From a virus: DNA of 64,000 nt. The stretch is taken from positions 41,285 to 105,284 of IMG/VR virus record IMGVR_UViG_3300031746_000004; one strand, given 5' to 3'. A program made the position numbers and the translations under genes. The notes beneath the pieces are model-generated. The model did no database searches. It worked only from the letters and a program-made list of their open reading frames with translations, and had not been told where the DNA came from. Shown here one piece after another: positions 1 through 64,000 of this stretch. How positions within the stretch are numbered: position 1 is the first letter of the stretch; each line of letters starts with the position of its first letter.

Positions 1-260
1 AAATAGATTCAGATTGTGATAACGATTCTATAGCAGGTAATATTTGTAAAGATTCTACACCTTATATAAATAATGGAACGAATGGAAAATTTTTTATTCA
101 AGATTCTCTATCCGATGGTACTAATAATGTAAAAATTTCAGAAATAAAATCTATAATCGACGGAGGAATTACTTCTACGGCAGGCGGAGATGAGAAAAAA
201 ATAACATCTATGACTTATAATCCATCTACAGGAAAAATTTCGGTTAATTATCAAGAATAA
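1..260 (+). CDS. C-terminal part of a structural/fibre-type protein (partial)
   Basis: The frame is open from the left edge (first full codon at 3) to a TAA at 258-260, giving about 85 residues with no start in view. The sequence is rich in Asp, Ser, Asn and Gly and ends in YNPSTGKISVNYQE. That ending resembles the end of the next protein (KRDATGSIVIDYND), so the two may be related fibre or decoration proteins. I do not recognise a family. The position ahead of head and tail genes supports a virion role, by inference. Confidence 0.7.
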   Translation, partial: IDSDCDNDSIAGNICKDSTPYINNGTNGKFFIQDSLSDGTNNVKISEIKSIIDGGITSTAGGDEKKITSMTYNPSTGKISVNYQE

Positions 261-282
261 TTTTTAAAGATAAAAAGATAAA

Positions 283-300
283 AGATATTATATAATATCT
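283..300 (+). promoter_or_regulatory. Perfect AT palindrome in the leader of the repeat-protein gene
   Basis: AGATATTAT is followed at once by its reverse complement ATAATATCT, an 18-base perfect palindrome just before the GGAGG ribosome binding site of the next gene. It contains TATAAT. As RNA it could form a 5' leader hairpin, as seen before the capsid and major tail genes; as DNA it could be a promoter or operator. The sequence alone does not decide. Confidence 0.45.
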
Positions 301-320
301 AAAAATGGAGGAAAACAAAT

Positions 321-788
321 ATGGCTATTCAAACAATTACATTTAATCCTCTTGATGGTTCTACAGCTATTGTAAATGCTTCTACTGCTGATTCTAAAGC
401 AGTTGTAGGTATCGGAGATGCTTCTACTGCGGATAGTAAAGCAGTTGTCGCTTTAGCGGACGCTAGTACTGGTATCGTTAATGCAAGTACAGCAGATTCT
501 AAAGCGGTTGTCGCTTTAGCTGACGCTTCTACTGCTGAAGTCGATGCACAGACTGGTATTACTAACGCTTCTACAGCAGACTCTAAAGCAGTCGTTGCTT
601 TAGCGGATGCATCTACAGCTGTTGTAAATGCTAGTACTGCAGATAGTAAAGCAACAATAGCAAAAGCTGAAGCTGATTCTGCTATCGGTTCTGAACCTTC
701 TGCTGGTCAATATATTGTGACCGATATAAAAAGAGACGCAACTGGTTCTATTGTAATAGATTACAATGATTCTGCTATCGGAAGCTAA
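321..788 (+). CDS. Repetitive fibre/decoration-type protein (Ala-Ser-Thr-Asp repeats)
   Basis: This 155-residue protein follows a GGAGG site. Residues 15 to about 115 are imperfect repeats built on NASTADSKAVVALADAST. Such Ala/Ser/Thr/Asp-rich repeats are common in trimeric phage fibre or head-decoration stalks. The C-terminus (IKRDATGSIVIDYNDSAIGS) looks like a small beta cap. The codons of the repeats vary freely (GCT, GCA, GCG; TCT, AGT) while the residues stay constant, which argues for selection on the protein. A palindrome lies upstream and a hairpin directly downstream. The exact virion position is unknown. Confidence 0.8.
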   Translation: MAIQTITFNPLDGSTAIVNASTADSKAVVGIGDASTADSKAVVALADASTGIVNASTADSKAVVALADASTAEVDAQTGITNASTADSKAVVALADASTAVVNASTADSKATIAKAEADSAIGSEPSAGQYIVTDIKRDATGSIVIDYNDSAIGS

Positions 789-802
789 TCTTATTGATAA
801 AA

Positions 803-826
803 GAGGGGAGTCGAAAGACTCCTCTC
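803..826 (+). terminator. 3' hairpin after the repeat-protein gene
   Basis: GAGGGGAGTC, a GAAA tetraloop and GACTCCTCTC form a 10-bp stem with one G-T pair, followed by CCAAAATAAAAT rather than a T tract. It is better seen as a strong 3' RNA hairpin (processing, stabilising or partial termination) than as a canonical terminator. Similar hairpins follow the capsid and major tail genes. Confidence 0.65.
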
Positions 827-836
827 CCAAAATAAA

Positions 837-1406
837 ATGAATGAATTAAAAAACTTATATATGGTATGTGCACATCCTGATGATGAAGTTATTTTTGGTT
901 GGTTGGTATTAAAACAAGCATCTAAAATCATAACAGTTGTTGGTAGTTCTAAATATGATACCTATCATCCGAAATGGAGAGATATGGTTTTAGAAGAAAT
1001 GGGAAAATTTTTAGGCATCGAAGTTATTAATTTACATTATGAAGATTGTATTTGTAGACTTCCAGAGAATGAAATAGAAATATTGTTTGAAAAATTAAAA
1101 GAAGTAACTAAAGATTCTGAAATTATTTTCACACATAATGAACATGGCGATTATGGGCATCCAGACCATAAACTTTTATTTCAATTAGTAATGAGATTAA
1201 ATAAAAGAGTAATGGTAAGTAATATTACTAATTTTACAAAAGATGCAATTAATCATGCATCCGTAAAAGTTACAGGTAAAGAAATTAAAAAATGTATAAA
1301 TGATTTAGATTTCTACGAAAAATGTCATAAAATTTACGATAAAAATGCTAGTTGGACTTGGGGGAATCCTCCAATAAAAGAAGCAATATTAATAGAAAAA
1401 ATCTGA
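837..1406 (+). CDS. PIG-L / LmbE-family zinc-dependent N-deacetylase
   Basis: This family removes the acetyl group from N-acetylglucosaminyl substrates (GPI precursors, the MshB and BshB steps of thiol synthesis, other glycoconjugates). The signature AHPDDE is at residues 12-17 and the second metal/catalytic motif HNEHGDYGHPDH at 100-111. At 189 residues it is a little shorter than typical members (about 220-240). It is followed after 13 bases by a glycosyltransferase gene, so both probably act on one sugar substrate. Whether that is a virion glycan, a host surface glycan or a small molecule cannot be read from the sequence. Confidence 0.88.
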   Translation: MNELKNLYMVCAHPDDEVIFGWLVLKQASKIITVVGSSKYDTYHPKWRDMVLEEMGKFLGIEVINLHYEDCICRLPENEIEILFEKLKEVTKDSEIIFTHNEHGDYGHPDHKLLFQLVMRLNKRVMVSNITNFTKDAINHASVKVTGKEIKKCINDLDFYEKCHKIYDKNASWTWGNPPIKEAILIEKI

Positions 1407-1419
1407 AAGTAGGGAGAAA

Positions 1420-2448
1420 ATGAAAGTTGTACATTTTTCAAACTGGGCAGTAAATAGGTCAGGATTATTTATGTGTACTGCCGACCAAATAAAATATGAA
1501 CGTAGATTGGGAATAGATAGTCAAATGGCTATCTACGAAACTGAATTTCCAAAAGAAGAATGGCTCTTTGATAACTGGCTTAAACCAATCAGTTGGGAAG
1601 AAACAAAAAATGCAGACCTCTACGTAATTCACAGAGGATTACCAAAAAAATTAGAAGACTTGAAAAAACCAGATATAATGGTAATTCATGGCACAGCAGA
1701 GTTTCTTATTTTAGAAGAAGTTTTTTCTAATGCTGAAAAAACTCCGTTCAATACGCATATAAATTTGGTTCGAGACTGTGATGCAAGTGTTGCTGTAAAC
1801 GAACACGATAGACAAATATACTCATTATATGACCCAGGAGATAAATTAGTTTTGATTAATGATTCTATCGATACAGAAAAATATACTATAGAAGGTAATA
1901 AATATCCCTTTACACATACTCAAATATTATGGGCGGATTCTCTTCGACCAAATAAAAATCCTTCTGCTGCAATTTTCGCAATGGCAGAAGTAGCAAAAAA
2001 ACGACCTGACGTTAAATTAAGTGTTATCGGACTTTCACTAGATTCTATTTTAACTTGGAGAAATCTTATTTTACGAAGTCCAAATAATCATCTTGCTGCT
2101 AATATTGAAAATGTGCAATTACTTACAAATGATAGTCCGAGTTATTTTAGAGGAGCATCGATTTTAATTAATGGAAATATGAGTGGGATTCCTAGTAGAG
2201 TTTCTCTTGAGGCTATGAGTTGTGGTTGTCAAGTAGTAGGTTATTCCGATTCTTTTACAAAATGGAAATGTTCTTTTGATATTTATGATATGGCAAAAAT
2301 TATTTTAGAATGTTTAGAATATATTGAAAAAGACCCTGCAAAGGCAAGATTAGAGGCTCGACAATATATTTTAGATAATCATTCTATAGAAAAAAATATT
2401 GAAAAATACATAGCATTATATAAAAAAATATTGAAAATAGATAAATAA
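1420..2448 (+). CDS. GT-B glycosyltransferase (GT4/GT1-like)
   Basis: This 342-residue protein has the two-lobed GT-B pattern. The N-terminal lobe starts MKVVHFSNWAVNRSG and the C-terminal lobe has ILWADSLRPNKNP, then RGASILINGNMSGIPSRVSLE followed by AMSCGCQVVGYSD. This gives the E-x7-E-like donor-site motif of GT4 enzymes, with a Ser/Arg-rich variation. It should move a sugar from an activated nucleotide to an acceptor in the cytoplasm. It is paired with the PIG-L deacetylase upstream, a pairing also known from BshA/BshB and MshA/MshB. The start follows a GGGAGAAA site. Confidence 0.85.
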   Translation: MKVVHFSNWAVNRSGLFMCTADQIKYERRLGIDSQMAIYETEFPKEEWLFDNWLKPISWEETKNADLYVIHRGLPKKLEDLKKPDIMVIHGTAEFLILEEVFSNAEKTPFNTHINLVRDCDASVAVNEHDRQIYSLYDPGDKLVLINDSIDTEKYTIEGNKYPFTHTQILWADSLRPNKNPSAAIFAMAEVAKKRPDVKLSVIGLSLDSILTWRNLILRSPNNHLAANIENVQLLTNDSPSYFRGASILINGNMSGIPSRVSLEAMSCGCQVVGYSDSFTKWKCSFDIYDMAKIILECLEYIEKDPAKARLEARQYILDNHSIEKNIEKYIALYKKILKIDK

Positions 2449-2450
2449 AA

Positions 2451-2993
2451 ATGAATAAATGTATCGATTGTAAAAAAGTATTAAAAGATTCGAGAAATAA
2501 AAGATGTCAAAAATGTTATTTAAAAATTATGAAAGGTAAAAATCATCCGAATTATAAACATGGAGAAGCATGTCAAAATAAGAAACATTTTTGTAAAGAT
2601 TGTGGAAAAAAAGTATGTGATTATATTGTAATAAGATGTCGTTCTTGTTCCAAAAAAGGAAAATTAAACAATCTTTTTGGTAAACATCATACATTAAAAA
2701 GTCGTAAAAAAGCTAGTTTATCTAAAGGCGGTACAGGAATTCCTTATGAATTTAATAAATATCCTGAAAAATTCTTTAAAATTAGATACTGGATTTTAAA
2801 AAGAGATAATCATACTTGCCAAAAATGTAATAAGTATGGTAATGAAATTCATCATATAGATTACGATAAAGAAAATAATAAAGAAGATAATTTATTGGTT
2901 TTATGCCATAAATGTAATATTAGGGCAAATTACAATCGTTCTTATTGGATAAATTTTTATCAGAATAAATTAAGAATTTCTTCGGAGAAATAA
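2451..2993 (+). CDS. Free-standing HNH homing endonuclease with zinc-ribbon modules
   Basis: The N-terminal half carries CxxC modules (NKCIDCKKVL, RCQKC, FCKDCGKK, RCRSC) and NUMOD3-like linkers (GKNHPNYKHG), which in this family bind DNA. The C-terminal half is an HNH domain: CQKC, then EIHHIDYDKENNKEDNL, then CHKC and NRSYW. It starts two bases after the glycosyltransferase stop. Its last codons (TCG GAG AAA) supply the GGAG site of the next gene, whose ATG is four bases after its stop. It is one of a family of such genes in this window. Confidence 0.9.
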   Translation: MNKCIDCKKVLKDSRNKRCQKCYLKIMKGKNHPNYKHGEACQNKKHFCKDCGKKVCDYIVIRCRSCSKKGKLNNLFGKHHTLKSRKKASLSKGGTGIPYEFNKYPEKFFKIRYWILKRDNHTCQKCNKYGNEIHHIDYDKENNKEDNLLVLCHKCNIRANYNRSYWINFYQNKLRISSEK

Positions 2994-2996
2994 ATA

Positions 2997-4724
2997 ATGG
3001 CTATACAAGAACAAACATTATATCAATTAAGTACTAATACTTGGAAAAAAATTTATGAAACTACTTTAACAGATGCAGCAACAAGTGTAACTATATCTTC
3101 TTTAGATGGAAATACTGATGAAGAATATATTTTAATTTGTCGTTTTATTGACGACGATACCACAGGTGGTTATTATCTTCGTTTTAATAACGATAGCGGA
3201 AATAATTATGGATATCAATATATAAAAGGTTCATCTTCTACTGCTTCTGCTTTAAGAGATACTTCAGAAGCTCAAATAGATTTAGGTTATACTAATACAG
3301 ATGGTAATATTTGTTTTTCTAAACATTTAATTCATGCTAAAAGTGGTTATGTAAGAACAGTAATAAGTGAATCAGCAGAAGATATAGCAACAACTACTGT
3401 AACAAATATAAAATCAATAGGTCAAGTATGGAATAATACAGCCGATAATATAACATCAATAGTTATTGGTGCTTTAAATGATAAATTAAATATAGGTAGT
3501 AGAATTATTTTATTAAAAAAAGCAAGTATAACTGGTTCTGGTTCTGGAATAAAAAATATTATAGCAGGAACTAAAAAAGGAAGTTGGGAAAGAATTTATT
3601 CTACTACTTTAACAGACGCAGATGCTTATACCAAACTCTTACTTCATTGCGATGAATCTACTCTCTATGACGTAACTGGTAAAACAGTTACTTTAGTAGG
3701 TACAGCAGCAATGAGTACAGCTCAAAAGAAATTTGGTATAGGTAGTTGTTTATTAGATGGTGATAGTGATTGTTTAACTTTAGCAGATTCAGACGATTGG
3801 TATTTCGGAACAGATAATTTTACTATAGATTTTTGGGTTAGATTTATAAGTGTAGCAGGAGACCAAGTCCCTATTGCTCAATGGTGGGATTTTGCTGGTG
3901 ATTTGAGTTTTAGAGTCATATTTGAATCGGGGGCATTACATTTTTATTATTCGACAGACGGTACGATAATAAAAGATGTTAGCTTTGGAGCTTTTTCTGT
4001 CGCAATAAATACGTGGTATCATATAGCTATAGTAAGAGATACAGTTAACCTTAAAGTATATGTTAATGGAGTACAAATAGGTTCGACTTATAATATAAGT
4101 ACTGACCCTTTATATAACTCATCCAGAGTTTTATCAATTGGGGCTAGATATGGTTCTTCTGTAGTACAGTTTTTAAACGGTTACTTAGACGAAATAAGAA
4201 TTAGCAAAGGTATAGCACGATGGACTGCTAACTTTACTCCTCCAACAGAACCCTATACAAGTAAATTAACTTCTCTTTCAATAAATAATTTAGATGGTAA
4301 TACAGATATTTTATATAGATTAAGATGTAGATTAATAAATGGTTATAATGGTGCAGCAAGTTATTATTTAAGACCTAATAACGACTCAGATTCAGATTAT
4401 GGTTATCAAGAGGTTGATGGAACTGATTCTACTGCATCAGCAGTAAGAGATACATCAGAAGCACAAATGCACTTAGGTTATGCTGCTGCTCAAAATAATT
4501 TATCTATATCAGAGACTATTTTTTATGTAAAATCTGGTTATTTAAGAACAGCACTAACCCAATTAATAAAAACAATAACAGGAACTACCTGTACTTCTAC
4601 GAATTTAAAAGGTCAAGTTTATCAAGATACAGCAACAAATATAACTTCATTAGTTATTCTTGCAGACCAAGCAAATGGTTTGGGAGTAGGAGTTGTTATA
4701 GAATTAGAAAGATTAAATTTATAA
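2997..4724 (+). CDS. Virion protein with a duplicated domain and an inserted LamG (concanavalin-like) domain
   Basis: The 575-residue protein begins with a beta domain (about 15-175) marked by WKKIYETTLTDA, SLDGNTDEEY, NNDSGNNYGYQ, STASALRDTSEAQ and a TSIVI ending. A second copy starts at 197 (WERIYSTTLTDA), is interrupted by a LamG domain (211-422: DNFTIDFWVRF, NTWYHIAIVRD, VYVNGVQIG, GYLDEIRISKGIARW), then resumes at 424 (LSINNLDGNTD) and runs to the end. LamG folds bind glycans. A close LamG cassette opens the protein at 26180. It is probably a tail fibre or surface adhesin; the receptor is unknown. Confidence 0.8.
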   Translation: MAIQEQTLYQLSTNTWKKIYETTLTDAATSVTISSLDGNTDEEYILICRFIDDDTTGGYYLRFNNDSGNNYGYQYIKGSSSTASALRDTSEAQIDLGYTNTDGNICFSKHLIHAKSGYVRTVISESAEDIATTTVTNIKSIGQVWNNTADNITSIVIGALNDKLNIGSRIILLKKASITGSGSGIKNIIAGTKKGSWERIYSTTLTDADAYTKLLLHCDESTLYDVTGKTVTLVGTAAMSTAQKKFGIGSCLLDGDSDCLTLADSDDWYFGTDNFTIDFWVRFISVAGDQVPIAQWWDFAGDLSFRVIFESGALHFYYSTDGTIIKDVSFGAFSVAINTWYHIAIVRDTVNLKVYVNGVQIGSTYNISTDPLYNSSRVLSIGARYGSSVVQFLNGYLDEIRISKGIARWTANFTPPTEPYTSKLTSLSINNLDGNTDILYRLRCRLINGYNGAASYYLRPNNDSDSDYGYQEVDGTDSTASAVRDTSEAQMHLGYAAAQNNLSISETIFYVKSGYLRTALTQLIKTITGTTCTSTNLKGQVYQDTATNITSLVILADQANGLGVGVVIELERLNL

Positions 4725-4745
4725 TTTATAAAAAGGAGATAATAG

Positions 4746-5039
4746 ATGAAATCAAATAATTGTAATTGTAATTGTGAATTTGAAGAAATTAAAAATAATG
4801 TTGAAGATTCTACTGCTAAAGGTTATGTTTTAGTTTCTGAATGTAACGATTGTAAAACTAAAAGAGAAGCAAATGCAATCGAATCTGCTAAACAAAATCG
4901 TAAACAAGAAATTATAAATGAACTTAATGAATTAGATAAGAAAGTAATTCGACCTCTTTTAGATGGCGAAATAATAAGAGTTAACGAAATAAAAGCACAA
5001 AAAGTAGTATTAAGAGAAGAATTAAATCTCTTAGGATAG
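4746..5039 (+). CDS. Small Cys-rich/helical phage protein
   Basis: The 97-residue product has an Asn/Cys-rich start (CNCNC), a CNDC pair and a helical C-terminal half (QEIINELNELDKKVIRPLL, then VLREELNLLG). Short proteins with this kind of helical tail often lie beside fibre genes in phages. I cannot name a family. It follows an AAGGAG site and lies between the LamG protein and the portal. Confidence 0.65.
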   Translation: MKSNNCNCNCEFEEIKNNVEDSTAKGYVLVSECNDCKTKREANAIESAKQNRKQEIINELNELDKKVIRPLLDGEIIRVNEIKAQKVVLREELNLLG

Positions 5040-5054
5040 AAAGGAGTAAATATA

Positions 5055-6716
5055 ATGGCTAATTCGGGATTAGGAGACGGACTTTTTTCAGCTTTTATTA
5101 ATTGGCTTTACACAACTGGTGATATTTCAGTTCCACCTGATTTTCATAGTCGCTGCGAAAAAATTAAAGGAATGATAGATAACGATATTTCGGGGGTTAT
5201 AAATACAGTTTTAGATTATTCTATTTCTTCTGCTTCTAATGCACAATATAAAATAGAATGTAGCGATAATAATTTACAAAAATTATTAAATACTTGGTTA
5301 CAAAAAATTAATTTAGAACTAAAGGGAGTCCCCACAGGATTACAAGAACTCTCAAAAGAATATTTTAAAGAAAGATGGCAGGGTTCTTCTTTATGTTTAT
5401 TAAGAATTAAAGGTTGGGAAACTTTAACTATAGATAAAAATACAATAGAAGTACCTACTATTATGTGGTATGTTAATGGTTCTTCAGTATATGTAAAAAG
5501 AGATGCTGATAGTAATTATAAATTAGGTTCAGATATTTATTATTTAGATAAAGAACATAAAGTAAAAGTTCCAGAAGGAAATAAAGAAGAGATAATAATG
5601 CAAAAACCATTTGATAGGTGGTTTGACCAATATGCTACTCCTTATTTAATTCGTAAAGGAGTATATAAAAATTGGTTAACAATGAAAGTTTTACAAGAAA
5701 AATCTGACGAAGTTATTTCTAAAATTTTACCTTACTTATTTATAATTAAAAAAGGAACAGAAAGATTATTTATAGAAGGCGATATTAGTTACGACGACCC
5801 AGATTTAAAAAAAGTAGTAGATGGATTAAAAGAACAATTAGAATCTTATAAAAATCAAAAAAGTAAAACTCCTACAAATGCTACTACATTTGATACTGAA
5901 TATGACCATTTAATTCCCGATTTAAGAAAAATTTTGACAGAAGACCTTTATAAACAGGGTTTTCGTTTAATTTTATCAGGATTGGGATTTGTTGACATGT
6001 TAGAAATTGCTTCTTCAAGACAGGAAAGTAGAATAAATCCTAAACCATTTGTAGCAGAAATAAATAATGGTGTAGAAGGTTTTAAGTCTATGTTACTAGA
6101 TATAGTTTATAAAATTATAGAACGAAATAAAGAAAAACATCCTAAATTATTTAGTAACAATAATAAATTATTAATAGTAAATTCTCCTCTAAAAATAAAT
6201 GTAGAACAAATTTTAGACCAATTAAGAAGTGGTTATATTTATGGAGCAAGTTCTATTACTACTTATCAAGAAGTATTAGGATTAGACCCTGAAACAGAAA
6301 AAGAAAGACGACAAAAAGAATTAGACGAAGGATTAGAAGATTTATTTTATCCGCATTTAATTCAGAATAGAGAAGATATACCTGATAGAATGATTCCTTC
6401 GAAACCTAAGACAACTAAAAAAGAAACAGAAAAACAAAAAGAAAAAGAAACACTTCCAGAACATATGCAAGAAGCAGTTACTCAAGAAGATTTAGAAACA
6501 GCTCCTTATAAAAATTTAGATGAATTACCTAAATATATAAAGAAAATGACAAAACATTGCCAAGAAGTTTTTATGGCAACATTTAATTCTGTTTATAAAG
6601 ATACAGGAGACGAAGGTAAAAGTTTTGCTATAGCCAATTCTTCTGCTCGTAGATGTATGAAGAAGCAAGGTTATAATTATGATAAAGAAACTAAAACTTG
6701 GAAAAAGAAAGAATAA
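5055..6716 (+). CDS. Portal protein with C-terminal ChaB-like domain
   Basis: About 480 residues match the layout of a portal: the start is Gly-rich, then come FHSRCEKIKGMIDNDISGV, a beta-rich wing, a long central helix region (KGVYKNWLTMKVLQEKSDE; RLILSGLGFVDMLEIASSR) and a Gln/Glu/Lys-rich tail. Residues about 483-553 form a ChaB-like domain (YKNLDELPKYIKKM, VFMATFNSVYKD, SFAIANSSARRCM). The portal would form the dodecameric DNA gate of the capsid. Context supports this, since protease-scaffold and capsid genes follow. The ChaB fusion is unusual. Portal identity rests on architecture and position. Confidence 0.75.
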   Translation: MANSGLGDGLFSAFINWLYTTGDISVPPDFHSRCEKIKGMIDNDISGVINTVLDYSISSASNAQYKIECSDNNLQKLLNTWLQKINLELKGVPTGLQELSKEYFKERWQGSSLCLLRIKGWETLTIDKNTIEVPTIMWYVNGSSVYVKRDADSNYKLGSDIYYLDKEHKVKVPEGNKEEIIMQKPFDRWFDQYATPYLIRKGVYKNWLTMKVLQEKSDEVISKILPYLFIIKKGTERLFIEGDISYDDPDLKKVVDGLKEQLESYKNQKSKTPTNATTFDTEYDHLIPDLRKILTEDLYKQGFRLILSGLGFVDMLEIASSRQESRINPKPFVAEINNGVEGFKSMLLDIVYKIIERNKEKHPKLFSNNNKLLIVNSPLKINVEQILDQLRSGYIYGASSITTYQEVLGLDPETEKERRQKELDEGLEDLFYPHLIQNREDIPDRMIPSKPKTTKKETEKQKEKETLPEHMQEAVTQEDLETAPYKNLDELPKYIKKMTKHCQEVFMATFNSVYKDTGDEGKSFAIANSSARRCMKKQGYNYDKETKTWKKKE

Positions 6717-7351
6717 TGAAACATAACAAATGTATAGATTGTAACAAAAATTTGCATCCACTATCAAAATATCAAGGTTCTATACGATGCAAGTCTTGTG
6801 CAAGAAAATATCAATATGCTACAAGACCAGAAACAAATCCATTGTTTGATAAAAAAGGCAAAAATCATTATCAATGGAAGGGTGGCAAAGATTCGAGAAA
6901 ATGTTATTGTATAGATTGTAATAAAGAATTAAACGAAAGTGCACATTATAGAAAAGATAAAAGATGCAAATCTTGTTATTATAAAACATTAAAAGGTGAA
7001 GGCAATCCGATGTTTGGAATTCATCGATTTGGAGAAAAAGCTCCTACATGGATAGATGGTCGTTCTTTTGAACCTTATACAGAAGAATTTAATTCCGAAC
7101 TTAAAGAATTAATTCGTGATAGAGACAATCATGAGTGCCAGAATTGTAGTATGACCGAAGAAGAGCATTTGATAGTTAGAGGCAGAGTTTTAGATATTCA
7201 TCATATCGATTACGATAAAAAGAATTGTTCAAAAGAAAATTTGATTACTTTATGTAATTTTTGTAATATACGAGCCAATTTTAATAGAGATTATTGGCAA
7301 GAACTATTTATGAATAAAATGGAGGAATTATGCAAAACGATAAAAAATTAA
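6716..7351 (+). CDS. Free-standing HNH homing endonuclease
   Basis: I place the start at the ATG overlapping the portal stop (TAATG); a TTG further upstream in the same frame is less likely. Two zinc-ribbon modules (KCIDCNKN...RCKSC; YCIDCNKE...RCKSC) with NPLFDKKGKN and NPMFGIHRFG linkers lead into an HNH domain (CQNC, ILDIHHIDYDKKNCSKENL-like core, CNFC, NRDYW). The gene runs 22 bases into the next gene. Its codons ATG GAG GAA give that gene a GGAGG site, so protease-scaffold translation depends on sequence inside this gene. Confidence 0.88.
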   Translation: MKHNKCIDCNKNLHPLSKYQGSIRCKSCARKYQYATRPETNPLFDKKGKNHYQWKGGKDSRKCYCIDCNKELNESAHYRKDKRCKSCYYKTLKGEGNPMFGIHRFGEKAPTWIDGRSFEPYTEEFNSELKELIRDRDNHECQNCSMTEEEHLIVRGRVLDIHHIDYDKKNCSKENLITLCNFCNIRANFNRDYWQELFMNKMEELCKTIKN

Positions 7352-9204
7352 TCGCAGAAGCCCTTTTAGAAATTGCCAAAAAATCTACGACTGAATTTAT
7401 AGAAGATTCTAAAATTGATAAAGAAATTAAAGATGCTGCAAAGAAAATTGGGATTGAATTACCATCTCCAGATATTAGTATTTTTAAGACAGTATATGCA
7501 GAAATTGATAAAGTTAATTTGAATGGTGTAATCCTTCCTCGTAAAGCAGTTGAAGATGGATTAAAAACATTAATTTCTAAACAAGTAAATTTTGAACATG
7601 AAGGAGCAGGTCGTGTATGTGGATATACAATAGATGCAAAAATTAATGAAGATAAAATAGAAACAATCAATGTTTTTTTTAAATCTCTATTTTTTGACCA
7701 ATTTGATGAATTAAAAGAAAAAGTAAAATCTGGAGAAGCTGCGGTATCATTTGAGATTTGGAATAAAGACCCAGAAACAGGAGAGTCGGTAGTTAAAGAA
7801 TTAAAAAATGGTTTTAAAGAAATCTCACCAATTATTTTTCATGGTACGGGATTACTATTAATTAATTCACCTGCTTGCCCAAAGGCAAAGGTATTTCATC
7901 TTGTTGCGAATAAGGAAATTCAAGAAGCAGAAAAAATTGTTAATAAAATATTTGATGAGAATTTAATTTATGCTTCTTTTGCTATAACAGATTCAAAATG
8001 TAAAAACTGTGGTATTTGTATATGCGGAAAAGAAGTAAAAGTAATAATAAAACAGATAGAATCTAAAGAATGGATTTGCCCTTATTGTGAAAAAGAAATA
8101 GGGGAAAAAGAATTATTTTTGGATGAAAAAACCAATAAATGGTATCATCGACCTTGTCAAGAAAAGGGAGAAATAATTCTACCAAAAGAAACTGCAAAAG
8201 AAAAGGAGGAACAAAAAGTGGAATTAGAAAAATTATATGCTAACGTTACAAAAGAAGAAGATATTACTTTCGAAATTGCTATGACATTTTATTATTCTAC
8301 AGAGGAAGAGCAAAAAACATTGACAGAAGATGCTGCAAAATGGACTCGTAAGTTCATTAATAGCTTACCTGATTCAGCATTTGCTGCAATTGAACCTGCT
8401 TATCCTGAAAAATTAGAAGATAAAAATTGTAGACATCTTCCTCATCATAATGGCGAAGGTGATTTAGGGAAAGACAAATCAAATGCGAATTTAGATTTGC
8501 CCCATTATAAAAATGCTTTAGCAAGAGTAAGTCAAATTAAACCAGTTAGTGATTCTATTTCTGCCGAAGATTTAATAAATAAAGCAAGTTCTCATTTAGA
8601 AAGGCATAAGGATGTTTTAGAAAAATCTTCCGAAGAACCTAAGACTGAAGTTAAACCAGACGAAACCAAGCCAGTAGATGCTGGTGCTGAAACGAAACCT
8701 GTGGAAACTGAAGTCAAAAAAGAAATAGCACAACCTTTAGAAGTTATTGAACCAAAAATAGTAGTTAAAGTTACTCGTAGTTATACTGATGTTTCTGTAG
8801 ACACTTATGTCGATGGAACTCCATCTGGAACTTCTCAAGGAAAAACTACTTCAAAAATTATAACAGAGTATAAAGATGGAACTCAAGATGTGGTTGAATC
8901 AGAATCAGAATATAAAAGAAAATATGACCTTGCTGAGCTAGAAGAAGCAGTAAATTCTGCCAAAGCCGAAAAGGATACAGAAATTGCTACTTTGAAAGCT
9001 GAACAAGATAAAGTTTTACAAGAAAAAGATAAAGAAATTAATACTATCAAAATAGAACTTGAGCAGAAGTCTCAAGAGATTGAAAAGGCAAAAGTCGAAG
9101 ACAAAAAGACGGATGACCTTACTGTAGGTACTGTTGAAGTAAAAGATAATTATCAAACCAAAAGAGAAGGTATAGATAATAGAGCTTTTGGAAAAAAGAA
9201 ATAA
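7330..9204 (+). CDS. Prohead protease-scaffold fusion protein
   Basis: This 624-residue protein sits between portal and capsid genes. The N-terminal 200 residues fit a prohead protease of the assemblin/S78 type: candidate catalytic His in VNFEHEGAGR (H90) and Ser in SGEAAVSFEI (S140). A Cys cluster follows (CKNCGICICGK, CPYCEKEIG, HRPC). Next is a domain often seen in phage capsid polyproteins (LPDSAFAAIEP, HLPHHNGEG, LPHYKNALARV). The C-terminus is charged and helical, typical of scaffold. An internal start at 8218 would release the scaffold part alone. Protease assignment is by motif and position. Confidence 0.72.
   Translation: MQNDKKLIAEALLEIAKKSTTEFIEDSKIDKEIKDAAKKIGIELPSPDISIFKTVYAEIDKVNLNGVILPRKAVEDGLKTLISKQVNFEHEGAGRVCGYTIDAKINEDKIETINVFFKSLFFDQFDELKEKVKSGEAAVSFEIWNKDPETGESVVKELKNGFKEISPIIFHGTGLLLINSPACPKAKVFHLVANKEIQEAEKIVNKIFDENLIYASFAITDSKCKNCGICICGKEVKVIIKQIESKEWICPYCEKEIGEKELFLDEKTNKWYHRPCQEKGEIILPKETAKEKEEQKVELEKLYANVTKEEDITFEIAMTFYYSTEEEQKTLTEDAAKWTRKFINSLPDSAFAAIEPAYPEKLEDKNCRHLPHHNGEGDLGKDKSNANLDLPHYKNALARVSQIKPVSDSISAEDLINKASSHLERHKDVLEKSSEEPKTEVKPDETKPVDAGAETKPVETEVKKEIAQPLEVIEPKIVVKVTRSYTDVSVDTYVDGTPSGTSQGKTTSKIITEYKDGTQDVVESESEYKRKYDLAELEEAVNSAKAEKDTEIATLKAEQDKVLQEKDKEINTIKIELEQKSQEIEKAKVEDKKTDDLTVGTVEVKDNYQTKREGIDNRAFGKKK
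8218..9204 (+). CDS. Internal in-frame start: probable separate scaffold protein
   Basis: Inside the protease-scaffold gene, AAAGGAGGA at 8202-8210 lies seven bases before an in-frame GTG (codon 297). This is as strong a ribosome binding site as any in the window. Starting here gives a 328-residue protein containing the capsid-polyprotein domain and the helical scaffold tail but no protease. Lambda C/Nu3 and several other phages make scaffold the same way. The site is seen; its use is inferred. Confidence 0.65.
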   Translation: MELEKLYANVTKEEDITFEIAMTFYYSTEEEQKTLTEDAAKWTRKFINSLPDSAFAAIEPAYPEKLEDKNCRHLPHHNGEGDLGKDKSNANLDLPHYKNALARVSQIKPVSDSISAEDLINKASSHLERHKDVLEKSSEEPKTEVKPDETKPVDAGAETKPVETEVKKEIAQPLEVIEPKIVVKVTRSYTDVSVDTYVDGTPSGTSQGKTTSKIITEYKDGTQDVVESESEYKRKYDLAELEEAVNSAKAEKDTEIATLKAEQDKVLQEKDKEINTIKIELEQKSQEIEKAKVEDKKTDDLTVGTVEVKDNYQTKREGIDNRAFGKKK

Positions 9205-9207
9205 AAA

Positions 9208-9231
9208 AAGCAAAAGACATAAGTCTAGCTT
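9208..9231 (+). promoter_or_regulatory. Leader hairpin upstream of the capsid gene
   Basis: AAGC-AAA-AGAC-ATAA-GTCT-A-GCTT forms a two-part stem (4 bp plus 4 bp) in the 81-base gap before the capsid gene. The rest of the gap is A-rich and ends in an AGGAG site. A 5' leader hairpin can protect a strongly expressed mRNA from decay. The role is inferred. Confidence 0.45.
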
Positions 9232-9285
9232 AAAAAGATAGTAACAAAAAACGAAACAATCGATAAAAAAATAGGAGAAATAAAA

Positions 9286-10194
9286 ATGAGTGATAAAAGA
9301 GTGGATTTAGAAATAGCAAGATTAATCGGGCAACCTATTAATCCAAATCTGCCTTCGCCATTGGCGTTGACAGAGGCTTGTAACGTCGAAGCAGCAGCTC
9401 CTGGAGAAGAAATTAAAGCATTTACAGGTGATACTAGTGATATAGATGACATTTATACTGCAGACGCAGATGGTAAATTAACGATTCATAAATGTACTCC
9501 AGTTACACCCGCTGCAGTTACTTGGGTTGGTTTACAGTCATTGTTAGAGTATGTATTAATTAATGATGTACTTCCTAGCGAAGACCAGGGTGCATTAGCA
9601 AGAAAGAAAGCTGGAATTACTAGAGCTATGGATAAACAAGAAGTAAAATTAGTTTGTGATGCCGCGTTGGGAGTAGTTTCTCAGAGAGTAACAGCAGAAG
9701 CTGGTAAAGATGTTCTTCATCGTATTATACAATTAAAGCAAAAAGTTGGAGTTTATGGTGATAATTTTGTACTTTTAGTTGGCACAGACATTGCAGATGC
9801 AATCGATACTTATGACATTGATTATGTTACTACACATGAATATAAAATAGGTATTAAAGATGTATTAGCTAATTTGGGAATTACAGTTATAAAAATAGTT
9901 GGCGAAGTTAATGGTGCAGTAATTTTAGGTGCTAAGAAAGGTATTTTAGTAGCTAGAAATTCTATGTTAGCTGAAGGTAGACCTATTTATTTTCTTAGAC
10001 GTTCAATTAGTCCTGAAATTGCAGCTCAGATGGGAATCGAAAGTGGCGTGAGATTAATTTCCGTTGCTCAAGTTCCTACAATTATAGATACTAAGAATAC
10101 ATTAGGTTATGGATGTTTTGGTTATGAAAGTTTTATGTTAGTTATAACAAACTATAGAGCAATTGCTACTATGGTAGACTTATTAGCTGCATAA
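9286..10194 (+). CDS. Major capsid protein (probable)
   Basis: The 302-residue product starts after an AGGAG site. It lies directly after the protease-scaffold gene and before the neck genes. It has an acidic beta-rich N-terminal region, a central helix (ALARKKAGITRAMDKQEVKL) and a C-terminal part rich in V/I/A (GAVILGAKKGILVARNSML, ESFMLVITNYRAIA). This suits an HK97-like capsid fold and size, but no short motif proves it. Hairpins flank the gene on both sides, which fits very high expression. Confidence 0.75.
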   Translation: MSDKRVDLEIARLIGQPINPNLPSPLALTEACNVEAAAPGEEIKAFTGDTSDIDDIYTADADGKLTIHKCTPVTPAAVTWVGLQSLLEYVLINDVLPSEDQGALARKKAGITRAMDKQEVKLVCDAALGVVSQRVTAEAGKDVLHRIIQLKQKVGVYGDNFVLLVGTDIADAIDTYDIDYVTTHEYKIGIKDVLANLGITVIKIVGEVNGAVILGAKKGILVARNSMLAEGRPIYFLRRSISPEIAAQMGIESGVRLISVAQVPTIIDTKNTLGYGCFGYESFMLVITNYRAIATMVDLLAA

Positions 10195-10209
10195 TCTTTA
10201 GATAAAAAA

Positions 10210-10237
10210 GAGGGGGATAGGTAAAACCTTCTCCCTC
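10210..10237 (+). terminator. 3' hairpin after the capsid gene
   Basis: GAGGGGGATAGGT pairs with ACCTTCTCCCTC through a stem with one bulge and a three-base loop, followed by CCATAAAATT and no T tract. Its placement (stop, A-rich spacer, GA-rich stem, then CCC-A-rich) matches the hairpins after the 321 gene and the major tail gene. Confidence 0.6.
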
Positions 10238-10260
10238 CCATAAAATTACTAAAGAAAAAA

Positions 10261-10752
10261 ATGATTAAGAAATTAAATAAAACTAATATACAAGATATTT
10301 ATGAATTTGTTTCTAAAGTTAAAGATAAAGAAGAAGATTTTTATATTACAGAAAATAAACAAAGAAAATTTCTAAAAGAAAATTTTAAGTTAATAGAAAA
10401 AATTTTAAAGTATCAAGAAGTATATGGTAAAATAGAAAAAGATAATATAAAAGCAATTTTTATTATATATAAAGAAAAAGGATTTAGACCTTATTTAAAA
10501 ATTTTAGGCGAAACTACGGAAGATAGTTTAGATTTAATTAAATTTATAAAATGGAATTTTTCAGAATTGGAAGTATATTGTAAATTAAAAAAATATAATC
10601 CATTAACACAAAAATTACAAAGAGAAGGATTTTTTCCTATAGGAAGTAGAGGAAAAGAGATATTGTTAATTAAAAAAAGTTATAAGACTAATAAAATAGT
10701 AGCAAAGGATAAAGGAGAAGAAGATGGATACAATAATAGAAAAGATTCGTAA
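10261..10752 (+). CDS. Unknown protein, possibly GNAT-like fold
   Basis: The 163-residue Lys-rich protein has FIIYKEKGFRPYLKILGET and later LKKYNPLTQKLQREGFFP followed by SRGKEILLIKK. The alternation resembles the second half of a GNAT acetyltransferase (a helix after NPL, then a terminal strand), but no acetyl-CoA loop is clear. It sits between capsid and connector genes and overlaps the next start by 29 bases. I cannot assign a function. Confidence 0.7.
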   Translation: MIKKLNKTNIQDIYEFVSKVKDKEEDFYITENKQRKFLKENFKLIEKILKYQEVYGKIEKDNIKAIFIIYKEKGFRPYLKILGETTEDSLDLIKFIKWNFSELEVYCKLKKYNPLTQKLQREGFFPIGSRGKEILLIKKSYKTNKIVAKDKGEEDGYNNRKDS

Positions 10753-11329
10753 TCTCATTGAAGATATATTAATAACTACTGGAAGAGATGTGTTTCAATA
10801 CGAATCTATAACTTCATCAAAGATTTTTACATTAACAGAAAGTAATATCTCTGTTTCTACAATAATAGTTTATAAAAATGGAATAGTTTGGGCAGGAACT
10901 AATTATTCTTATTCAACCACTACAGGAAAATTAACAGTAACGGGTACTTTAGTGGTAGGAGATTCATTAGAGATTATTTACTCATATTATGCTAAATATT
11001 CGGATAACGAATTAAGAGGATGGATTAGAGCAACATTATCTTATATTTCTGTAGAAAAATATAGAACATTTGTAGCAAAAAGTGATAATATAATTTTTCC
11101 TACTCCATCTGAACCTGAATCTAATTTAATAGCAGTTATTGCTGCAATTTTAATAAAAGGAGATATAAGACAATATCGTACACCTGAAATAACTATTAAT
11201 TTTGAACCTTCGGAATCTAAAGAAAAAAAGATTAGAAGAGCAGTTAGACAATTTAAAACTAGTTATGGAATTTTAGATTATGTTCAAATGGATAAAAAAA
11301 TAGTAGAAGTAGTTGACCAAGATATTTAA
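10724..11329 (+). CDS. Head-tail connector (probable)
   Basis: The 201-residue protein is first of five short neck-type genes between capsid and major tail protein. It has a beta-rich insert (IIVYKNGIVWAGTNYSYST, VGDSLEIIYSYYA) and helices around it (ELRGWIRATLSYISVEKYR). This is the usual slot and size of an adaptor that docks under the portal. Assignment rests mainly on synteny. A GGAGAAG site precedes the start, within the end of the previous gene. Confidence 0.6.
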   Translation: MDTIIEKIRNLIEDILITTGRDVFQYESITSSKIFTLTESNISVSTIIVYKNGIVWAGTNYSYSTTTGKLTVTGTLVVGDSLEIIYSYYAKYSDNELRGWIRATLSYISVEKYRTFVAKSDNIIFPTPSEPESNLIAVIAAILIKGDIRQYRTPEITINFEPSESKEKKIRRAVRQFKTSYGILDYVQMDKKIVEVVDQDI

Positions 11330-11344
11330 TTAAGAAGGATTGCA

Positions 11345-11722
11345 ATGAATAAAAGAATAAATTTATTTGGTATTTTAAAAAATGAAAACAAACTCTCTAC
11401 TTTACTAGTCTATTCTGCTCAGGAAGTAACATTAGACCCGTACGAACGAAACACAGAAAAGAAATTTAACAATCCTTTACCAATTAAAGCATTGGTAAGG
11501 CAAATTTCTCAAGAATCTTTACGTTGGAAGTATTATGGTATGATTCCTTCAAAATCGATTGAGGTCATAGCAGAATTAAAATATGAAACTTTATTTAAAA
11601 CAGCAGATAAAATTAAATATAATGAAGAATATTATAAATGTTGGAAAGATGATAGTCAAAATTTTATGATAACTAAAAGAAATGATTACATTTTAGTTAT
11701 ATTAGGAATAAAAAATGATTAG
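11345..11722 (+). CDS. Head-closure-type neck protein (probable)
   Basis: This 125-residue beta-rich protein follows an AGAAGG site and overlaps the next gene by eight bases. Second position in the neck cluster and the small beta-barrel-like pattern (LPIKALVRQIS, SIEVIAELKYETLF, ILVILGIKND) fit a stopper or head-closure protein. There is no diagnostic motif. Confidence 0.55.
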   Translation: MNKRINLFGILKNENKLSTLLVYSAQEVTLDPYERNTEKKFNNPLPIKALVRQISQESLRWKYYGMIPSKSIEVIAELKYETLFKTADKIKYNEEYYKCWKDDSQNFMITKRNDYILVILGIKND

Positions 11723-12380
11723 AATAAGTGTAGATTGGAAGGGAGAAAAAGGGTTAGATAATTTAATACGATATATAGAAAATAATACTCTATATTTTGA
11801 AGCACAAGAAGGAATTAGAGTTTTGGGTCATCATACTGCCGATAAAATGAGACAAGTTATCAATTCCGAAAGAAAAAGACCAGATAAAGGAACTCATAGA
11901 TTAGAAAATTCTATTACCGCAGAAACTATATCTACTACAGGTGGAGTAGAAATAGGAATAGGTAGAATTTCTAAAATGACTGAAGAAGCACCTTATTGGG
12001 AAGTTTTAGATAGGGGCGGATATGTTCCAAATTATGGTAATTTAGTTCCTTTAGGAGCTTTTATTCCTGGAGAACCCATACCCAATCCAAAAAATTTTAG
12101 ACAAGGAAATTGGGAAGTAGGAGAAGGAAAATATACTTTTAGAGCAACCAGACCAATCGAAGGAATTGATTATGTAGGAAAATCGATTCGCCATTTAGAT
12201 TCTGAACTAAAAGAAATGATAACTAAATTAGGTGGAAGTTGGTTAGAAGGAATGGAAAAAATTTCTGTAACTTTTGTAGGTATTCAGCAAGGTTATGGAA
12301 ATATACCTAATGTTACTTTAGTTAATTTACCTAATAAATCAACTGTAGCATTTGACCCTACAAAACATAAGATAGTTTAA
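11715..12380 (+). CDS. HK97 gp10-like neck/tail-completion protein (probable)
   Basis: The 221-residue protein starts with a long helical segment (KGEKGLDNLIRYIENNT, LGHHTADKMRQVINSE) followed by TGRLENS-like strands (THRLENSITAE) and a YWEVLDRGG motif. This arrangement is common in gp10-type neck proteins, where a Y..-hydrophobic-E-G-G segment is typical. The gene is translation-coupled to the preceding neck gene. Confidence 0.62.
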   Translation: MIRISVDWKGEKGLDNLIRYIENNTLYFEAQEGIRVLGHHTADKMRQVINSERKRPDKGTHRLENSITAETISTTGGVEIGIGRISKMTEEAPYWEVLDRGGYVPNYGNLVPLGAFIPGEPIPNPKNFRQGNWEVGEGKYTFRATRPIEGIDYVGKSIRHLDSELKEMITKLGGSWLEGMEKISVTFVGIQQGYGNIPNVTLVNLPNKSTVAFDPTKHKIV

Positions 12381-12393
12381 TGGAGAAATAATA

Positions 12394-12864
12394 ATGGCTA
12401 CTTACAGGCAAATTCGTAATTGCGAGGCTAGCTTAATCGATTGGCTTACAGAAAAACTTGAAGATGGTGGCTGGGTCGGAATCAGAGTAGAAAAATCTTT
12501 TGCCGAAATTTATAAAGGAACTTTACCAGCTATTTGTATTAATTTAATTGAAACAAGACTTGAGAAGTTAGAGATTGGGTCGAAAACTAATCTAAAATAT
12601 TATACTATAACTATTCGCATCTTCGGAACCTCAGATGGAATTCGTTGTGATTTAGCAAGTTTTTTGACAGATTTATTAGAGGATGATATAAATTATTATT
12701 CTTATGTTATTACCAATGGAGAAGTTGCTTCTAAAGATTTAACAGGAAAAATAGTTATAAGAACAATTACAAGAATGGAAAAAGAATTAACCAATACTGA
12801 AGGATTAGCTAAAGAAGATAAATATAGACATCTTATTGAATTTATTTGTTTTGTAGCTAAATAG
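12394..12864 (+). CDS. Tail terminator/completion protein (probable)
   Basis: The 156-residue alpha/beta protein begins RNCEASLIDWLTEKLE and contains PAICINLIETRLEKLEIG, YYTITIRIFG and a terminal strand (YRHLIEFICFVAK). That is the shape of minor tail proteins that cap the tail tube. It is the last neck gene before the major tail protein region and follows a GGAG site. Confidence 0.6.
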   Translation: MATYRQIRNCEASLIDWLTEKLEDGGWVGIRVEKSFAEIYKGTLPAICINLIETRLEKLEIGSKTNLKYYTITIRIFGTSDGIRCDLASFLTDLLEDDINYYSYVITNGEVASKDLTGKIVIRTITRMEKELTNTEGLAKEDKYRHLIEFICFVAK

Positions 12865-12873
12865 GAGAATAAT

Positions 12874-13077
12874 ATGAATTGGTTAGCTAATTTAGGAATA
12901 GGATTTTCTATTATTACAGCTATTATTAACGTTTCAGTTTTAATAGCAATGAAATTTAACGACTTACATCACGTTCAAAAAGATTTAGATGAAATAAAAG
13001 AAGATTTAAAATGTTTTAGAGATAAATTTATAAAATTAGATGAAAGAGTTGCTCATATTGAAGGAAAATTAGAATAA
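12874..13077 (+). CDS. Small membrane-anchored coiled-coil protein
   Basis: This 67-residue protein has one N-terminal membrane segment (residues about 5-26, GIGFSIITAIINVSVLIAM) followed by a charged coiled coil (KDLDEIKEDLKCFRDKF, LDERVAHIEGKLE). The shape resembles hemolysin XhlA-type or accessory holin proteins, so a lysis-related role is possible. No endolysin is next to it, and I leave the function open. GGAG site eight bases before the ATG. Confidence 0.65.
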   Translation: MNWLANLGIGFSIITAIINVSVLIAMKFNDLHHVQKDLDEIKEDLKCFRDKFIKLDERVAHIEGKLE

Positions 13078-13135
13078 ATTAAAATAAAAAGATAAGTTTT
13101 TGTGAGGAAAATAGTAATAGTAAGTTGAGTAACAA

Positions 13136-13156
13136 ATTCTGTAAAGAAGACAGAAT
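13136..13156 (+). promoter_or_regulatory. Leader hairpin upstream of the major tail gene
   Basis: ATTCTGT and ACAGAAT form a perfect 7-bp stem with a seven-base loop in the 118-base gap before the major tail gene. The rest of the gap holds no ORF of note and ends in an AAAGGAGGA site. Like the hairpin before the capsid gene, it may stabilise the mRNA 5' end. Confidence 0.45.
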
Positions 13157-13195
13157 GAAACCAAATCATTAACAAATCAAAGGAGGATTTAAAAG

Positions 13196-14416
13196 ATGAT
13201 ACCTAGTAAATTTTGCAAGCCGAGAATTTTTCCAGCAAACTCAGCAAGAGTCCCTGAGCAGTGTGACAGAATACAGGATATAGGCATGGACTTGACTTTA
13301 AACAGAGAAAAACAGCATGAAATCGGTAGAGTTGGTATTTTAGCTTATAAGGAAGGAACTCCAGCATTAGCTTATTCAATGAGACAATTTGAATTTGGTG
13401 ATATGGCTCTTTGGTATGCCATGGCTAATAAAGCAGGAACTCCTAATTATGTTAGTTTAGATGATTTCAAAACCAATACTTTTGACATTGCTGCATTTTT
13501 AACAGATGATAACGATACATTTAGAGGAACAATAGTTCTTCCTAAATTAAGAGTTAATGGATTTTCTATTAATATCGGAGACCCAGATGCTATAGTTGAA
13601 AGAAATTTTGATTTAGTTGGCGAAGATAAAAAATTATTAGACGAAAAATATTATGCTTATGATTCGTTAGCAGTAATAGATGCAGACCCAATACAAACAT
13701 TAACATTAGACCCAATAGCTGTAGAATATGCAACTGGAAAATTTGTTTCTAAAGTTTTAAGAGTAAGAGCAGGTGCAGTTAGTGAATTGGAAGAAGATGC
13801 TACTTCTACCTATGACGCAAATACTTGGAGATACTCTGCAGGTGCTGTAATTGTTCAAACATGCGAAAATGGTGATTTAATAAAAGTTTATTATGTTTCT
13901 TCAACTGCTTATGATACACTTTGGACAGACCATAATGAACCAAGTTATTCTAACTTTTTATTGGCAGATTCTTGTACAATTCTTATGAAAGTAGGTGTTG
14001 GAGATGCTGCAAAAATTTACCGTTTACAATCTGTAGGAACGGATATTGCTTTTGAAAGAGCTGATTATAAAGAAATAGGTAATAGTGAAATAGTTCTTCG
14101 TGGTTCTAAAACAGAAACTGTAACAATCGCATTAAATAAATTTGCTGAAGATTTAACTCTTGAAAGAATCTTAGCAGGCGGTGGTACAGATGTTTTAATC
14201 GACCCTAGAGATTTTGTTGACACTATTCAACTTAGAATAGAAGTCTATGAGGATAAAACAAAAGAAACATTTAAAATTGGTTATTTAATGACAGGACTTA
14301 CCCCCACTACATTAGGTACAACTCAGGCGGTAGAAGATTATCAAGTAAGAACAACTAATTTGGAAGGGGCTAACTGTAAAATATCTCATCTTATTGCACA
14401 ATTAGCCTGGTTATAA
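13196..14416 (+). CDS. Major tail (tube) protein (probable)
   Basis: The 406-residue product has the strongest ribosome binding site of the tail module (AAAGGAGGATTTAAAAGATG). It sits where the tail tube gene is expected, after the tail terminator and before chaperones and tape measure. The sequence is beta-rich and acidic with repeated DNDTFRGTIVLPKLRVNGF-type strands, and a middle part (about 190-270) could be an extra domain. A tail sheath is an alternative, but no sheath signature or second tube gene was seen. Hairpins lie on both sides. Confidence 0.62.
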   Translation: MIPSKFCKPRIFPANSARVPEQCDRIQDIGMDLTLNREKQHEIGRVGILAYKEGTPALAYSMRQFEFGDMALWYAMANKAGTPNYVSLDDFKTNTFDIAAFLTDDNDTFRGTIVLPKLRVNGFSINIGDPDAIVERNFDLVGEDKKLLDEKYYAYDSLAVIDADPIQTLTLDPIAVEYATGKFVSKVLRVRAGAVSELEEDATSTYDANTWRYSAGAVIVQTCENGDLIKVYYVSSTAYDTLWTDHNEPSYSNFLLADSCTILMKVGVGDAAKIYRLQSVGTDIAFERADYKEIGNSEIVLRGSKTETVTIALNKFAEDLTLERILAGGGTDVLIDPRDFVDTIQLRIEVYEDKTKETFKIGYLMTGLTPTTLGTTQAVEDYQVRTTNLEGANCKISHLIAQLAWL

Positions 14417-14438
14417 AATAATAATTGAAATGAAATAC

Positions 14439-14474
14439 GAAGGAGAGAATCTCTTTCTTGAGAAACTCTCCTTC
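14439..14474 (+). terminator. 3' hairpin after the major tail gene
   Basis: GAAGGAGAG and CTCTCCTTC form a perfect 9-bp stem, with an inner TCTC/GAGA stem around a TTTCTT loop. It is followed by CCAAAATTG, not a T tract. It belongs to the same placement class as the hairpins at 803 and 10210. Confidence 0.65.
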
Positions 14475-14551
14475 CCAAAATTGTAATAAATGTAAGGTAA
14501 GGAAAATGAATAAAAAAGAAAGTAAAAATAATTCAATTATAATACACGCAG

Positions 14552-14600
14552 AGAGGAAACTAACGCCTATCGTATATGAAAGGTCTGTTTCCTCTTTTTT
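14552..14600 (+). terminator. Rho-independent terminator between major tail gene and HNH gene
   Basis: AGAGGAAAC pairs with GTTTCCTCT (9 bp) across a 26-base loop that can form a small inner CCT/AGG stem; the stem runs straight into six T residues. This is the only canonical terminator found in the plus-strand half. A TATAAT at 14538-14543 lies just upstream without a clear -35 box, so a short transcript starting there and ending here is possible but unproven. The rest of the 200-base gap carries no gene. Confidence 0.65.
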
Positions 14601-14616
14601 GCTTTATGGAGAATAG

Positions 14617-15345
14617 ATGCAATTTAAATTTTGCTCAGAATGTAAAACGAGAAAATCTATAAATCAATTTCATAAATGTATTAGAGATGGAATATCTAGT
14701 TGGTGTAAAGAATGTTATAAAGAATATTATATATTGCATAAAGAAGAAATAAAGAAATATAAAGTGAAACATTATCAAATTCATAAAGAAGAAATTAGAG
14801 AAAAACACAAAGAATATCAAAGGATTCATATAAAAGAAATTAAACAAAAGCACCACGACTATTGGTTAATAAACAAAAAACAATTAAGACAAAAACAAAT
14901 AAATTACAACATAACTAATCGAGATAAAATTAAGCAGTATCAACATAATTGGTATATAAAACATAAAGAAAAAATAATAAAACGACAAATCGATAATGAG
15001 AAAAGCAAATATAAAACAGATATTTGCTTTAGAATTTTAAAAAATTTAAGAGTCCGAATAAGATTGGCATTAAAAGGCAATCTCAAATCCGAAATTACTA
15101 TGAAGTTATTGGGTTGTAGTATTAAATTTTTTAGAAATTATTATGAATCTAAATTTACCAAAGGTATGTCTTGGACAAAAGTAATGAATGGAGAAATCCA
15201 CTGCGACCATATCAAACCCTGTGCTTCGTTTGATTTATCTAAACCAAGCGAGCAAAAGAAATGTTTTAATTACACTAATCTTCAACCTCTATGGGCAATT
15301 GATAATTTAAGAAAAAATAAGAAGGAATTTATATGCAGCCAATAA
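14617..15345 (+). CDS. HNH homing endonuclease, Lys/Tyr-repeat type
   Basis: The 242-residue protein starts with a zinc module (FCSECKTRKSINQFHKC, WCKECYKEY). Then come repeated basic helical units of the form HKEEI-x-K-x-KxYx (residues about 40-115), probably lying along DNA. The C-terminal nuclease core has ITMKLLGCSIKFFRNYYESKF, HCDHIKPCASFDLSKP and CFNYTNLQPLWAIDNLRKNK, an HNH variant with a DHI catalytic motif. It overlaps the next gene by 13 bases, and its codons AAG AAG GAA provide that gene's ribosome binding site. A related gene is at 15919. Confidence 0.85.
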   Translation: MQFKFCSECKTRKSINQFHKCIRDGISSWCKECYKEYYILHKEEIKKYKVKHYQIHKEEIREKHKEYQRIHIKEIKQKHHDYWLINKKQLRQKQINYNITNRDKIKQYQHNWYIKHKEKIIKRQIDNEKSKYKTDICFRILKNLRVRIRLALKGNLKSEITMKLLGCSIKFFRNYYESKFTKGMSWTKVMNGEIHCDHIKPCASFDLSKPSEQKKCFNYTNLQPLWAIDNLRKNKKEFICSQ

Positions 15346-15566
15346 GTTTATTAACGAAGGGTTTAATTTCTCAAAAAGGAGAAATAATAAATAATTATTT
15401 CTTCCCATTTCAAATTTCTATAGATTATGGTTCTAAAATAATTGAAGTATTATTAGAAGATGTTAATTTATTAGTAGAAATAGAACAAGAAGCAGTAATA
15501 GTCGAAGCAGGACAAGAAGATTTAACAGTAGAAATTGAAACTATAAATGTAGAAGTAACTATTTAA
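15333..15566 (+). CDS. Small acidic beta-rich tail-region protein
   Basis: The 77-residue product is almost all alternating hydrophobic and acidic residues in its second half (VLLEDVNLLVEIEQEAVIVEA, then VEIETINVEVTI), suggesting a beta repeat. Its start lies within the HNH gene upstream. No family is recognised. Being between virion genes, it is probably structural. Confidence 0.6.
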   Translation: MQPISLLTKGLISQKGEIINNYFFPFQISIDYGSKIIEVLLEDVNLLVEIEQEAVIVEAGQEDLTVEIETINVEVTI

Positions 15567-15578
15567 TAAGGAGAAAAA

Positions 15579-15905
15579 ATGAACGACATTACCCTAAAAA
15601 TTAAGGAACAAAAAGTAATTGCATTTACTTTTAAAGATGCTTCTGGCACTATTATTCCATTAACAGGTTGTACATTTGCTCTTACAATGGAAAATTCAGA
15701 AGGTACTGATGTTATTACAAAAGTGGATGTAGATTTTGATAAAACACAAATTGCAGCAGGGGTAGTAAAATGCACATTTACAGTAGCAAACTTAACACTT
15801 CCTGCTGGAGTTTATTTATTGGAATTAAAGACCATTTTTACAACGGGAGAGGTGGATAAATCGACTTCATTCCAAGTTAATGTAATTTCCGCCATTACTG
15901 ATTAA
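15579..15905 (+). CDS. BppU-like N-terminal/Ig-like tail protein
   Basis: The 108-residue protein has the pattern of BppU N-terminal or similar Ig-like phage domains: ITLKIKEQKVIAFTFKDASG, IPLTGCTFALTMEN, AGVVKCTFTVANLTLPAGVYL and LELKTIF. Such domains anchor receptor-binding proteins to the tail tip. It follows an AAGGAG site. It is isolated between two HNH genes, so the homing genes have broken up a former adhesin operon. Confidence 0.6.
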   Translation: MNDITLKIKEQKVIAFTFKDASGTIIPLTGCTFALTMENSEGTDVITKVDVDFDKTQIAAGVVKCTFTVANLTLPAGVYLLELKTIFTTGEVDKSTSFQVNVISAITD

Positions 15906-15918
15906 TAGGAATAAAATC

Positions 15919-16665
15919 ATGAAAAAAATATGCTCTATTTGTAAAGAAGAATTTATACCAAATTCAAATTCGCAAATACATTGCAAATTATGTAAAAAAA
16001 TTTTTTATTTAAAATATCAAAAAGAATATCATAAAAAACATAAATTAGCTCCAAAAATTAAAATTTGTGTAATATGTGGTAAAGAATTTATAAAAAATAG
16101 CAATCAAATATGTTGCTCCGAAGAATGTTCTCAAGAACTGAGGAAACAATATGCAAGACAATATAGAAAAGAATATTATAAAACCCATAAAGTAGAATTA
16201 AATAATAAAAAGTCAATTTGGAATAAACAATATAGGGAACAAAATAAAGAAAAAGTTGCAATATATATGAAGAATTATTATCTTAAAAATAAGGAAGAAA
16301 TAAGCAAATATAAAACAGAATATCAGAGAAATAGATGTAGAAATGATGTTAGTTATAGATTAAAAAAGAATTTAAGAAAAAGAGTTTGGGATGCTCTAAA
16401 AGAAAATGCAAAATCTGAGATAACTATGAAATTAATAGGTTGTAGTATAAATTTTTTAAAACAGCATTTAGAATCTCAATTTAAAAATGGAATGTTTTGG
16501 AATAATTATGGTAAACAAGGATGGGAAGTAGACCACATAATTCCTTGTGCTAGATTCGATTTAACTAAACCCGAAGAACAAGGTAAATGTTTTCATTACA
16601 CAAATTTACAACCCTTATGGGCAGACGAAAATTCAAGTAAAAGAGATACATTAATTACAGTATAA
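15919..16665 (+). CDS. HNH homing endonuclease, Lys/Tyr-repeat type
   Basis: This is a relative of the gene at 14617 with the same plan: two zinc modules (CSICKEEFIPN, CVICGKEFIKN, CCSEEC), basic helical repeats (QYRKEYYKTHKVELN and similar), then the nuclease core (ITMKLIGCSINFLKQHLESQF, EVDHIIPCARFDLTKPEEQ, CFHYTNLQPLWADEN). The 13-base gap upstream contains an AGGA site. The next gene has its own AGAGGA site just after the stop, so coupling is looser here than at other copies. Confidence 0.85.
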   Translation: MKKICSICKEEFIPNSNSQIHCKLCKKIFYLKYQKEYHKKHKLAPKIKICVICGKEFIKNSNQICCSEECSQELRKQYARQYRKEYYKTHKVELNNKKSIWNKQYREQNKEKVAIYMKNYYLKNKEEISKYKTEYQRNRCRNDVSYRLKKNLRKRVWDALKENAKSEITMKLIGCSINFLKQHLESQFKNGMFWNNYGKQGWEVDHIIPCARFDLTKPEEQGKCFHYTNLQPLWADENSSKRDTLITV

Positions 16666-16678
16666 AGAGGAATAAAAA

Positions 16679-17029
16679 ATGTTATTTGCAAATAAAAAAT
16701 CTCTAAAAGGTGGAGGAGCAATTTTATCAATAAATGCTCAAATAGGTACAACTTATCAACTAGTAATTACAGATGCAGGAAAATTAATTATATTAACTAA
16801 TGCTTTACCAATTGCAGTAACGATTCCTACCAATGCAGTTGTACCATTTTTAATAGGAACACAGATACAATTAATTCAAGGTGGTGCAGGTAAAGTTACT
16901 TTCTCAGGCGTAGGAGTTACAATTAAATCAAAATCAAGTAATAAATCAATAGGTGCACAGAATGTTACTGTCGCTTTAATTCAGGAATCAATAGATGTAT
17001 GGAATTTAATTGGCGACTTAATTGCTTAA
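16679..17029 (+). CDS. Fibre-tip-type beta domain protein
   Basis: The 116-residue protein has the pattern of a common phage fibre domain: NAQIGTTYQLVITDAGKLI, AVTIPTNAVVPFLIGTQIQL, QGGAGKVTFSGVGVTIKSK and VALIQESIDVWNLIGDLIA. Such domains occur at the C-terminal tips of tail fibres and decoration proteins. Here it stands alone as a short gene. Confidence 0.65.
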   Translation: MLFANKKSLKGGGAILSINAQIGTTYQLVITDAGKLIILTNALPIAVTIPTNAVVPFLIGTQIQLIQGGAGKVTFSGVGVTIKSKSSNKSIGAQNVTVALIQESIDVWNLIGDLIA

Positions 17030-17044
17030 AAATAAGGGGAATAA

Positions 17045-18184
17045 ATGATTAGTTTAGGAGTACTCACATACAATACAGAACAACCACTACCAATGAGCAC
17101 CATTGCATCGGTTATATATGAAGGAGCACCAGCTTTTTCTTATCAACGTAAAAGTTTTTATGCAAATGGAAGATTTTGGGTATTTTGGAGCAATGGAAGA
17201 CAGGCAGCAGGAGATTTTAATATTTTATATTCTACTTCAATAAATGGTATAATTTGGACTTCTCCAATAATTATTAGACCCTGTATCAATAGTACAATGT
17301 TTTCGATTTGGTTTGATAATACTTATGTGCATTATGCTTATGCTGATAAAACTAAAATTTATTATCGGAGAGGAATTCCAAATGTAGATGGAACAATTAC
17401 TTGGAGTGCAGCAGAACAAGTTATATCCACTACATATAATCGGGCATCTTTTCCAATGGTATCTATTGATAGTAATGGTTATGTATGGGTGGGTTATCTT
17501 GATTGGACTGGAGCATCTGGAAGTGGCTATTATGCCTATGTTATTAAGTCTGGTAATAATAATGGAACGTGGGGAATAACTCCTTCTGGTTTTCCCTACA
17601 GATGTCCAGGCACTTCTGTAAATGTAGCTAAAGCAACTGTTATTCCTTTAACTTTGGGTAAAGTACTTATTATTTATTGTACTTATATGAATAGGAGTTT
17701 TAGAAGTCAATACTGGAATGGTTCTACTTGGAGTGGAGAAAAAGCACTTTCATCTGTTCCTTACGGTACTTGGGCACATTCAGCAGTTGCAGAAGGTGAT
17801 GATGTTCATCTTACCTTTTTGCAGAAAACTACGTATAATATTCAATATGCAAAGTATACTTACGCTATAGATAGTTGGTCTACAGAAGAGACTATACAAA
17901 TAGCAGCAACCTCACAAAGCGACCCAGTTTTATGTAGAGATATTATTTCTAATAATTTATATTGTTTTTGGTTTAAAAGTCCAGATTCAAATACTATTTA
18001 TTATAAGAAAAGAATTAATGGAACATGGGATAGCAATCCTATTACTTGGATAACAGATATTTTAACCCTATCTGATAATCGTTTAAATTGTTTTTATAAT
18101 AGTTATTCTGGAAAAATAGGAATAATGTATTGTTCTAAGACAACCAGTCCATTTGATTTAAGATTTACACATTTAATAATTTAG
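17045..18184 (+). CDS. Beta-propeller (BNR/sialidase-like) adhesin or tailspike
   Basis: This 379-residue protein has repeated FYANGRFWVFWSNG, FDNTYVHYAYADKTKIYYRR, VSIDSNGYVWVGYLDW, VHLTFLQKTTYNIQYAKY and SGKIGIMYCSK segments, each a four-stranded blade with YxxS or WxxG features. BNR-type propellers form exosialidases and sugar-binding tailspikes. The Asp-box (SxDxGxxW) is only loosely kept (STSINGIIWTS), so enzyme activity is uncertain and receptor binding is the safer guess. Confidence 0.65.
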   Translation: MISLGVLTYNTEQPLPMSTIASVIYEGAPAFSYQRKSFYANGRFWVFWSNGRQAAGDFNILYSTSINGIIWTSPIIIRPCINSTMFSIWFDNTYVHYAYADKTKIYYRRGIPNVDGTITWSAAEQVISTTYNRASFPMVSIDSNGYVWVGYLDWTGASGSGYYAYVIKSGNNNGTWGITPSGFPYRCPGTSVNVAKATVIPLTLGKVLIIYCTYMNRSFRSQYWNGSTWSGEKALSSVPYGTWAHSAVAEGDDVHLTFLQKTTYNIQYAKYTYAIDSWSTEETIQIAATSQSDPVLCRDIISNNLYCFWFKSPDSNTIYYKKRINGTWDSNPITWITDILTLSDNRLNCFYNSYSGKIGIMYCSKTTSPFDLRFTHLII

Positions 18185-18193
18185 GGGAATAAA

Positions 18194-18748
18194 ATGATTA
18201 TTTTAACTTATTTTACAGAAAACAACATTCCAAAAACAGGATTATCACCCACTATAAGAATTAGAAATGCCTCTACAGGCATTTTAATAATAACAGATGA
18301 ATTAATGTCTGAAGTAGGTGATGGATTTTATAAATATGAATTTGTGGGTTATGATTCTTCTATTGATTATGCAATTCGATGTGATGGTGGAATGAGTTTA
18401 TCAAATGATGAACGTTATTCTTATGCTGGAAATGATGTAGACCAAACTGAAGAAATTTGGTCAAATACGATAAGAACTTTAACTTCAGGAACTAAAGATT
18501 CTGAAATAGATGCAATAAAAACCCAAACAGATAAAATACCTAGAATTTTAGGTTTAAATATGGAAAATCACAGAATATTTTCTCCAACTTATGATGCGAA
18601 TAATTGTTTAACGAGTGCAACGATAAAAATATATCCTACCAAAGCAGATTGTATAGCTGACACAAATTCAATAGCAACTTATTCGATGGTAGCAACATTC
18701 GATAGTGAAAGTAAATGTTTAACCTATAGAATGACTCGTGAGATTTAA
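18194..18748 (+). CDS. Tail-tip structural protein (unassigned)
   Basis: The 184-residue product has a BppU/Ig-like N-terminal part (TYFTENNIPKTGLSPTIRIR, GDGFYKYEFVGYDSSIDYAI), a short helical linker (EIDAIKTQTDKIPRIL) and a C-terminal beta domain. This resembles proteins of phage tail tips that carry a short coiled neck. The exact role is unknown. Confidence 0.6.
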   Translation: MIILTYFTENNIPKTGLSPTIRIRNASTGILIITDELMSEVGDGFYKYEFVGYDSSIDYAIRCDGGMSLSNDERYSYAGNDVDQTEEIWSNTIRTLTSGTKDSEIDAIKTQTDKIPRILGLNMENHRIFSPTYDANNCLTSATIKIYPTKADCIADTNSIATYSMVATFDSESKCLTYRMTREI

Positions 18749-19423
18749 ATGAAAAAATGTACGGATTGTAATAAAGAAATAAATTATCGAGCAATAAGAT
18801 GTAGAGAATGTGATAATTTAAATAGAAAAATAAAATATAAAGGCGAAAATAATCCAGCATTTATTGATGGTAGAACTTTAAAAAAATATTATTGTCTTAT
18901 ATGTAATAAAGAACTAAGTTGTTATCAAACAAAAACAAATATGTGCCAATCTTGCGAAAATAAAGAAAAATATAAAAACCCAAAAAATCATCCAAATTAT
19001 AAAGACGGTAGAAGTTTAGAAATTAAATTTTGTATCGATTGTGGACAAGAAATAGAATATAGAGCAATGAGATGTTCAAGTTGCGAAACCAAAAGGAGAT
19101 ATATTTTAGGTATTTTAAGTCCAGAAAAAACTCAACCAGAAATAAAATTACAAAAATTATTAAAAAGATTATTTCACAAAAAATATAAATTTGTAGGAAA
19201 TGGAATATATTGGATAACCAATTTTAATCCAGATTTTGTAAATATAAAAAATAAAAAGATTATAGAACTTTATGGCGATTATTGGCATAATAGACAAGAT
19301 ATTAAAGAAAAAGATAAATTAAGAATTCCTACTTATAAGAAATATGGTTATAAAATTCTTATTGTTTGGGAACATGAATTAGAAGATTTAAATGAATTAA
19401 TCAAAAAATTAAGGAAATTTTAA
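18749..19423 (+). CDS. Zinc-module homing endonuclease with Vsr/EDxHD-like nuclease
   Basis: Three N-terminal zinc modules (KCTDCNKEI, YCLICNKEL, FCIDCGQEI, each with a second CxxC) carry NUMOD3-like linkers (NNPAFIDGR, NHPNYKDGR). The C-terminal nuclease is not HNH: it has PEIKLQKLLKRLF, FNPDFVNIKNKK and IIELYGDYWHNRQDI, fitting a Vsr-like EDxHD enzyme of the I-Bth0305I type. It starts directly after the previous stop. Its last codons (TTA AGG AAA TTT) give the next gene its site, and the two genes share one base. Confidence 0.85.
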   Translation: MKKCTDCNKEINYRAIRCRECDNLNRKIKYKGENNPAFIDGRTLKKYYCLICNKELSCYQTKTNMCQSCENKEKYKNPKNHPNYKDGRSLEIKFCIDCGQEIEYRAMRCSSCETKRRYILGILSPEKTQPEIKLQKLLKRLFHKKYKFVGNGIYWITNFNPDFVNIKNKKIIELYGDYWHNRQDIKEKDKLRIPTYKKYGYKILIVWEHELEDLNELIKKLRKF

Positions 19424-19698
19424 TGGATGAATTTAAATCGATTATAGATTATATTGTTCAACAAGAATCAAGAAAAACAGTTGGTATCCTCTTAAAAAGA
19501 ATAGAATTATCAGTAGAATTAGCTAAAAAAGAAAATAGAGATTATCTAACTTTTCAAGAAGTTGAAGGATTAAAATCTCAAATAAAAGAGGCGACCTATG
19601 AGGCATATAGGAATATAAGAGATTTTTTAAATACTGGTAAAATTATACTTGTAAATGCAAATGAACAAAAACGTAAGGAAAACCTAAAAAAGGAGTAA
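19423..19698 (+). CDS. Small helical protein before tail chaperones
   Basis: The 91-residue charged helical protein (IDYIVQQESRKTVGILLKRI, TFQEVEGLKSQIKEATYEAY) has no recognised domain. It starts on the last base of the endonuclease gene stop, and its end carries the AAGGAG site of the next gene. The position suggests a tail-assembly role, by inference only. Confidence 0.6.
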   Translation: MDEFKSIIDYIVQQESRKTVGILLKRIELSVELAKKENRDYLTFQEVEGLKSQIKEATYEAYRNIRDFLNTGKIILVNANEQKRKENLKKE

Positions 19699-19701
19699 GG
19701 A

Positions 19702-20334
19702 ATGGAAGATAATCATATGGAAGAAGCAAAAAAAATAGTCGAAGAAATGGATAAAGATATAAATTTAAAAAGAGCAGAAGAACTTATTAGAGATAATAAG
19801 ATTCAATTTGAATATAAAGATAAACAATATAGAGTTCGTATGCTTAATTTAAAAGAAAAGGAAGAATTAGATATGCTTCGTAGAAAAAAATTTGGACAAC
19901 TTATTCAGGATAAAGATATTCTTCTCGAAAAAGACCTTATTAAAGTACTTAAAACAAGAGATATAGATGTAGATAAAATTAATGACGATATAAAAAAATT
20001 AGAAGTTGGAGAATTAGATTTACAAATAAAATTAGGAGAAGCTATTTCTAAAAACGAAAATGAAACTATTTTAAAAAGATATAAAGAGCAAATCGAAGAA
20101 ATAAGATTAAAAATAGCAATATTAAATACTCAAAAAACTTTAATATTAGAATTTAGTTTAGAAAATCAACTTTTAAATTATATTTCGCAAATAATTACTT
20201 ATTTGAGTGCAGATATTTTAGAAGATGGAATTTGGAGAAGGATGTTTAATTCTTTGGTAGAATTTCAAAGTTATTCAGACGAATCTTTAATTAATAGAGC
20301 AGGGCAAATGAGTATGATTTTGCAGTATATTTAA
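19702..20334 (+). CDS. Tail assembly chaperone (probable, first)
   Basis: This 210-residue helical protein lies two genes before the tape measure, in the usual place of the G-type chaperone. Features are a KQYRVRMLNLKEKEELDMLR segment, a coiled central part (DLQIKLGEAISKNENETIL) and a C-terminal FNSLVEFQSYSDESLINRAG segment. No frameshift to the following gene is evident, because a clean TAA separates the two. Confidence 0.6.
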   Translation: MEDNHMEEAKKIVEEMDKDINLKRAEELIRDNKIQFEYKDKQYRVRMLNLKEKEELDMLRRKKFGQLIQDKDILLEKDLIKVLKTRDIDVDKINDDIKKLEVGELDLQIKLGEAISKNENETILKRYKEQIEEIRLKIAILNTQKTLILEFSLENQLLNYISQIITYLSADILEDGIWRRMFNSLVEFQSYSDESLINRAGQMSMILQYI

Positions 20335-20338
20335 AAAT

Positions 20339-20677
20339 ATGAATATATGGTATAATATCAGGTTATTAGCTAAGAGTATAAAGGCTCAAAATTTATTTGC
20401 AGCAGCAAAAGAAATTTCAAGTATTAAATTATTTAAAAATAATTTTAATTTTTCTAAAATACAAGAATTATATCTTAACTATTTATATATGTACGATGCT
20501 ATTTTAAAAGATATAATTACCGAAAATATTAGTAAACATGTAATAGACAATGAAATTTATGAAGATGCTTATATGTTATGGCGAAAAGAAAATAGATACA
20601 AAAAACAAAAATCACAAGATAAAAATAAAGGCATTCATTTGGTTGCTGGAAACAAAATAAAATTTAAAGAGGGATAA
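20339..20677 (+). CDS. Tail assembly chaperone (probable, second)
   Basis: The 112-residue protein (LLAKSIKAQNLFAAAKEISS, LYLNYLYMYDAILKDI, YEDAYMLWRKENRYKKQ) immediately precedes the tape measure, the position of T-type chaperones in siphophages. It starts four bases after the previous stop with only a weak ribosome site, so re-initiation by the same ribosome is likely. Confidence 0.55.
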   Translation: MNIWYNIRLLAKSIKAQNLFAAAKEISSIKLFKNNFNFSKIQELYLNYLYMYDAILKDIITENISKHVIDNEIYEDAYMLWRKENRYKKQKSQDKNKGIHLVAGNKIKFKEG

Positions 20678-20681
20678 TACT

Positions 20682-23447
20682 ATGCCAAGTGGAGATTTTC
20701 TCGCACGTATAAAATTAGCATTGGAAGGAAAAGAAAAAGTCGTAAGTGGGTTATCAGAAACACAACGTGCTGCTCAACAACTTGCCAAGACTAAAGTAAC
20801 TACTACCTTCGATAAAGAAGGTCTAGCTACAGGTAAACAAATAGAAGAAACTTTTAAAAATATAACTCCAGCAGCATCGAAAGCCTCTGGTATGATGAAC
20901 GATTTTACCAAAGCATTATCTAGAGTTATAATAGTAGCTCCTATTTGGATGGCTTTTAGAGCAATTTTACAAAGTACAATGGCTTTACTTAGTGAAGGAT
21001 TTAAAACATGGGAAGATTTTGATAGACAATTAATAAAATCTAAAGCTGTTATTCACGATTATTCTGGAACTACTGACCAAGCTATGGTTGTCTTAGAAGA
21101 TAGAATTAGAACTTTTTCTAAAGAATCAGGAATAGCTTTAGACCAACTAACTTCTTCTTTTTATAGATTCGGAACTGTAGGAATAGCTTTCGAAGATGCT
21201 TTATCAGGAGCAATTGCTTCGGCAAAATTAGCCAAAGCAACTTTAGGAGACGTAGATACAATTTCTCGTTCTTTAGCTATGACTTATAGATTGTTAGGAG
21301 ATACAATAGATAATAGTCTATCTCCTATGCAAAAACAAGAAAGTTTAGCAGGTAAAATTTTTCATTTATGGAAATCTAACGCTTTCGAAGCAAACGAATT
21401 TGCTGCTTCTTTAAATAATTTTGTTTCTACAGCTAACATCGCAAATTTTACTGCAGACCAAACAGTTGCAACTTTAGCTGCGTTAGGTACAGCAGGTGTT
21501 CAGGGTTCGAGAGGTGGTGCTTTATTAAAAACATCTATATTTAAATTAATAGAAAATATGGATAAATTAGCAGGAAGTTTAGGATTAGCAGTCAATCCTG
21601 AATTAGAAACAACATTTGGTCTTTTTACGAGAGTATTAGATAAAATAAATTTATTAAGCCAAACTAAAGGAATTCCTGCAGAAGCAATGAAAGATATACA
21701 AGAAATATTTGGTGGGGTAAGAGGAGCACAAGCAATTTCTGCTTTAAATGCTTTACTCCCTGAATTAAAACAAAATTTAATAGATTTAGGAAAAGACCCT
21801 CAACAATTTATAGCAGGATTAAACGAAAGATTTGAAGAAGTAAAAAGTACAGTTAGTGGACAATTAGATATTTTTAGAAATTTAAGAACTCAAATCGGCG
21901 AATCGTTTGTCAAGGCTTTATTAGGAGCAGATGATTTTAAAATAGCTTTAGAAGGTATTAATTACGATATGGAAAAAATGATGGAAACAGCAAAAAATAT
22001 AGGAGAAGTACTTTATTTTTTCCATAATCCAGTAAAAGTAGCCGAACAAGATTTTATAAACATAACAAAAGAAGAAGCAAAATTTAATAAATATATATCC
22101 GATGGAATTAAAGGTGCATTATCTTTAGCAGATACTATAAAATTAATGTCTTTAATTGAAGTTACTGAAGAAACAGAAAAATTAGTGAATAAACTTAGAA
22201 AAGTAGCTGTAGAAATGGTAAAAGATTCGAATACAGCTATAGAACTTGAAAAAGAATTACAAAGAGTTGCAGATATATATAATAAAACATATAAATTAAG
22301 AGACGAATCAGCAGATAGAAAACTATCTCCCGAAGCACAACGTAAAGTAGAATTAGTTAAAACGGAATATGAAATACTAAAAAAACAGAAAGCAGGAGTA
22401 GAGGATACAGTTATAGCTTATGAAAAAATGAATAATTTTATTAATATTTTAGTAGACGAATATAATAAATTAGAATCAGCAAATGGAAAAACAGTAGAAC
22501 AAATTAATAAACAATCAATAAAAACTGCACTTTTAAAAGGAGATTTCGAAAAAATTAATGATATATTTAAAGAAAGAAAATTATCAGAAGAAGAATTAAA
22601 TTCTTTAATAAAAATTTATTCGGATATAAATAAAAGTACTTTATCCGACGTGGAAAAAAGATTAGGAATAAATTCTTCTTTATTAAGAATAGCAAACGAA
22701 GAAGAATCAGCTATTATCAGACAAGAAATGGCATTAAAATCTATGATGTATGGTGAAGATTATATAAAAAATAGTATGGATGATAGACTTAAATTAGCTC
22801 AGGCATTAACTAAAGAAGCAGATGAACAAGAAAAAAAATCTAGTAGAATGGTAGAATTATTTAAAATAGTTCAAAAATATGGTGCAGGAACTGCTCAAGA
22901 AGTTTCAAAATATCTAGCTGGAGTTTTAGAATTTAGTCAATTAAGTGCAAGAGCTGTACAAGCATTAAAAAAAATACTCCCTGGAGAATTTGAACAAGGA
23001 ACAGCAGAAACGTATTTTAAAGGAACTACTTTTGAATTTCCAGAAGATTTAGAAATAAAAAGAAAAGCTGAAAGAAATAGAAAAATAATAGAAGATGTTT
23101 TTAGTATGCCTATCCCCACAAATATAGATGTAGAAACAACTGATTTTGCAGAATTAATAGATTTAACACCTAAATTAAGAGTATTAAAAGAAGTGTTTGC
23201 TCAGGCTTTTTCTGAAGGAATAAACCAAGCCCAATTAAAAATAGGATATATGGCAGACATTCTTAAACCCAGAGAAAATATTATAACACAAATGAATATG
23301 TCAATTAATATAGAACCTATGAGAATGAATGTAGATTTAGATTCTGAACAAGTTATAGAAAAAGTGAAACAAAAAGTTAATGAAGAATTAGATAATAAAA
23401 AATCTGAAACGTATAAGAAAATACAAAATCAAATAGAAAATTTTTAG
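20682..23447 (+). CDS. Tape measure protein
   Basis: This 921-residue protein is the longest in the tail operon apart from the hub protein. It begins with a helical N-terminus, then a TP901-type core (FDRQLIKSKAVIHDYSGTTD, LTSSFYRFGTVGIAFEDA, TVATLAALGTAGVQGSRGGA, AMKDIQEIFGGVRGAQAISA) with a hydrophobic segment near 82-102 (VIIVAPIWMAFRAILQ). Long charged helices follow to the end. Its length sets tail length: at about 1.5 angstrom per residue it predicts a tail near 140 nm. Chaperones precede it and the distal tail gene follows. Confidence 0.88.
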   Translation: MPSGDFLARIKLALEGKEKVVSGLSETQRAAQQLAKTKVTTTFDKEGLATGKQIEETFKNITPAASKASGMMNDFTKALSRVIIVAPIWMAFRAILQSTMALLSEGFKTWEDFDRQLIKSKAVIHDYSGTTDQAMVVLEDRIRTFSKESGIALDQLTSSFYRFGTVGIAFEDALSGAIASAKLAKATLGDVDTISRSLAMTYRLLGDTIDNSLSPMQKQESLAGKIFHLWKSNAFEANEFAASLNNFVSTANIANFTADQTVATLAALGTAGVQGSRGGALLKTSIFKLIENMDKLAGSLGLAVNPELETTFGLFTRVLDKINLLSQTKGIPAEAMKDIQEIFGGVRGAQAISALNALLPELKQNLIDLGKDPQQFIAGLNERFEEVKSTVSGQLDIFRNLRTQIGESFVKALLGADDFKIALEGINYDMEKMMETAKNIGEVLYFFHNPVKVAEQDFINITKEEAKFNKYISDGIKGALSLADTIKLMSLIEVTEETEKLVNKLRKVAVEMVKDSNTAIELEKELQRVADIYNKTYKLRDESADRKLSPEAQRKVELVKTEYEILKKQKAGVEDTVIAYEKMNNFINILVDEYNKLESANGKTVEQINKQSIKTALLKGDFEKINDIFKERKLSEEELNSLIKIYSDINKSTLSDVEKRLGINSSLLRIANEEESAIIRQEMALKSMMYGEDYIKNSMDDRLKLAQALTKEADEQEKKSSRMVELFKIVQKYGAGTAQEVSKYLAGVLEFSQLSARAVQALKKILPGEFEQGTAETYFKGTTFEFPEDLEIKRKAERNRKIIEDVFSMPIPTNIDVETTDFAELIDLTPKLRVLKEVFAQAFSEGINQAQLKIGYMADILKPRENIITQMNMSINIEPMRMNVDLDSEQVIEKVKQKVNEELDNKKSETYKKIQNQIENF

Positions 23448-23459
23448 AGGAGATAAAAT

Positions 23460-23858
23460 ATGTCTGTGAATTTTAAACTTTATGCAAGTAACGGTTCAAC
23501 TTTAATTCATACTTTTTCTACAGTTTTTCAAGCTAATTATCCTCATACAGAAAAAAAATTAATTGAACATGAGAATGTAAGAGGAAAAGGAAGTATAATA
23601 GTAGATGGTGGTGATTCTTCATGGACTTTAACGCTAAGAGGAGTATTATTTGCTAACGATTATGATGCTTTAATGGCATTAGTAGATACTATGGAATCTA
23701 GTATAGTTTTAAATACTCCTTATGTTTTAAAAATTTTAAGTGGAGTAACTACTCATAGTTATAATTGTAAAAGAATAGTACCGATAATATACCAGGAAGA
23801 TTCGCTTAGAACTAATTTTATAGAATATACATGCGAACTAAGATGTTTATCATGGTAA
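23460..23858 (+). CDS. Distal tail-type protein (probable)
   Basis: The 132-residue beta-rich protein directly follows the tape measure, where the distal tail protein is expected. It has NFKLYASNGSTLIHTFSTVF, a GSIIVDGGDSSWTLTLRGVL strand pair and a YTCELRCLSW ending, like the N-terminal ring-forming domain of Dit proteins. It is shorter than most Dit proteins. Confidence 0.6.
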   Translation: MSVNFKLYASNGSTLIHTFSTVFQANYPHTEKKLIEHENVRGKGSIIVDGGDSSWTLTLRGVLFANDYDALMALVDTMESSIVLNTPYVLKILSGVTTHSYNCKRIVPIIYQEDSLRTNFIEYTCELRCLSW

Positions 23859-23877
23859 AAGATAAGGAGAAATAAAA

Positions 23878-24504
23878 ATGGCACTAACAATTTATGTAAA
23901 CAAAAGTACAAATGATTTAAGTAGAGCAGCAAGTCCAACTGACTTTATATTAATGAACCTTACTAACGATTCTTTAATTTTTTCAGCAGGTTCTGATACT
24001 GTTAAAGATGGAGAACCTATACCTACACCTACGCAACTTAATTCAGCAGCAATTTTAATAACAGTAACAGATGTAGAAGTTCCTCATTTCTTTTTAGCAG
24101 ATGCTTCGGACGACGAATTAAAAGAAATACATAACGCTGGTAATCAAAATAAGCAATATGTATTTTGTGCAGCTTTTGGCGGAGCAACTGCCTCCGAACC
24201 TATATTAGAACTTTGGGACGACGAAGATTTAGATTCTATAAATAGTTATTGTTTAGGAGCAGGAGTAGCTAATAATAGTTTTTTTAGAGGAATTCAAACC
24301 ACATCAGGACTTCCAGGAGACGGATGGACAGGAAGTAGATTAGCAGGAAGTTCAGATAATCATTTTCTATGGCTAAATGACGAAGACGGAGCATTATTAG
24401 GAGCTACAGATTTATATTGGACTTTAAGAATAACAGTACCAGCAGATTATGCAAATGCTGCTTCGGAATCACCAACTATGGTTATAAAGTGGACAGAAAA
24501 TTAA
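23878..24504 (+). CDS. Tail-tip structural protein
   Basis: The 208-residue acidic beta-rich protein ends TMVIKWTEN, much like the end of the protein at 25238 (EFTFQWDET), and both look like tail-tip surface proteins. Segments such as GAGVANNSFFRGIQTTSGLP and NHFLWLNDEDGALLGATDLY have no known match to me. It follows an AAGGAG site. Confidence 0.6.
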   Translation: MALTIYVNKSTNDLSRAASPTDFILMNLTNDSLIFSAGSDTVKDGEPIPTPTQLNSAAILITVTDVEVPHFFLADASDDELKEIHNAGNQNKQYVFCAAFGGATASEPILELWDDEDLDSINSYCLGAGVANNSFFRGIQTTSGLPGDGWTGSRLAGSSDNHFLWLNDEDGALLGATDLYWTLRITVPADYANAASESPTMVIKWTEN

Positions 24505-24505
24505 T

Positions 24506-25078
24506 ATGAAAGAAAAATATACTTTCGTAGGAGAACAAAAAGTAACTGCGTCTTTTGTGAGTGGAAACTACATATGGATAGCTTTTTATGGAATATCTAA
24601 TAAATGTAGTTTATATAAATCTTCTATTTTTAATCCTAATCTAATTTACTGGGATATAGAAATTACAGGTAATGAAATCAATTATATGATAGAAGATACT
24701 ACTTATCTTTATTTGGCTTTAGATGATTCTACTTATATAGGAGCTAAAGTAGAAAAAAATAATCCTTCTACTATTACTTATTTTACGAAAGATGTAGGTA
24801 TAACAGAAAAAGCAATAGATTTAACTAGAGATACTACTTATATTTATTTTTTAATTCCAGGAATAGCTTTTGGAACCAATACAAAAATAGCAAAATATAA
24901 TGCTAGTACAAGAGCATATGTAGAAACGATAGACTTAGCAACAGTAAGTAATGCAAAAAAGATAGATACAGATGTCAACGGAAATTTATGGTTAGTTTCT
25001 GATTTAGATTTGACTCCTACCATTACAAAAGTCTGGTACGACGGTTCTTGGCAATTTTTAAGTTATTTATTATCATAG
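24506..25078 (+). CDS. Beta-propeller-like tail protein
   Basis: The 190-residue protein shows repeated YLYLALDDSTYIGAKVEK, TYIYFLIPGIAFGTNTKIAK and GNLWLVSDLDLTPTITKVWY segments, typical of small propeller blades. A similar blade pattern occurs in the middle of the hub protein at 26180. It starts one base after the previous stop. Confidence 0.6.
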   Translation: MKEKYTFVGEQKVTASFVSGNYIWIAFYGISNKCSLYKSSIFNPNLIYWDIEITGNEINYMIEDTTYLYLALDDSTYIGAKVEKNNPSTITYFTKDVGITEKAIDLTRDTTYIYFLIPGIAFGTNTKIAKYNASTRAYVETIDLATVSNAKKIDTDVNGNLWLVSDLDLTPTITKVWYDGSWQFLSYLLS

Positions 25079-25087
25079 GAGCAAAAA

Positions 25088-25222
25088 ATGATTAAACGAA
25101 ATGATTTTGTAGAAAGGTCTATTTATTTATTAAGAGAAAAATTAGAAGAAAATTTACCACTAGAAGCAACTTTGGATGAGATGGTAGAAATAGCAAGAGA
25201 ATTAATTAAAGAAATTTTTTAA
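25088..25222 (+). CDS. Small helical protein (44 aa)
   Basis: ATG at 25088 lies six bases after a GGAG site, and the frame runs 44 codons to TAA. The product is charged and helical (VERSIYLLREKLEENLPLEA, MVEIARELIKEIF). It fills an otherwise empty 159-base gap between two tail genes and is followed by an AAAGGAGG site. The function is unknown. Confidence 0.65.
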   Translation: MIKRNDFVERSIYLLREKLEENLPLEATLDEMVEIARELIKEIF

Positions 25223-25237
25223 AAAGGAGGTAATTCA

Positions 25238-25711
25238 ATGTCCGCCACATTAAATTGGAAAGAAAGTAATTTAGTAGGAGAAGTAGAAACAGCAATTACA
25301 AATATTAATTTTGGTAATGTTGACGAACCAAATATTGTTCCAGCAGATGACCCTGTAATAATCGGTCAGAATTCTTTTTCAAAATATATTAGAGTTCTTT
25401 TTACAGGAACTTGGACAGAAATTTCTAATATGAAATTTTGGAAATCAAGTGGAGATTATAAAACAGATGAGATAATAAAAGCAGTAGCTAATATTGCTTA
25501 TTCCACACCTTCAAAAGTATCTACAGGAGATTCGAGTATTCCAATTACAGAAGGAACAGCGTTAGTAATTCAAGCAGCAGATGGAAGTCTTACAATTACG
25601 CCACCTGAAGATTATACTAAATATATTAGATTACAAACTCAATCTACAGTTTCTACTCCAGTAGGAGCAGGAAATCAAAAAGAATTTACTTTTCAATGGG
25701 ATGAAACTTAA
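25238..25711 (+). CDS. Tail-tip structural protein
   Basis: The 157-residue beta-rich protein has the pattern of a small virion domain (FSKYIRVLFTGTWTEISNMK, GTALVIQAADGSLTITPP, YIRLQTQSTVSTPVGAG) and ends in FTFQWDET like the protein at 23878. It follows a strong AAAGGAGG site, suggesting good expression. Confidence 0.62.
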   Translation: MSATLNWKESNLVGEVETAITNINFGNVDEPNIVPADDPVIIGQNSFSKYIRVLFTGTWTEISNMKFWKSSGDYKTDEIIKAVANIAYSTPSKVSTGDSSIPITEGTALVIQAADGSLTITPPEDYTKYIRLQTQSTVSTPVGAGNQKEFTFQWDET

Positions 25712-25724
25712 TTAGGAGAAAATA

Positions 25725-26180
25725 ATGGATACAACCATTAATACAGATTTAAGAGTAGGTAATAATACAATAGAGCCTTGCTCTTTCTTTTGGATTTCAT
25801 TATTTCAGGATAATTCTAAGATAGAACAATTTAATCCAGATGGTAGCGAAAATAGATTCCAATTAGTTAAAGATAAAATGAATGAACTTGCTTATTTTAA
25901 TTTAACAGATAGAAAAGGACATTTTTTTACAATTGACTTAATAAATGGAAGAATTGGTTATAATTATTTGCCACTTCCTTATTTAGAAAAAACCGATAAA
26001 CAAAATATAAGACTTATTTTTTTCCGTAGGCACCAAATGAAAATGTCTATGAATGGAAAATTAAAATCACATAATATAGAATATCATCTTGGATTTCAAT
26101 GGCAAGATTTTGAAAAAAGAAATCATAAGATTATTCTAAAAATAGATAACGAAGGCAGTTGGATTATAGGAGATAATTAA
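25725..26180 (+). CDS. Tail-tip protein of unknown role
   Basis: The 151-residue protein begins TTINTDLRVGNNT; the INTD-LR motif recurs three times as INTDFRT or INTDLRF in the hub protein that follows, so the two probably interact or share origin. The rest (FFWISLFQDNSKIEQFNPDG, YNYLPLPYLEKTDKQNIRLI) has no known match. Its stop overlaps the next start by one base. Confidence 0.6.
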   Translation: MDTTINTDLRVGNNTIEPCSFFWISLFQDNSKIEQFNPDGSENRFQLVKDKMNELAYFNLTDRKGHFFTIDLINGRIGYNYLPLPYLEKTDKQNIRLIFFRRHQMKMSMNGKLKSHNIEYHLGFQWQDFEKRNHKIILKIDNEGSWIIGDN

Positions 26181-29050
26181 TGTCAGGATTAGATGGATTT
26201 GTAAAATTATTATTACACTGCGATGGAACAGACGGGTCTACTACTTTTATAGATTCTTCATTTAGTCCAAAAACTATAACAGCAGTCGGAAATGCTCAAT
26301 TAGATACAGCTCAAAAGAAATTTGGTACAGCTTCAGGTTTATTCGACGGAAACGATTCTTTAACAGCAATAGCAAGTACAGATTGGAATTTTGGAACAGA
26401 TAATTTTACTATAGATTTCTGGATAAGATTTAATGCTATAGGAGGTGGAGGAGGAGTTTCTCCTAATAATCAATATTTTATAGATATAGGTTCTAATAAA
26501 TCTTGTATAAAATGGTATAATGGTAATTGGGAAGTTTATACTGATTTAATAGGTGGACAAAAAGTTTTAACTTGGGCTAATACGCCTAGTATAAATACAT
26601 GGTATCATGTAGCAGTAGTAAGAAATGGTAATACTTGGTATTTATTTGTAGATGGAATATCACGTAATTCAAATACTAGTAGTAATAGTTTTGGTAGTTC
26701 TTCATTAGTTCTTACAATAGGAAATTATGGCGGAGGAGGAAGTTATGGATTAAATGGTTGGTTAGATGAACTTCGTATTTCAAAAGGCACAGCACGTTGG
26801 ACTACTACCTTTACTCCACCCACTGAAGAATATAATAATAAAGTTAAACAAACAATTACTTCAGATATAGAATTTTCTCATTTAAGAGAAAAGATAGAAT
26901 CTGATATTCATTTTAAGGTAGAAGGACTTCAAGAAATAATAACTTCCGATGTAGAATTCTCTCCTTTAATAGAAAAAATATCATCCGACGTTCATTTCAA
27001 AGCAGAAGGGTTTCAGCAAATAATAGAATCAGATGTAGAATTTTTAAATAGAAAACAAGAAATTATTAATTCAGATATTTATTTTATAGAAGAATACGAT
27101 GGAAAATTTATTCATGATAATCATTTATTTTTAGTTACAGATACCAATCCAACTCAAATTATAAAAATAGATTTAACCAATCCTGCAAGTTATACTAAAT
27201 ATACCATAACAGGAAAAACTAACGGAAAAGATTTAGTAATTAATCATGATAGAGAGTATTTATACGCTTCTTTATCTGGCGGATATATAGTAAAAGCTAG
27301 TACAGATGACCCATCTATCCAAACTATTCATGATATAGGAGAAGGAAATCAACTTTATTCTATTACTCACAATCCAGATTATTTAACTACTTTTATAGCA
27401 GATGCGGAATCAGGAGATAGTTTATTTATTTTAGACGAAGCTACTTACGAAAAAATTAATACAGATTTTAGAACGAAAGCAGAAGAAGAATCTCAGATAA
27501 AAACAAGTTTCGGTACTACATTCGGTTCTAAGATTAATACAGATTTTAGGACAATAGCAACTAATAAATCACAAATAAATACAGATTTAAGATTTATTAA
27601 AATTAGTTATCCAGAAATTAGTTATACCAATCCATTAGCTAGAACAGATTTTCATGTTAAAATAGATGATGTGGAATTAGGTAATGATGATTTAAAATTA
27701 GATTCTATAAAAATAACTCATACTGCCGATAATAAGAGCACAGCAGATTTTGTTTTAAATAGAAAACATGATGATTTAAATAATCCAACTACTATTACTT
27801 CTAATAATAATGTAAAAATTTATTTGGGTACTAAATTAGAATTCGAAGGAATAATAATTAAAATTAATTCTAGAAGCGAAGAAGAACAAATAGAGGTATA
27901 TTGCGAAACGACCGATGTAAGTACCAACTATAATATAGTAACAAAAGATTTACCCCTTACAGTATTAAATGAAAAATTACATTTATATGACATCTTAGTA
28001 AACGACGTTGATATAGAAAAACCTTATTTAAGTACATTATTAGTTATTTTAGGAAATAATAATAAATATTGGAACGGAACTATATGGGTAAGTAAAATAA
28101 CAGAAGCATTAACATTCGCTACATTTGCTTTGGCAGAAAGTTATATAACAGCTAATGAAACTAACGATAGTTTTTACTCTAAAGAACCTATTGTAAGTAA
28201 TTATGAAGAAAATCCTCAATACTATAACGGAATAAAAGTAAACTTAGGTACAAGAATCGACGAAAGAGATATACAATTTACTGTCGGATATAGTTCTATT
28301 CGTATAGCTGAACAATTATCAGATGGAACGTTTGAATTTACTCCAAATTATACTTATTTTTGGGTAGTTGATGTAAACTGGTTTAATTTAACAGGAAGTC
28401 AAAAAACTTCAGGTTGGAGATATATAGGAACTAGTTTAGCTTCTTTAAATGGAGATTTATATGAAATTAAAGAAGCATTTTATAAAAAACAAAGAATTTT
28501 AGACGACATAAATACCGAATTAGGATATTATACGATAGGAACAGCTCCTTTTAAAGAAATTTCAGTAAAAAACGGAATAAAAAAGGCTAGATTTAGATAT
28601 GAAGATAAGGATGATGGACTTTATCGAACAATAGGAAACATTTATGATTACGAACAATATTGTAAAGATGTTGCTGCTATTGAATACAAAAAAATAAAAA
28701 ATATAAACGGAGAGGTATTACCTAAGAGTTCAGCTAATTTACAATTAACCATAGATGGATATTTATATTATGATTTAAAATTATTAACAAGAACAAATAT
28801 AACTAATACTACAAGTAGTAATATTTATAAAAATAGTAATGGATTTCCTGTTAGTATAAAACAAATTACAATAGATTCTTCGACTATGTCAGTAAATTTA
28901 ACTTGCGATAATATAAAATCAGAACATGAATTAGAATTATTAGATGGTCAATATCCTATAGAACCTGCCGAAATAGAAGCATTTTCTTATAAATATTATC
29001 AAAAATGGGATTTATCTTCGTGGGAAAATATAGATGGAGTACAAAATTAA
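26180..29050 (+). CDS. Large tail hub/tail-associated protein with N-terminal LamG domain
   Basis: The order of parts in this 956-residue protein is: a LamG domain (about 6-215: VKLLLHCDGTDGS, DNFTIDFWIRF, NTWYHVAVVRNG, GWLDELRISKGTARW); six short SD[IV]-x-F repeats (about 225-295); a propeller-like stretch; INTDFRT repeats (about 430-475); then a gp27-like hub region (ARTDFHVKIDDVELG, DSIKITHTADNKSTADFVLN, KIYLGTKLEFEGIIIKINSR) to the C-terminus. Such hub proteins form the tail tip and hold fibres. The LamG cassette is close to that in the protein at 2997. Confidence 0.75.
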   Translation: MSGLDGFVKLLLHCDGTDGSTTFIDSSFSPKTITAVGNAQLDTAQKKFGTASGLFDGNDSLTAIASTDWNFGTDNFTIDFWIRFNAIGGGGGVSPNNQYFIDIGSNKSCIKWYNGNWEVYTDLIGGQKVLTWANTPSINTWYHVAVVRNGNTWYLFVDGISRNSNTSSNSFGSSSLVLTIGNYGGGGSYGLNGWLDELRISKGTARWTTTFTPPTEEYNNKVKQTITSDIEFSHLREKIESDIHFKVEGLQEIITSDVEFSPLIEKISSDVHFKAEGFQQIIESDVEFLNRKQEIINSDIYFIEEYDGKFIHDNHLFLVTDTNPTQIIKIDLTNPASYTKYTITGKTNGKDLVINHDREYLYASLSGGYIVKASTDDPSIQTIHDIGEGNQLYSITHNPDYLTTFIADAESGDSLFILDEATYEKINTDFRTKAEEESQIKTSFGTTFGSKINTDFRTIATNKSQINTDLRFIKISYPEISYTNPLARTDFHVKIDDVELGNDDLKLDSIKITHTADNKSTADFVLNRKHDDLNNPTTITSNNNVKIYLGTKLEFEGIIIKINSRSEEEQIEVYCETTDVSTNYNIVTKDLPLTVLNEKLHLYDILVNDVDIEKPYLSTLLVILGNNNKYWNGTIWVSKITEALTFATFALAESYITANETNDSFYSKEPIVSNYEENPQYYNGIKVNLGTRIDERDIQFTVGYSSIRIAEQLSDGTFEFTPNYTYFWVVDVNWFNLTGSQKTSGWRYIGTSLASLNGDLYEIKEAFYKKQRILDDINTELGYYTIGTAPFKEISVKNGIKKARFRYEDKDDGLYRTIGNIYDYEQYCKDVAAIEYKKIKNINGEVLPKSSANLQLTIDGYLYYDLKLLTRTNITNTTSSNIYKNSNGFPVSIKQITIDSSTMSVNLTCDNIKSEHELELLDGQYPIEPAEIEAFSYKYYQKWDLSSWENIDGVQN

Positions 29051-29544
29051 TGAATAATTACCACCAAAATAAACATAAAATTAGAACAATTTATAATAAT
29101 TTACAAACTTCGGAACAACAATATGATAAATTAAAAAAACAACCTATTAATAAAATATCTATAAATTATATTAAAACACAAAACGAATATATTATAGACG
29201 AAATAACAACTACACATAATTATTATTATAAATGTTGGTATATCAAATTAGAAAATTTTCCAGAAAATATATTACCATTTATTAAGATTATTCCTATTAT
29301 TTCTACAACAACAGCTTTTGAAGACGAAATAGTTACTTGGATTCGAATGGGAGATAGGAATCAATTTTTTTACTTTATTAATAAAAGATTAGATATAGAA
29401 TCAAATAAAGATATATTTTATATTTTTATTTATTATTCTCATGGGATTGATTATATATATGAGCAACCTCCGATAATTTTAAAATTAAAAATGTATTTAG
29501 ATTTACCTCAAAATTACGATGAATTACGAACAAACAAAACATAA
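29050..29544 (+). CDS. Tail-tip paralogue 1 (164 aa)
   Basis: I take the ATG overlapping the hub stop (TAATG) as the start. The protein begins MNNYHQNKHKIRTIYNNLQ and contains LENFPENILPFIKIIPI. Both parts match the gene at 30634 (MNYEQQKNKIYNVFNN; INNFPGRLIPFIKYADF), so these are paralogues. It overlaps the next small gene by 26 bases. The function is unknown but the context is the tail tip. Confidence 0.6.
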   Translation: MNNYHQNKHKIRTIYNNLQTSEQQYDKLKKQPINKISINYIKTQNEYIIDEITTTHNYYYKCWYIKLENFPENILPFIKIIPIISTTTAFEDEIVTWIRMGDRNQFFYFINKRLDIESNKDIFYIFIYYSHGIDYIYEQPPIILKLKMYLDLPQNYDELRTNKT

Positions 29545-29692
29545 AATTAGGAATTGTTATAATGATTCTAAAGATTTACAACAAAATATAGATAAAGTAG
29601 ATTATATAGGTGAAAATTTAAATAGAGAAAAAATAGTTCAAAAAATTAGTTATTTAGAATCTATTTGGTTAACATTAATAAGAGTAAGTTAA
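29519..29692 (+). CDS. Tail-tip paralogue 2, short form (57 aa)
   Basis: ATG at 29519 lies inside the end of the previous gene, and the frame runs 57 codons. The start MNYEQTKHKIRNCYNDSKDL matches the N-termini of the genes at 29050 and 30634, but the protein stops where those continue into their conserved core. It is either a truncated duplicate or a genuine N-terminal-domain protein. An AAGG site for the next gene follows it. Confidence 0.6.
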   Translation: MNYEQTKHKIRNCYNDSKDLQQNIDKVDYIGENLNREKIVQKISYLESIWLTLIRVS

Positions 29693-29704
29693 GGAAAAAA
29701 TATA

Positions 29705-30637
29705 ATGAGTTTTGTTTATCCAGAATATTTACATCCTGGTATAGTAGAAAAATATAAGTGGATAGGTTATAATTATTATTCTTATATTGATTTAGATATA
29801 AAAGAAGAAAATTTAAATTTAGTAGATTATCAAACTTTGATTAATTCAGAGGCAGATTTAGGAAAAAATTTTCAAACTTTATTTAATAAACCTACTTGGG
29901 AAGAATATTGGACTGCTTATGCAGGTTCTACTTTAATAGCTCAAAAATTTCATTTATTTGACGGAGGTAGTTTATATTATGCTGTAGTTCCTTATGGAAT
30001 AACAGCTTCAGACGTTGCTCTATATTCTAAATACGATAGTGGATTACGTAAAACTATCATATATTGGGATTCTACTTTAAAGTATAAGATATATTTAAAA
30101 AGATATTTGGTAGAAGGTAGATACGAATATAAAATATACCCCCCTAGCGGAACAGGTACTTGCCCAGAGTTACCCTCTACTTTAACTTTAAAATTAAATT
30201 ATCCAGATGCACAATTTACTAATTCTGAATATACTTTTTGGGAAACCAGCAGAAAATTTGATATTATAATGCAATATAGAGTTTTTCTTAAAACAAATAG
30301 TAATCCTGTAGAAAAATTTAGATTAATAGAAACAGGACAAATATATGAAGTTGTACCTACGACTCGTGACGAAGATATAATTTTTTATAGAACTACTGAA
30401 ATAGTAACTAAACATCTAATATGGGTACCAACTCCACCACCTGCCCCCGAACCTGGATATTGGACATTTCATTTTGATACTTCGGGAGTAATTTATGGAG
30501 CAACAATTAGAAAAATAACATATGTTCGTGCAGAGGAAGTAATTCCTATTGAAGATTTACCTCAAATAAGAACGAAATTAATAGTAAGTATAAAACCTAA
30601 CTTTAATTATAAAGAACGACAACAATACGAAAAATGA
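29705..30637 (+). CDS. Tail-tip/receptor-region protein of unknown family
   Basis: The 310-residue protein is rich in Tyr and Trp (PGIVEKYKWIGYNYYSYIDL, WEEYWTAYAGSTLIAQKFHL, TKHLIWVPTPPPAPEPGYWT). A Pro-rich hinge near 253 separates an N-terminal beta-rich part from a short C-terminal domain. It lies between members of the MNYEQ paralogue set and overlaps the last one by four bases. A receptor-binding role is plausible but not shown. Confidence 0.6.
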   Translation: MSFVYPEYLHPGIVEKYKWIGYNYYSYIDLDIKEENLNLVDYQTLINSEADLGKNFQTLFNKPTWEEYWTAYAGSTLIAQKFHLFDGGSLYYAVVPYGITASDVALYSKYDSGLRKTIIYWDSTLKYKIYLKRYLVEGRYEYKIYPPSGTGTCPELPSTLTLKLNYPDAQFTNSEYTFWETSRKFDIIMQYRVFLKTNSNPVEKFRLIETGQIYEVVPTTRDEDIIFYRTTEIVTKHLIWVPTPPPAPEPGYWTFHFDTSGVIYGATIRKITYVRAEEVIPIEDLPQIRTKLIVSIKPNFNYKERQQYEK

Positions 30638-31131
30638 ATTACGAACAACAAAAAAATAAGATATATAATGTTTTTAATAATACACAAGAAGTAATTTTTG
30701 ATATTGATAATTTACAGAAGCAAGAAATATTAACAAACGAAAAAATAAATTTTAATGATATTTCTTTTATTAAAAATATAGCTTATTTAGATACAGGATG
30801 GCATGATTTTGAAAAAAAATATGATAGGGGGAGATGGGAAAACGACTATTTTTATTATCCCTTTTCTGTTAATATTAATAATTTTCCAGGAAGATTAATT
30901 CCTTTCATTAAATATGCTGATTTTTATTCTGCTTTACAGTTTGACGAAGATTATATCGATATTAATTTTTATGGGTGTATATTTATAAATCCAGATATGA
31001 ATAAAGAGATAAAAGACCAAGAATTTCCTATTACTATTTTTAGATGCATGTATTTATGGTTTCCTTTCAGTTCTGTTAATAATAAAGCTAGATTTATTAT
31101 TAAATTAGCCAATCCTCAAAATTATGTTTAG
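30634..31131 (+). CDS. Tail-tip paralogue 3 (165 aa)
   Basis: It starts in an ATGA overlap with the preceding gene. MNYEQQKNKIYNVFNNTQEV and INNFPGRLIPFIKYADF link it to the genes at 29050 and 29519, and NPQNYV at the end mirrors PQNYDE near the end of paralogue 1. It is the last plus-strand gene; its TAG overlaps the TAA of the convergent minus-strand gene. Confidence 0.6.
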   Translation: MNYEQQKNKIYNVFNNTQEVIFDIDNLQKQEILTNEKINFNDISFIKNIAYLDTGWHDFEKKYDRGRWENDYFYYPFSVNINNFPGRLIPFIKYADFYSALQFDEDYIDINFYGCIFINPDMNKEIKDQEFPITIFRCMYLWFPFSSVNNKARFIIKLANPQNYV

Positions 31132-31508
31132 ATTACTTTATAGGTAGGGGTAGAATCTTCTATTCCTTCTTTCCATCCAGAAGTTTTCTTTCCATAATAT
31201 TCCTGTCCAAATTCATTTATTTCTAATTTAATTTCGTTATCAGATAAATCAAAAATAAAGTTATAAACTCTATTCTCTTTTTTAGCCATTAATATTATTC
31301 TAGTAATTTTAATTCTATTATCGTTTAATAAAGATTGAGTTTTTTCTATAAGATGATTATAAGATTCATAATTTTCAAGAATAAGAGTATGTTTAAAGAG
31401 AGTATATTCTATTTTTGAAATAGGTTTAATAGGCATCTCATTCCAAAGACTTCTCTCTATACTACCGCCCTGCCATATTTGTCCGTCCTTATGAGTTATA
31501 GTATACAT
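31128..31508 (-). CDS. Unknown phage protein next to amidoligase
   Basis: The 126-residue protein (YTITHKDGQIWQGGSIERSL, KITRIILMAKKENRVYNFIF) has a beta-rich start and a helical middle. It lies 23 bases after the amidoligase gene and may be co-transcribed with it. No family is recognised. Its stop overlaps that of the convergent tail gene. Confidence 0.6.
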   Translation of the reverse strand: MYTITHKDGQIWQGGSIERSLWNEMPIKPISKIEYTLFKHTLILENYESYNHLIEKTQSLLNDNRIKITRIILMAKKENRVYNFIFDLSDNEIKLEINEFGQEYYGKKTSGWKEGIEDSTPTYKVI

Positions 31509-31531
31509 AATTATTCACCTTTATTGAATGT

Positions 31532-33196
31532 TTATTCACGTTCTAACGATTCTTTGATAAAATTTAATACGAAATAAATGACTTCTTTAATTTCTCGAAA
31601 GTTTGTAGTTGAAGAAAATAATCTAAATTCTATAGTCTGATAATCTTCTTTAGGTAGATGTGAAATATTTAAAGAATAATATTTTTCGTCAATGTAGCTA
31701 TAATGTCTAAAATTAGTTCTTAGATTATTTCTAAAATTATGTAATTCTTTTTCTGTAAGTTTATGCAGCTCACTCTTTGGTAATAGTTTACATGTATTAG
31801 CAATGCGTTCTTTAGAAATATTAAACCTTTTAGCAATATATTTTTGTTTATGTATCCATTCTTTTATAATAGTTATAATTTGTTTATCTGTTAAATTTTT
31901 AATATTACAATTATGAACAATTAAACCATTAGCAATGTAGGTATTTGTCCCAGTTTCAAAATTATATACTCTTACTTTTTTTCCTTTTTTGTAAGTAATT
32001 CTTGATATATCTTTACAACCCCAATACTTTAAAGGTTTATATTTTAGTTTATTGGGATGTGTTTGAGCATAAAAATCTATAGCGGGCATTATTCTTAGTT
32101 CATAGAATTTTCTATTAGATATTTGAGTTTTTCTAATTCTTAATTTAAACGAAATATTTAATTCGTTACAATATTGTTTAATTTTATTTATTTTTTTTAA
32201 GTTTGTATTGCATAAAATTATTTCATTAGATGTTTGTGTTCCTTCTGCATCAAAAAAACCTGCCAAATATCCGAGTTTATAAAATGTGCTATTTCTAAGA
32301 TGAGAATTTCTTAAAAAATTATATACATCCTTTCCTCCTACACATGAATAAAAATAATTTTTATTATCTTGATGTATTGACATATTTCTTTTCAATCCAA
32401 CTTTGTTAAAACATATATTAATAAAATTCAACAAATTTTTATCTTTACAATGAAAAGTTATTTTTGAATTTTTGTTATGTTTTGCATTGATAATATGTCC
32501 GTCGCCAGATATATATCCATCTAACCATCCTCGATGCCACGATTTGTCTCTATAATTTTCATCCTGTCTATTGTTATTGAATGTTATATATTTTGTTTGT
32601 TTTATATGTTCGGCAGGATAGAAATAATTAATTCTTCTATTATTTACAGGCGTTTGAGCTAAATATTTAATAATGGGATGTTCTGGAGTTACAGATACTA
32701 AAAATTTATTATTATAATATAAATCGATTGTATCTGCATTTCGACAATATTTTTTGCTTATTTTAGTAGAAATAAATTCTCCAGAAATTAAATTCAATCC
32801 CAAAATATTGTCCCCTATTTTAATTCGTTCAATAGATTTTGAGGTGTAATCAGGTAACATAATTTTAGTTCCCCATTTAAAGCAATGAATATGTAAACCA
32901 CAAGTAGGTTTTGCTTTTCCTCTATAAACACGTACTAAAGCTAATATTTCTTTTATTTGAAGAAAAGAATCTTCATTATAATATAGATGATTAGAATTTT
33001 CAGGAGAAAGTTCAATTCCATTATTCAAAGACCCATCGTTTTTTATCTCCCAACCCTTTAAGGTTTTACCACGTTCAATAAGTCTATCAGATTCTGTTTT
33101 AGCTGGTAATTCGAATTCAAATTCAGGAGCAAATCTGATTTTCTTAATATCTATAAGTTTAATTTTGTCTTCTTTTTTATTTATTGACTTAACCAT
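31532..33196 (-). CDS. Amidoligase-family protein (COOH-NH2 ligase) interrupted by an intein
   Basis: The host protein (residues 1-104 plus 430-554) fits the Amidoligase_2 family of glutamine-synthetase fold. It has FAPEFEFELP, LKGWEIKNDGSLNNGIELSP, CGLHIH and, after the intein, TIEFRLFSSTTNFREI with the metal-binding E and the R of the second half. These enzymes make ATP-dependent amide bonds between peptides, amines or cell-wall precursors. The intein sits exactly after the HxH motif (CGLHIH then CNIKN). It is followed by an unknown gene at 31128. Substrate and role in infection are unknown. Confidence 0.78.
   Translation of the reverse strand: MVKSINKKEDKIKLIDIKKIRFAPEFEFELPAKTESDRLIERGKTLKGWEIKNDGSLNNGIELSPENSNHLYYNEDSFLQIKEILALVRVYRGKAKPTCGLHIHCFKWGTKIMLPDYTSKSIERIKIGDNILGLNLISGEFISTKISKKYCRNADTIDLYYNNKFLVSVTPEHPIIKYLAQTPVNNRRINYFYPAEHIKQTKYITFNNNRQDENYRDKSWHRGWLDGYISGDGHIINAKHNKNSKITFHCKDKNLLNFINICFNKVGLKRNMSIHQDNKNYFYSCVGGKDVYNFLRNSHLRNSTFYKLGYLAGFFDAEGTQTSNEIILCNTNLKKINKIKQYCNELNISFKLRIRKTQISNRKFYELRIMPAIDFYAQTHPNKLKYKPLKYWGCKDISRITYKKGKKVRVYNFETGTNTYIANGLIVHNCNIKNLTDKQIITIIKEWIHKQKYIAKRFNISKERIANTCKLLPKSELHKLTEKELHNFRNNLRTNFRHYSYIDEKYYSLNISHLPKEDYQTIEFRLFSSTTNFREIKEVIYFVLNFIKESLERE
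31910..32884 (-). mobile_element. Intein with LAGLIDADG homing endonuclease (in amidoligase)
   Basis: This 325-residue in-frame insert begins with Cys (CFKWGTKIMLPDYTSKSIE) and ends LIVHN before Cys+1, the standard intein borders. The block-B region has NADTIDLYYNN and LVSVTPEHPII. Two DOD motifs, LDGYISGDGHI and LAGFFDAEGTQ, mark a homing endonuclease. Splicing should restore an uninterrupted CGLHIH-CNIKN sequence. All key residues look intact. Confidence 0.88.
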
Positions 33197-33333
33197 AATT
33201 TATATATTTTTATTATTTCTCTTATATCTAATTTATTACTAAACATTAAATAAATAGAAAAAGGTAAAACTAAAAATACAATAAAAAGCATACCTAATGT
33301 AAATATTATTATTGCTAATGATAAATTAAGCAT
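33181..33333 (-). CDS. Small membrane protein (50 aa)
   Basis: ATG at 33333 follows an AAGGAG site with a seven-base spacer. The product has a membrane segment over about residues 4-31 (LSLAIIIFTLGMLFIVFLVL) and a basic C-terminus. Its end overlaps the amidoligase start by 16 bases, so the two are coupled. The function is unknown; a holin-like or accessory membrane role is possible. Confidence 0.65.
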   Translation of the reverse strand: MLNLSLAIIIFTLGMLFIVFLVLPFSIYLMFSNKLDIREIIKIYKLWLSQ

Positions 33334-33343
33334 TAGTTTCTCC

Positions 33344-33883
33344 TTATTGTTTTTTTAACCAAATACTATACGCTTGATTAATATCATTAATATCTATAGG
33401 ATAATATTTCCATTGTTCAATACTAACATTACAACAATCTGTAAATTGATTATTCTTTTTAATTCTAGAAAATTGCCATTTATTATGTACATGTCCTACT
33501 ATGTTAAATTTATAATTAACGTCTGCAAAATCTGGATTATGAACTAAATTAATTCTTTTTCCTCCATGTTTTATAACTAATCTCTCTATGGGAGTTTTAA
33601 GAGAATTATTCTTATCATGATTACCCTGGATAAAAATAATATTTTTACAATTAAGTTGATTAATGAAGTATTGAGGTTTATCTTTTTCGCCTTCTCCTCT
33701 ACCAGAACCTGAACGAAAAATAAAATCTCCCACAAAGAAAACCATATCTTCTTTTTTAACTCTTTTATTAAAATTAGAAATAATGGTATTATTCATCTCA
33801 TCCAATGTTTTAAAGGGTCTACCTGTGTATTTAATTATATTGAAGTGATTTAGATGCCAGTCAGAAGTGAAATAAATATTCAT
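33344..33883 (-). CDS. Calcineurin-like metallophosphoesterase
   Basis: All motifs of the two-metal phosphoesterase fold are present in 179 residues: DWHLNHFN at the start, FVGDFIF, QGNHDKN, NLVHNPDF and GHVHNKWQF near the end. Close families act on small nucleotides or phosphoesters; the substrate here is unknown. The gene belongs to the minus-strand accessory block and follows a GGAG site. Confidence 0.88.
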   Translation of the reverse strand: MNIYFTSDWHLNHFNIIKYTGRPFKTLDEMNNTIISNFNKRVKKEDMVFFVGDFIFRSGSGRGEGEKDKPQYFINQLNCKNIIFIQGNHDKNNSLKTPIERLVIKHGGKRINLVHNPDFADVNYKFNIVGHVHNKWQFSRIKKNNQFTDCCNVSIEQWKYYPIDINDINQAYSIWLKKQ

Positions 33884-33894
33884 AAAATTATCTC

Positions 33895-34503
33895 CTATTT
33901 TTTAGGATAAAGTATTTTATCTACTATTCCATACTTTAAAGCATCTTCGGGGAACAACCAAAGTTGTCCATTTTTAATTTGTGTTAATTGTCTTTGATTT
34001 AATTTAGTATGTTTTTTTAACATTTCATTCATTCTTTTTTCTAATCTAAATAAAAAACCAGCTTGGTCTTTAATATTTTGTACATTACCTTGTAAAAGGT
34101 CAGAAGTACTATGTTGCATCCAAAATCCATTAGGAGTAATAAATCTTTTTTTACACACTATACTTATCATTGCTGCCATTGAGCAGGCTTCTCCTGAAAT
34201 GATAGAATAAACAGGAGCATCTATGGCTTGTATTGTATCTATTATAGATAATCCATAAGTTACCCATCCGCCTGGACTGTTTATTTCCAAATTAATAGGT
34301 ATAGTTTTATCTAGATAATTCATAGCTCTTATTTTAGAACAAATAATATCTGCACTAATATTATTAATTTCGTCGTAGAGAAGAATATATCTATTTTTAT
34401 TTAAAATTTTATAATAAAATTCTTCAGAGTATTTATCTTTTTTATCCATCTTCAAATCTTCTTTTATTTCTTCGTCGTCGTTATCCCGATAGATTTTATT
34501 CAT
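33895..34503 (-). CDS. ClpP-like serine protease (paralogue 1)
   Basis: The 202-residue protein has the ClpP fold pattern: INSPGGWVTYGLSIIDTI, the nucleophile Ser108 in SGEACSMAA, and His131 in FWMQHST. At the place of the catalytic Asp (R-D-x-F in bacterial ClpP) it has NGQLWLFPEDA, with Gln180, so the triad may be incomplete or supplied differently. The N-terminal 25 residues are charged and form no clear signal. A second ClpP-like gene lies 2 kb away. Phage ClpP-like proteins can serve in head maturation or host proteolysis. Confidence 0.82.
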   Translation of the reverse strand: MNKIYRDNDDEEIKEDLKMDKKDKYSEEFYYKILNKNRYILLYDEINNISADIICSKIRAMNYLDKTIPINLEINSPGGWVTYGLSIIDTIQAIDAPVYSIISGEACSMAAMISIVCKKRFITPNGFWMQHSTSDLLQGNVQNIKDQAGFLFRLEKRMNEMLKKHTKLNQRQLTQIKNGQLWLFPEDALKYGIVDKILYPKK

Positions 34504-35602
34504 TTATTCCTCCTATTTTTAATTTATTAATTAAAGGCAAGCATAAAAAAGATGTAATCGCACTAATACATATTAATATTTTTAATCCTACTAAAGGCAG
34601 TAATAACGCACCGCTAAAACTAGATGCAGTTCCTGCACTTAAATTATTTATTCCGCAAAGTAAAGCAAATGTAGTTGCTTCCAATCCATCAATTGAAGAT
34701 TTAGCCATCCAATCCATAACAATAAGAAAAATAAACATACCTATAATACTATAAAAGAAGGTGTAAATTATTGCACTTATCGGTGTAAAATAAAGATAAG
34801 ATAAAGTTGTAATTGCACCTAACCAGACAGAAATATGTAACCATTTTTTTATGTTGATTTTTTGACTTAATTTCCAATAAAATAATGCTCCTAAAATAGA
34901 AACTCCAGAAGCAACTGCTTCTAAAACTCCCATAAATTGAAAAGACCATTTAAATTTATCTCGCATAATGTAGGAAAGAGGAGTTCCAAACGAAGGAGAA
35001 TACTTATAAAGAAATAAAAATAAACATCCCCATAAAAAGGATTTATTTTTAAAAATTTGTTTATAAGATTTAAGTTTATCTAATAATTTAATTTTATTTA
35101 TTTTATAAAATCGAGGGCAATCATCATAATAAGGCATTTCGCAAGTTTTATAGAGTTTGCAATTTTTGCAATAGGTTTTTCCTGTTCCTTTTTCTTCTTC
35201 TTTATAAAAATAAAGTGGTATAAACATTAATAAATAAAAAGGTATAATTAATAAAAATCCTATTTTATAATTAAAATGGTCTGCTAAATAACCACCTAAA
35301 AGTCCTGTAATTACTGTTGCTATTGTAATAAAAATCCATTGTATACTTTGTATTTTACCTGTAATATTATATTTTTTTCCTTCTATACACATAGTTCCGT
35401 CAACTGCTACATCTCTAATTGCAGCGTTAGTAGAATTAATAAACATCATTGTTATTAGCATAACTAAAGGCAAAGACCATAAACCTAAGATTAATACAAT
35501 AAGAATATCTATTATTATAGATATTGTTATCCAGATTTTTCTTGATAGAAATTTCTTAGTAAAACAAATATCTATATCATAATTAAATAAATTAATAATC
35601 AT
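34496..35602 (-). CDS. MFS/BT1-like transporter, C-terminal fragment
   Basis: This 368-residue integral membrane protein has about ten membrane segments. It matches the later part of BT1 (folate-biopterin) or related MFS transporters: STNAAIRDVAVDGTM, ITGKIQSIQWIFITIATVIT, GGYLADHF. A Cys cluster (CKNCKLYKTCEMPYYDDC) sits in the central loop. The missing first segments are encoded at 36332-36586, beyond the HNH gene, so the transporter appears split. Its start lies within the end of the HNH gene. Substrate and activity of the split form are unknown. Confidence 0.7.
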   Translation of the reverse strand: MIINLFNYDIDICFTKKFLSRKIWITISIIIDILIVLILGLWSLPLVMLITMMFINSTNAAIRDVAVDGTMCIEGKKYNITGKIQSIQWIFITIATVITGLLGGYLADHFNYKIGFLLIIPFYLLMFIPLYFYKEEEKGTGKTYCKNCKLYKTCEMPYYDDCPRFYKINKIKLLDKLKSYKQIFKNKSFLWGCLFLFLYKYSPSFGTPLSYIMRDKFKWSFQFMGVLEAVASGVSILGALFYWKLSQKINIKKWLHISVWLGAITTLSYLYFTPISAIIYTFFYSIIGMFIFLIVMDWMAKSSIDGLEATTFALLCGINNLSAGTASSFSGALLLPLVGLKILICISAITSFLCLPLINKLKIGGINE

Positions 35603-36342
35603 TGATTACCTCTCATATATCTGAAGTAAGCATACCAGTAATCTCGATTTGAGTTTGCTTTTAAATTGCATTTTAAACAAAGAGTTATTAAATTATTTTC
35701 TTTACAATTGTATTTATTATAATCTATATGATGTATACCTAGTTTTCTTTTTATTTGCGTTAATTCTTGTTCTTGAGATTTGTTACAGTTTTGACACTTA
35801 TAATTATCTCTATCTCTAATATATTCTTTCAAATTTTCATTAAATTCTAGAGGATAGGGAAGATTTCCAAGTCCATGTTTGTAATTAGGATTATTTTTAT
35901 CTTTATATAGTATTGATTTGAACATATAACTACATTTCATACATCTTGTATTTTGATAAGAAATTCGTTTGCCACAATCAAAACATTTTTTGTTTTCTAA
36001 AGTTCTTCCATCTTTATAAGCTGGATTGTTTTTACCTTTGAATAGTATTTTCATTCGTATAGAATAACATTTTTTGCATCTTATTGTTTTATAATGATGA
36101 ATTTCCTTATTACAATCAATACAATAATGTTTTTTTAAACTTATTCCCTCTTTATAATTCGGATGATTTTTAGGATTTTTTAATCTTTTTTTCATAAGTT
36201 TAGAAATTAATTTTTTAAATTTAATAGATTTATGTTTATTTTTTATATATTTATTTACTATAAATCTATTACGACAAATAATACATCTTTTAGAATATTT
36301 TGAAATTTTGATTCCACAATCTATACAAAAGTTATTTTTCAT
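35599..36342 (-). CDS. HNH homing endonuclease splitting the transporter gene
   Basis: Three zinc modules (FCIDCGIKI, YCIDCNKEI, KCFDCGKRI, each with a second CxxC) and linkers NHPNYKEG, NNPAYKDGR and NNPNYKHG lead into an HNH core (CQNCNKSQ, GIHHIDYNKYNCKENNL, CLKCNLKANSNRDYW). It begins inside the end of the transporter N-terminal ORF and ends in codons AGA GGT AAT CAA with an AGAGG site for the transporter C-terminal ORF, whose ATG overlaps the stop. There is no room for a group I intron around it. Confidence 0.88.
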   Translation of the reverse strand: MKNNFCIDCGIKISKYSKRCIICRNRFIVNKYIKNKHKSIKFKKLISKLMKKRLKNPKNHPNYKEGISLKKHYCIDCNKEIHHYKTIRCKKCYSIRMKILFKGKNNPAYKDGRTLENKKCFDCGKRISYQNTRCMKCSYMFKSILYKDKNNPNYKHGLGNLPYPLEFNENLKEYIRDRDNYKCQNCNKSQEQELTQIKRKLGIHHIDYNKYNCKENNLITLCLKCNLKANSNRDYWYAYFRYMRGNQ

Positions 36343-36586
36343 GCTTTTTTATAGTAATTTTTAATATAGGAAACCCCAAATCTATCATAATTCCCCACAA
36401 AATTTTGGGAATCCACGCTAACCCTACAATAGAATTTATCATCATTATCTTTTCGGGAGAATATAACAATACTTCTTTAAAGTATTTAAAAATAGATAAG
36501 GACGGCAAAGATGAAAATCCTTGCAAATAATAACAAATAGCCGACAAGGTATAAATCCAAAAAATTTTAGAAGTTTTTTTATTCAT
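36332..36586 (-). CDS. MFS/BT1-like transporter, N-terminal fragment
   Basis: This 84-residue ORF has two membrane segments and reads like the start of a BT1 transporter: YYLQGFSSLPSLSIFKYFKE, then VGLAWIPKILWGIMID, corresponding to the typical QG..L...LKD...LPW.IKP..G..SD pattern. It ends in a basic tail and a stop inside the HNH gene. The remainder of the transporter is encoded at 34496-35602. The two parts may assemble as a split transporter or be inactive. Confidence 0.68.
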   Translation of the reverse strand: MNKKTSKIFWIYTLSAICYYLQGFSSLPSLSIFKYFKEVLLYSPEKIMMINSIVGLAWIPKILWGIMIDLGFPILKITIKKHEK

Positions 36587-37152
36587 TATAATATTTTATC
36601 TATTATTCCTCTTAATAAACATTCTTCAGGAGATAACCATAATTCTCCATTACGTAAAGTTTGCAATTCTTGTTCCGAAAGTTTAGTATAAATTTTTAAA
36701 TGATTTTCAATCATTTGCCATTCTTTTTTAATAAATTCTGCTCTAAATTCTACCTTACCAGAATAATCTTCGCTAATTCCTCCCCGCATATCATGACCCA
36801 TCCAAAAGGTATTTTTAGTCATATAACGTTGTTTTCCTATAATAGAGATTAATCCTGCCATTGAGCAGGCTTCTCCGTAAATAATAGTATATACAGAACT
36901 TTTTATTAATTTAATAGTATTAATTAAAGAAAATCCATCGCAAACAGTTCCACCTGGACTGTTTATATATAAACGAATAGGTTTATGACTAAGTGCATCC
37001 AAAACAAAAATATCTTTTACTATTTTAGAAATATTTTCTGATTTAACATCTCCTACTAAAAATAAAGCACGATGTTTTAATAAAATATCATCTACTTCTA
37101 ATTTTTTATTTATATCTAATTTTTGAGGAACTATAGGTTTTTTATTTTTCAT
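36586..37152 (-). CDS. ClpP-like serine protease (paralogue 2)
   Basis: The 188-residue ClpP-fold protein has YINSPGGTVCDGFSLINTIK, nucleophile Ser98 in YGEACSMAG and His120 in FWMGHDMRGG. The usual catalytic Asp position reads RNGELWLSPEEC with Glu170. The GEACSMA core and the LRNG-x-LWL segment are shared with paralogue 1, so they are duplicates or partners. It is translated from a GGAG site provided by the tiny HNH remnant upstream. Confidence 0.82.
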   Translation of the reverse strand: MKNKKPIVPQKLDINKKLEVDDILLKHRALFLVGDVKSENISKIVKDIFVLDALSHKPIRLYINSPGGTVCDGFSLINTIKLIKSSVYTIIYGEACSMAGLISIIGKQRYMTKNTFWMGHDMRGGISEDYSGKVEFRAEFIKKEWQMIENHLKIYTKLSEQELQTLRNGELWLSPEECLLRGIIDKIL

Positions 37153-37161
37153 TTTATTCTC

Positions 37162-37242
37162 CTATTTTAATTTTAAATTACATTTTTTACAAGAAGTGAT
37201 TAAATTGGTTTTTCTACAATCTATACAGTAATATTTTTTCAT
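37162..37242 (-). pseudogene. 26-codon remnant of a zinc-module HNH homing gene
   Basis: ATG at 37242 overlaps the previous stop (ATGA). The mini-ORF starts KKYYCIDCRK, the first zinc module, and jumps directly to NLITSCKKCNLK, the last HNH segment, so nearly everything between has been deleted. It ends TAG GAG AATAAAATG, giving ClpP paralogue 2 its ribosome binding site. Start, stop and 3' signal are intact, but no nuclease can be made. Confidence 0.8.
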
Positions 37243-37766
37243 ATTTGAATAATTAAGATAGATAGAAGGACAATTAATCCCCAAACTATAGTTTCGACCC
37301 AATTTAGTGTTTTACCAAATAATTTATAACTTCCAAAATTTCTCCAACTCATTAAAGCATTTATCATACAAATACCTAAACTACATAAGATGTATACTAA
37401 CCAATTTTTCTTTAAAATAGGAATTGAAATCAAAGATAGGGCAATTAACACTCCTATCGTTCCTCTCGTAAATACATTAGCTAAACTTTCATTATGATTG
37501 AATAAGTTATAAAAGAAAGCACCCAATTTACTTCCTTTATCATCTTCACAAGGAATTCCATAACCCATAGAAATAGGTATTGACATTAATATTATAGTTA
37601 TAATTAATAAACTTTCTGTAGAAGAATAAGCTAAAGAAGTAATTAATCCAGGAATTAATATTCTTCTATATAATTTAGAAGAATTATCGGCTCCTCCCAA
37701 TGCTCCTAAGAAACCACCCAATAAAGGTAAAGCACAAGTTATTATTTTATTTATTATTTTTTTCAT
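37239..37766 (-). CDS. Integral membrane protein of unknown family
   Basis: The 175-residue protein has about five membrane segments and a cytoplasmic or loop motif GGADNSSKLYRRILIPGLIT near its N-terminus, followed by MGYGIPCEDDKGSKLGAFF. The conserved-looking polar motifs suggest a specific function, but I cannot name it. It lies between the M50 protease and ClpP genes and is coupled to the first by an ATGA overlap. Confidence 0.62.
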   Translation of the reverse strand: MKKIINKIITCALPLLGGFLGALGGADNSSKLYRRILIPGLITSLAYSSTESLLIITIILMSIPISMGYGIPCEDDKGSKLGAFFYNLFNHNESLANVFTRGTIGVLIALSLISIPILKKNWLVYILCSLGICMINALMSWRNFGSYKLFGKTLNWVETIVWGLIVLLSILIIQI

Positions 37767-38371
37767 TTAATAGAACTCCAATATAATTGGAATAAATTAT
37801 TTATCATTGGAATACCCTTTATAACAAACCAGGGGAGTATAATAATATTTAAAATAGTAAATATTCTTATAAATATAGTAATTAATTTTTTTAATATAAT
37901 AATACTTTTCTTTTTTCCTATAAATTTTTCTAGCAAGACTAATATAGGATAACTTCCATCCAATCCAGGAACTGGAATTAAATTACTCATTCCTGCTAAC
38001 AAATTAAAAAATCCTATATACCACAAATAATAATTATTTATTTTTAAACTTAATAAACACATTAAAATACCAAAAATAATATTCACAAGGCATCCTGAAA
38101 TTGCTATTAAAAGTTTTTTATAATATCTTAAATTCATAAAAGCAGTAGGACTTTTAGAAAAATCTAATTCTCCTTCTAATTCGCAATAACCGCCTAATAA
38201 GAAAGGAGTAATTTTATATATTGTTTTATTTATTTTTATTTCAAATCCAAATTTTCCAAAACCAAGACTATATTTAATAACTTTACATTTACATAATTTA
38301 GCAGTTATAAGATGAGCTGTCTCGTGTATACATATTAAGGCAATCAATGAAATTAGAAATAGTAATATCAT
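37763..38371 (-). CDS. M50 site-2-type intramembrane metalloprotease
   Basis: This 202-residue polytopic protein carries both zinc-binding motifs of the family: HETAH (residues 16-20) in the first membrane segment and NLIPVPGLDGSYP (130-142) in a later one. The layout resembles compact SpoIVFB or archaeal S2P members without a PDZ domain. Such enzymes cut membrane-bound regulators such as anti-sigma factors. In a phage it could act on a host signalling protein or a phage membrane protein. Its ATG follows an HNH remnant whose last codons give the GGAG site. Confidence 0.85.
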   Translation of the reverse strand: MILLFLISLIALICIHETAHLITAKLCKCKVIKYSLGFGKFGFEIKINKTIYKITPFLLGGYCELEGELDFSKSPTAFMNLRYYKKLLIAISGCLVNIIFGILMCLLSLKINNYYLWYIGFFNLLAGMSNLIPVPGLDGSYPILVLLEKFIGKKKSIIILKKLITIFIRIFTILNIIILPWFVIKGIPMINNLFQLYWSSIK

Positions 38372-38533
38372 CTAGTTCTCCATTAAATATCTAAAATAAG
38401 CAAACCAATAATCACGATTTATGTTTACTTTCAAATTGCATCCACGACAACTAGTAATTAAATTATCTTCTTTATTATTTTGTTTATTATAATTAATATG
38501 ATGTACTGTTTTATTTCTTTTAAATTTATTCAT
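38372..38533 (-). pseudogene. Remnant of an HNH homing gene (53 codons)
   Basis: The mini-ORF starts one base after the deformylase stop and encodes only the second half of an HNH domain: VHHINYNKQNNKEDNLITSC, RGCNLKVNINRDYWFAYF and YLMEN. The first CxxC of the finger and all N-terminal modules are gone. Its last codons ATG GAG AAC TAG give the site for the M50 gene, whose ATG follows directly. It matches the C-terminus of the intact gene at 44364. Confidence 0.8.
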
Positions 38534-38534
38534 T

Positions 38535-39179
38535 TTATTTGCGATAATTAACATCTCTATATCGGCGGTCGAATAAGACGATTCCTGATTGATGGTCGCA
38601 CTCATGTTGTATTGCAAGTGCTTCTAAATCTTGTGAACAAGAAGTAAGTTCTTTAAAATTCTCATCTAAATATGTAATAGTAATATAGGTATATCTTTTT
38701 GTTGTTACGGAAATTCCAGGAAAACTTAAACATTGCTCATTTTGTACTTTTAAAGGTGTTGATTTTTCTATTATTTTAGCATTGATTAAAATATATTCGT
38801 TAAATTGCATTTCTTTATTTTTATTTATAAATTTAGGTATTTTTATATAAGAAATTGCTTTACTATATCCTATTTGATTTGCAGTTAATCCTAATCCACC
38901 TATTCGATTTAAAGTTTCTTTTAAATCTTTAATAATTTCTTTAACGTCTTCCTTTTTTTCTACTTGCAAACAAGGTTTACGTAATTCGTTTATATCGGTA
39001 ATTATCTGCCTTCCTTTGGAGATTTCTTCCTTATCAAAAATAGGTTTATAATTTTTATCTAGCATAGATTTTAATGCTTCTCTTTCAGAAAGAGTAAGAT
39101 AACCTTTTTCCATTCTTATTTTTTGCTCTAAAATATAAGTATCAAATTCTAAGGGGTTTCTAAATAAAGTTTTAAGCAT
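38535..39179 (-). CDS. Peptide deformylase-like protein
   Basis: All three deformylase motifs are present: GGLGLTANQIG (residues 94-104), EQCLSFPG (148-155, with Gln in place of the usual Gly) and QHECDHQSG (191-199, metal-binding HExxH). The protein is 214 residues with an extra N-terminal segment of about 60 residues. It removes formyl from N-terminal Met of new proteins. Phage deformylases are known in cyanophages and vibriophages. Confidence 0.85.
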   Translation of the reverse strand: MLKTLFRNPLEFDTYILEQKIRMEKGYLTLSEREALKSMLDKNYKPIFDKEEISKGRQIITDINELRKPCLQVEKKEDVKEIIKDLKETLNRIGGLGLTANQIGYSKAISYIKIPKFINKNKEMQFNEYILINAKIIEKSTPLKVQNEQCLSFPGISVTTKRYTYITITYLDENFKELTSCSQDLEALAIQHECDHQSGIVLFDRRYRDVNYRK

Positions 39180-39671
39180 TCATTTCTCCTTTACTTTAAT
39201 TATCTTATTTATTCCTTCTTTTTTGGTAGGTTCTTCATATAAATCGTTAAACTTATCCCAAATAGATTCCCATAATTTTTTACTCCCCTGTTGGTGAGAA
39301 TTCTTCATTCTTCTATCTACACAAATTTTTTTAGATAATCGAGGCATTTCAATAACAGTAACCGAATAATTATATTCTTTGGCTAATTTAATATATCTTT
39401 CTCTTAATTTTTTGTAAACTCCTACTCCATCTATAATAATATTTTCTTGTAATTTCATAAAATTTACGATAATATTTAATTCTGATTTCCATATAGCTGA
39501 TTCTAATTTCGCATCGAATCTGTATTTTCCAGCTCCTATCATATATCTCAAATCATCTCTAGAAATATTTATATGAGAAAAACCTTTAAGAATAATTTTT
39601 TTTATCAAAGTAGATTTCCCCGAACCTATATTACCTACTAGTATAACTATTTCTGGTTTTTTATTTTTCAT
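39180..39671 (-). CDS. P-loop kinase (polynucleotide kinase-like)
   Basis: I place the start at the ATG overlapping the upstream stop (TAATG); the frame extends further upstream but without support. The 163-residue protein begins KPEIVILVGNIGSGKSTLIK (Walker A), then SRDDLRYMIG, IIDGVGVYKKLRERYI and IEMPRLSKKICVDRRMKN, the order seen in AAA_33 or T4 Pnk kinase domains. With the RNA ligase at 45406 it could form an RNA repair pair. The nucleotide substrate is unproven. Confidence 0.78.
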   Translation of the reverse strand: MKNKKPEIVILVGNIGSGKSTLIKKIILKGFSHINISRDDLRYMIGAGKYRFDAKLESAIWKSELNIIVNFMKLQENIIIDGVGVYKKLRERYIKLAKEYNYSVTVIEMPRLSKKICVDRRMKNSHQQGSKKLWESIWDKFNDLYEEPTKKEGINKIIKVKEK

Positions 39672-40105
39672 TATTTTTTTCCTAATAAAAGAGCAGTTGT
39701 ACCTATAATCATACCCCACCAATAAGTATAGGGCAATCCTAAGAACCATCTAAGATGCCATTCGATTTGTTGTTTACGAAATCTTCTCCAAGTGTAATGA
39801 GGATTAAACATAAACCATAAAGCATCTTCTATGACAAAAAACCAAGATACTAATCCTAAAATTTTTAATTCTGTTTTTAGATTACCTAATTCATTAATAA
39901 AAGCACCATGAAATACTGTAATAAATAAAAGTAATAAATATAAATGATAACCAGTTAATGGTTTTCCTCCTAATAAAGTTCTAAATAAAACGTTAATACG
40001 AAACGTAGGAAGTTGTTTAGCCCATCCATTTCTTCCTTCTACCTGTATTTCCCACAAAGCAGTTATAATAGCTAAGATTAATGTAAAGATATAATATTTA
40101 ATCAT
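39671..40105 (-). CDS. Integral membrane protein, unknown
   Basis: The 144-residue protein has about four membrane segments with conserved-looking polar parts: EGRNGWAKQLPTFRINV, KPLTGYHLYLL and FFVIEDALWFMFNPHYTWRR, then EWHLRWFLGLPYTYWWGM. The pattern of E, D, N, P and H residues suggests an enzyme or binding site in the membrane. No known family is recognised. Coupled to the neighbours by ATGA and TAATG overlaps. Confidence 0.6.
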   Translation of the reverse strand: MIKYYIFTLILAIITALWEIQVEGRNGWAKQLPTFRINVLFRTLLGGKPLTGYHLYLLLLFITVFHGAFINELGNLKTELKILGLVSWFFVIEDALWFMFNPHYTWRRFRKQQIEWHLRWFLGLPYTYWWGMIIGTTALLLGKK

Positions 40106-40680
40106 TCTTTTTCCTCGAATAGATTATTACAATTTAAACATTTAGCTTCCAAATAAGTAGCACACCTAATTGTAGTACATCCACAAGAATATTTTTTCAT
40201 CTTTGTAGGAGCAATTATTGTAAAATGAGTTTTTCTGTATAGTTTAAACGTAACTTCATTAGGTTTAATTTTTTCTATGATTTTCTTTAAATTATCAGAT
40301 AAAGAAGTTAATCCCCATCCATGTCTTCCGTCTTTTTCTACGTTTAAACCGTAAATTTCTGCTCTTTCTTTAAATGCTTTATTGTGATATTGTTGTGAAT
40401 TACAATCTTCAATCTTATCACAAGTATTAGAATAATGTACCATTTCATGAACTAAAGTTTCGATAGGATTATTATTTAATTCTTCTGCACAAATATTAAT
40501 TTCACTAATAGTTTGTTTACCTCGTTCCCATTTATTTTCCCAATGCCAACCAAGAACTTTTTGTCTACCTTTGGATTGAATGGTAATAATAGGTCTAGGA
40601 TATTTTAATTTAAATTCAATAGCTAGAGCATCATAGATTCTTTCTAATTCTTTAATGACTGGTATAATTGAATTATTCAT
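40102..40680 (-). CDS. SprT-like zinc metalloprotease
   Basis: The 192-residue protein has an HExxH motif at 78-82 in ETLVHEMVHYSNTC, a third His in QQYHNKAFKERAEIYG, and a C-terminal zinc ribbon (YSCGCTTIRC, KCLNCNNLF). This is the SprT/Spartan arrangement. Relatives cut protein-DNA crosslinks, so a role in DNA repair or replication is likely. It overlaps the neighbouring genes on both sides. Confidence 0.82.
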   Translation of the reverse strand: MNNSIIPVIKELERIYDALAIEFKLKYPRPIITIQSKGRQKVLGWHWENKWERGKQTISEINICAEELNNNPIETLVHEMVHYSNTCDKIEDCNSQQYHNKAFKERAEIYGLNVEKDGRHGWGLTSLSDNLKKIIEKIKPNEVTFKLYRKTHFTIIAPTKMKKYSCGCTTIRCATYLEAKCLNCNNLFEEKE

Positions 40681-40870
40681 TTTTCTTTTTATAAGTAGGA
40701 AATATACTGGGGAATTTTTTTCGTGCTATTCTCAATGCGATTAATCCCTGACATTTATGAATAGCTTCTGCAAATTCTTCTTTTTCAGAAGGATGTTGTT
40801 CTTCCAATTTAACAAAAGAATTATATGATTTAGTTAAATAATCCAATACTTGTTTTTCTAATTTAGTCAA
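40673..40870 (-). CDS. Small helical protein with TTG start
   Basis: This 65-residue charged helical protein (TKLEKQVLDYLTKSYNSFVK, KCQGLIALRIARKKF) starts at a TTG in the end of the endonuclease gene upstream. An AAAGGAG sequence in that gene's codons lies nine bases before it. No ATG is available at the right place. The function is unknown. Confidence 0.6.
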   Translation of the reverse strand: MTKLEKQVLDYLTKSYNSFVKLEEQHPSEKEEFAEAIHKCQGLIALRIARKKFPSIFPTYKKKNE

Positions 40871-41528
40871 CTTTACTTACTCCCTTTTCTCTAATTACAA
40901 TAAATTGTTTTATTCCTTCTAAATAATTAATATCAATTATTACTTTAAGAATAACATTTGGAAATAATTTTTTGAATAATTTGTATTTTTTCCTAGCATC
41001 ATCTCTCCAATATCCTTTGATTTCAATATAAATATTACTTTTTGGAAGATAAAAGTCTGGAGTATAAGTAGTATCTTTCAAATCAAATTCTTTGGGTTCA
41101 TAAATGTATTCAATATTATGTCTATCTAACCATTTGGCAAACTTAATTTCCCAACTACTTCTCATCCAAATGTGATTATAATAACCTCCTAAATAACTAT
41201 TATTTTTAGATTGACATCCTTTTCCAAAATTTGGATTTGCCCTTCCCTTTAATTTATGATTGTCATAATTGGGATTTTCTTTACCTTTCATAGTTTTTAA
41301 ATAACAACTTTTACATTGTTTAGCATAAAAACTCATTTTATTACCACATTTACAATAAAACTTTCTACCATGCTTGTATAAAGGATTTAACTTTCCTTTT
41401 TTACCAAACATAGGATTGTGTTTACCTTTATTAGCACAAGACATACATCTAACAGAATAACAAGTTATTCTTCTATGGCATTTTATACAATAATTCTTTT
41501 TTAATGTAATTCCGTTTTTATAATTCAT
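40863..41528 (-). CDS. Zinc-module homing endonuclease with PD-(D/E)XK-like nuclease
   Basis: N-terminal modules (YCIKCHRRI, RCMSC, FYCKCGNKM, CKSC) and linkers NPMFGKKG, NPLYKHGR, NPNYDNHK and NPNFGKG precede a different nuclease core: SSWEIKFAKWLDRHNIEYIY, TYTPDFYLPKS and IYIEIKGYWRDDARKKY. That gives E, PD and ExK in PD-(D/E)XK order. The same DNA-binding modules are therefore joined to an unrelated catalytic fold. It overlaps the gp46-like stop (ATGA), and its end supplies the site and TTG start of the next gene. Confidence 0.82.
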   Translation of the reverse strand: MNYKNGITLKKNYCIKCHRRITCYSVRCMSCANKGKHNPMFGKKGKLNPLYKHGRKFYCKCGNKMSFYAKQCKSCYLKTMKGKENPNYDNHKLKGRANPNFGKGCQSKNNSYLGGYYNHIWMRSSWEIKFAKWLDRHNIEYIYEPKEFDLKDTTYTPDFYLPKSNIYIEIKGYWRDDARKKYKLFKKLFPNVILKVIIDINYLEGIKQFIVIREKGVSKVD

Positions 41529-42991
41529 TGTATTATACTAGAATTGTTTTGCCTGATAACCATAAAATTTTTTGTATCTTCAATCGATTCTTCTAATCCT
41601 TGATAAACACAAATTGCTTGAAAGGGTAAAGTTTTTAAAATATTTATAAGATTTTTAAAATTAATCCAATCAATATTATTTAAAGAATCATCTAAAATTA
41701 TCAATCCGATTTTATTTTGTTGTATTAAAATAGCCAACTTAAACATGACTCCTAAAAAACACTTTTGACCTGTGGATAATTGGTCATATTTTAAAATTTG
41801 TTCATTATCAAAAACTCTAACAAAATCTTTATTAGATGTAAATTCTACTTTAATATTTAAAGGGTTTAATAAATTATTTAAAACAATTGAAAGAGAACTT
41901 AACCATTCCTTTATATATTCTCCTGCAAAAGAATCTAAAACCTTTACTGCTTCGTCATAAATAATAATATCTGCTTTTGTATATTTATAATCTGCGAATT
42001 GAAAAGCATTTTCTAATCTTATTGCTTTTCTTCTTATTTTTTCTATTTTAAAATCTAAATTATTTGTTTTATTTTCTAAATCGGTTAAATATTCTATATC
42101 TCCTGTAATAGATTCTCTTAGAGATTCTATATCTTTATTTAATTGTACTATTTCTTGAGTTAATATAGTCTCTGCCGAATATGATAATTTTTTTCCTATC
42201 TTATCACAAGATGTTTTGAGAATAGGGCAAATTCCTATTTTAGCATTTTTAATTTCTGTATCTTTATAAGTAATAATTCTTTGTTTAGCAGAAATCTCTC
42301 CATTTACTTTCGATAAAGAAGATTGCGTTTCTTTAACTAAGATTAATAATTCTTTTTTATCTAATAATAATTTATTAATACCTATTTTTAAAACTTCTCG
42401 TCTTTTTTCGGAGAGATAATGTTTACATAATTTTTTATCAATCGAAAATCTTTCTCTTTCTACTTTTAGTGTTAATAATCGAGTTCTAATTTGAGTAAAT
42501 ATATCTTCTATAAAAGACATTAAGGATTTCCTGAGAGATACAATACCTAAATCTAATGTATTTATTCCGTTCTTCAAATCGCAACATCTATATTGTCTAA
42601 AGAAATTAATATCTCCAAAATGCTCATTAATAAACTGCTGCTTAATACTTGCAGTATTAGCTTGGACTTCTTCTCCATTATAAAAGACCTGTAACTCACT
42701 TGGTATCTTTCTTATAATTTTAAATGTATCGTTACCTTTTTGTATTACAATTGTAACCTCTGTTTCTTTTTCATCAAATCGAATTAAATCAACTAATTTT
42801 AATCCTTCCTCTACATATCCGTAGAGGCAGAATAAAATAGCACGCAATACTAATGTAGATTTTCCGCTACCGTTGCCCGATTCTGAAGGACTGTCCAAAT
42901 TTTTCCCAGATACTATATTAATCTTATCAAAATCAACCTGAGCTGATTTGATAAGTTGGAGGTTTTGTATTTTTAAGGATTTTATAATCAT
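41525..42991 (-). CDS. Rad50/SbcC-like recombination ATPase (T4 gp46-like)
   Basis: I place the start at the ATG in an ATGA overlap with the previous gene, giving 488 residues. Walker A GNGSGKSTL is at 39-47, a long coiled coil follows, with a CPILKTSC pair near the middle that may be a zinc hook. ABC signature LSTGQKCFLG and Walker B LIILDDSLNNIDW are near the C-terminus. With the gp47-like nuclease two genes upstream it forms the end-resection complex used in phage recombination and repair. Confidence 0.88.
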   Translation of the reverse strand: MIIKSLKIQNLQLIKSAQVDFDKINIVSGKNLDSPSESGNGSGKSTLVLRAILFCLYGYVEEGLKLVDLIRFDEKETEVTIVIQKGNDTFKIIRKIPSELQVFYNGEEVQANTASIKQQFINEHFGDINFFRQYRCCDLKNGINTLDLGIVSLRKSLMSFIEDIFTQIRTRLLTLKVERERFSIDKKLCKHYLSEKRREVLKIGINKLLLDKKELLILVKETQSSLSKVNGEISAKQRIITYKDTEIKNAKIGICPILKTSCDKIGKKLSYSAETILTQEIVQLNKDIESLRESITGDIEYLTDLENKTNNLDFKIEKIRRKAIRLENAFQFADYKYTKADIIIYDEAVKVLDSFAGEYIKEWLSSLSIVLNNLLNPLNIKVEFTSNKDFVRVFDNEQILKYDQLSTGQKCFLGVMFKLAILIQQNKIGLIILDDSLNNIDWINFKNLINILKTLPFQAICVYQGLEESIEDTKNFMVIRQNNSSIIQ

Positions 42992-43380
42992 GTTTGTCTG
43001 GGGTCTCTTCCCCATCGTCTTTCTGTTATAATTTTACCCTGTTCATGAGAAATATTTCCTGTATCTTCTGTTTTTTCTACTATAGGTCTTCCATCTACTG
43101 TTTGTCCTATAATTTTAAATGTTTTAATAATCATTGGTATAGGAGCAACCATTTCAGAATAAAAATCAGCATAATTCATTTCTGGTTCTTGTGCAACTCG
43201 TAATTCTGACTGGTATCTTCCTTCTATTCTAATATTAATAATTGTTCCCTCATCTAATTCTCTATAGTGTTCATGCCCACAATTAGGACAGATAATAATT
43301 TGTCTTTCTGTAATATCTTCAAATTCATAAATTACTTCTTGTTGACAATTGTGGCAAAATTCTTTTTGTCTTAATTTCAT
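42988..43380 (-). CDS. Zinc-ribbon protein between gp46/gp47-like genes
   Basis: The 130-residue protein has a four-Cys ribbon (FCHNCQQEV, CPNCGHEHY) in the first 40 residues. A beta-rich stretch and a flexible charged C-terminus (ITERRWGRDPRQT) follow. It lies between the two recombination nuclease genes, so it may bind DNA or modulate them. No known family. Confidence 0.62.
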   Translation of the reverse strand: MKLRQKEFCHNCQQEVIYEFEDITERQIIICPNCGHEHYRELDEGTIINIRIEGRYQSELRVAQEPEMNYADFYSEMVAPIPMIIKTFKIIGQTVDGRPIVEKTEDTGNISHEQGKIITERRWGRDPRQT

Positions 43381-44367
43381 TTATTCTATCTCTTTCTGTA
43401 GAATTTCCATAATTTTGAGGTCTATTTTTTGATTATTTAAATAATTCCTAAAACTTTCTTTAAAATTTACTATTTCGGTACGTATACTTTTTTCGGTACT
43501 ATCCGAAATAACTTCAAAGTCTGTTTCGTACTTAAATGTCGCAAATTTTGTATCATAATTACGACATAAAGGAAGAAATTCTCTAAAACTAGTGAAATCT
43601 AAGATTTTCACTTTAACCTTTGTTTTTGGGTCTAATTTGTCTAAAGTAGGTATAAGTTCGGATAGGGTCATTCTTATGTTCGAATTTAATGGCTTTTCTC
43701 CTTCGAAATTAGACGATTTAGGTTCTGAAGTGGTATTTAGAGAGTCTAAAACATCATTTTTATATAACTCAAATTGTTTCATAGGGATAGGAGTTTTAAG
43801 AGGTATGAAATCAACCTTTTCTTGAGAAGTATTATAATTAGTAATCAAAGCCACTAATTTATATTTATCTTTGGCTTCATCAAAATTAACAAAACGACAA
43901 CTTCCTAAATGTATTATATTAGGGTCAAAGGAATGTAAATGTCCCAAAAAAATAAGCAAATAATAATTTTTTAAATCTTTTATAGATATTTTAGCACCAT
44001 AATTTTTAGAAGATTCTTTTACAGAAAAATGTCCACAATAAAGATGATTTCCGTCTCTTATTTCTTTTACTATTTCTATATTATGATTAAGAATTCCATA
44101 ATGATTTAGGATTGATTCTTCTTGTGTGGTACTCTCATGACTATCAGCAGCGATTATAGTAATAGGTCGATTTAAATCTCTAATAAATTTTGCAAATAAA
44201 TCTAATTCCAAACTTGATGGTTTCAAACAATCAAAATTATCACCCAATGAAATAATATTCGTAACAGAATATTTGTTACATAATTCGATTATTTCCCGAA
44301 GAATCAAATTACATTCTTTAAGAGAACTCTGATTAATATGTAAATCTCCAAAAATTAAATAAGTCAT
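43381..44367 (-). CDS. Mre11/SbcD-like nuclease (T4 gp47-like)
   Basis: The 328-residue metallophosphoesterase has YLIFGDLHIN, ISLGDNFDC, AADSHESTT (in place of the usual GNHD) , YCGHFSV and FLGHLHSFD. The order matches Mre11-type nucleases. A helical C-terminal part may bind the gp46-like ATPase. Its ATG overlaps the HNH gene upstream, whose codons ATG GAG AAT provide the ribosome site. Confidence 0.86.
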   Translation of the reverse strand: MTYLIFGDLHINQSSLKECNLILREIIELCNKYSVTNIISLGDNFDCLKPSSLELDLFAKFIRDLNRPITIIAADSHESTTQEESILNHYGILNHNIEIVKEIRDGNHLYCGHFSVKESSKNYGAKISIKDLKNYYLLIFLGHLHSFDPNIIHLGSCRFVNFDEAKDKYKLVALITNYNTSQEKVDFIPLKTPIPMKQFELYKNDVLDSLNTTSEPKSSNFEGEKPLNSNIRMTLSELIPTLDKLDPKTKVKVKILDFTSFREFLPLCRNYDTKFATFKYETDFEVISDSTEKSIRTEIVNFKESFRNYLNNQKIDLKIMEILQKEIE

Positions 44368-44930
44368 TTATTCTCCATTAAATATCTAAAATAAGCAAAC
44401 CAATAATCTCTGTTGAAATTAGTTTTAATATGACATTTAAAACAAAGAGTAATTAGATTTTTTCTTTTATCATTTTGTTTATTATAATTAATATGATGTA
44501 CATGTGTTCCTATTTTTTGACATAAGATGCATGTATGATTATCTCTTTTAAGTATTTTTAATCTAATTATATTAAATTTTTTAGTATAAGGTAAATGCCC
44601 CATTCCATGAATATAATTAGGATTCTTTTCTCCCTCGATTGAAAGTCTTGGTTTTTGCATTTTTTGTTTTACTTCAATATTATTCATACAATCTTTAATA
44701 AACTTTTTTTCTTGTTGAGATAATTTTTTATGATTATTATAATTAGGATTATTTTTACCTTTAAAATTACAAATTCCAGTTATAAATCTTCTTTTATTTT
44801 CACAAGAATGACAACGAATAGCAGAGGAGTTCAAACTTAATATTTTTTTACAATTAATGCAGTATTTTGGTAGGTATTTACTACTTTTCCCATGTATAAA
44901 ACAATGATGATTTTTACCAATTTTTTTCAT
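44364..44930 (-). CDS. Free-standing HNH homing endonuclease
   Basis: I choose the ATG six bases after GGAG as the start. The protein has zinc pairs (YCINCKKI, RCHSC), linkers NNPNYNNHK and NPNYIHGMG, and an HNH core (CILCQKIGT, VHHINYNKQNDKRKNL, CFKCHIKTNFNRDYW). The C-terminus YFRYLMENK is almost the same as that of the remnant at 38372. Its last codons carry GGAG for the gp47-like gene. A 65-base AT-rich gap with no gene lies upstream. Confidence 0.87.
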   Translation of the reverse strand: MKKIGKNHHCFIHGKSSKYLPKYCINCKKILSLNSSAIRCHSCENKRRFITGICNFKGKNNPNYNNHKKLSQQEKKFIKDCMNNIEVKQKMQKPRLSIEGEKNPNYIHGMGHLPYTKKFNIIRLKILKRDNHTCILCQKIGTHVHHINYNKQNDKRKNLITLCFKCHIKTNFNRDYWFAYFRYLMENK

Positions 44931-44995
44931 CTTCATCTCCAAATTTTAACAAAGGAATAGGCAAATTATTTAAATCGAGATGGCAAATAACTTGC

Positions 44996-45274
44996 TTAAA
45001 AATCTTCGTTGCGTCTAATTTCTTCGATTTCTTTTTTTGTGAGTTTATCTTTTTCTTTATCACGATTGTCTCCTTTAACTTTAGTAGAAGGATTGATTTT
45101 CCAAGTTTTTCTTGAATTTGAATAAATATCACATGCTTGATTGCATTTAGTACAAGTATAATGACACGTTCCAATTATTTGAGTTTTTGGAGTATCTCCA
45201 AAAAAATCGGGAGACATACTAATTTTTACTTTAGCATTACAACATAAAGATTTTAAATTATTTTTCTTTTTCAT
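44996..45274 (-). CDS. Zinc-ribbon protein
   Basis: ATG at 45274 follows GGAGG by eight bases; the frame is open further upstream but overlaps the previous small gene. The 92-residue product has two Cys pairs (SLCCNAKVKI and CTKCNQACDI) around a beta hairpin, then a charged tail ending in EIEEIRRNEDF. The family resembles short phage zinc ribbons, function unknown. Confidence 0.65.
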   Translation of the reverse strand: MKKKNNLKSLCCNAKVKISMSPDFFGDTPKTQIIGTCHYTCTKCNQACDIYSNSRKTWKINPSTKVKGDNRDKEKDKLTKKEIEEIRRNEDF

Positions 45275-45416
45275 TATCGAATCCTCCAAATATGTCTTTA
45301 AAAAAATCAGGAATATTCTTATCTTGACATTTAGCACATAATCCATTTTTAAGTGCGGTAAAATTATTACATTTTTTACAACAATCTAGATAAAAAACAT
45401 CTTCATTATAAGACAT
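45258..45416 (-). CDS. Small zinc-finger protein (52 aa)
   Basis: ATG at 45416 overlaps the RNA ligase stop region and follows AAAGGA. The product has CCKKC and CAKC pairs (VFYLDCCKKCNNFTALKNGL then CAKCQDK) and an acidic Phe-rich tail (IPDFFKDIFGGFDNEKEK). Its tail codons GGA GGA provide the site of the next gene. Confidence 0.62.
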   Translation of the reverse strand: MSYNEDVFYLDCCKKCNNFTALKNGLCAKCQDKNIPDFFKDIFGGFDNEKEK

Positions 45417-45981
45417 CTTTTCCTTTGTTATCATTTAAAATAGTTTTTTTAAAATAAACATTAGCAGATTTATGACAAATAATAATTCCTTCGGGATTCG
45501 CAAATCTAGTTGAAGATGAAGCATAACTTCCTGTATTTTTTAAATTAGTCAAAACGTTTTCTATTTGAAAAGTATCAAATATTCCTTCATAAAGAATAGG
45601 TACGACATAACAACATTCAGGACAGTATTCTTGTTTATCTTTTAGAGGAATATCTTTATCTTTTATCCACCTACTAACATTAAATAAAGAAAATCTTTTT
45701 TCTTGTAAATTATACCCTCTTTGTATTTCCTTGCCCCAAAACTCTCCATAATGATAACCTTTACCTAATTTTAATAATTCTTCTTTATTATCCATTACCC
45801 AATGCCAAAATCCATGATTATCGTTATGGTCGTCTAACCATTTATTTTTACTTCCTGCATAAATATTATTATTTTCATCGATAAAGATAAGTCCGCATGT
45901 GCCATCAATTTTTTCTGTAATGATAATATCTCTACTTAATCTTGGTATTTTAGGGAATCCTCTAAATTCTGGTAATATCAT
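45406..45981 (-). CDS. RNA ligase (Rnl2-like nucleotidyltransferase)
   Basis: The 191-residue protein carries the covalent-nucleotidyltransferase motifs: I in TEKIDGT (Lys24 as the AMP acceptor), IIIa-like in YHYGEFWGKEIQRGY, IV in EGIIICH and V in VYFKKTI near the end. It lacks a C-terminal domain, so it is a minimal RNA ligase. It probably seals nicked RNA, perhaps tRNAs cleaved by host defence, together with the P-loop kinase at 39180. Coupled to the upstream gene by ATGA. Confidence 0.82.
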   Translation of the reverse strand: MILPEFRGFPKIPRLSRDIIITEKIDGTCGLIFIDENNNIYAGSKNKWLDDHNDNHGFWHWVMDNKEELLKLGKGYHYGEFWGKEIQRGYNLQEKRFSLFNVSRWIKDKDIPLKDKQEYCPECCYVVPILYEGIFDTFQIENVLTNLKNTGSYASSSTRFANPEGIIICHKSANVYFKKTILNDNKGKDVL

Positions 45982-46280
45982 TTGATTTCCTTTTTTCTAG
46001 GAGAAGAATTATAAATATTCATAATTTCTTCAGTAACTTTATTTAAATTTTGTAATCTTAATTCAAATATTTTATCCATAATCATTTTACATGTAGGGCA
46101 AATTTGTTTTATTTCTTTCTTTACATACTTTATATAACATTCGTAAGCACTATAATAATTATTTATATCTTCATATTTCTTAGGGTCTGGAGAAGGATTT
46201 TCTAGAGAAGAACTATATAATGTATGAAAATTATTTTCTTTTAGGGGTTGCGAACACAAATCGCAGTAATTGATGAGCAT
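45978..46280 (-). CDS. Cys-pair protein of unknown function
   Basis: The 100-residue protein has CDLC near the start and CPTC in the middle with a helical region between (YYSAYECYIKYVKKEIKQIC) and after. This could form a split zinc site. It is encoded directly before the RNA ligase in the same operon. No known family. Confidence 0.6.
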   Translation of the reverse strand: MLINYCDLCSQPLKENNFHTLYSSSLENPSPDPKKYEDINNYYSAYECYIKYVKKEIKQICPTCKMIMDKIFELRLQNLNKVTEEIMNIYNSSPRKKEIK

Positions 46281-46297
46281 AAAATTTTATCCTTTCT

Positions 46298-46669
46298 TTA
46301 TAATCTACGTCTAATACTATTTGGTAAAATAGAATTGATTGTGTATAATATTATATTAGGTTTTTTAAAATGAGATAATCCTCTACATCTATAGGGATAA
46401 TATTTATAAATTTGCCACCATAAATCTATCATACAAATTAATGCTAAAATACTAGAAATCATAATAAAGAAATCTTTAATAATAAATCCATATCCTAATT
46501 TCACAAAATCATTTATTAAAGCAAAATTAATGAAACGCCTCGACATAGATTTAGCGGATTTTACTTTTTGAATTTTACGTGCTTGAATAGAATATTTTAA
46601 AGCATCGAATATGCTAGTAATTACTAATAATCCACCTAAAATATCTTTTAAAGTTATATAATTAAACAT
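46298..46669 (-). CDS. Membrane protein, PQ-loop/SWEET-like pattern
   Basis: The 123-residue protein has about three membrane segments with FDALKYSIQARKIQKVKSAK followed by SMSRRFINFALINDFVKLGY. That pattern resembles one three-helix bundle of PQ-loop or SemiSWEET proteins, though the PQ itself is replaced. A dimer could form a small transporter. This is a tentative call. The start overlaps the previous small gene. Confidence 0.5.
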   Translation of the reverse strand: MFNYITLKDILGGLLVITSIFDALKYSIQARKIQKVKSAKSMSRRFINFALINDFVKLGYGFIIKDFFIMISSILALICMIDLWWQIYKYYPYRCRGLSHFKKPNIILYTINSILPNSIRRRL

Positions 46670-46835
46670 TCCATTCCCTGCCTTTTTTTAATCCTGGTTT
46701 AAAATTATTAAAAATACATTTCATTTTTTCTTTCCCTGATTTAAGAATAACTTTTTTCCAAAAAATACAAGCTGGGCACATAACTTCGGAGGTTTCTTCT
46801 ATTTCTATTTTCCATCTGGGACAATATTTTAACAT
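46662..46835 (-). CDS. Small CxxC protein (57 aa)
   Basis: ATG at 46835 opens a 57-codon frame: MLKYCPRWKIEIEETSEVMC, then PACIFWKKVI and a basic tail. The Cys residues (C5, C20, C23) suggest a small metal site. The upstream ribosome site is weak, but its end overlaps the next gene start with AGGCAGGGA. Function unknown. Confidence 0.55.
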   Translation of the reverse strand: MLKYCPRWKIEIEETSEVMCPACIFWKKVILKSGKEKMKCIFNNFKPGLKKGREWNV

Positions 46836-46851
46836 TTTTTATCACTTTTGG

Positions 46852-46876
46852 GAGAGTGCGGTTTCCCAACACTCTC
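46852..46876 (-). terminator. Hairpin after the 46884 gene
   Basis: GAGAGTG and CACTCTC form a perfect 7-bp stem around an 11-base loop, eight bases after the stop of the upstream minus-strand gene. It is followed on the minus strand by CCAAAAGTGAT without a T tract. The layout (A-rich spacer, GA-rich stem, CCCAAAA) matches the hairpins after the plus-strand structural genes. Confidence 0.5.
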
Positions 46877-46883
46877 ATTTTTA

Positions 46884-47057
46884 TTACTTTTTGGGAGGTT
46901 GTTGTTCTTCTTTTCTAACGCCACCCATTTGATTTGTTCTAATCGAAACCAATAACTTTAAAATTATTCTCATAACCTTTACTAATTTAGCTATATCACT
47001 AATTTCTTCTTTACAAATAGCTTCGTAATCGTCGAATGCACCTTTAGCTGTAATCAC
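46884..47057 (-). CDS. Internal GTG-start protein (57 aa)
   Basis: AAAAAGGAGG lies eight bases before an in-frame GTG at 47057. The product is FDDYEAICKEEISDIAKLVK, then an amphipathic VMRIILKLLVSIRTNQ helix and a PP-rich basic tail. The site is much stronger than that of the longer form, so this may be the true gene product. Confidence 0.6.
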   Translation of the reverse strand: MITAKGAFDDYEAICKEEISDIAKLVKVMRIILKLLVSIRTNQMGGVRKEEQQPPKK

Positions 47058-47240
47058 TTTATTTTCCTCCTTTTTTATATTTATTATTTCTTTGTTACAT
47101 TCAGATAGACGTATGCTGCCATTCCTCCTATTACTATTCCTAATATTAAACCTAATATCAGACCTAATATGAACATTATTTTCATCCTCCTTTTTAATTT
47201 GATTAAATTTATCTTGTAATTTTTCTTGCCAATTATTCAT
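46884..47240 (-). CDS. Composite ORF with helical ends (118 aa)
   Basis: The frame starts in an overlap with the RuvC-like gene (MNNWQEKLQDKFNQIKKEDE). Its middle part (VHIRSDIRFNIRNSNRRNG) is the shadow of a membrane micro-gene read in another frame, and its C-terminal half restarts at a well-placed GTG (47057). The full-length product may not be the main one. It contains no recognised family, only a helical C-terminal region (EISDIAKLVKVMRIILKLLV). Confidence 0.45.
   Translation of the reverse strand: MNNWQEKLQDKFNQIKKEDENNVHIRSDIRFNIRNSNRRNGSIRLSECNKEIINIKKEENKVITAKGAFDDYEAICKEEISDIAKLVKVMRIILKLLVSIRTNQMGGVRKEEQQPPKK
47084..47176 (-). CDS. Nested single-span membrane micro-protein (30 aa)
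   Basis: ATG at 47176 follows AAAGGAGGATGAAAATA, an excellent site. The 30-residue product is one Gly-Leu-Ile repeat membrane helix (MFILGLILGLILGIVIGGMA) with a short YVYLNVTKK tail. It is read in a different frame from the ORF that contains it. The GxxxG pattern suggests helix packing, as in holin- or pinholin-like proteins, but that is a guess. Confidence 0.65.
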   Translation of the reverse strand: MFILGLILGLILGIVIGGMAAYVYLNVTKK

Positions 47241-47799
47241 CTTTTAATCCGTATAATGATAACAATAAAGAATCTGTAATGTTATCGTCTGTTTCTTTCG
47301 TATTGAATATATTATTTATCCAATCTATAATTTCTTTTTTCTTTTCAACTTTTTTAGTATCTCTTTTTAATTGAGATTTAAATCCTACTTCCTTTCTAGC
47401 AGTTATTGCGAATACTATTTTTATAGTTTCGAACGAATCATATAATTCAGAAAAACAGATTCCGCACATAGCCTTTAATTGACCGAAAGAATAACTATTA
47501 AATCCCAAATAAGAATTTTCTAAGACTAATATAGAATTCTTTTTAGGTTTTATTTTTAATTTAAATTCTCTTATAAATTTTAGCATAAATTCTAATTTTT
47601 CAATATATTTTTCTGATTTTTCGTCGTCTTTATTTAAAATAGGTATTCTAAAAATAAAAGTACTAATACTTAAAGTTTTATTATTGGTTTCTAAAATAGA
47701 TAAACCTGTTGTACTAGCAATATCTACCCCTAAAACGTATGAATTTCTTTTAATTTTAAATCCTAATTTATTTTCTAATTGTTTAATTTGTATTCTCAT
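47233..47799 (-). CDS. RuvC-like Holliday junction resolvase
   Basis: This 188-residue RNase H-fold nuclease has acidic residues in the order of RuvC: LGVDIASTTGLSIL (Asp26), SILVLENSYLG (Glu) and KETDDNITDSLLLSLYG (Asp pair). It should cut four-way junctions in recombination or before packaging. Its start overlaps the polymerase stop (TAATG). Confidence 0.82.
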   Translation of the reverse strand: MRIQIKQLENKLGFKIKRNSYVLGVDIASTTGLSILETNNKTLSISTFIFRIPILNKDDEKSEKYIEKLEFMLKFIREFKLKIKPKKNSILVLENSYLGFNSYSFGQLKAMCGICFSELYDSFETIKIVFAITARKEVGFKSQLKRDTKKVEKKKEIIDWINNIFNTKETDDNITDSLLLSLYGLKDE

Positions 47800-50057
47800 T
47801 AGAATAATTTCCCTTGTTTTAAATTTATTTTATTTGAAGATAAACTTGTCCACTTCATAGCCTCAAAAATTTTATCTACTTTACTATCTATATTTCTTTC
47901 TATTACTTTATTCCAATCTATATTTTTAATATGTTCTTGTTTATCGTTATCAAACGCTAAAACATCTTTTTTTATAAATTTTTCTGAACTCATTTCTTCT
48001 TTAATTCCTGTTATTTTATTTTTTCGAGTTCTACTTGATTTTCTTATAGATTCTCCAAAATCTTCTATAAAAATATAGTAAAATATATCTCCCGCAGACT
48101 TATCAAAATTAATAATTTCTTTTGTATATTCTAAAGCTCTTACAAAAATAGGAGGACTTTTATATATTTTATTAGAACTTATCTTACAAGGAAAACCTAT
48201 ATTTATAAGAGATTCTTTTTTAATCGCTTCTTTTTGTAAGGCGATAAATTCCATAATCGCTTCTTTAGATTCTTCGTTTAAAATTTTTTCTATTAAAGTA
48301 TTTTGAAATTCTTGCATAAATTTGGTACTATCTTTACGTTTTACTTCGATTCCTTTTATTTCTTCTTTTAATCCTGTTTTTGTCTTTAAATATCCTTTGT
48401 AATGGCAAAGTGCTACTATTAACAATCTATCGAATTGTCCTTCTAAATCAAATTCTATACCTATTTGTTCTTTATTATATCTATCTTTAGCCCATTTATT
48501 AACTAATTCATTTAATAAATCTTTCGGATTTTCTTCTGCTTCTATAAATACAGAATCAGTATCGATATAAATAACTTTAATTCCTTTATCTTGTAATTGT
48601 TCTTCTACATAATGCAATAAATCCCTAATTAAAAAAGTAATAGAACTTGCTACTTTCGTATTAAATAATCTAAATATTTTTAATGCACAAACTCCAAAAA
48701 GAGAATTAACTACACCTTTTACTGCGTCGTATTTGATTTGTAAATCTTTATATTCTTCGCTTTCGGGATTTAGAGATTTTAATAATTTTTTTAATTCGTC
48801 TTTTTTATTAATTAATTTTCTTGCTAAAGAAGGTAATAAAGTATTATTATTTTGGACAAATCTTACGTTATTTATTTCTATACCTTCGTTTAATCTAATA
48901 TTAGAGGTATCTAAACAAAAATTAATTATAGTTGCTGGATATGCAGAACTTAAATCTAATTTCCATAGATTTTTATACAAACCTGTATCGCACCTGCGAT
49001 ATGCCCCTTCAAAAGTTTCTTCTTCGGATTCTAAATCGTAATGTTTATTAGGTAATATTATTCCTTTTATTTTAGCTTCCGAAAGTAACATCATATCTAA
49101 AATTTTAGAATTCCAAGTTAAATCTTCCCAATTAGCTTTCGACATTCGTCTTAATTCGTCGTAATAATCTATAATTTTTTTTATTTTTTCTATTTCTATC
49201 ATTCTACGAACGTCGTTTATATTTTTTTCTTTAATCTTTTCAGATAATATACTAAAATCTATTTTATCATAAGTTGTTTCTTTTAATTCTTCTTGAGCTA
49301 TTGCATCTAAAGAATAATGTATTTTTGTTCTATAAATTTTTTTATAAAAATCTAAATAATCGCATATACTCAATCCAGCAGGTACTAAATTAGAATTTTC
49401 GTCTTTTGAATTTCCTAAATATTTAATTTGATTAATAGGACTTAATGTTGTTGCTAATTCGCTTCCAAATAATTTTTTATATCGGGCACAAAGATAACGC
49501 CAATCGAATTCAATAAAATTCCAACCTAATAATAAATCAAATTGTTCTTTACGAATAAAATTAATAAAGTCATTTAATAAAGATTTTTCTGGTTCATCCC
49601 AATTAGGAACAGTAATTCTGGGGTCTAAATAATCTTTTAAATAAAAAGTCTTAATTTCTCCAGTATAAGAATTAGAACAAGAAATACATGAAATCGGCTG
49701 TTCTGGGTAGAGATAATTTGGCAATGCTTTAGTAAGAACCTCGATATCAACAAAAGAATATTTTAAATCTGCTTTACCAAAAGAAGTTATCTTATCTATA
49801 ATATAACGTTTAGTAAATAAAACATCGGCTTCATAAGAATTTTCATCTCTGCGATTCTTTACATCAGAAGGACGAGAACAAAGGACTTTATTAACTTTTT
49901 TATTGTCTATTGTTTTAAAAATTCCAGTAGGCGAGACTTGATAGAAATAAGGAAAGAAAGTTTTATCCTTAAACAAAGAAAGAGTTTTTCCGATTCTATG
50001 CCACACATAAATTTCTCTTCCCACATTAGCAATATTACAAACGTTAAAGTTTAACAT
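47799..50057 (-). CDS. Family B DNA polymerase with 3'-5' exonuclease
   Basis: The 752-residue protein carries exonuclease motifs FVDIE (102-106), LLGWNFIEFDWRYL and YSLDAIAQEEL, then polymerase motifs A (WKLDLSSAYPATII), B (KYDAVKGVVNSLFGV) and C (YIDTDSVFIE). All catalytic Asp residues are present. It is the replicative polymerase. Its size is near the short end for phage family B enzymes. Confidence 0.95.
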   Translation of the reverse strand: MLNFNVCNIANVGREIYVWHRIGKTLSLFKDKTFFPYFYQVSPTGIFKTIDNKKVNKVLCSRPSDVKNRRDENSYEADVLFTKRYIIDKITSFGKADLKYSFVDIEVLTKALPNYLYPEQPISCISCSNSYTGEIKTFYLKDYLDPRITVPNWDEPEKSLLNDFINFIRKEQFDLLLGWNFIEFDWRYLCARYKKLFGSELATTLSPINQIKYLGNSKDENSNLVPAGLSICDYLDFYKKIYRTKIHYSLDAIAQEELKETTYDKIDFSILSEKIKEKNINDVRRMIEIEKIKKIIDYYDELRRMSKANWEDLTWNSKILDMMLLSEAKIKGIILPNKHYDLESEEETFEGAYRRCDTGLYKNLWKLDLSSAYPATIINFCLDTSNIRLNEGIEINNVRFVQNNNTLLPSLARKLINKKDELKKLLKSLNPESEEYKDLQIKYDAVKGVVNSLFGVCALKIFRLFNTKVASSITFLIRDLLHYVEEQLQDKGIKVIYIDTDSVFIEAEENPKDLLNELVNKWAKDRYNKEQIGIEFDLEGQFDRLLIVALCHYKGYLKTKTGLKEEIKGIEVKRKDSTKFMQEFQNTLIEKILNEESKEAIMEFIALQKEAIKKESLINIGFPCKISSNKIYKSPPIFVRALEYTKEIINFDKSAGDIFYYIFIEDFGESIRKSSRTRKNKITGIKEEMSSEKFIKKDVLAFDNDKQEHIKNIDWNKVIERNIDSKVDKIFEAMKWTSLSSNKINLKQGKLF

Positions 50058-50182
50058 AATATTTTTTTTAAATTAAATAAAATTAAACAAAATTTATCAA
50101 ACCAATTCATTTCTATCTCTATCCATAGTTTATTATCTTTAATATAACTTTTTGATTTTCTCAAATAAAAAGGTAATTTCAT
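50051..50182 (-). CDS. Small basic protein (43 aa)
   Basis: ATG at 50182 overlaps the HD-protein stop (ATGA) after TTGGAG, and the frame runs to a TAA inside the polymerase start. The product (LPFYLRKSKSYIKDNKLW; FDKFCLILFNLKKILC) has a basic N-terminus and a hydrophobic C-terminus. Its coupled position on both sides argues that it is real. Function unknown. Confidence 0.6.
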   Translation of the reverse strand: MKLPFYLRKSKSYIKDNKLWIEIEMNWFDKFCLILFNLKKILC

Positions 50183-50802
50183 TTTATCTCCAATCCACAA
50201 TTACCACAATTATTCGATAATTCATTTTTTAAAGGTATTTCACATTGACAAGGAACTCCATCGGTATTATCTACTGGAGTAATCAAATCTTTTGTTGCTG
50301 CTATATAATCTGCGGTATAAACTACTAACTCTAATAAAGTATAATCTTTTATTTCTTTTTTAATACTTGCTGGAGTCCATCGACCCATATGATAACGAAT
50401 ACAATTATCAATTTTTTGAATTAATTCTATAGATAAAATTTCTTTTGCATAACATAAACAAGCATTAATCGGATGATTTTCAAAATCTGCATAAGTATAT
50501 TTTGGGTCATTGGATGGAGTTTTCGCAATATCATGTAAAATAGTAGCAGCCAAAACTATATCTCGGTCAAGATTAAAAATCCCCCATCCTTCACATAATC
50601 TATTGACTATATATACTACTCTTTTAACATGAATAATTAATCCACCTTTTTTACAAGTACATTGTGGATGATATTTACCTGTTGAAGATGCCATAGCGAT
50701 AAAAAAATAATCAGAAGCATTTTGCAAAGTTTTTTTAGTAAAGTCTTTAATTTCTTTATTTTGAATTAAATTAATTTCTTTTTCCAATACATTTTTATTC
50801 AT
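50179..50802 (-). CDS. HD-domain phosphohydrolase
   Basis: I take the second ATG (50802), after a GGGGGTG site, as the start. HD motifs are present: GLIIHVKRVVYI (His), ATILHDIAKTP (His-Asp), NHPINACLCYAKEI and YHMGRWTPA, ending in the distal Asp (YTADYIAA). Such enzymes hydrolyse nucleotides or cyclic nucleotides. A short Cys-pair tail (CGNCGLEIK) follows. Possible roles are nucleotide metabolism or blocking host signals. Confidence 0.8.
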   Translation of the reverse strand: MNKNVLEKEINLIQNKEIKDFTKKTLQNASDYFFIAMASSTGKYHPQCTCKKGGLIIHVKRVVYIVNRLCEGWGIFNLDRDIVLAATILHDIAKTPSNDPKYTYADFENHPINACLCYAKEILSIELIQKIDNCIRYHMGRWTPASIKKEIKDYTLLELVVYTADYIAATKDLITPVDNTDGVPCQCEIPLKNELSNNCGNCGLEIK

Positions 50803-50803
50803 T

Positions 50804-50866
50804 TTATGCACCCCCAAAACATCCTATTCCTGGTTTTCGTTTATAAATGGGTTTTAGGTTTTTAAA
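50804..50866 (-). pseudogene. Relic of a terminase C-terminus
   Basis: Between the membrane gene and the HD gene, a 20-codon frame without a start reads KPIYKRKPGIGCFGGA and then a TAA. The intact terminase ends EIKPITRKKPGLGYFGEI and stop. The matched positions (KPI, KPG, G, FG and stop) are too many to be chance in non-coding DNA. The two DNA stretches differ at many bases, so this is an old copy or the end of a different terminase. Confidence 0.6.
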
Positions 50867-51104
50867 TTAAAGCTATAATTATTAATATCCTTAAAAATGT
50901 AATAATAATTAAACCTATTCCTATACCTATAATATTAGCTAACATATCTAACCAATCAAAACCTGTTCCATAAAAACGGTCATATATTTCTTTAAAAAAT
51001 CCTAATAATAACGTTAATAATACTCCTAATGTTATACCTAAAAATAATCCTAATAAAATCATTAATGTTAAAGATACATAAAAATGCAATAATTTATCTT
51101 CCAT
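50862..51104 (-). CDS. Small membrane protein, VanZ/DUF2279-like pattern
   Basis: The 80-residue protein starts DKLLHFYVSLTLMILLG and contains GFFKEIYDRFYGTGFDWLDM, then a Gly-rich last membrane helix (LANIIGIGIGLIIITFLRI). The DK-LH, KE-YD and DWLD-LAN motifs match small bacterial membrane proteins of VanZ or DUF2279 type. It starts on the last base of the terminase stop. A terminase-tail relic follows it. Confidence 0.6.
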   Translation of the reverse strand: MEDKLLHFYVSLTLMILLGLFLGITLGVLLTLLLGFFKEIYDRFYGTGFDWLDMLANIIGIGIGLIIITFLRILIIIALI

Positions 51105-53698
51105 TAAATTTCTCCAAAATAACCCAAACCTGGTTTTTTTCTTGTTATAGGTTTAATTTCTTCCATTTCTTTTAAAAAATGAGTAATAGCAAATACTTGA
51201 AATGCTTGAAATAAATGATTTGCTCCTTTACAACTATATAATATTTTTCCTTGTTTACTTCTTACTACTATAATATTATTTATTTGAGTATCTAATTTAA
51301 TATCTTCATAACATTGTATTTTCTTATTATAAAAAATATCCTTTAAACATTGAATAGACCAATCTACAACGTTTGCTTTTTTCATAACAGGATGTCCTTC
51401 TTTATCTCTTATTTCTTTACCTTTATCATCTCTTTCAAAATCTATTTCTATATTAGAATTAAAATCTATAGGGATGATATTTTCTGGGTATTTTTTAATT
51501 AAATGACTATATAAAGATTTCCCTACACCACTAGAATGGTCTAATCCTACAATATTAGGTTGTAAAATTTCTATTAAATATTCTATAAAATCCTTTTCTT
51601 CATCTGGAGATAATTGAAAAGTAGTAATTCTATAAATATATTTATAAATTTTATTTGTTTTAGAAACGATAATATATTCCGAAGGTGCTCCGCCTTCTCC
51701 TACGTCGAAATAAATTCCTAAACTTTCCGCATTATTTGGTTTTTCTATAATAATAATTTCTTTGTATCTAAAATAACTATCTTTATTTATTTCAAATGAT
51801 TTTATAGGAATACCCATACCCTGCTTATCTAAAATATAAGTTTGTCTAATTCGTTGAATATCAAATACACTTTCTGCTCCTTCGATGACTTTTCCATCTA
51901 TTTGAACTTGATATCCGATAGAATCCTTTCCTCCAAATTCCTTTATAGCATCTGTTTCTTTTTTATCATTCCAAGTCGGATTCACATAAGAAGGAAGATT
52001 AACTATTTTCTTTTTATTTTCTAAATTAAAAAATATTTCTCCCATTGGAGATGTTTTTGTAAAAGTTGTCATACCGCTATTATGAACAATAAATCCATTA
52101 GCTATAAATGAATGACATTTAGTTTCTATATCATATACTTGTTGATTTTCTAAATATCCTTTACATTTTATCTGTTCTTTATTAAATATTGGTCTACGAA
52201 TATTAAGAATAGTTTTCCTATATCTTAATCCTTTTTTACAAGGCATTTCGTAAAAAGGTAACTCATATTTGTTAATCGAAAACTGCACAGATTTATTAGA
52301 TTCTCTATAATTTTTACAATATTTTAGTTTTAATATATTTAAAATAGATTCTATTTTTTCAACTTTATTCCTATTAGTTTTATTTGATTGGGTAATCATC
52401 ATGGAACCATCATTTCCCAAATATCCATCTCCAATAATAAATCCAATTAAAAAACCATACATACTATCTTTCAATATTTCTAATTCTTTATATGCTTGTA
52501 ACATTATATAATTGCTATTTCTATTAATATTAAATCTATATGGAGTTTTTTTGTTCCAACCATGTTTTTTTTGTTCTATTTTAGTATACATTATATTCAA
52601 TTTTTGTAATAACCATTCAATAAAATCAACTTCATCTGATTGATGTATTATAAATTGATGTAAGATTTCTTCTTTTCCTTTTAATATATAATGAGAACCA
52701 TCACTTTCTATTAAACCTATTAACACCCCTCTTAAATAATAATCTATATTATGCAGATAATTAATACTTTTCATAAAATATTTATATCTCATACATCCAT
52801 AGGCTTCTCGCCATTTATAAACTTTATCTCCTTCACTCAAACACCGAATTTTATGTTCGGGAGTTAACCACAGTTCATTTCGACTATCATCTATTTTAAT
52901 AACATCTCGTATTCCAGAATCAAATAAATTTAGTACTTCAGTTTCTATTAGAGAATTTTGTTTTTCATCCCAAGCAATAATTAAATCGTTTTGTTGTATA
53001 TCTTCTATATTTTTGGTAGAAAAATCAAACATTAATATTTTAGTTCCTTCTCTAATACAAAAACGATTTATACATCCTTTTTCAGATTGAGCCATTAACA
53101 TTTTTCCAGAAACATCTTTAGTAAGATAACTAGATTCTTCCATATATTGTCTATCATAATGTTTACCGAAATATTGTCCACCTGGATTTTTACCTGTAAT
53201 ATTTTGATTAACACTTTCTAATAAAAGTCCACTATCAAAATTTAATTTATAGGTGGGACTCCGTAAGGGATGACAATTTAAAAATTTCATTATTTTATGA
53301 TTCTCAAAACAATTAATTAATTTTTCAAAGATTTCTAATAAATGTAGTTTATCATAAGAAGAAATAACAGCCCATTTATAAACTTGATTAAAAGTACAAA
53401 CTAAAACATCTATTGTAATAGCAATAATAGATTTGCCTGTAAGACGACCTCCTAATGCATAACTTTCTGCTAGATTATTTTTTACTTCCCAATTCTTTTC
53501 TTTAGATAATTTTTTATCTTCTAAAAATAAAGAATCATAACTCAACATAGGATATTGATATAATCTTATAAACCCAAATTTATTCTTATCAAAAACTCCT
53601 AGAGAATCAAAATCGTGAAATAAAATCTGAGATGCACTTATTGGATGAGTCATTACTTCAAAAAATATTAAATCTTCTTGTTTAATTTTTAGTATCAT
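51104..53698 (-). CDS. Terminase large subunit interrupted by an intein
   Basis: The start is the ATG at 53698, ten bases after GGAG; upstream codons in frame overlap an HNH remnant. The ATPase domain has SYALGGRLTGKSII (Walker A) and RQYMEESSYLTKDV (Walker B region); the nuclease domain has IYFDVGEGGAPSEY and NIVGLDHSSGVGKS. The two extein parts meet at GCINRF and SGMTTFTKTSPMG. The enzyme packages and cuts DNA at the portal. It lies on the opposite strand to the portal, about 45 kb away. Confidence 0.88.
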   Translation of the reverse strand: MILKIKQEDLIFFEVMTHPISASQILFHDFDSLGVFDKNKFGFIRLYQYPMLSYDSLFLEDKKLSKEKNWEVKNNLAESYALGGRLTGKSIIAITIDVLVCTFNQVYKWAVISSYDKLHLLEIFEKLINCFENHKIMKFLNCHPLRSPTYKLNFDSGLLLESVNQNITGKNPGGQYFGKHYDRQYMEESSYLTKDVSGKMLMAQSEKGCINRFCIREGTKILMFDFSTKNIEDIQQNDLIIAWDEKQNSLIETEVLNLFDSGIRDVIKIDDSRNELWLTPEHKIRCLSEGDKVYKWREAYGCMRYKYFMKSINYLHNIDYYLRGVLIGLIESDGSHYILKGKEEILHQFIIHQSDEVDFIEWLLQKLNIMYTKIEQKKHGWNKKTPYRFNINRNSNYIMLQAYKELEILKDSMYGFLIGFIIGDGYLGNDGSMMITQSNKTNRNKVEKIESILNILKLKYCKNYRESNKSVQFSINKYELPFYEMPCKKGLRYRKTILNIRRPIFNKEQIKCKGYLENQQVYDIETKCHSFIANGFIVHNSGMTTFTKTSPMGEIFFNLENKKKIVNLPSYVNPTWNDKKETDAIKEFGGKDSIGYQVQIDGKVIEGAESVFDIQRIRQTYILDKQGMGIPIKSFEINKDSYFRYKEIIIIEKPNNAESLGIYFDVGEGGAPSEYIIVSKTNKIYKYIYRITTFQLSPDEEKDFIEYLIEILQPNIVGLDHSSGVGKSLYSHLIKKYPENIIPIDFNSNIEIDFERDDKGKEIRDKEGHPVMKKANVVDWSIQCLKDIFYNKKIQCYEDIKLDTQINNIIVVRSKQGKILYSCKGANHLFQAFQVFAITHFLKEMEEIKPITRKKPGLGYFGEI
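52079..53059 (-). mobile_element. Intein with LAGLIDADG homing endonuclease (in terminase)
   Basis: The 327-residue in-frame insert begins CIREGTKILMFDFSTKNIED and ends CHSFIANGFIVHN before Ser+1. Block B reads DDSRNELWLTPEHKI. The two DOD motifs are LIGLIESDGSHY and LIGFIIGDGYLG. Splicing would join Phe and Ser of a conserved terminase segment just after the ATPase site. No damage to key residues is visible. Confidence 0.88.
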
Positions 53699-53702
53699 AA
53701 AT

Positions 53703-53882
53703 CTAATTCTCCAAAAAATATTTAAAATACACAAACCAATAATCTCTATTATAATTAACTTTTGAATTACAACTATTACAAACTGTAATTAAATTATTTT
53801 CGTTACAATTTTGTTTATCATAATCGATGTGATGAATTAATATTCTTTTTTCTTGTTTAGTTAGATTTTTATTGGTAATCAT
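53703..53882 (-). pseudogene. Remnant of an HNH homing gene (59 codons)
   Basis: ATG at 53882 overlaps the previous stop (ATGA). The mini-ORF keeps the second half of the HNH core (ILIHHIDYDKQNCNENNL, CNSCNSKVNYNRDYWFVYF) and the YFLEN end but lacks the first CxxC and all zinc modules. Its final codons TTG GAG AAT TAG carry GGAG for the terminase. Thus terminase translation appears to depend on this leftover. Confidence 0.8.
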
Positions 53883-54142
53883 CTTATTTCTTGATAATAT
53901 TTTTTTAAATTTTCAATAGTAGCAGGAATTATGGTTTGCGTAAGATTATTACATTTTTTACATAATTTTTCAAAACATAAATCAATTCTGCATTTGGGAT
54001 ATTTATTTTTTATTATTTTTAAATTATTAATTAGTTGTTTTAAATTTTTAGCTTCTGGTAAAGATATTTTGTTAGGAAATTCAACACAATCACAAGGTAC
54101 TACTACTTCAAAAGTAAGATGTTCATCACGAATAGTTTTCAT
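53879..54142 (-). CDS. Cys-rich small protein
   Basis: This 87-residue protein has CDC near residue 17-19, CRIDLCFEKLCKKC and a helical remainder (LPEAKNLKQLINNLKIIKNK). A zinc site is likely. It starts in an ATGA overlap and ends in one with the HNH remnant. Function unknown. Confidence 0.6.
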   Translation of the reverse strand: MKTIRDEHLTFEVVVPCDCVEFPNKISLPEAKNLKQLINNLKIIKNKYPKCRIDLCFEKLCKKCNNLTQTIIPATIENLKKYYQEIR

Positions 54143-54225
54143 TCTATTCTCCTTTTTTTAAATGCTATCAAAAAACAAATAATTAAACTTGCTATAATAA
54201 TTAAAATTCTTTGTAATATAATCAT
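54139..54225 (-). CDS. Single-span membrane micro-protein (about 28 aa)
   Basis: ATG at 54225 overlaps the stop of the gene before (ATGA). The frame gives a hydrophobic helix (IILQRILIIIASLIICFLIA) and a basic tail, and ends in an ATGA overlap with the next gene, whose AGGAG site lies within it. Coupling on both sides supports a real gene. Confidence 0.55.
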   Translation of the reverse strand: MIILQRILIIIASLIICFLIAFKKRRIE

Positions 54226-54407
54226 CTTTGTTTTATTTCTCCATTGTAAAGATGTTCAATACAAAAAGAATTTCCCATTCTACATCTAATTATCCCTAAC
54301 AATTCAGAAACTTTCATATTTTCATGTAAAACATAATTTTTGTATTCTTCATTTATAATTCTATGTAAATCAGATTCTAATTCGTGTAATTTTTCTAAAT
54401 AAGTCAT
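54222..54407 (-). CDS. Small helical protein (61 aa)
   Basis: The product (MTYLEKLHELESDLHRIINE, MKVSELLGIIRCRMGNSFCI) is helical and charged with no recognised domain. It follows a GGGAGAATAAG site and overlaps the membrane micro-gene. Function unknown. Confidence 0.6.
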   Translation of the reverse strand: MTYLEKLHELESDLHRIINEEYKNYVLHENMKVSELLGIIRCRMGNSFCIEHLYNGEIKQR

Positions 54408-54422
54408 CTTATTCTCCCTTTT

Positions 54423-54629
54423 TTAAATATAAATTTTCGTAGAGATATGTAATTTAATTGTATTAATTTTTTTAATTATTTCAATTTGTTCGTCTGTAAT
54501 ATAACCTTCATAATCAGAATAACCTTTAGCATTTCCTCCTGAATTTTCTAAGCCAAAAGATTCTAATAAATCTCTATTTATTCTATTATTTTCTTCTGGT
54601 TCTATTTGTAACCAAACGAAAGTTTTCAT
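54423..54629 (-). CDS. Small acidic protein (68 aa)
   Basis: This product starts MKTFVWLQIEPEENNRINRD and has a Gly-rich middle (GLENSGGNAKGYSDYEGYIT) before a helical end. No family is recognised. It follows the Cys-rich micro-gene directly. Confidence 0.6.
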   Translation of the reverse strand: MKTFVWLQIEPEENNRINRDLLESFGLENSGGNAKGYSDYEGYITDEQIEIIKKINTIKLHISTKIYI

Positions 54630-54630
54630 T

Positions 54631-54786
54631 TTAGGGAAATAATTTATATGCTTTTTTTAAAAATTTTTTAATTTTAAATCCTTCGCAATCCTCTTCTATG
54701 CAATCTTTACATTCAGAACAACCTTCATCTATAAATTGTTTGCATATTTTTAAATGTTCTTTTGCTTTATCTAACCAGTCTTTCAT
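54631..54786 (-). CDS. Cys-rich small protein (51 aa)
   Basis: ATG at 54786 follows AAAAGGAG by eight bases. The product MKDWLDKAKEHLKICKQFID is followed by CSECKDCIEEDCEGF, a dense Cys cluster that suggests metal binding. It overlaps the previous small gene by 20 bases. Confidence 0.62.
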   Translation of the reverse strand: MKDWLDKAKEHLKICKQFIDEGCSECKDCIEEDCEGFKIKKFLKKAYKLFP

Positions 54787-54940
54787 CTTTATTTTCTCCT
54801 TTTCTAATCAAAATTATTGGTATTGTTAATTCTTTTATTTTAATAATTTGATTATCTATAAAATCTTTAGGATATAAATGTCTTATTTCTTCAAGTTTAT
54901 CTATTAAATCCTGAATTTCTTTTGAATAAATAAATTCCAT
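54767..54940 (-). CDS. Small charged protein (57 aa)
   Basis: ATG at 54940 follows AAGGAGAATAA, provided by the end of the gene before. The product (FIYSKEIQDLIDKLEEIRHL, FIDNQIIKIKELTIPIILIR) is helical then beta-like. Its end carries the AAAAGGAG site for the next gene. Function unknown. Confidence 0.58.
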   Translation of the reverse strand: MEFIYSKEIQDLIDKLEEIRHLYPKDFIDNQIIKIKELTIPIILIRKGENKDERLVR

Positions 54941-55156
54941 TTATTCTCCTTTATTTAAATTAATATTATGATTTCCATTTCTAAGTTTAATAATTAATTT
55001 TTTATTAGTAATTTCTGCTATTGCATCTATTCCAGTATCAGTTTCGATAAATTCTATTATTTTTCCTACATCCTTTCCAGCATATCTAATTCTTTTACTA
55101 TCTTTATTAAAAGTTGTTATTGATTGTGGAATTAAATTTTTTATAATAATTTTCAT
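54941..55156 (-). CDS. Small beta-rich protein (71 aa)
   Basis: The product (KIIIKNLIPQSITTFNKDSK, GIDAIAEITNKKLIIKLRNG) looks like a compact beta domain. It starts right after the stop of the HTH protein gene. No family is recognised. Confidence 0.58.
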   Translation of the reverse strand: MKIIIKNLIPQSITTFNKDSKRIRYAGKDVGKIIEFIETDTGIDAIAEITNKKLIIKLRNGNHNINLNKGE

Positions 55157-55861
55157 TTATTCCGCCTTTTTTAAATAAATATTTTCATAAATAAAAGTAA
55201 TATACTTACTATTTACTCCCATTATTTCTGCACAATCTTCTAATGTTACTTTCTTATAATGGTAAAGTTCCATTAATTTCTGATTATAAAGAGTCGTTCC
55301 ACGAAAGAAAGTCGCCTTTGCAGGTTCTAAATCATCTACTTTCATTAATAATCTAAATAAACTCTGACATTCTGGGCACTTGACATAAGATTCCCCCGAA
55401 TTTTCCGAATAATAGGCTAATGCTTTTTCTTTTAATTCGTTCCAAGTATTTATAAAAGAATCGTTTCCTTTATCTTTAAGCATACCTAATTTTTCTTTTA
55501 ATTGTAAAATTTGGGTATCTAAGTCTAATATTTTTTCTGTCATTTGAAGAGGAATAGCACCTTGTTTTTCGTCTCCTTCTTTTTTAATAAATGTTTGAAT
55601 TCTTTCTTTTAAAAGTTCTAAATAAACTAAATTAATTAGAGTACTTTTTTCTGCAAGACTTTCAAAAGAATTTTCTTCTACATATTTATAATAAAGAGAA
55701 ATGGCTCTATCTATCTCTTCATCTTTAAATCCTATAAAAGAAGTAGTTAATTCTTTTTCTTCTAATTTTCTTTGTGCTAATTTATCTATCTCTTCTTCTG
55801 AAAAGTTCTTATATTGTTTTAAACCTTTTAATCTTTTTATTAATTTATCTTTATCAATCAT
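55157..55861 (-). CDS. Helical protein with zinc pair and C-terminal HTH (candidate terminase small subunit or regulator)
   Basis: I choose the second ATG, eight bases after GGAG, giving 234 residues. The first half is charged helix (FSEEEIDKLAQRKLEEKELT). A CPECQSLFRLL zinc pair is near 165, and the C-terminus reads as a helix-turn-helix (VTLEDCAEIMGVNSKYITFI). It is upstream of the terminase gene in the same operon but separated by several small genes. A DNA-recognition role in packaging or regulation is plausible. Confidence 0.55.
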   Translation of the reverse strand: MIDKDKLIKRLKGLKQYKNFSEEEIDKLAQRKLEEKELTTSFIGFKDEEIDRAISLYYKYVEENSFESLAEKSTLINLVYLELLKERIQTFIKKEGDEKQGAIPLQMTEKILDLDTQILQLKEKLGMLKDKGNDSFINTWNELKEKALAYYSENSGESYVKCPECQSLFRLLMKVDDLEPAKATFFRGTTLYNQKLMELYHYKKVTLEDCAEIMGVNSKYITFIYENIYLKKAE

Positions 55862-56111
55862 TTTCTTTTCTCCAATCATTTAAATTTTCATTCCAACGTA
55901 ATTTATATTGGGTATCCATCCAGAATAATAACCAAAGAATTCTAATACTCAATCCTCCTAAATTTAATGATAAAATATTATTACTCCAATAATAATAATT
56001 TTCTTCGCACCAATTGTGAAAATCATTTAAAGTTTGTAATCCTAAATATCTAAAATCTGGTAATTTCTTAGAAGATTTTTTTCTCATTAAAGCATAATAA
56101 TTTTCGTACAT
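55854..56111 (-). CDS. Unknown aromatic-rich protein (85 aa)
   Basis: The product is rich in Trp and Tyr (LNDFHNWCEENYYYWSNNIL; GGLSIRILWLLFWMDTQYKL). It may fold as a small domain or bind membranes loosely. No known family. Its end overlaps the next gene and provides the GGAG site. Confidence 0.58.
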   Translation of the reverse strand: MYENYYALMRKKSSKKLPDFRYLGLQTLNDFHNWCEENYYYWSNNILSLNLGGLSIRILWLLFWMDTQYKLRWNENLNDWRKEND

Positions 56112-56117
56112 TATTTT

Positions 56118-56354
56118 TTACTCCAGTTCTTCCCAATGGATTAGTTCCATAGTTCTTTCTACATTTCCTATTCCTACACATTCATTATCACAAAAGAAAA
56201 ATTCTATTTCAGGAATTCCTGTTAATTCTTCTATTGCCTTTTCTAATTTATAAATTTCTTTAGAATAATTGTCTTGAATTAATTTATAAGTTTTTAAAAA
56301 AGGTTTTAATCTTTTTATTGATTCTTTAGTTTTTGGATATTTATATTTTTTCAT
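56118..56354 (-). CDS. Unknown helical protein (78 aa)
   Basis: The protein (KYPKTKESIKRLKPFLKTYK, YKLEKAIEELTGIPEIEFFF) is helical with an acidic end (MELIHWEELE). It starts in an ATGA overlap with the recombinase gene. Function unknown. Confidence 0.58.
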   Translation of the reverse strand: MKKYKYPKTKESIKRLKPFLKTYKLIQDNYSKEIYKLEKAIEELTGIPEIEFFFCDNECVGIGNVERTMELIHWEELE

Positions 56355-57361
56355 TCTTTTATTCCTGTTTTATAATTAAAAATAGTAGCTATTTCGTTTC
56401 CTTCTACACAATTCGATATTTGAGATTTTTCTACATGAACAACTAAAGAAAATCCTGTTTGTACTTTTTCTACTACTTCCTTACCTTTTTCGTCTATCTC
56501 ACCTGTCTTTACTTTTTCAAACTCTCCATCTGCTTTTTGACCTCTACGTAATCTTAATATTAATCTACTATTATGAGCAAGAGCATGTCCGCCACTTAAA
56601 ACTTCGCACTTAATAAACGAACCCAAATCTAATCTACTTTGACCTATTAGAAAAATTGCACATTTAGCGTCAGCAACAAAAGGAGTAGCCATTCTAAAAA
56701 ATTGAGAAAGTTTTCTAGCTAGAAGTGCCATCGAATCGTCTGCTACTGAACGTTCTTTATCTGCTTTACCTTCGTATTGTTCTCCGTGAGGAGACATTCC
56801 ATGTAAAGAATCTAATACTATTAGGTCTGTTACTTTTTCTTTACATAATTTAATTACTACATCTAACGTTTCCTCAGCTTCTTTTGTAGCAATATAAACT
56901 AAATTTTCAGTATCTACTCCAAAAGATTTTGCCCATTCCGCATTATAAGACCTTTCCATATCTATATAGGCAACTATTTTTCCTTGTTTTTGAGTAGTAG
57001 CAATTAGTTTATAAGCTATTGTAGATTTACCTACACCTTTACTACCCCAAACTGTAGTATATGTTCCTGTAGGAATTCCTCCATTTGTTAATTTATCTAA
57101 ACATTTATATCCGAAAGATAATCTTTCTCTTGCTTCTATTTTATTAGCGTAATCTATAGAAATATTTTTATTTCCTTTATTTATATCTCTCAATACTGTA
57201 TTTAATTTATCTTTACGTTCTTGAGAAATTTGTTTATTGTTTTCTTCAACAAAAGGGTTATTCATTATTTGTGAATGATTATTCTCTAGCAAACATTCTT
57301 GTTTTCTTTCTTCTATTAATTTATTAGGCAAATTCTTTCTTGGTCTTCCACGTTTAGACAT
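56351..57361 (-). CDS. RecA/UvsX-like recombinase
   Basis: The 336-residue protein opens with an AT-hook-like SKRGRPRKN, then the RecA core: GIPTGTYTTVWGSKGVGKST (Walker A at 106-114), IVAYIDMERSYNAEWA, LIVLDSLHGMSPHGE (Walker B) and IFLIGQSRLDLG, with SGGHALAHNSRLILRLRRG in the loop 2 region. It should form filaments on single-stranded DNA for strand exchange, working with the gp46/gp47-like nuclease. AT-hooks at the N-terminus are unusual for RecA. Confidence 0.87.
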   Translation of the reverse strand: MSKRGRPRKNLPNKLIEERKQECLLENNHSQIMNNPFVEENNKQISQERKDKLNTVLRDINKGNKNISIDYANKIEARERLSFGYKCLDKLTNGGIPTGTYTTVWGSKGVGKSTIAYKLIATTQKQGKIVAYIDMERSYNAEWAKSFGVDTENLVYIATKEAEETLDVVIKLCKEKVTDLIVLDSLHGMSPHGEQYEGKADKERSVADDSMALLARKLSQFFRMATPFVADAKCAIFLIGQSRLDLGSFIKCEVLSGGHALAHNSRLILRLRRGQKADGEFEKVKTGEIDEKGKEVVEKVQTGFSLVVHVEKSQISNCVEGNEIATIFNYKTGIKE

Positions 57362-57569
57362 TCAATCCTCCCATTATTCTATTACAAAAAGGACATTTAT
57401 ATTCAAAAACACTTTGTCTAATTATTATAAATGCTGGATAATTAAATTTTCCATGACAATCAGGACATTCATAATTAAATTCTTGAATAGGAACTTTAGA
57501 GGGAAAACGATAACAGCAACCATTACAAGTTCCTCCGTAACATTCTCCTTGTAAATAATTACAATACAT
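57354..57569 (-). CDS. Double zinc-finger protein (71 aa)
   Basis: An N-terminal Cys cluster (YCNYLQGECYGGTCNGCCYR) precedes a four-Cys ribbon (YECPDCHGKFNY, YKCPFCNRIMG). It is a likely nucleic acid or protein binding factor. It overlaps the RecA-like gene by eight bases. Confidence 0.65.
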   Translation of the reverse strand: MYCNYLQGECYGGTCNGCCYRFPSKVPIQEFNYECPDCHGKFNYPAFIIIRQSVFEYKCPFCNRIMGGLNV

Positions 57570-57579
57570 TTTATTCTCC

Positions 57580-57699
57580 TTATTCTAAATTATTTAATCT
57601 TTCTATTTCTTTTTTTAGTTCTTCTATTTCTTTTAATGCTTCACAAAGAGGACAATCTCTTCCCTCATAAGCAATATCACAACCATTACAATAATTCAT
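57580..57699 (-). CDS. Small zinc-finger coiled-coil protein (39 aa)
   Basis: ATG at 57699 overlaps the previous stop (TAATG) with GGAG upstream. The product has CNGC and CPLC pairs (NYCNGCDIAYEGRDCPLCE) followed by a short coiled coil (ALKEIEELKKEIERLNNLE). This looks like a minimal dimeric zinc finger. Confidence 0.68.
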   Translation of the reverse strand: MNYCNGCDIAYEGRDCPLCEALKEIEELKKEIERLNNLE

Positions 57700-58031
57700 T
57701 ATAGTTCTCCTTTTTCTATAAAATCTCTTTCAGTAAATGTTGGATAGGATTTAATTTCGTCAATTTCTTTCTCCCATTTTTTCCAATTCTCTTTTGATTT
57801 TTCTGTTTCGTGAGGAATTCTAATTCTAAAACCGCAACACATTAAAACAAAAGTAAATTCATAAGCACCACACATTATATCATTTTCAAATTCTATGTTA
57901 ATAAATTGCCAAGTATTCCAATTATAGGTTTTCCATAAAAAAATCTCGGTTAAACATTGCCAAAAAGAAATCATTAAACCATTATTAAATTCAAAATTGA
58001 TACAATCAATAAATCTTCTTTCTATTTTCAT
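57699..58031 (-). CDS. Unknown aromatic/acidic protein (110 aa)
   Basis: The product is beta-rich in the first two thirds (INFEFNNGLMISFWQCLTEI, YEFTFVLMCCGFRIRIPHE) and helical and charged at the end. No family is recognised. It is co-oriented with and coupled to the zinc-finger micro-gene. Confidence 0.58.
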   Translation of the reverse strand: MKIERRFIDCINFEFNNGLMISFWQCLTEIFLWKTYNWNTWQFINIEFENDIMCGAYEFTFVLMCCGFRIRIPHETEKSKENWKKWEKEIDEIKSYPTFTERDFIEKGEL

Positions 58032-58041
58032 GTTTTCTCCT

Positions 58042-58287
58042 TTATAATCCTGTTTGTAATCTTTTTATTGTTTCTATTTCTTCTTCATGTTCGGATAAAA
58101 TTCTGTTATATTCGTCTAATACTTTTAGTCCTTTATCTACATAATCATTTAACCATCCAGATGCTCCAGGAATAACTCTCCTAACATATTCCCATAAATA
58201 ATTGTGTAATTCTCTAATATAATCAAAAATCTCACTATCTTGGTCTATTTTATCTTGTGCTAAAAATCCATCGGGTCTGGGTTTCAT
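58042..58287 (-). CDS. Unknown helical protein (81 aa)
   Basis: The protein (FDYIRELHNYLWEYVRRVIP, VLDEYNRILSEHEEEIETIK) is mainly helical with a Pro-rich start. It starts in an ATGA overlap with the nuclease gene upstream. Function unknown. Confidence 0.58.
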   Translation of the reverse strand: MKPRPDGFLAQDKIDQDSEIFDYIRELHNYLWEYVRRVIPGASGWLNDYVDKGLKVLDEYNRILSEHEEEIETIKRLQTGL

Positions 58288-58610
58288 GTTTGCTCCTTTA
58301 AAATTTTAAAAAAATCCTCACAATCAATTACTATCCATCTTTTACCGTCATGATTTTCTAATGCTAACAAAGGTATTTTTTGTGTATTAATTGGTAGTTG
58401 TGCCAAAAGATGATTCCATACATTATTATTTACTTGAACAGATTTTGTATTTCTTTTTTTACATTCTACAAAAAATTTATAACTGACTATATCTCCTATA
58501 TCATTTCCACAACCAGACCCCCTACTCAATCTTGCCTGTGGGTCTATTTCTTTTACTTTAGAAAGAATATACTCTTCTAATTTTTTACCTATTTCTCTTT
58601 TAGTTTTCAT
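58284..58610 (-). CDS. PD-(D/E)XK nuclease-like protein (108 aa)
   Basis: The protein fits a small restriction-like fold: an N-terminal helix (REIGKKLEEYILSKVKEID), then SRGSGCGNDIGDIVSYKFFV with a metal-binding Asp, then FVECKKRNTKSVQV as the ExK motif, and a last helix. Related small phage proteins act as Holliday junction resolvases or VRR-NUC nucleases. It may overlap in role with the RuvC-like enzyme. Confidence 0.7.
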   Translation of the reverse strand: MKTKREIGKKLEEYILSKVKEIDPQARLSRGSGCGNDIGDIVSYKFFVECKKRNTKSVQVNNNVWNHLLAQLPINTQKIPLLALENHDGKRWIVIDCEDFFKILKEQT

Positions 58611-58815
58611 TTTCTATTTGTAATCGTAATTTAAGATAATTAGAAAGTTCTTTTACAAGATAAGGATGAAAATTTTCTATTATATAAAAATGTCTAATTA
58701 ATTTTTCTAAATTTTTTATATTATTTTTTATTACTTCTAATTCAATAATATCATCACGAATACAATCACATAGATGATTTAATCTTAATCCTTTTAAACA
58801 ATTTTTATGAGCCAT
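58600..58815 (-). CDS. Unknown helical protein (71 aa)
   Basis: The product (LNHLCDCIRDDIIELEVIKN, HFYIIENFHPYLVKELSNYL) is helical with a Cys pair near the start. It overlaps the nuclease gene by 11 bases. Function unknown. Confidence 0.56.
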   Translation of the reverse strand: MAHKNCLKGLRLNHLCDCIRDDIIELEVIKNNIKNLEKLIRHFYIIENFHPYLVKELSNYLKLRLQIENEN

Positions 58816-58851
58816 TTTTATTCCTTTATTTATAAATTAAAACAAAATGTT

Positions 58852-59049
58852 TTATTTCGTCTTTTGTCCATTTTTTTGAATAAATTTATATAACTTTTTT
58901 GGATTTATATCTTCCAGAATACAATGAGATTTTTTATAATATTCTTTACAGGGAAATTCACTTAACCAAAAGGTAATTAAACATAATTGCTTATCTCTAT
59001 GGTTCTTAAATTTAGATATTATTTCTTTTTCTTTTTTATTTAGGTTCAT
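58852..59049 (-). CDS. Unknown small basic protein (65 aa)
   Basis: The protein (KEKEIISKFKNHRDKQLCLI, EDINPKKLYKFIQKNGQKTK) is basic and helical. It overlaps the end of the next upstream gene by 14 bases. No family is recognised. Confidence 0.56.
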   Translation of the reverse strand: MNLNKKEKEIISKFKNHRDKQLCLITFWLSEFPCKEYYKKSHCILEDINPKKLYKFIQKNGQKTK

Positions 59050-59242
59050 TTTTTAATCTAATAAATAATCCATCTCGTTTGAATTCAGAAATATGAGCAA
59101 GATAAATATCATTGCCTTTGTAATAAAGAATAAATTCTGTTTCATCATCAGTAAAAGCTCCGAATCCTTCAAAAAAAGAACCTATTTGATTAATATCCAA
59201 TTCTCTTACTTTTTTTTCTAAATCTTCATTTATTTTTATCAT
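59036..59242 (-). CDS. Unknown small protein (68 aa)
   Basis: The acidic product (EDLEKKVRELDINQIGSFFE, DDETEFILYYKGNDIYLAHI) appears to be a small helix-plus-sheet domain. It is followed by the basic protein at 58852. The 66-base gap upstream holds only a 13-codon frame and no convincing gene. Confidence 0.56.
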   Translation of the reverse strand: MIKINEDLEKKVRELDINQIGSFFEGFGAFTDDETEFILYYKGNDIYLAHISEFKRDGLFIRLKNEPK

Positions 59243-59308
59243 TTTTTATTTCCTTTACAATACGATTGAATAATTTCTTCCAGTAATTTCTATCATGATT
59301 TACCAATA

Positions 59309-59542
59309 TTATTTTTTTTCATCTTCTTTTATATTTTTAATTATTTTATTGAATTCTCTGCGTTGCTCTACGATTTCGAGTTCTTCTTTTATCATTATAA
59401 AACTCTGCATAAGAATTTGTTCGCTCAAGATTATTTTTTGTTTTATTCCAGAATGATTTTTAAACATTTTTTTTAATAAAGAATATTGTCGATTCATTAT
59501 GTGATACACTTCATTTAATTTTTTAATTTGTTTAATTATCAT
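59309..59542 (-). CDS. Unknown coiled-coil protein (77 aa)
   Basis: The basic helical product (IIKQIKKLNEVYHIMNRQYS, EELEIVEQRREFNKIIKNIK) looks like a coiled coil. It starts in an ATGA overlap with the primase-helicase stop, so it may work with that enzyme. Function unknown. Confidence 0.57.
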   Translation of the reverse strand: MIIKQIKKLNEVYHIMNRQYSLLKKMFKNHSGIKQKIILSEQILMQSFIMIKEELEIVEQRREFNKIIKNIKEDEKK

Positions 59543-61368
59543 ATTAAATCTTTTATTTTAAAAATTCTAGTTTGATGGTCATACATGCAAGGAAGTATAT
59601 AAGTACAAAAATTTCCTCTAGGTTCTTTTATTTTACTAATATCCCAATGACCTTCTGTATGATTTTCGTTATCTTGGATATAACGTGCCGCAAAAGTAGG
59701 AAAATGGTCTATTAAATTTGGAGCAAACCATTCATAGTTTTGTTTTAATTGTGTAAATATAATTAATATACCTCTTTTTCTTTGTAATTCGTCGTTTAAA
59801 TGTTTTAAAGTTGTATCCGTTTCTGCTTTATTTTCCAAGCATAACCAATCTATAATTGTAAAAGAATTAGGTTCTAGTTCTACAGCTAAAGGATTAGCGT
59901 GCTGGCAATGAAAGAATTTACCTTCTATTTCTAATAATTTAGCTATCTTTTGGAAACGAGACCCTGCTTCATTATATACGTAATAAGGTTTAATTCCTTG
60001 TTCTATTATTTGTTTTAAAATATTGAGTGCTATTGTAGTTTTGCCTTCGTTAGTTTTTCCGCCTAAAATTAAACAATCTGCATCTTGAAATAAAGCTATA
60101 TTATTAAATAAAGGCATTTTATATTGATATTCTTCTATAACTTCGGGAGTAGCATCAGTCCATTCAATTTTTTCTTTATATTGATAGCGACCTCTACCCA
60201 AACGAATAGCTTTTCCTTCTTTTACAAATTTAGAAAGATATTTATCTATAATAGCTCTAGATAATTTTAAACTTTCCATTATATCTTTAGCAGATACGTC
60301 GTTTTGAATTAATTTTAAATATTCATAAATTGCTTTTTCATGACTTTCGGATTCTGAAACTTTATAAGTTGAAAGACTACCTAATATTCCCTTAATTTCT
60401 TGATAAGGTAACGAAGGTTTAAAAAAATTATTAGAAATTAAAGATAAAATATAAGTTGTATCTTCTACACTAAATTTATTTACTAATGCTCCGCCTATAC
60501 TTAAAAGAGTATCATTTCTTCCTTCGCCTTCTGCTAATTTTTCTACTTTAGGAATAATTATTTCGGTAGAAGATTTTTTATCGTTACTTGCTTGCTTAAA
60601 AGATAATAATTTAATCTTTATTTCTTCAGGAATTTGTTTTATTTCTGTACCTAAATTAACCCACTTATATTCTATATTATCTATTTTAGAAGGAGCTATA
60701 ACTATCTGACCGCCTGTATTTCTAATATCTATATGTAATCCTCCTAAATTAGTACCTTGTTGTAAATCTTTATCAAATTGAAATAGAAAATGTTTACCAT
60801 GTGGAGTATTTGCTGTTAACGTTTTACATTCGTTTAATTTTTTATAAATCTCTTCTAATTCTTCGCTAGGAGCTAATTTTAAATCTACATCTATTGCTGT
60901 TATATTACTTTTGCTACAATTCAATCCTATATTAAGATTATTATTTAACCATTTAATCCAAGTTGTTTTTTCTCTATGTTCAGTATTTACCCAATCTTTC
61001 TCGAAAGGAATTTTAGAATTATTTAATAAAGGAATTAGAGAAAAATTATATTTAATATAATCATCTAATTCTTTATATATATCTAATTTTAAGTCTCCTA
61101 TTAAATATTCTGTTATTTCTGCGTCTGATTTATCTTTTTTATCTGATTCTATCAAACGAACTATATCAAACATATTTCCTTTCCATCCACATATTAAACA
61201 AGTTATTTTATTTGAACTAGGAATAAAAGTAGCTGTAGGATTATTTGTTGAAAATTTATGTTCGTTTATACGTGGACAAGTAAATAAGAATTGTCCTTTC
61301 TTTGTTATTTTTTGAAATCCTTTTATTTTTTTAGAAAGATAATCGAATAATTTATCTTGTAAATTCAT
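59539..61368 (-). CDS. Primase-helicase: zinc finger, prim-pol and RecA-like ATPase
   Basis: The 609-residue protein has three parts. A CHC2-like zinc finger (about 30-62: LFTCPRINEHKF, KITCLICGWKGNMFDI) comes first. A prim-pol domain (about 105-270) has NIGLNCSKSNITAIDVDLK with catalytic Asp pair, TANTPHGKHFLF and HIDIRNTGGQIVIAPS. A winged-helix linker (SAKDIMESLKLSRAIIDKYL) leads to a RecA-fold ATPase with LILGGKTNEGKTTIALN (Walker A) and FTIIDWLCLENKA. It probably primes and unwinds the replication fork. The ATPase part is short for a full DnaB helicase. Confidence 0.82.
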   Translation of the reverse strand: MNLQDKLFDYLSKKIKGFQKITKKGQFLFTCPRINEHKFSTNNPTATFIPSSNKITCLICGWKGNMFDIVRLIESDKKDKSDAEITEYLIGDLKLDIYKELDDYIKYNFSLIPLLNNSKIPFEKDWVNTEHREKTTWIKWLNNNLNIGLNCSKSNITAIDVDLKLAPSEELEEIYKKLNECKTLTANTPHGKHFLFQFDKDLQQGTNLGGLHIDIRNTGGQIVIAPSKIDNIEYKWVNLGTEIKQIPEEIKIKLLSFKQASNDKKSSTEIIIPKVEKLAEGEGRNDTLLSIGGALVNKFSVEDTTYILSLISNNFFKPSLPYQEIKGILGSLSTYKVSESESHEKAIYEYLKLIQNDVSAKDIMESLKLSRAIIDKYLSKFVKEGKAIRLGRGRYQYKEKIEWTDATPEVIEEYQYKMPLFNNIALFQDADCLILGGKTNEGKTTIALNILKQIIEQGIKPYYVYNEAGSRFQKIAKLLEIEGKFFHCQHANPLAVELEPNSFTIIDWLCLENKAETDTTLKHLNDELQRKRGILIIFTQLKQNYEWFAPNLIDHFPTFAARYIQDNENHTEGHWDISKIKEPRGNFCTYILPCMYDHQTRIFKIKDLI

Positions 61369-61385
61369 TCTTTATTCCTTTATTT

Positions 61386-61463
61386 TTATTCTTCTAATTT
61401 TAATGATACATATAATAGAAGAAATAAAATAATTATACAAATTATGAAACATTCAATGGGCAT
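61386..61463 (-). CDS. Single-span membrane micro-protein (25 aa)
   Basis: ATG at 61463 opens 25 codons for one membrane helix (CFIICIIILFLLLYVSLKLE). The AGGA before it is very close to the start, so initiation is uncertain. It lies in the 111-base gap between primase-helicase and the OB-fold protein. Three other micro-membrane genes are found in this half. Confidence 0.42.
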   Translation of the reverse strand: MPIECFIICIIILFLLLYVSLKLEE

Positions 61464-61479
61464 TCCTATTAATTTTCAT

Positions 61480-61998
61480 TTATTCTGCTCTCAACCATTC
61501 TAACAATTCGTCTGCTAACATCTTAGTGAATTGAGATGCTGTTTCTGGGTCTACAAACTGTTGAGAACTTGCTACTGCTGCAGCAGCATTTAAAGCGTTG
61601 CCTCGTTGAATCTGAGCTGTTTTTTCTGGATTATCATAAGATGTTTTAGTATAAGTTTTAGTTTCTTTATCTGTAGCAATAGATTTTGCTGCTCCTTTTT
61701 TATTACAAGTGTAACAAGTTTTATATTTATCGTCTTTTAATTCTTTTCCGCAAACTTCACAAGCAAATCCTGTAGATGTTGTTTCTTTTTTAGGTTCTAC
61801 TACTGCATTTGCTCCAGTTAATTTTGAAACATAACGACTTACTCCTTTTTTCTCGTAAGTTACAATTATTTCATCACCTTTACTTAATTTTTCCAAATAA
61901 GGAACTACATTATCATTCAAATTATACCAGTTGTCATCCGATAATTTAAATGCTTTATTATCGCCTTTTTTTGCCAAGATTTTCCCCTTAATTTCCAT
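61480..61998 (-). CDS. OB-fold/zinc-ribbon protein, candidate ssDNA-binding protein
   Basis: The N-terminal 60 residues look like a beta barrel (IKGKILAKKGDNKAFKLSDD, KGDEIIVTYEKKGVSRYVSK). A four-Cys zinc ribbon follows (ACEVCGKEL, TCYTCNKKG), then a flexible linker and an Ala-rich helix ending in ELLEWLRAE. The acidic end resembles the protein-docking tails of single-strand DNA-binding proteins. It lies among replication genes behind a GGAGG site. The assignment is tentative. Confidence 0.6.
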   Translation of the reverse strand: MEIKGKILAKKGDNKAFKLSDDNWYNLNDNVVPYLEKLSKGDEIIVTYEKKGVSRYVSKLTGANAVVEPKKETTSTGFACEVCGKELKDDKYKTCYTCNKKGAAKSIATDKETKTYTKTSYDNPEKTAQIQRGNALNAAAAVASSQQFVDPETASQFTKMLADELLEWLRAE

Positions 61999-62000
61999 TT

Positions 62001-62153
62001 TTATTCCTCCTTTATACTTTCTGTTTTAATATAGTTAGCAACTTTAACTGCTTTTATTAATTTTTCATAGGCTTCTTTTTCTGATTGAGCTTTAATTTCT
62101 GCCGTTCTAATATATAACTCATTATCATGATATTTTAATGTAAATATTAGCAT
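62001..62153 (-). CDS. Small protein (50 aa)
   Basis: ATG at 62153 follows AAAGGAGGAAGAAA. The product (LIFTLKYHDNELYIRTAEIK, EKEAYEKLIKAVKVANYIKT) is a beta hairpin plus helix. Its last codons (AAG GAG GAA) are the GGAGG site of the OB-fold gene, four bases before that ATG region. Real by its signals; function unknown. Confidence 0.65.
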   Translation of the reverse strand: MLIFTLKYHDNELYIRTAEIKAQSEKEAYEKLIKAVKVANYIKTESIKEE

Positions 62154-62165
62154 TTTCTTCCTCCT

Positions 62166-62321
62166 TTATTTTTCATTCTCCTTTACAAACTTCTCAATCT
62201 CTGTTAAATTTTCTAAAATCAATCTAGCTTTAGTTAATCCAAAAGCAAAACCAAACTTATCATTTTCATCTTTTTTTAATTTTAATATAGGTTTACCTTG
62301 ATATTCGCTTCTTTCAATCAT
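62166..62321 (-). CDS. Small protein (51 aa)
   Basis: ATG at 62321 follows AAAGGAGAAATAAA. The product (MIERSEYQGKPILKLKKDEN, FGFAFGLTKARLILENLTEI) resembles small phage proteins with a strand-strand-helix shape. It lies directly after the 5'-3' exonuclease gene. Function unknown. Confidence 0.65.
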   Translation of the reverse strand: MIERSEYQGKPILKLKKDENDKFGFAFGLTKARLILENLTEIEKFVKENEK

Positions 62322-62333
62322 TTTATTTCTCCT

Positions 62334-63068
62334 TTATAGATTATATAATTTAGAAAGTTCTTCCCTTATACTATGATAAGGAAGTTTATTTAAATATAAA
62401 TTTTTTATAGGCAAATTAGATAATATATCTTTCATGGGTTGTTCTATATGTGGTGGTAATTCTAATAAATTAACTATTCGTTTCCTCCTTTCAAATTCTA
62501 TTTCCGTCTTAGGTTTTTCTAAAAGATTATCAGAAATATCTCCTTGTATTTTTTCTAATAATACTTTTTCAGGATTTTTTATAATTTTAAATTTTTTAGT
62601 GAGTGGAGAATAAATTTTTACGTTAGGAATACTTACTAACATTTCCCAATCTCTATCCGAAGAAACTAAAATAATTTCTTTATCTTTATAAAATCTACTT
62701 ATCATACTCGCCCAATCGTCTGCTTCTAATCCAAATAATCTACAGAAATTCCAATTAATATTAGGTTCTAATTTACTATAAAAATCGTCAAAAGTTTTAT
62801 ATATTTCTTTCCACCAATCTTTATCTTCATAAGTTTCTCTAAATTCTTTTCTTTGAGCTTTATAATTAGTATCTTCTATTTTACGCCAAGAACGACCGTA
62901 ATCGCATGCCATTATTACTCTATCTTCTAAAGTTGTTCCTACTTTTTTTAAAGTAGAAATACACATACGCATAAAAGTATAAGTAGCAGGCAATTCGGGT
63001 CTATTTCTATAACTAAAAATAGCACGATGTTTCAGAAATCCCTCATCTAAAACCACTATTTTATTCAT
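62334..63068 (-). CDS. 5'-3' exonuclease (T4 RNase H/FEN-like)
   Basis: The 244-residue protein has the acidic metal-site order of FEN nucleases: VVLDEGFLKHRAIF (first Asp), ACDYGRSWRK, YKAQRKEF, FGLEADDWASMI and LVSSDRDWEMLV. It should remove RNA primers and 5' flaps in lagging-strand synthesis. A helix-hairpin part after residue 190 is short. It fits with the polymerase and primase-helicase in the same operon. Confidence 0.85.
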   Translation of the reverse strand: MNKIVVLDEGFLKHRAIFSYRNRPELPATYTFMRMCISTLKKVGTTLEDRVIMACDYGRSWRKIEDTNYKAQRKEFRETYEDKDWWKEIYKTFDDFYSKLEPNINWNFCRLFGLEADDWASMISRFYKDKEIILVSSDRDWEMLVSIPNVKIYSPLTKKFKIIKNPEKVLLEKIQGDISDNLLEKPKTEIEFERRKRIVNLLELPPHIEQPMKDILSNLPIKNLYLNKLPYHSIREELSKLYNL

Positions 63069-63515
63069 TTATTTTATTTCCTCTTGAGGCTTAAATTTAT
63101 AGTCTTGAGACCAATTTTTTAATTGTGTTTGTGCTGTAATAATAATTTTCTCAGAAACCGATACGTAGGCTTCTAAAATATTTCGTACCCTTCTAATTTG
63201 AGATACAGATTCGCTTGCTTCTTTATCGAGAGCAGCAACCGTTAGTTTTTCTCCTTTGCTTTCTATTTCTCTTTTTTTCTCTACAAAGTAATGTAATTCT
63301 TCATTCTCTTTATGAGCGATAGATAAAGAATACAAAGGTTCAAGTGTTCCATAAGCACCTGTTGCTTGATTTAATATTTCTTTATATTGGTCTATAGTAG
63401 ATATAATTCCTTGTAAAAGTTGTTGAGAAATATCGTCTAATAAATTAAAAATATCTTTATAATCTTCTAATAATTTATTTAATCCTTCTATGTTATCAAA
63501 ATAGTTAAATTTCAT
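63069..63515 (-). CDS. Helical replication/recombination-region protein (148 aa)
   Basis: The product is almost entirely helical (LLDDISQQLLQGIISTIDQY, VAALDKEASESVSQIRRVRN, EKIIITAQTQLKNWSQDYKF). Short phage proteins with this pattern sometimes act as recombination mediators, but there is no diagnostic motif. It starts in an overlap with the end of the next upstream gene. Confidence 0.58.
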   Translation of the reverse strand: MKFNYFDNIEGLNKLLEDYKDIFNLLDDISQQLLQGIISTIDQYKEILNQATGAYGTLEPLYSLSIAHKENEELHYFVEKKREIESKGEKLTVAALDKEASESVSQIRRVRNILEAYVSVSEKIIITAQTQLKNWSQDYKFKPQEEIK

Positions 63516-63717
63516 TTTCTTCGTCCTCCTCTATATTTAATCCTGTAAAAATTGTATAACTATAAAGTAATAAAGTAGCAGCAAATTCATTAAGATAATT
63601 TTTATCTTCTTTTTTAGAATAATATATTATTATTTTTCCTAAAATCTGTAATATTTGAGTTAAAGTTTGTTCGTAATTATCTAAATCATCTATTACAGAA
63701 ACTAACTTCTCTTGCAT
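63505..63717 (-). CDS. Small helical protein (70 aa)
   Basis: I place the start at the ATG at 63717, after the GGGGGT of the repeat gene's end; the frame extends upstream only into repeat DNA. The product (VSVIDDLDNYEQTLTQILQI, NEFAATLLLYSYTIFTGLNI) is helical with an acidic tail. It is coupled to the repeat gene upstream. Function unknown. Confidence 0.6.
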   Translation of the reverse strand: MQEKLVSVIDDLDNYEQTLTQILQILGKIIIYYSKKEDKNYLNEFAATLLLYSYTIFTGLNIEEDEENEI

Positions 63718-63721
63718 TATT

Positions 63722-64000
63722 TTAACCCCCGCTCTTAAAATTAATACACCCATTCTGATATTCAGAACACCCACACCATTTCTTATGCCAGATTTCTTGG
63801 CCTTCCTTACACCACTCAGCGCATGCCTTATTCCACTCAGCCCATGTCCTATCCCACTCAGCGCATGCCTTATCCAGCTCAGCGCATGCCTTACGCCGCT
63901 CAGCGCATGCCTTATCCCACTCAGCGTCTGCCTTACACCACTCAGCGTATGCCTTATCCCGCTCAGTGCATGTCTTATCCCGCTCAGCCCATGTCCTACG
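63722..64000 (-). CDS. Heptad-repeat protein, C-terminal part (partial)
   Basis: The frame is open from the right edge to a TAA at 63722-63724, giving the last 92 residues of a gene that begins outside. Residues 1-63 are nine 7-residue units of the type DKACAEW (variants DKAYAEW, DKACAER, DRTWAEW, NKACAEW). The C-terminus (EIWHKKWCGCSEYQNGCINF) has four Cys/His-type positions and resembles a small metal site. Codons are much richer in G and C than those of the neighbours. The repeat is Cys- and Trp-rich and probably helical. I know of similar AEWDKA repeats in phage hypotheticals, but not their function. Confidence 0.72.
   Translation of the reverse strand, partial: RRTWAERDKTCTERDKAYAEWCKADAEWDKACAERRKACAELDKACAEWDRTWAEWNKACAEWCKEGQEIWHKKWCGCSEYQNGCINFKSGG
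63806..64000 (-). repeat. 21-bp tandem repeat array (coding)
   Basis: About nine imperfect copies of a 21-bp unit run to the window edge; on the plus strand a unit reads CACTCAGCGCATGCCTTATC plus one base. The length equals seven codons, and the unit encodes the DKACAEW repeat on the minus strand. Copies differ at several positions, so repeat number has probably changed over time by slippage or recombination. Confidence 0.9.

Follow-up and report, generated by a model that had tools for sequence, protein, structure and literature searches.

The window, by which we mean the whole 64,000-nt stretch of DNA analysed here, comprises bases 41285-105284 of the 105 kb IMG/VR phage record IMGVR_UViG_3300031746_000004. 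The G+C content is 27%, and the genome consists of tightly packed phage genes that are read in long same-strand runs. Positions 1-25000 of the window gave no DNA match to GenBank phages, and the matches to GenBank phage proteins are distant lectin and baseplate domains. The closest relative used, IMGVR_UViG_3300031952_000004 (R; positions in this record carry the prefix R), is 97-99% identical to the window over most of its length. The two differ by many insertions and deletions of endonuclease size, in both directions. Three further relatives, G011 (3300032046_000006), G012 (3300035701_000011) and G013 (3300030613_000016), are more distant and match the flanking proteins with identities of about 27% to 84%. 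A repeat-rich ORF (SGIRHALSGIRH.../WDKACAERRKACAE...) was noticed at R 2738-3320, and its repeats also touch window positions 63708-64000.

Endonuclease genes and their 3' ends

All eight ORFs that the preliminary description had listed as intact free-standing endonuclease genes are present in the window. They look like free-standing homing endonuclease genes, mostly of the HNH type with zinc-finger/NUMOD3 modules. By Pfam, the genes at 2451, 6716, 35599 and 44364 encode HNH domains with or without NUMOD3, where for some endonucleases the HNH score lies below the curated cut-off. The gene at 18749 is assigned to DUF559, with an additional sub-threshold Vsr match, and that at 40863 to Phage_endo_I (PD-(D/E)XK) plus NUMOD3. 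The genes at 14617 and 15919 have the HNH-type motif DHIxPC...NLQPLW, recognized by eye and through their mutual similarity. No member of the GIY-YIG family was found in the whole record.

Shine-Dalgarno (SD) sequences were called with a single rule at all borders, namely a match of at least 4 nt to AAAGGAGGTGA that contains GG or GAG, at a spacing of 3-14. The start picker favours SD matches, equally so for endonuclease and ordinary borders. Borders with at most 8 nt between the genes are referred to as tight.

In seven of the eight genes the last codons contain the SD of the next gene, as had been described. The HNH/NUMOD3 endonuclease gene at 2451-2993 (+) carries GGAG (2984-2987) for the ATG at 2997. 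In R this border is occupied by a different HNH endonuclease, whose tail likewise holds an SD. The HNH gene at 6716-7351 (+), whose own start overlaps the upstream stop as TAATG, contains GGAGG (7321-7325) for an ATG at 7330, which lies 22 nt inside the endonuclease end. In the gene of the NLQPLW class at 14617-15345 (+), AAGGA (15322-15326) precedes an ATG at 15333, 13 nt inside, and R has the same arrangement of SD and start. Directly 5' of this gene lies a gene-free stretch of 200 nt (14417-14616) with two hairpin-like stretches. The DUF559/Vsr-like gene at 18749-19423 (+) has AAGGA (19411-19415) for the ATG at 19423, and the next start overlaps the endonuclease stop as TAATG.

On the other strand, the HNH gene at 35599-36342 (-) carries GAGGT (35608-35612) for an ATG at 35602 in an ATGA overlap. 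The HNH gene at 44364-44942 (-) ends in YLMENK and the stop codon, and its GGAG (44373-44376) is placed in the same way for an ATG at 44367, again as ATGA. The endonuclease of R at this border differs in its N-terminal half and has a tail of the same type. The PD-(D/E)XK (Phage_endo_I-like) gene with NUMOD3 at 40863-41528 (-) contains GGGAG (40880-40884) and, as stated in the preliminary description, the TTG start of the next gene (40870), 8 nt inside the endonuclease gene; this TTG is conserved in R. The HNH-type gene at 15919-16665 (+) is the one exception among the eight, and its SD (GAGG, 16667-16670) follows the stop.

Two endonuclease remnants were found in addition. The first, at 38372-38534 (-), ends in YLMEN and the stop codon and has kept GGAG (38378-38381) for an ATG at 38371. 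The second, at 53703-53882 (-), ends in FLEN and the stop codon and has kept GGAG (53709-53712) for an ATG at 53698. Of both genes, the window and R alike have retained no more than the C-terminal HNH half, together with the SD.

The SD lies inside the upstream coding sequence at 9/10 endonuclease borders of the window (8 genes and 2 remnants), compared with 24/82 other co-directional borders (Fisher p = 3.3e-4). R gave 10/13 versus 46/144 (p = 0.002), values that are not independent of those of the window. Starts with an SD of their own are, conversely, rarer among endonuclease genes, both in the window (4/10 versus 65/82, p = 0.014) and in R (6/15 versus 119/142, p = 4e-4). Apart from 15919, the exceptions are R39632 and the NUMOD3 remnant R78470, both without a clear SD, and a split SMC-like gene of G013 without an SD. 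The comparison of borders confirms that SD-bearing endonuclease tails are real and non-random within this phage. Ordinary compact packing would require nothing special of endonucleases, as the SD of a closely following gene tends to lie in whichever gene precedes it, and no retention effect would follow. Packing alone leaves the excess in this phage unaccounted for, since among tight borders of the window the SD is inside the upstream gene at 9/9 endonuclease borders versus 24/41 ordinary ones (p = 0.015).

Genes split by endonuclease insertions

The preliminary description had placed all eight endonuclease genes exactly between genes. This does not apply to 35599, which splits a single gene for a BT1 transporter. 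The 5' half at 36332-36586 (-) encodes 84 aa matching positions 1-53 of the BT1 profile, and the 3' half at 34496-35602 (-) encodes 368 aa matching positions 58-408. R has a single ORF of 398 aa matching BT1 positions 1-408. As the gene is unbroken in all four relatives (R, G011, G012 and G013) and split in the window alone, the insertion belongs to the lineage of the window. The break sits in a conserved WGxxxDxxxxxK loop, and the endonuclease tail gives AGAGGTAATCAATGA, in which SD, start and stop for the 3' half are combined in an overlap.

The transporter itself, a phage-encoded MFS protein of the BT1 family (folate/biopterin type; window 34496-36586, -), is conserved in five related phages. 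A NUMOD3-like remnant (R 78470-78754, -) lies at the 5' end of the intact BT1 gene of R. Its start codon is the one from which BT1 is read in the window; the BT1 start of R lies within the remnant and has no clear SD.

Three more ORFs that are intact in relatives are split in the same manner. DNA polymerase B is split near residue 673 in R and G012 by a near-identical HNH endonuclease (R93120-93785) that ends AAAAAAGGAGCAAAATAATG, and the polymerases of the window and G013 are single ORFs. A phosphoesterase-like gene (window 43381-44367) is split in R by an HNH-like gene (R85983-86543), with GGGAG before the new start, and is unbroken in the window, G011, G012 and G013. An SMC-like gene is split in G012 by an HNH gene within its CPIL motif; the tail AAAAAGGAAAAAATAATGG has an SD, and a short repeat is found on both sides. 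In G013, another HNH gene splits the SMC-like gene elsewhere, in this case without an SD.

Several genes of these phages have in-frame inserts of another kind. In the window, a large gene at 51104-53698 (-) contains an intein-like LAGLIDADG insert at about residues 214-534, which is absent in G012 and G013. An intein-like LAGLIDADG insert is also found in DNA polymerase B of R (R 95220-96412, -) near residue 176, and the polymerases of G011 and of a further phage, G014, have in-frame inserts at other places than that of R. The Prim-Pol primase gene encodes 609 aa in the window (59539-61368, -) and is an open frame of 1012 aa in R (106081-109119), the longer version probably being due to another in-frame intein-like insert.

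The split pieces could be decaying pseudogene fragments, with SD matches that are coincidental in purine-rich, AT-rich DNA. The missing SD at the restart of the G013 SMC split agrees with this, but we regard it as improbable for the BT1 and polymerase pieces. The BT1 half of 368 aa and the pieces of the polymerase have open frames and are conserved to the same degree as their neighbours. The polymerase split has persisted in two phages, R and G012, each time with the same endonuclease and SD, and in both the BT1 and the polymerase splits the endonuclease stop overlaps the ATG of the restart. The split halves may work together. As there was no translation signal at these places before, the inserted endonuclease must have supplied the SD. 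Packing of neighbouring genes leaves such cases unaccounted for as well, because no prior border existed there.

Occupied and empty sites and the source of the SD

Occupied and empty alleles of one site exist among the related phages for 18749, 35599, 6716, R40848, R53515, R93120 and R85983. Some flanking genes are divergent alleles, so that the occupied allele does not in every case descend directly from the empty one. Protein 17045-18184 has no relatives that we could find, and for this reason there is no clean empty allele for the site of 15919.

18749: The site is empty in R, and the upstream gene there ends in codons that contain the resident AAGGAA. In the window the tail of the upstream gene is altered, and AAGGAA is now within the endonuclease tail.

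6716: The site is empty in G011, with AAAGGAG in the last codons of the upstream gene. It is occupied in the window, R and G012 by endonucleases that have their own GGAGG or GGAGGT.

R40848-41486: The site is empty in the window, where the SD is GGGAG. R has kept GGGAG, which now stands before the GTG of the endonuclease, and the endonuclease tail provides AAGGAT before the next ATG.

R53515: The window and G012 are empty at this site. The endonuclease is of the PD-(D/E)XK type in R and belongs to a different family in G011, and in both cases it ends with an SD followed by TAATG. A truncation of the upstream gene by R53515 was considered and dropped, as the endonuclease-less G012 has a protein of the same shorter length.

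44364: In G012 and G013 the site has a short untranslated leader, GGAGATAATG(ATA)ATG, and the window reads TTTGGAGATGAAGATG at the endonuclease start. Judged from this similarity, the resident signal probably serves the endonuclease.

38372: The site is empty in G011, G012 and G013, and the deformylase gene's own last codons hold the SD there.

In the empty sites, the SD is thus often already within the previous gene, as expected for ordinary phage packing; this applies to 18749, 6716 and 38372. The preliminary description had proposed that the insertion replaces the neighbour's SD. This holds at 18749 (against R), at 6716 (against G011) and at R40848 and R53515 (against the window), and it fails at 40863, whose tail is the upstream gene's own SD-bearing end. 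The resident SD is, moreover, not lost at R40848 and probably not at 44364, where it now serves the endonuclease. The opposite pattern, an SD that always stayed unchanged outside the insert, was not found in the empty sites of R, G011, G012, G013 and the window.

The SD appears to arise in two ways, either brought by the endonuclease or captured from the site. The first is suggested by a tail of YLMEN and the stop codon, ATGGAGAAnTAnATG with variants, which ends 44364, R87100 and the remnants at 38372 and 53703 (the latter with a variant). It recurs at three unrelated loci, and the homology between these loci stops at the next ATG. Capture is suggested by the 40863 site, at which the PD-(D/E)XK endonuclease of the window and the HNH endonuclease of R (R82660) share a tail, VIREKGVSKVD and IIREKGESKID, respectively, each followed by the stop codon. 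Over 38 nt, the R82660 tail can be aligned with the end of the upstream SMC-like gene at a score of 24, the best mismatched pair reaching 15. The SMC-like gene ends with VIREKGISNVKTE and the stop codon in G012 and with VIREKRVSHVK and the stop codon in G013. In the window, the SMC/RecN-like gene upstream of 40863 (41525-43015, -) now has a 3' end of its own without an SD. From the shared tails and the SMC ends of G012 and G013 we conclude that the 40863 frame continues into what used to be the end of the upstream gene.

It might be argued that the SD at the endonuclease end was resident in every case and that the gene inserted just upstream, its frame merely running into the SD. This is favoured by the 40863/R82660 tail, whose homologue in G012 and G013 is the end of the upstream gene, by the 2451 tail TTCGGAGAAA, which is similar to the end of the upstream gene in R, and by the resident ATGGAGAAATAAATGA of G012 at 38372, which resembles the tail of the remnant. 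The argument stays valid for single sites, but it cannot hold universally, since the split genes had neither SD nor start at the insertion point. The YLMEN tails common to unrelated loci and the position of the resident SD left of the insert at R40848 also speak against it, and as the general explanation it is unlikely.

Compared with mismatched pairs, target-site-like repeats at both endonuclease ends stand out from the bulk in three places only, namely the G012 SMC split, R82660 and, weakly, 15919. As the signal is confined to these three sites, we claim no general target duplication.

The reading we favour for the observed anatomy, the empty and occupied alleles, the gene splits and the tail that recurs at unrelated loci is that free-standing homing endonucleases invade a compact phage genome with last codons that present the SD of the next cistron, whether brought or captured. 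We consider this likely. The last codons would take over the job of the previous gene by providing the next cistron's SD, often with a stop/start overlap. In one route, the mobile segment would carry the SD up to the next start codon, as with the YLMEN-type tail and the tails at 6716, 18749 and 35599. In the other, the endonuclease frame would extend into the 3' end that the upstream gene already had at the site, retaining the SD of that gene, as at 40863. Because a cassette can end in an SD plus a start codon, landing inside a coding sequence can leave two translatable halves. We infer that the SDs in the tails are used. Dependence of the next gene on the SD would plausibly slow the loss of the endonuclease gene, and the remnants that have kept their SD fit such a lock-in, short of proving it.

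A bolder version is that one endonuclease lineage carries a portable stop-SD-start end (the YLMEN tail with its stop codon, ATGGAGAAnTAnATG) in its mobile segment. Such an end would make insertions in and between genes survivable and would leave a scar that is kept after the rest has decayed; a homing element would thus have evolved a module for restarting translation. We put this forward as a speculation that is rather unlikely to be correct.

Other phages and comparison with known systems

To what extent SD-bearing tails occur elsewhere was surveyed in 160 loci around related HNH endonucleases on other IMG/VR contigs, which gave 145 3' ends, 122 of them with a next gene. The SD is inside the endonuclease at 31/71 borders (44%) of family A versus 146/387 ordinary borders (38%) of the same loci (one-sided p = 0.21), and at 19/51 (37%) of family B versus 123/395 (31%) (one-sided p = 0.23). 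SD-rich loci taken alone showed no excess at endonuclease borders either (p = 1.0 and 0.82). The SD-in-tail arrangement hence recurs in other phages, including before ligase and capsid-protease genes, at the ordinary rate. Among 20 flanking proteins around ten endonucleases of other phages, many of which are without a family match, no further clear split gene was found.

The idea of a general strategy of phage HNH endonucleases is not borne out by these 122 borders, which show no excess over ordinary compact borders. They are what ordinary packing would predict, and we give this explanation a substantial chance, somewhat below even. A caution to be drawn from the survey is that, taken alone, last codons with an SD are nothing unusual in compact phage genomes. 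The original interpretation is therefore partly supported, being right at several sites, partly wrong at others and overstated as a general strategy. What the favoured reading would offer is a concrete reason why homing genes can enter compact operons, and even genes as important as that of DNA polymerase, without silencing downstream genes, and a possible reason why decayed endonuclease copies persist.

In T-even phages, SegH and Hef are found in place of mobC and mobE at the same border. The phages studied here resemble them in having different endonucleases at one border in related phages (2451, 40863 and the R53515 site). We know of no tail sharing between unrelated endonucleases at one border, as seen at 40863, from the work on T-even replacements.

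Among the open-access papers covered, none was found on the next gene's SD inside an endonuclease tail, and the closest published statement was that of a review on T4 (PMC2988022). Genes in pieces are known from Aeh1 mobE in nrdA, T4 mobA in gene 60/39 and seg43 with gene 43 of Aeromonas phage 25 (PMC2988022). As in these cases, a free-standing endonuclease makes two ORFs of one gene here, and one of the known cases also concerns a family B DNA polymerase, like the split in R and G012. Beyond them, BT1, the phosphoesterase-like gene and the SMC-like gene are new split genes and the polymerase is another polymerase split, with a restart SD and ATG in the endonuclease tail. With polymerase B included, at least four new gene splits with visible restart signals are thus added.

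In the free-standing seg and mob genes of T4, promoters of the downstream gene are embedded (segG/gene 32; segA, segE, mobB and mobC), which is said to favour retention, and endonuclease starts have also been described as coupled to the upstream gene (PMC2988022). The genes described here are likewise free-standing, lie between conserved genes and hold an expression signal of the neighbour inside the endonuclease coding sequence. In T4, however, this signal is a promoter, whereas here it is an SD, often together with the start codon, in the last codons. Precedents for both embedded promoters and split genes thus exist in T4, and the SD in the endonuclease tail is the translational counterpart of the published embedded promoters, extending that idea to translation.

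Follow-up and report, generated by a model that had tools for sequence, protein, structure and literature searches.

A BT1-type transporter gene apparently divided by an HNH homing-endonuclease gene in a tailed phage

How did a membrane transporter gene come to lie in two pieces in a phage genome, with another gene filling the space between them, and can the two pieces still make one transporter? The window, i.e., the whole stretch of 64,000 nucleotides that was analysed, comprises bases 41285-105284 of a 105,284-base virus record, is AT-rich and encodes tape-measure and baseplate-type proteins, and it therefore belongs to a tailed phage. The genes of the locus are all on the minus strand and, in translation order, they are a ClpP-like protease gene (36586-37152), a short ORF of 84 aa immediately after it (36332-36586), an HNH homing-endonuclease gene of 247 aa (35599-36342), a long ORF of 368 aa (34496-35602) and, last, a second ClpP-like protease gene (33895-34503). 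The two ClpP-like proteases bordering the split transporter are different proteins, and an M50 peptidase and a peptide deformylase are encoded nearby. As the earlier note on this DNA had described, the HNH ORF fills the gap and overlaps both neighbours, by 11 nt (ATGAAAAATAA) with the short ORF and by 4 nt (ATGA) with the long ORF. Our best explanation, to which we give a probability of about 0.75 as a whole, is that a host-derived transporter gene was invaded by an HNH gene, and that its pieces would be translated separately, spread by homing and assemble as two chains. The insertion and the split of the transporter, taken alone, are nearly certain.

The BT1/MFS-type identity proposed earlier was borne out, since the two ORFs match consecutive parts of one profile. 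The short ORF covers positions 1-53 of the 432 positions of BT1 (PF03092) with an E-value of 0.005, which alone is below the Pfam cut-off, and the long ORF covers positions 58-408 (E 5.5e-17, 62.1 bits against a cut-off of 22). The unsplit homologue scored 74.7 bits (E 8e-21) against the same cut-off of 22, and a profile score above the gathering cut-off places the protein in the BT1 family of the major facilitator superfamily. The resemblance to the known BT1, folate/biopterin and AmpG transporters lies in the near full-length profile coverage, whereas the subfamily scores are far under the NCBIfam cut-offs, both for the folate/biopterin transporters (TIGR00788, 52.6 bits against 216.4) and likewise for AmpG (TIGR00901); because of these scores the substrate was left unassigned. 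The search among solved structures gave no useful sequence relative, and the AlphaFold models reached a pLDDT of 38 and 40 from shallow alignments of only 3 and 4 rows. Alignments also revealed a Cys-rich extra loop, GKTYCKNCKLYKTCEMPYYDDCPRFYK, between TM6 and TM7 (segment 35087-35200, minus strand), which is missing in all 22 of 22 homologues; this segment is possibly a metal site.

Unsplit homologues, which the earlier note had suggested looking for in related phages or hosts, were found in both, namely in three phage lineages and in dozens of Omnitrophota genomes, and they confirm that the HNH gene divides a transporter. The phage forms have 398 aa in L003 (a contig of the sister genome G002, which outside variable islands mostly shares 96-99% identity with the window), 390 aa in L002 (genome G001) and 392 aa in the third lineage, L050/L051. 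Residues 5-69 of the short ORF align with residues 7-71 of the unsplit L003 protein at 72% identity, and residues 14-368 of the long ORF with its residues 69-398 at 82%; both pieces align likewise, in order, to the unsplit L002 protein. An automatic search for neighbouring gene pairs that match one gene elsewhere recovered the transporter pair against both G001 and G002. Chance is excluded as the source of the two-piece match because both ORFs align, in order, to one unsplit protein, which is also one of the marks of 'genes in pieces'. The junctions of the unsplit proteins in L003, L002 and the L050 set read WGFFID-QFLSRK, WGFFID-QFMSRK and WGYCID-QFLSRK, while in the window 825 bp separate WGIMID from KFLSRK. 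When aligned with L003 and L002, this 825-bp insert falls at 35555-36379 (minus strand), L050 giving a third unsplit junction, and the empty site in L003 has the DNA sequence GACCAATTTTTGTCCAG. The insert directly follows Asp69 (GAT), the aspartate of the loop 2-3 motif, and ends ahead of the codon that precedes FLSRK; this motif, GxxxD, is typical of MFS proteins. Residues 1-69 of the short ORF are homologous to the unsplit transporters and its last 15 residues, 70-84 (LGFPILKITIKKHEK), derive from the insert, as do residues 1-16 of the long ORF. The two foreign tails had no above-chance match in the phage DNA examined.

The insert is embedded in a sharply bounded tract of about 2 kb, from about 37100 to about 35050, in which the identity between the window and L003 drops to 64-88% in the alignable parts, as compared to 99-100% on either side. 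The divergent flanks extend about 700 bp upstream and 500 bp downstream of the insert, and the insert is absent from L003, L002 and L050. Such a divergent tract is what co-conversion of flanks during homing leaves behind (PMC2988022), and both marks of a mobile homing endonuclease, presence or absence at a conserved site and co-converted flanks, were found here. We propose that a free-standing HNH gene, whose family has expanded in this lineage of phages, invaded a host-derived BT1/MFS transporter gene, and that repair triggered by the HNH protein would spread the split allele and co-convert its flanks. Recombination for reasons other than homing is a possible source of the same tract. The recipient, as far as the sequences indicate, may have been the window phage or L003, in either direction; L003 was the sole relative found of the neighbouring clpP gene, by which the recombination might have been polarised. 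Within the same tract, L003 carries a homing-endonuclease remnant (4535-4819) just upstream of its unsplit transporter gene and overlapping the start codon, and L050 carries an HNH-like fragment (3775-4017) in the same position, also overlapping the start codon. The 5' end of the transporter gene has therefore been invaded repeatedly.

The insert supplies the long ORF with both a start codon and a strong Shine-Dalgarno sequence. The 3' end of the HNH gene reads GAGAGG (35609-35614, minus strand, within the final HNH codons), 6 nt and then the ATG of the long ORF, and the HNH stop overlaps this start as ATGA. The duplex, computed with an assumed canonical 16S tail, has an energy of -10.2 kcal/mol. 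Of the 113 phage genes, 91% have a weaker one, and compared with background ATGs it ranks in the top 1%. No Shine-Dalgarno sequence precedes the start of the HNH gene (-0.1), whose translation probably relies on ribosomes re-initiating where it overlaps the short ORF by 11 nt. On a polycistronic message, the N-terminal piece would thus be made first, the HNH protein next by coupled re-initiation and the C-terminal piece last, from the Shine-Dalgarno sequence inside the HNH 3' end.

Whether the pieces still work together was addressed by sequence conservation. Neither piece contains a stop or a frameshift. With 22 unsplit homologues as reference, the two pieces together keep 42 of the 43 invariant residues of TM1-6 (14/15 in TM1-2 and 28/28 in TM3-6), the unsplit phage proteins being no better, and so decay is not apparent; in TM7-12 the window protein barely differs from that of L003, which makes this part uninformative for constraint. 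Compared with L003, pN was 0.17 and pS 0.60 in TM1-2, and pN was 0.085 and pS 0.68 in TM3-6, but most of the purifying selection measured may predate the insertion, as a single contig has yielded the split allele. Expression in fragments is tolerated by members of the MFS, LacY being one example. In the mechanism we propose, the TM1-2 and TM3-12 chains would assemble in the membrane into one transporter, like the split NrdA of phage Aeh1.

The strongest competing explanation is that the insertion was recent and inactivating, the transporter being dispensable and its pieces a pseudogene too young to have acquired stops. This would agree with the single contig in which the split allele was seen and with the foreign tails of 15 and 16 residues that were added in a conserved loop. 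On the other hand, the retention of the invariant residues in both pieces and a C-piece Shine-Dalgarno sequence among the strongest of the phage speak against it and, if it was the window phage that received the tract, another lineage had the split allele beforehand. From these comparisons, in which much of the divergence may be older than the insertion, a working two-chain transporter appears somewhat favoured and recent inactivation rather unlikely. We suggest, more tentatively, an obligate two-chain MFS transporter joined across the most conserved cytoplasmic motif of the superfamily, with its C-terminal chain made from a Shine-Dalgarno sequence borne by the HNH gene. If this is true, the HNH genes of this lineage can do little harm to the genes they enter, since translation restarts at their 3' ends.

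The intervening gene is of the homing-endonuclease type expected for genes in pieces, as judged from Pfam and the HNH families of PHROGs. The HNH domain at residues 183-230 matched Pfam PF01844 with a score of 17.1, under the cut-off of 21.4, and PHROG HNH families with E-values down to 4.6e-10. The protein is composed of zinc-ribbon repeats followed by the C-terminal HNH domain. The HNH domain encoded at 35599-36342 also matched the NCBIfam IscB model (E 1e-7), far under its cut-off and over the HNH part only. At least 12 relatives of this gene, intact or decayed, are present in this phage, and the sister phage has a similar number; those in both phages and in unrelated contigs are free-standing, lying between genes. 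Most of the relatives in this phage are packed against the start of the next gene, and many carry GGAG or AGGA, resembling a Shine-Dalgarno sequence, in their last codons, with the stop abutting or overlapping the next start. Two decayed genes of the family lie at 37162-37302 and 38372-38617; the latter ends directly at the start of the M50 peptidase gene, and one of the two keeps only the first and last motifs.

The free-standing habit of these relatives also bears on the idea that the HNH gene resides in a self-splicing group I (or II) intron and that a single protein is made from the spliced mRNA. The ends of the insert do fit the group I rules (the 5' exon ends in U and the insert ends in G), and its exact removal would restore the frame. 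However, the HNH coding sequence occupies 741 of the 825 nt, and the remaining 38 and 46 nt are too short for an intron core. The conserved catalytic core of a group I intron was not found: Rfam gave no match at the gathering threshold over the window, nor at E-values up to 10 over the locus, and the insert folded no better than its shuffles (z-score 0.36). We consider an intron very improbable.

An equally improbable explanation is an assembly chimera from mixed strains. The contig is metagenomic, and the tract ends in strain-identical stretches where assemblers can switch, but a switch at the tract edges would not make an insertion because the divergent allele is present on both flanks of the insert, and the insert junctions lie in unique, non-repeated sequence. 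Moreover, an analogous split was found in the separately assembled sister phage. This second split gene is at G002 85606-87099 (L040 5606-7099), and its unsplit form is window 43381-44367, which looks metallophosphoesterase-like from its sequence and had no Pfam or PHROG match. The dividing HNH-like gene (85983-86543) belongs to another family than that of the transporter and falls between an N-terminal domain and a C-terminal part, the latter starting inside the HNH 3' end after GGGAGAA. Gene fission by HNH-type genes has therefore occurred at least twice in two sister phages, with different HNH families. Least credible is the idea that the short ORF has nothing to do with the long one and encodes a small membrane protein in its own right, as its Pfam score under the cut-off might suggest. 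Over 65 residues it is 72% identical to the N-terminal part of the unsplit phage transporter, the two ORFs are in order and adjacent, and a search found no homologue of the short ORF standing alone (such lone homologues were the outcome that the earlier note had set against its own proposal). This reading is refuted by the unsplit homologues.

Other mobile elements were observed in these genomes. Window 40863-41528 and G002 82660-83349 hold different homing-endonuclease genes at the same site beside an SMC-like gene, one a Phage_endo_I/Vsr-like nuclease and the other an HNH nuclease; their last codons (IREKGxSKxD) are almost alike, as an exchange of the nuclease part would leave them. An amidoligase-like gene at 31532-33196 contains a LAGLIDADG intein, and an 876-aa ORF at 51104-53734 has a LAGLIDADG intein signature.

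The transporter gene also points to the probable host. In a collection of 84,980 species, at least 22 cellular relatives were confirmed, all of them Candidatus Omnitrophota among the matches listed, with identities of 50-63%; they were found by a contig profile search with a three-row alignment, a two-row alignment having given none. A homologue was present, one per genome, in 56 of the 237 Omnitrophota genomes sampled, and in one of them it appeared as two partial matches on different contigs, the rest being contiguous. Short N-termini of some host genes were considered as splits and rejected, as they reflect the start-codon rule of the ORF finder and the frame is open throughout. The upstream neighbour is secG-like in 8 of the 10 host loci examined and a marC-type gene lies downstream in several, both families being confirmed by Pfam in the examples tested. 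The four phage transporter proteins form one clade with a support of 100/100. From the Omnitrophota-only relatives listed and the single phage clade, the transporter gene most likely derives from a host, having been acquired from Omnitrophota long ago, and the hosts of these phages probably belong to that phylum. The rarity of such a transporter in phages, stated by the earlier note, stood in part: 50,697 named phage records contained no credible relative, yet PHROGs holds a matching family, phrog_2034, annotated as of unknown function.

To our knowledge, the phage genes split by homing endonucleases encode soluble enzymes of nucleotide metabolism and replication, and we know of no earlier HNH-split multi-pass membrane transporter; a non-exhaustive literature search likewise found no report of a polytopic transporter split in a conserved cytoplasmic loop. 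The process itself is already known, and what is new is the target class, a transporter that spans the membrane many times and is cut within the conserved loop 2-3 motif of the MFS. The host gene, the unsplit phage gene and the split phage gene offer a natural three-way comparison, which bears on how selfish genes survive inside genes and on how far transporters tolerate two-chain synthesis, and the probably host-derived gene connects Omnitrophota, an uncultured phylum, with a group of phages of ~100 kb. Among known systems, ICP1-type phages have genes interrupted by an intron and an intein (PMC10448857). In the wasp Campsomeris, the mitochondrial cox2 gene is split by an insertion with a putative nuclease gene (PMC5374615), similarly a membrane-protein gene, but there the 3-kb insert has multiple ORFs, the transcripts are separate and the protein is not a polytopic transporter. 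Homing endonucleases are also tied to two other split phage genes (PMC2988022): mobA to the topoisomerase gene 60 of T4 and, possibly, seg43 to the DNA polymerase gene 43 of Aeromonas phage 25, where the order of events is unclear. The closest parallel, already drawn in the earlier note, is mobE in nrdA of Aeromonas phage Aeh1 (Friedrich et al. 2007, reviewed in PMC2988022), and it holds: in both cases an HNH gene lies in a conserved, functionally critical region, two polypeptides result and phage relatives are unsplit. The Aeh1 protein is a soluble enzyme whose split form was shown to be active, whereas the present one is a predicted 12-helix transporter known from sequence, and its HNH protein differs in architecture.
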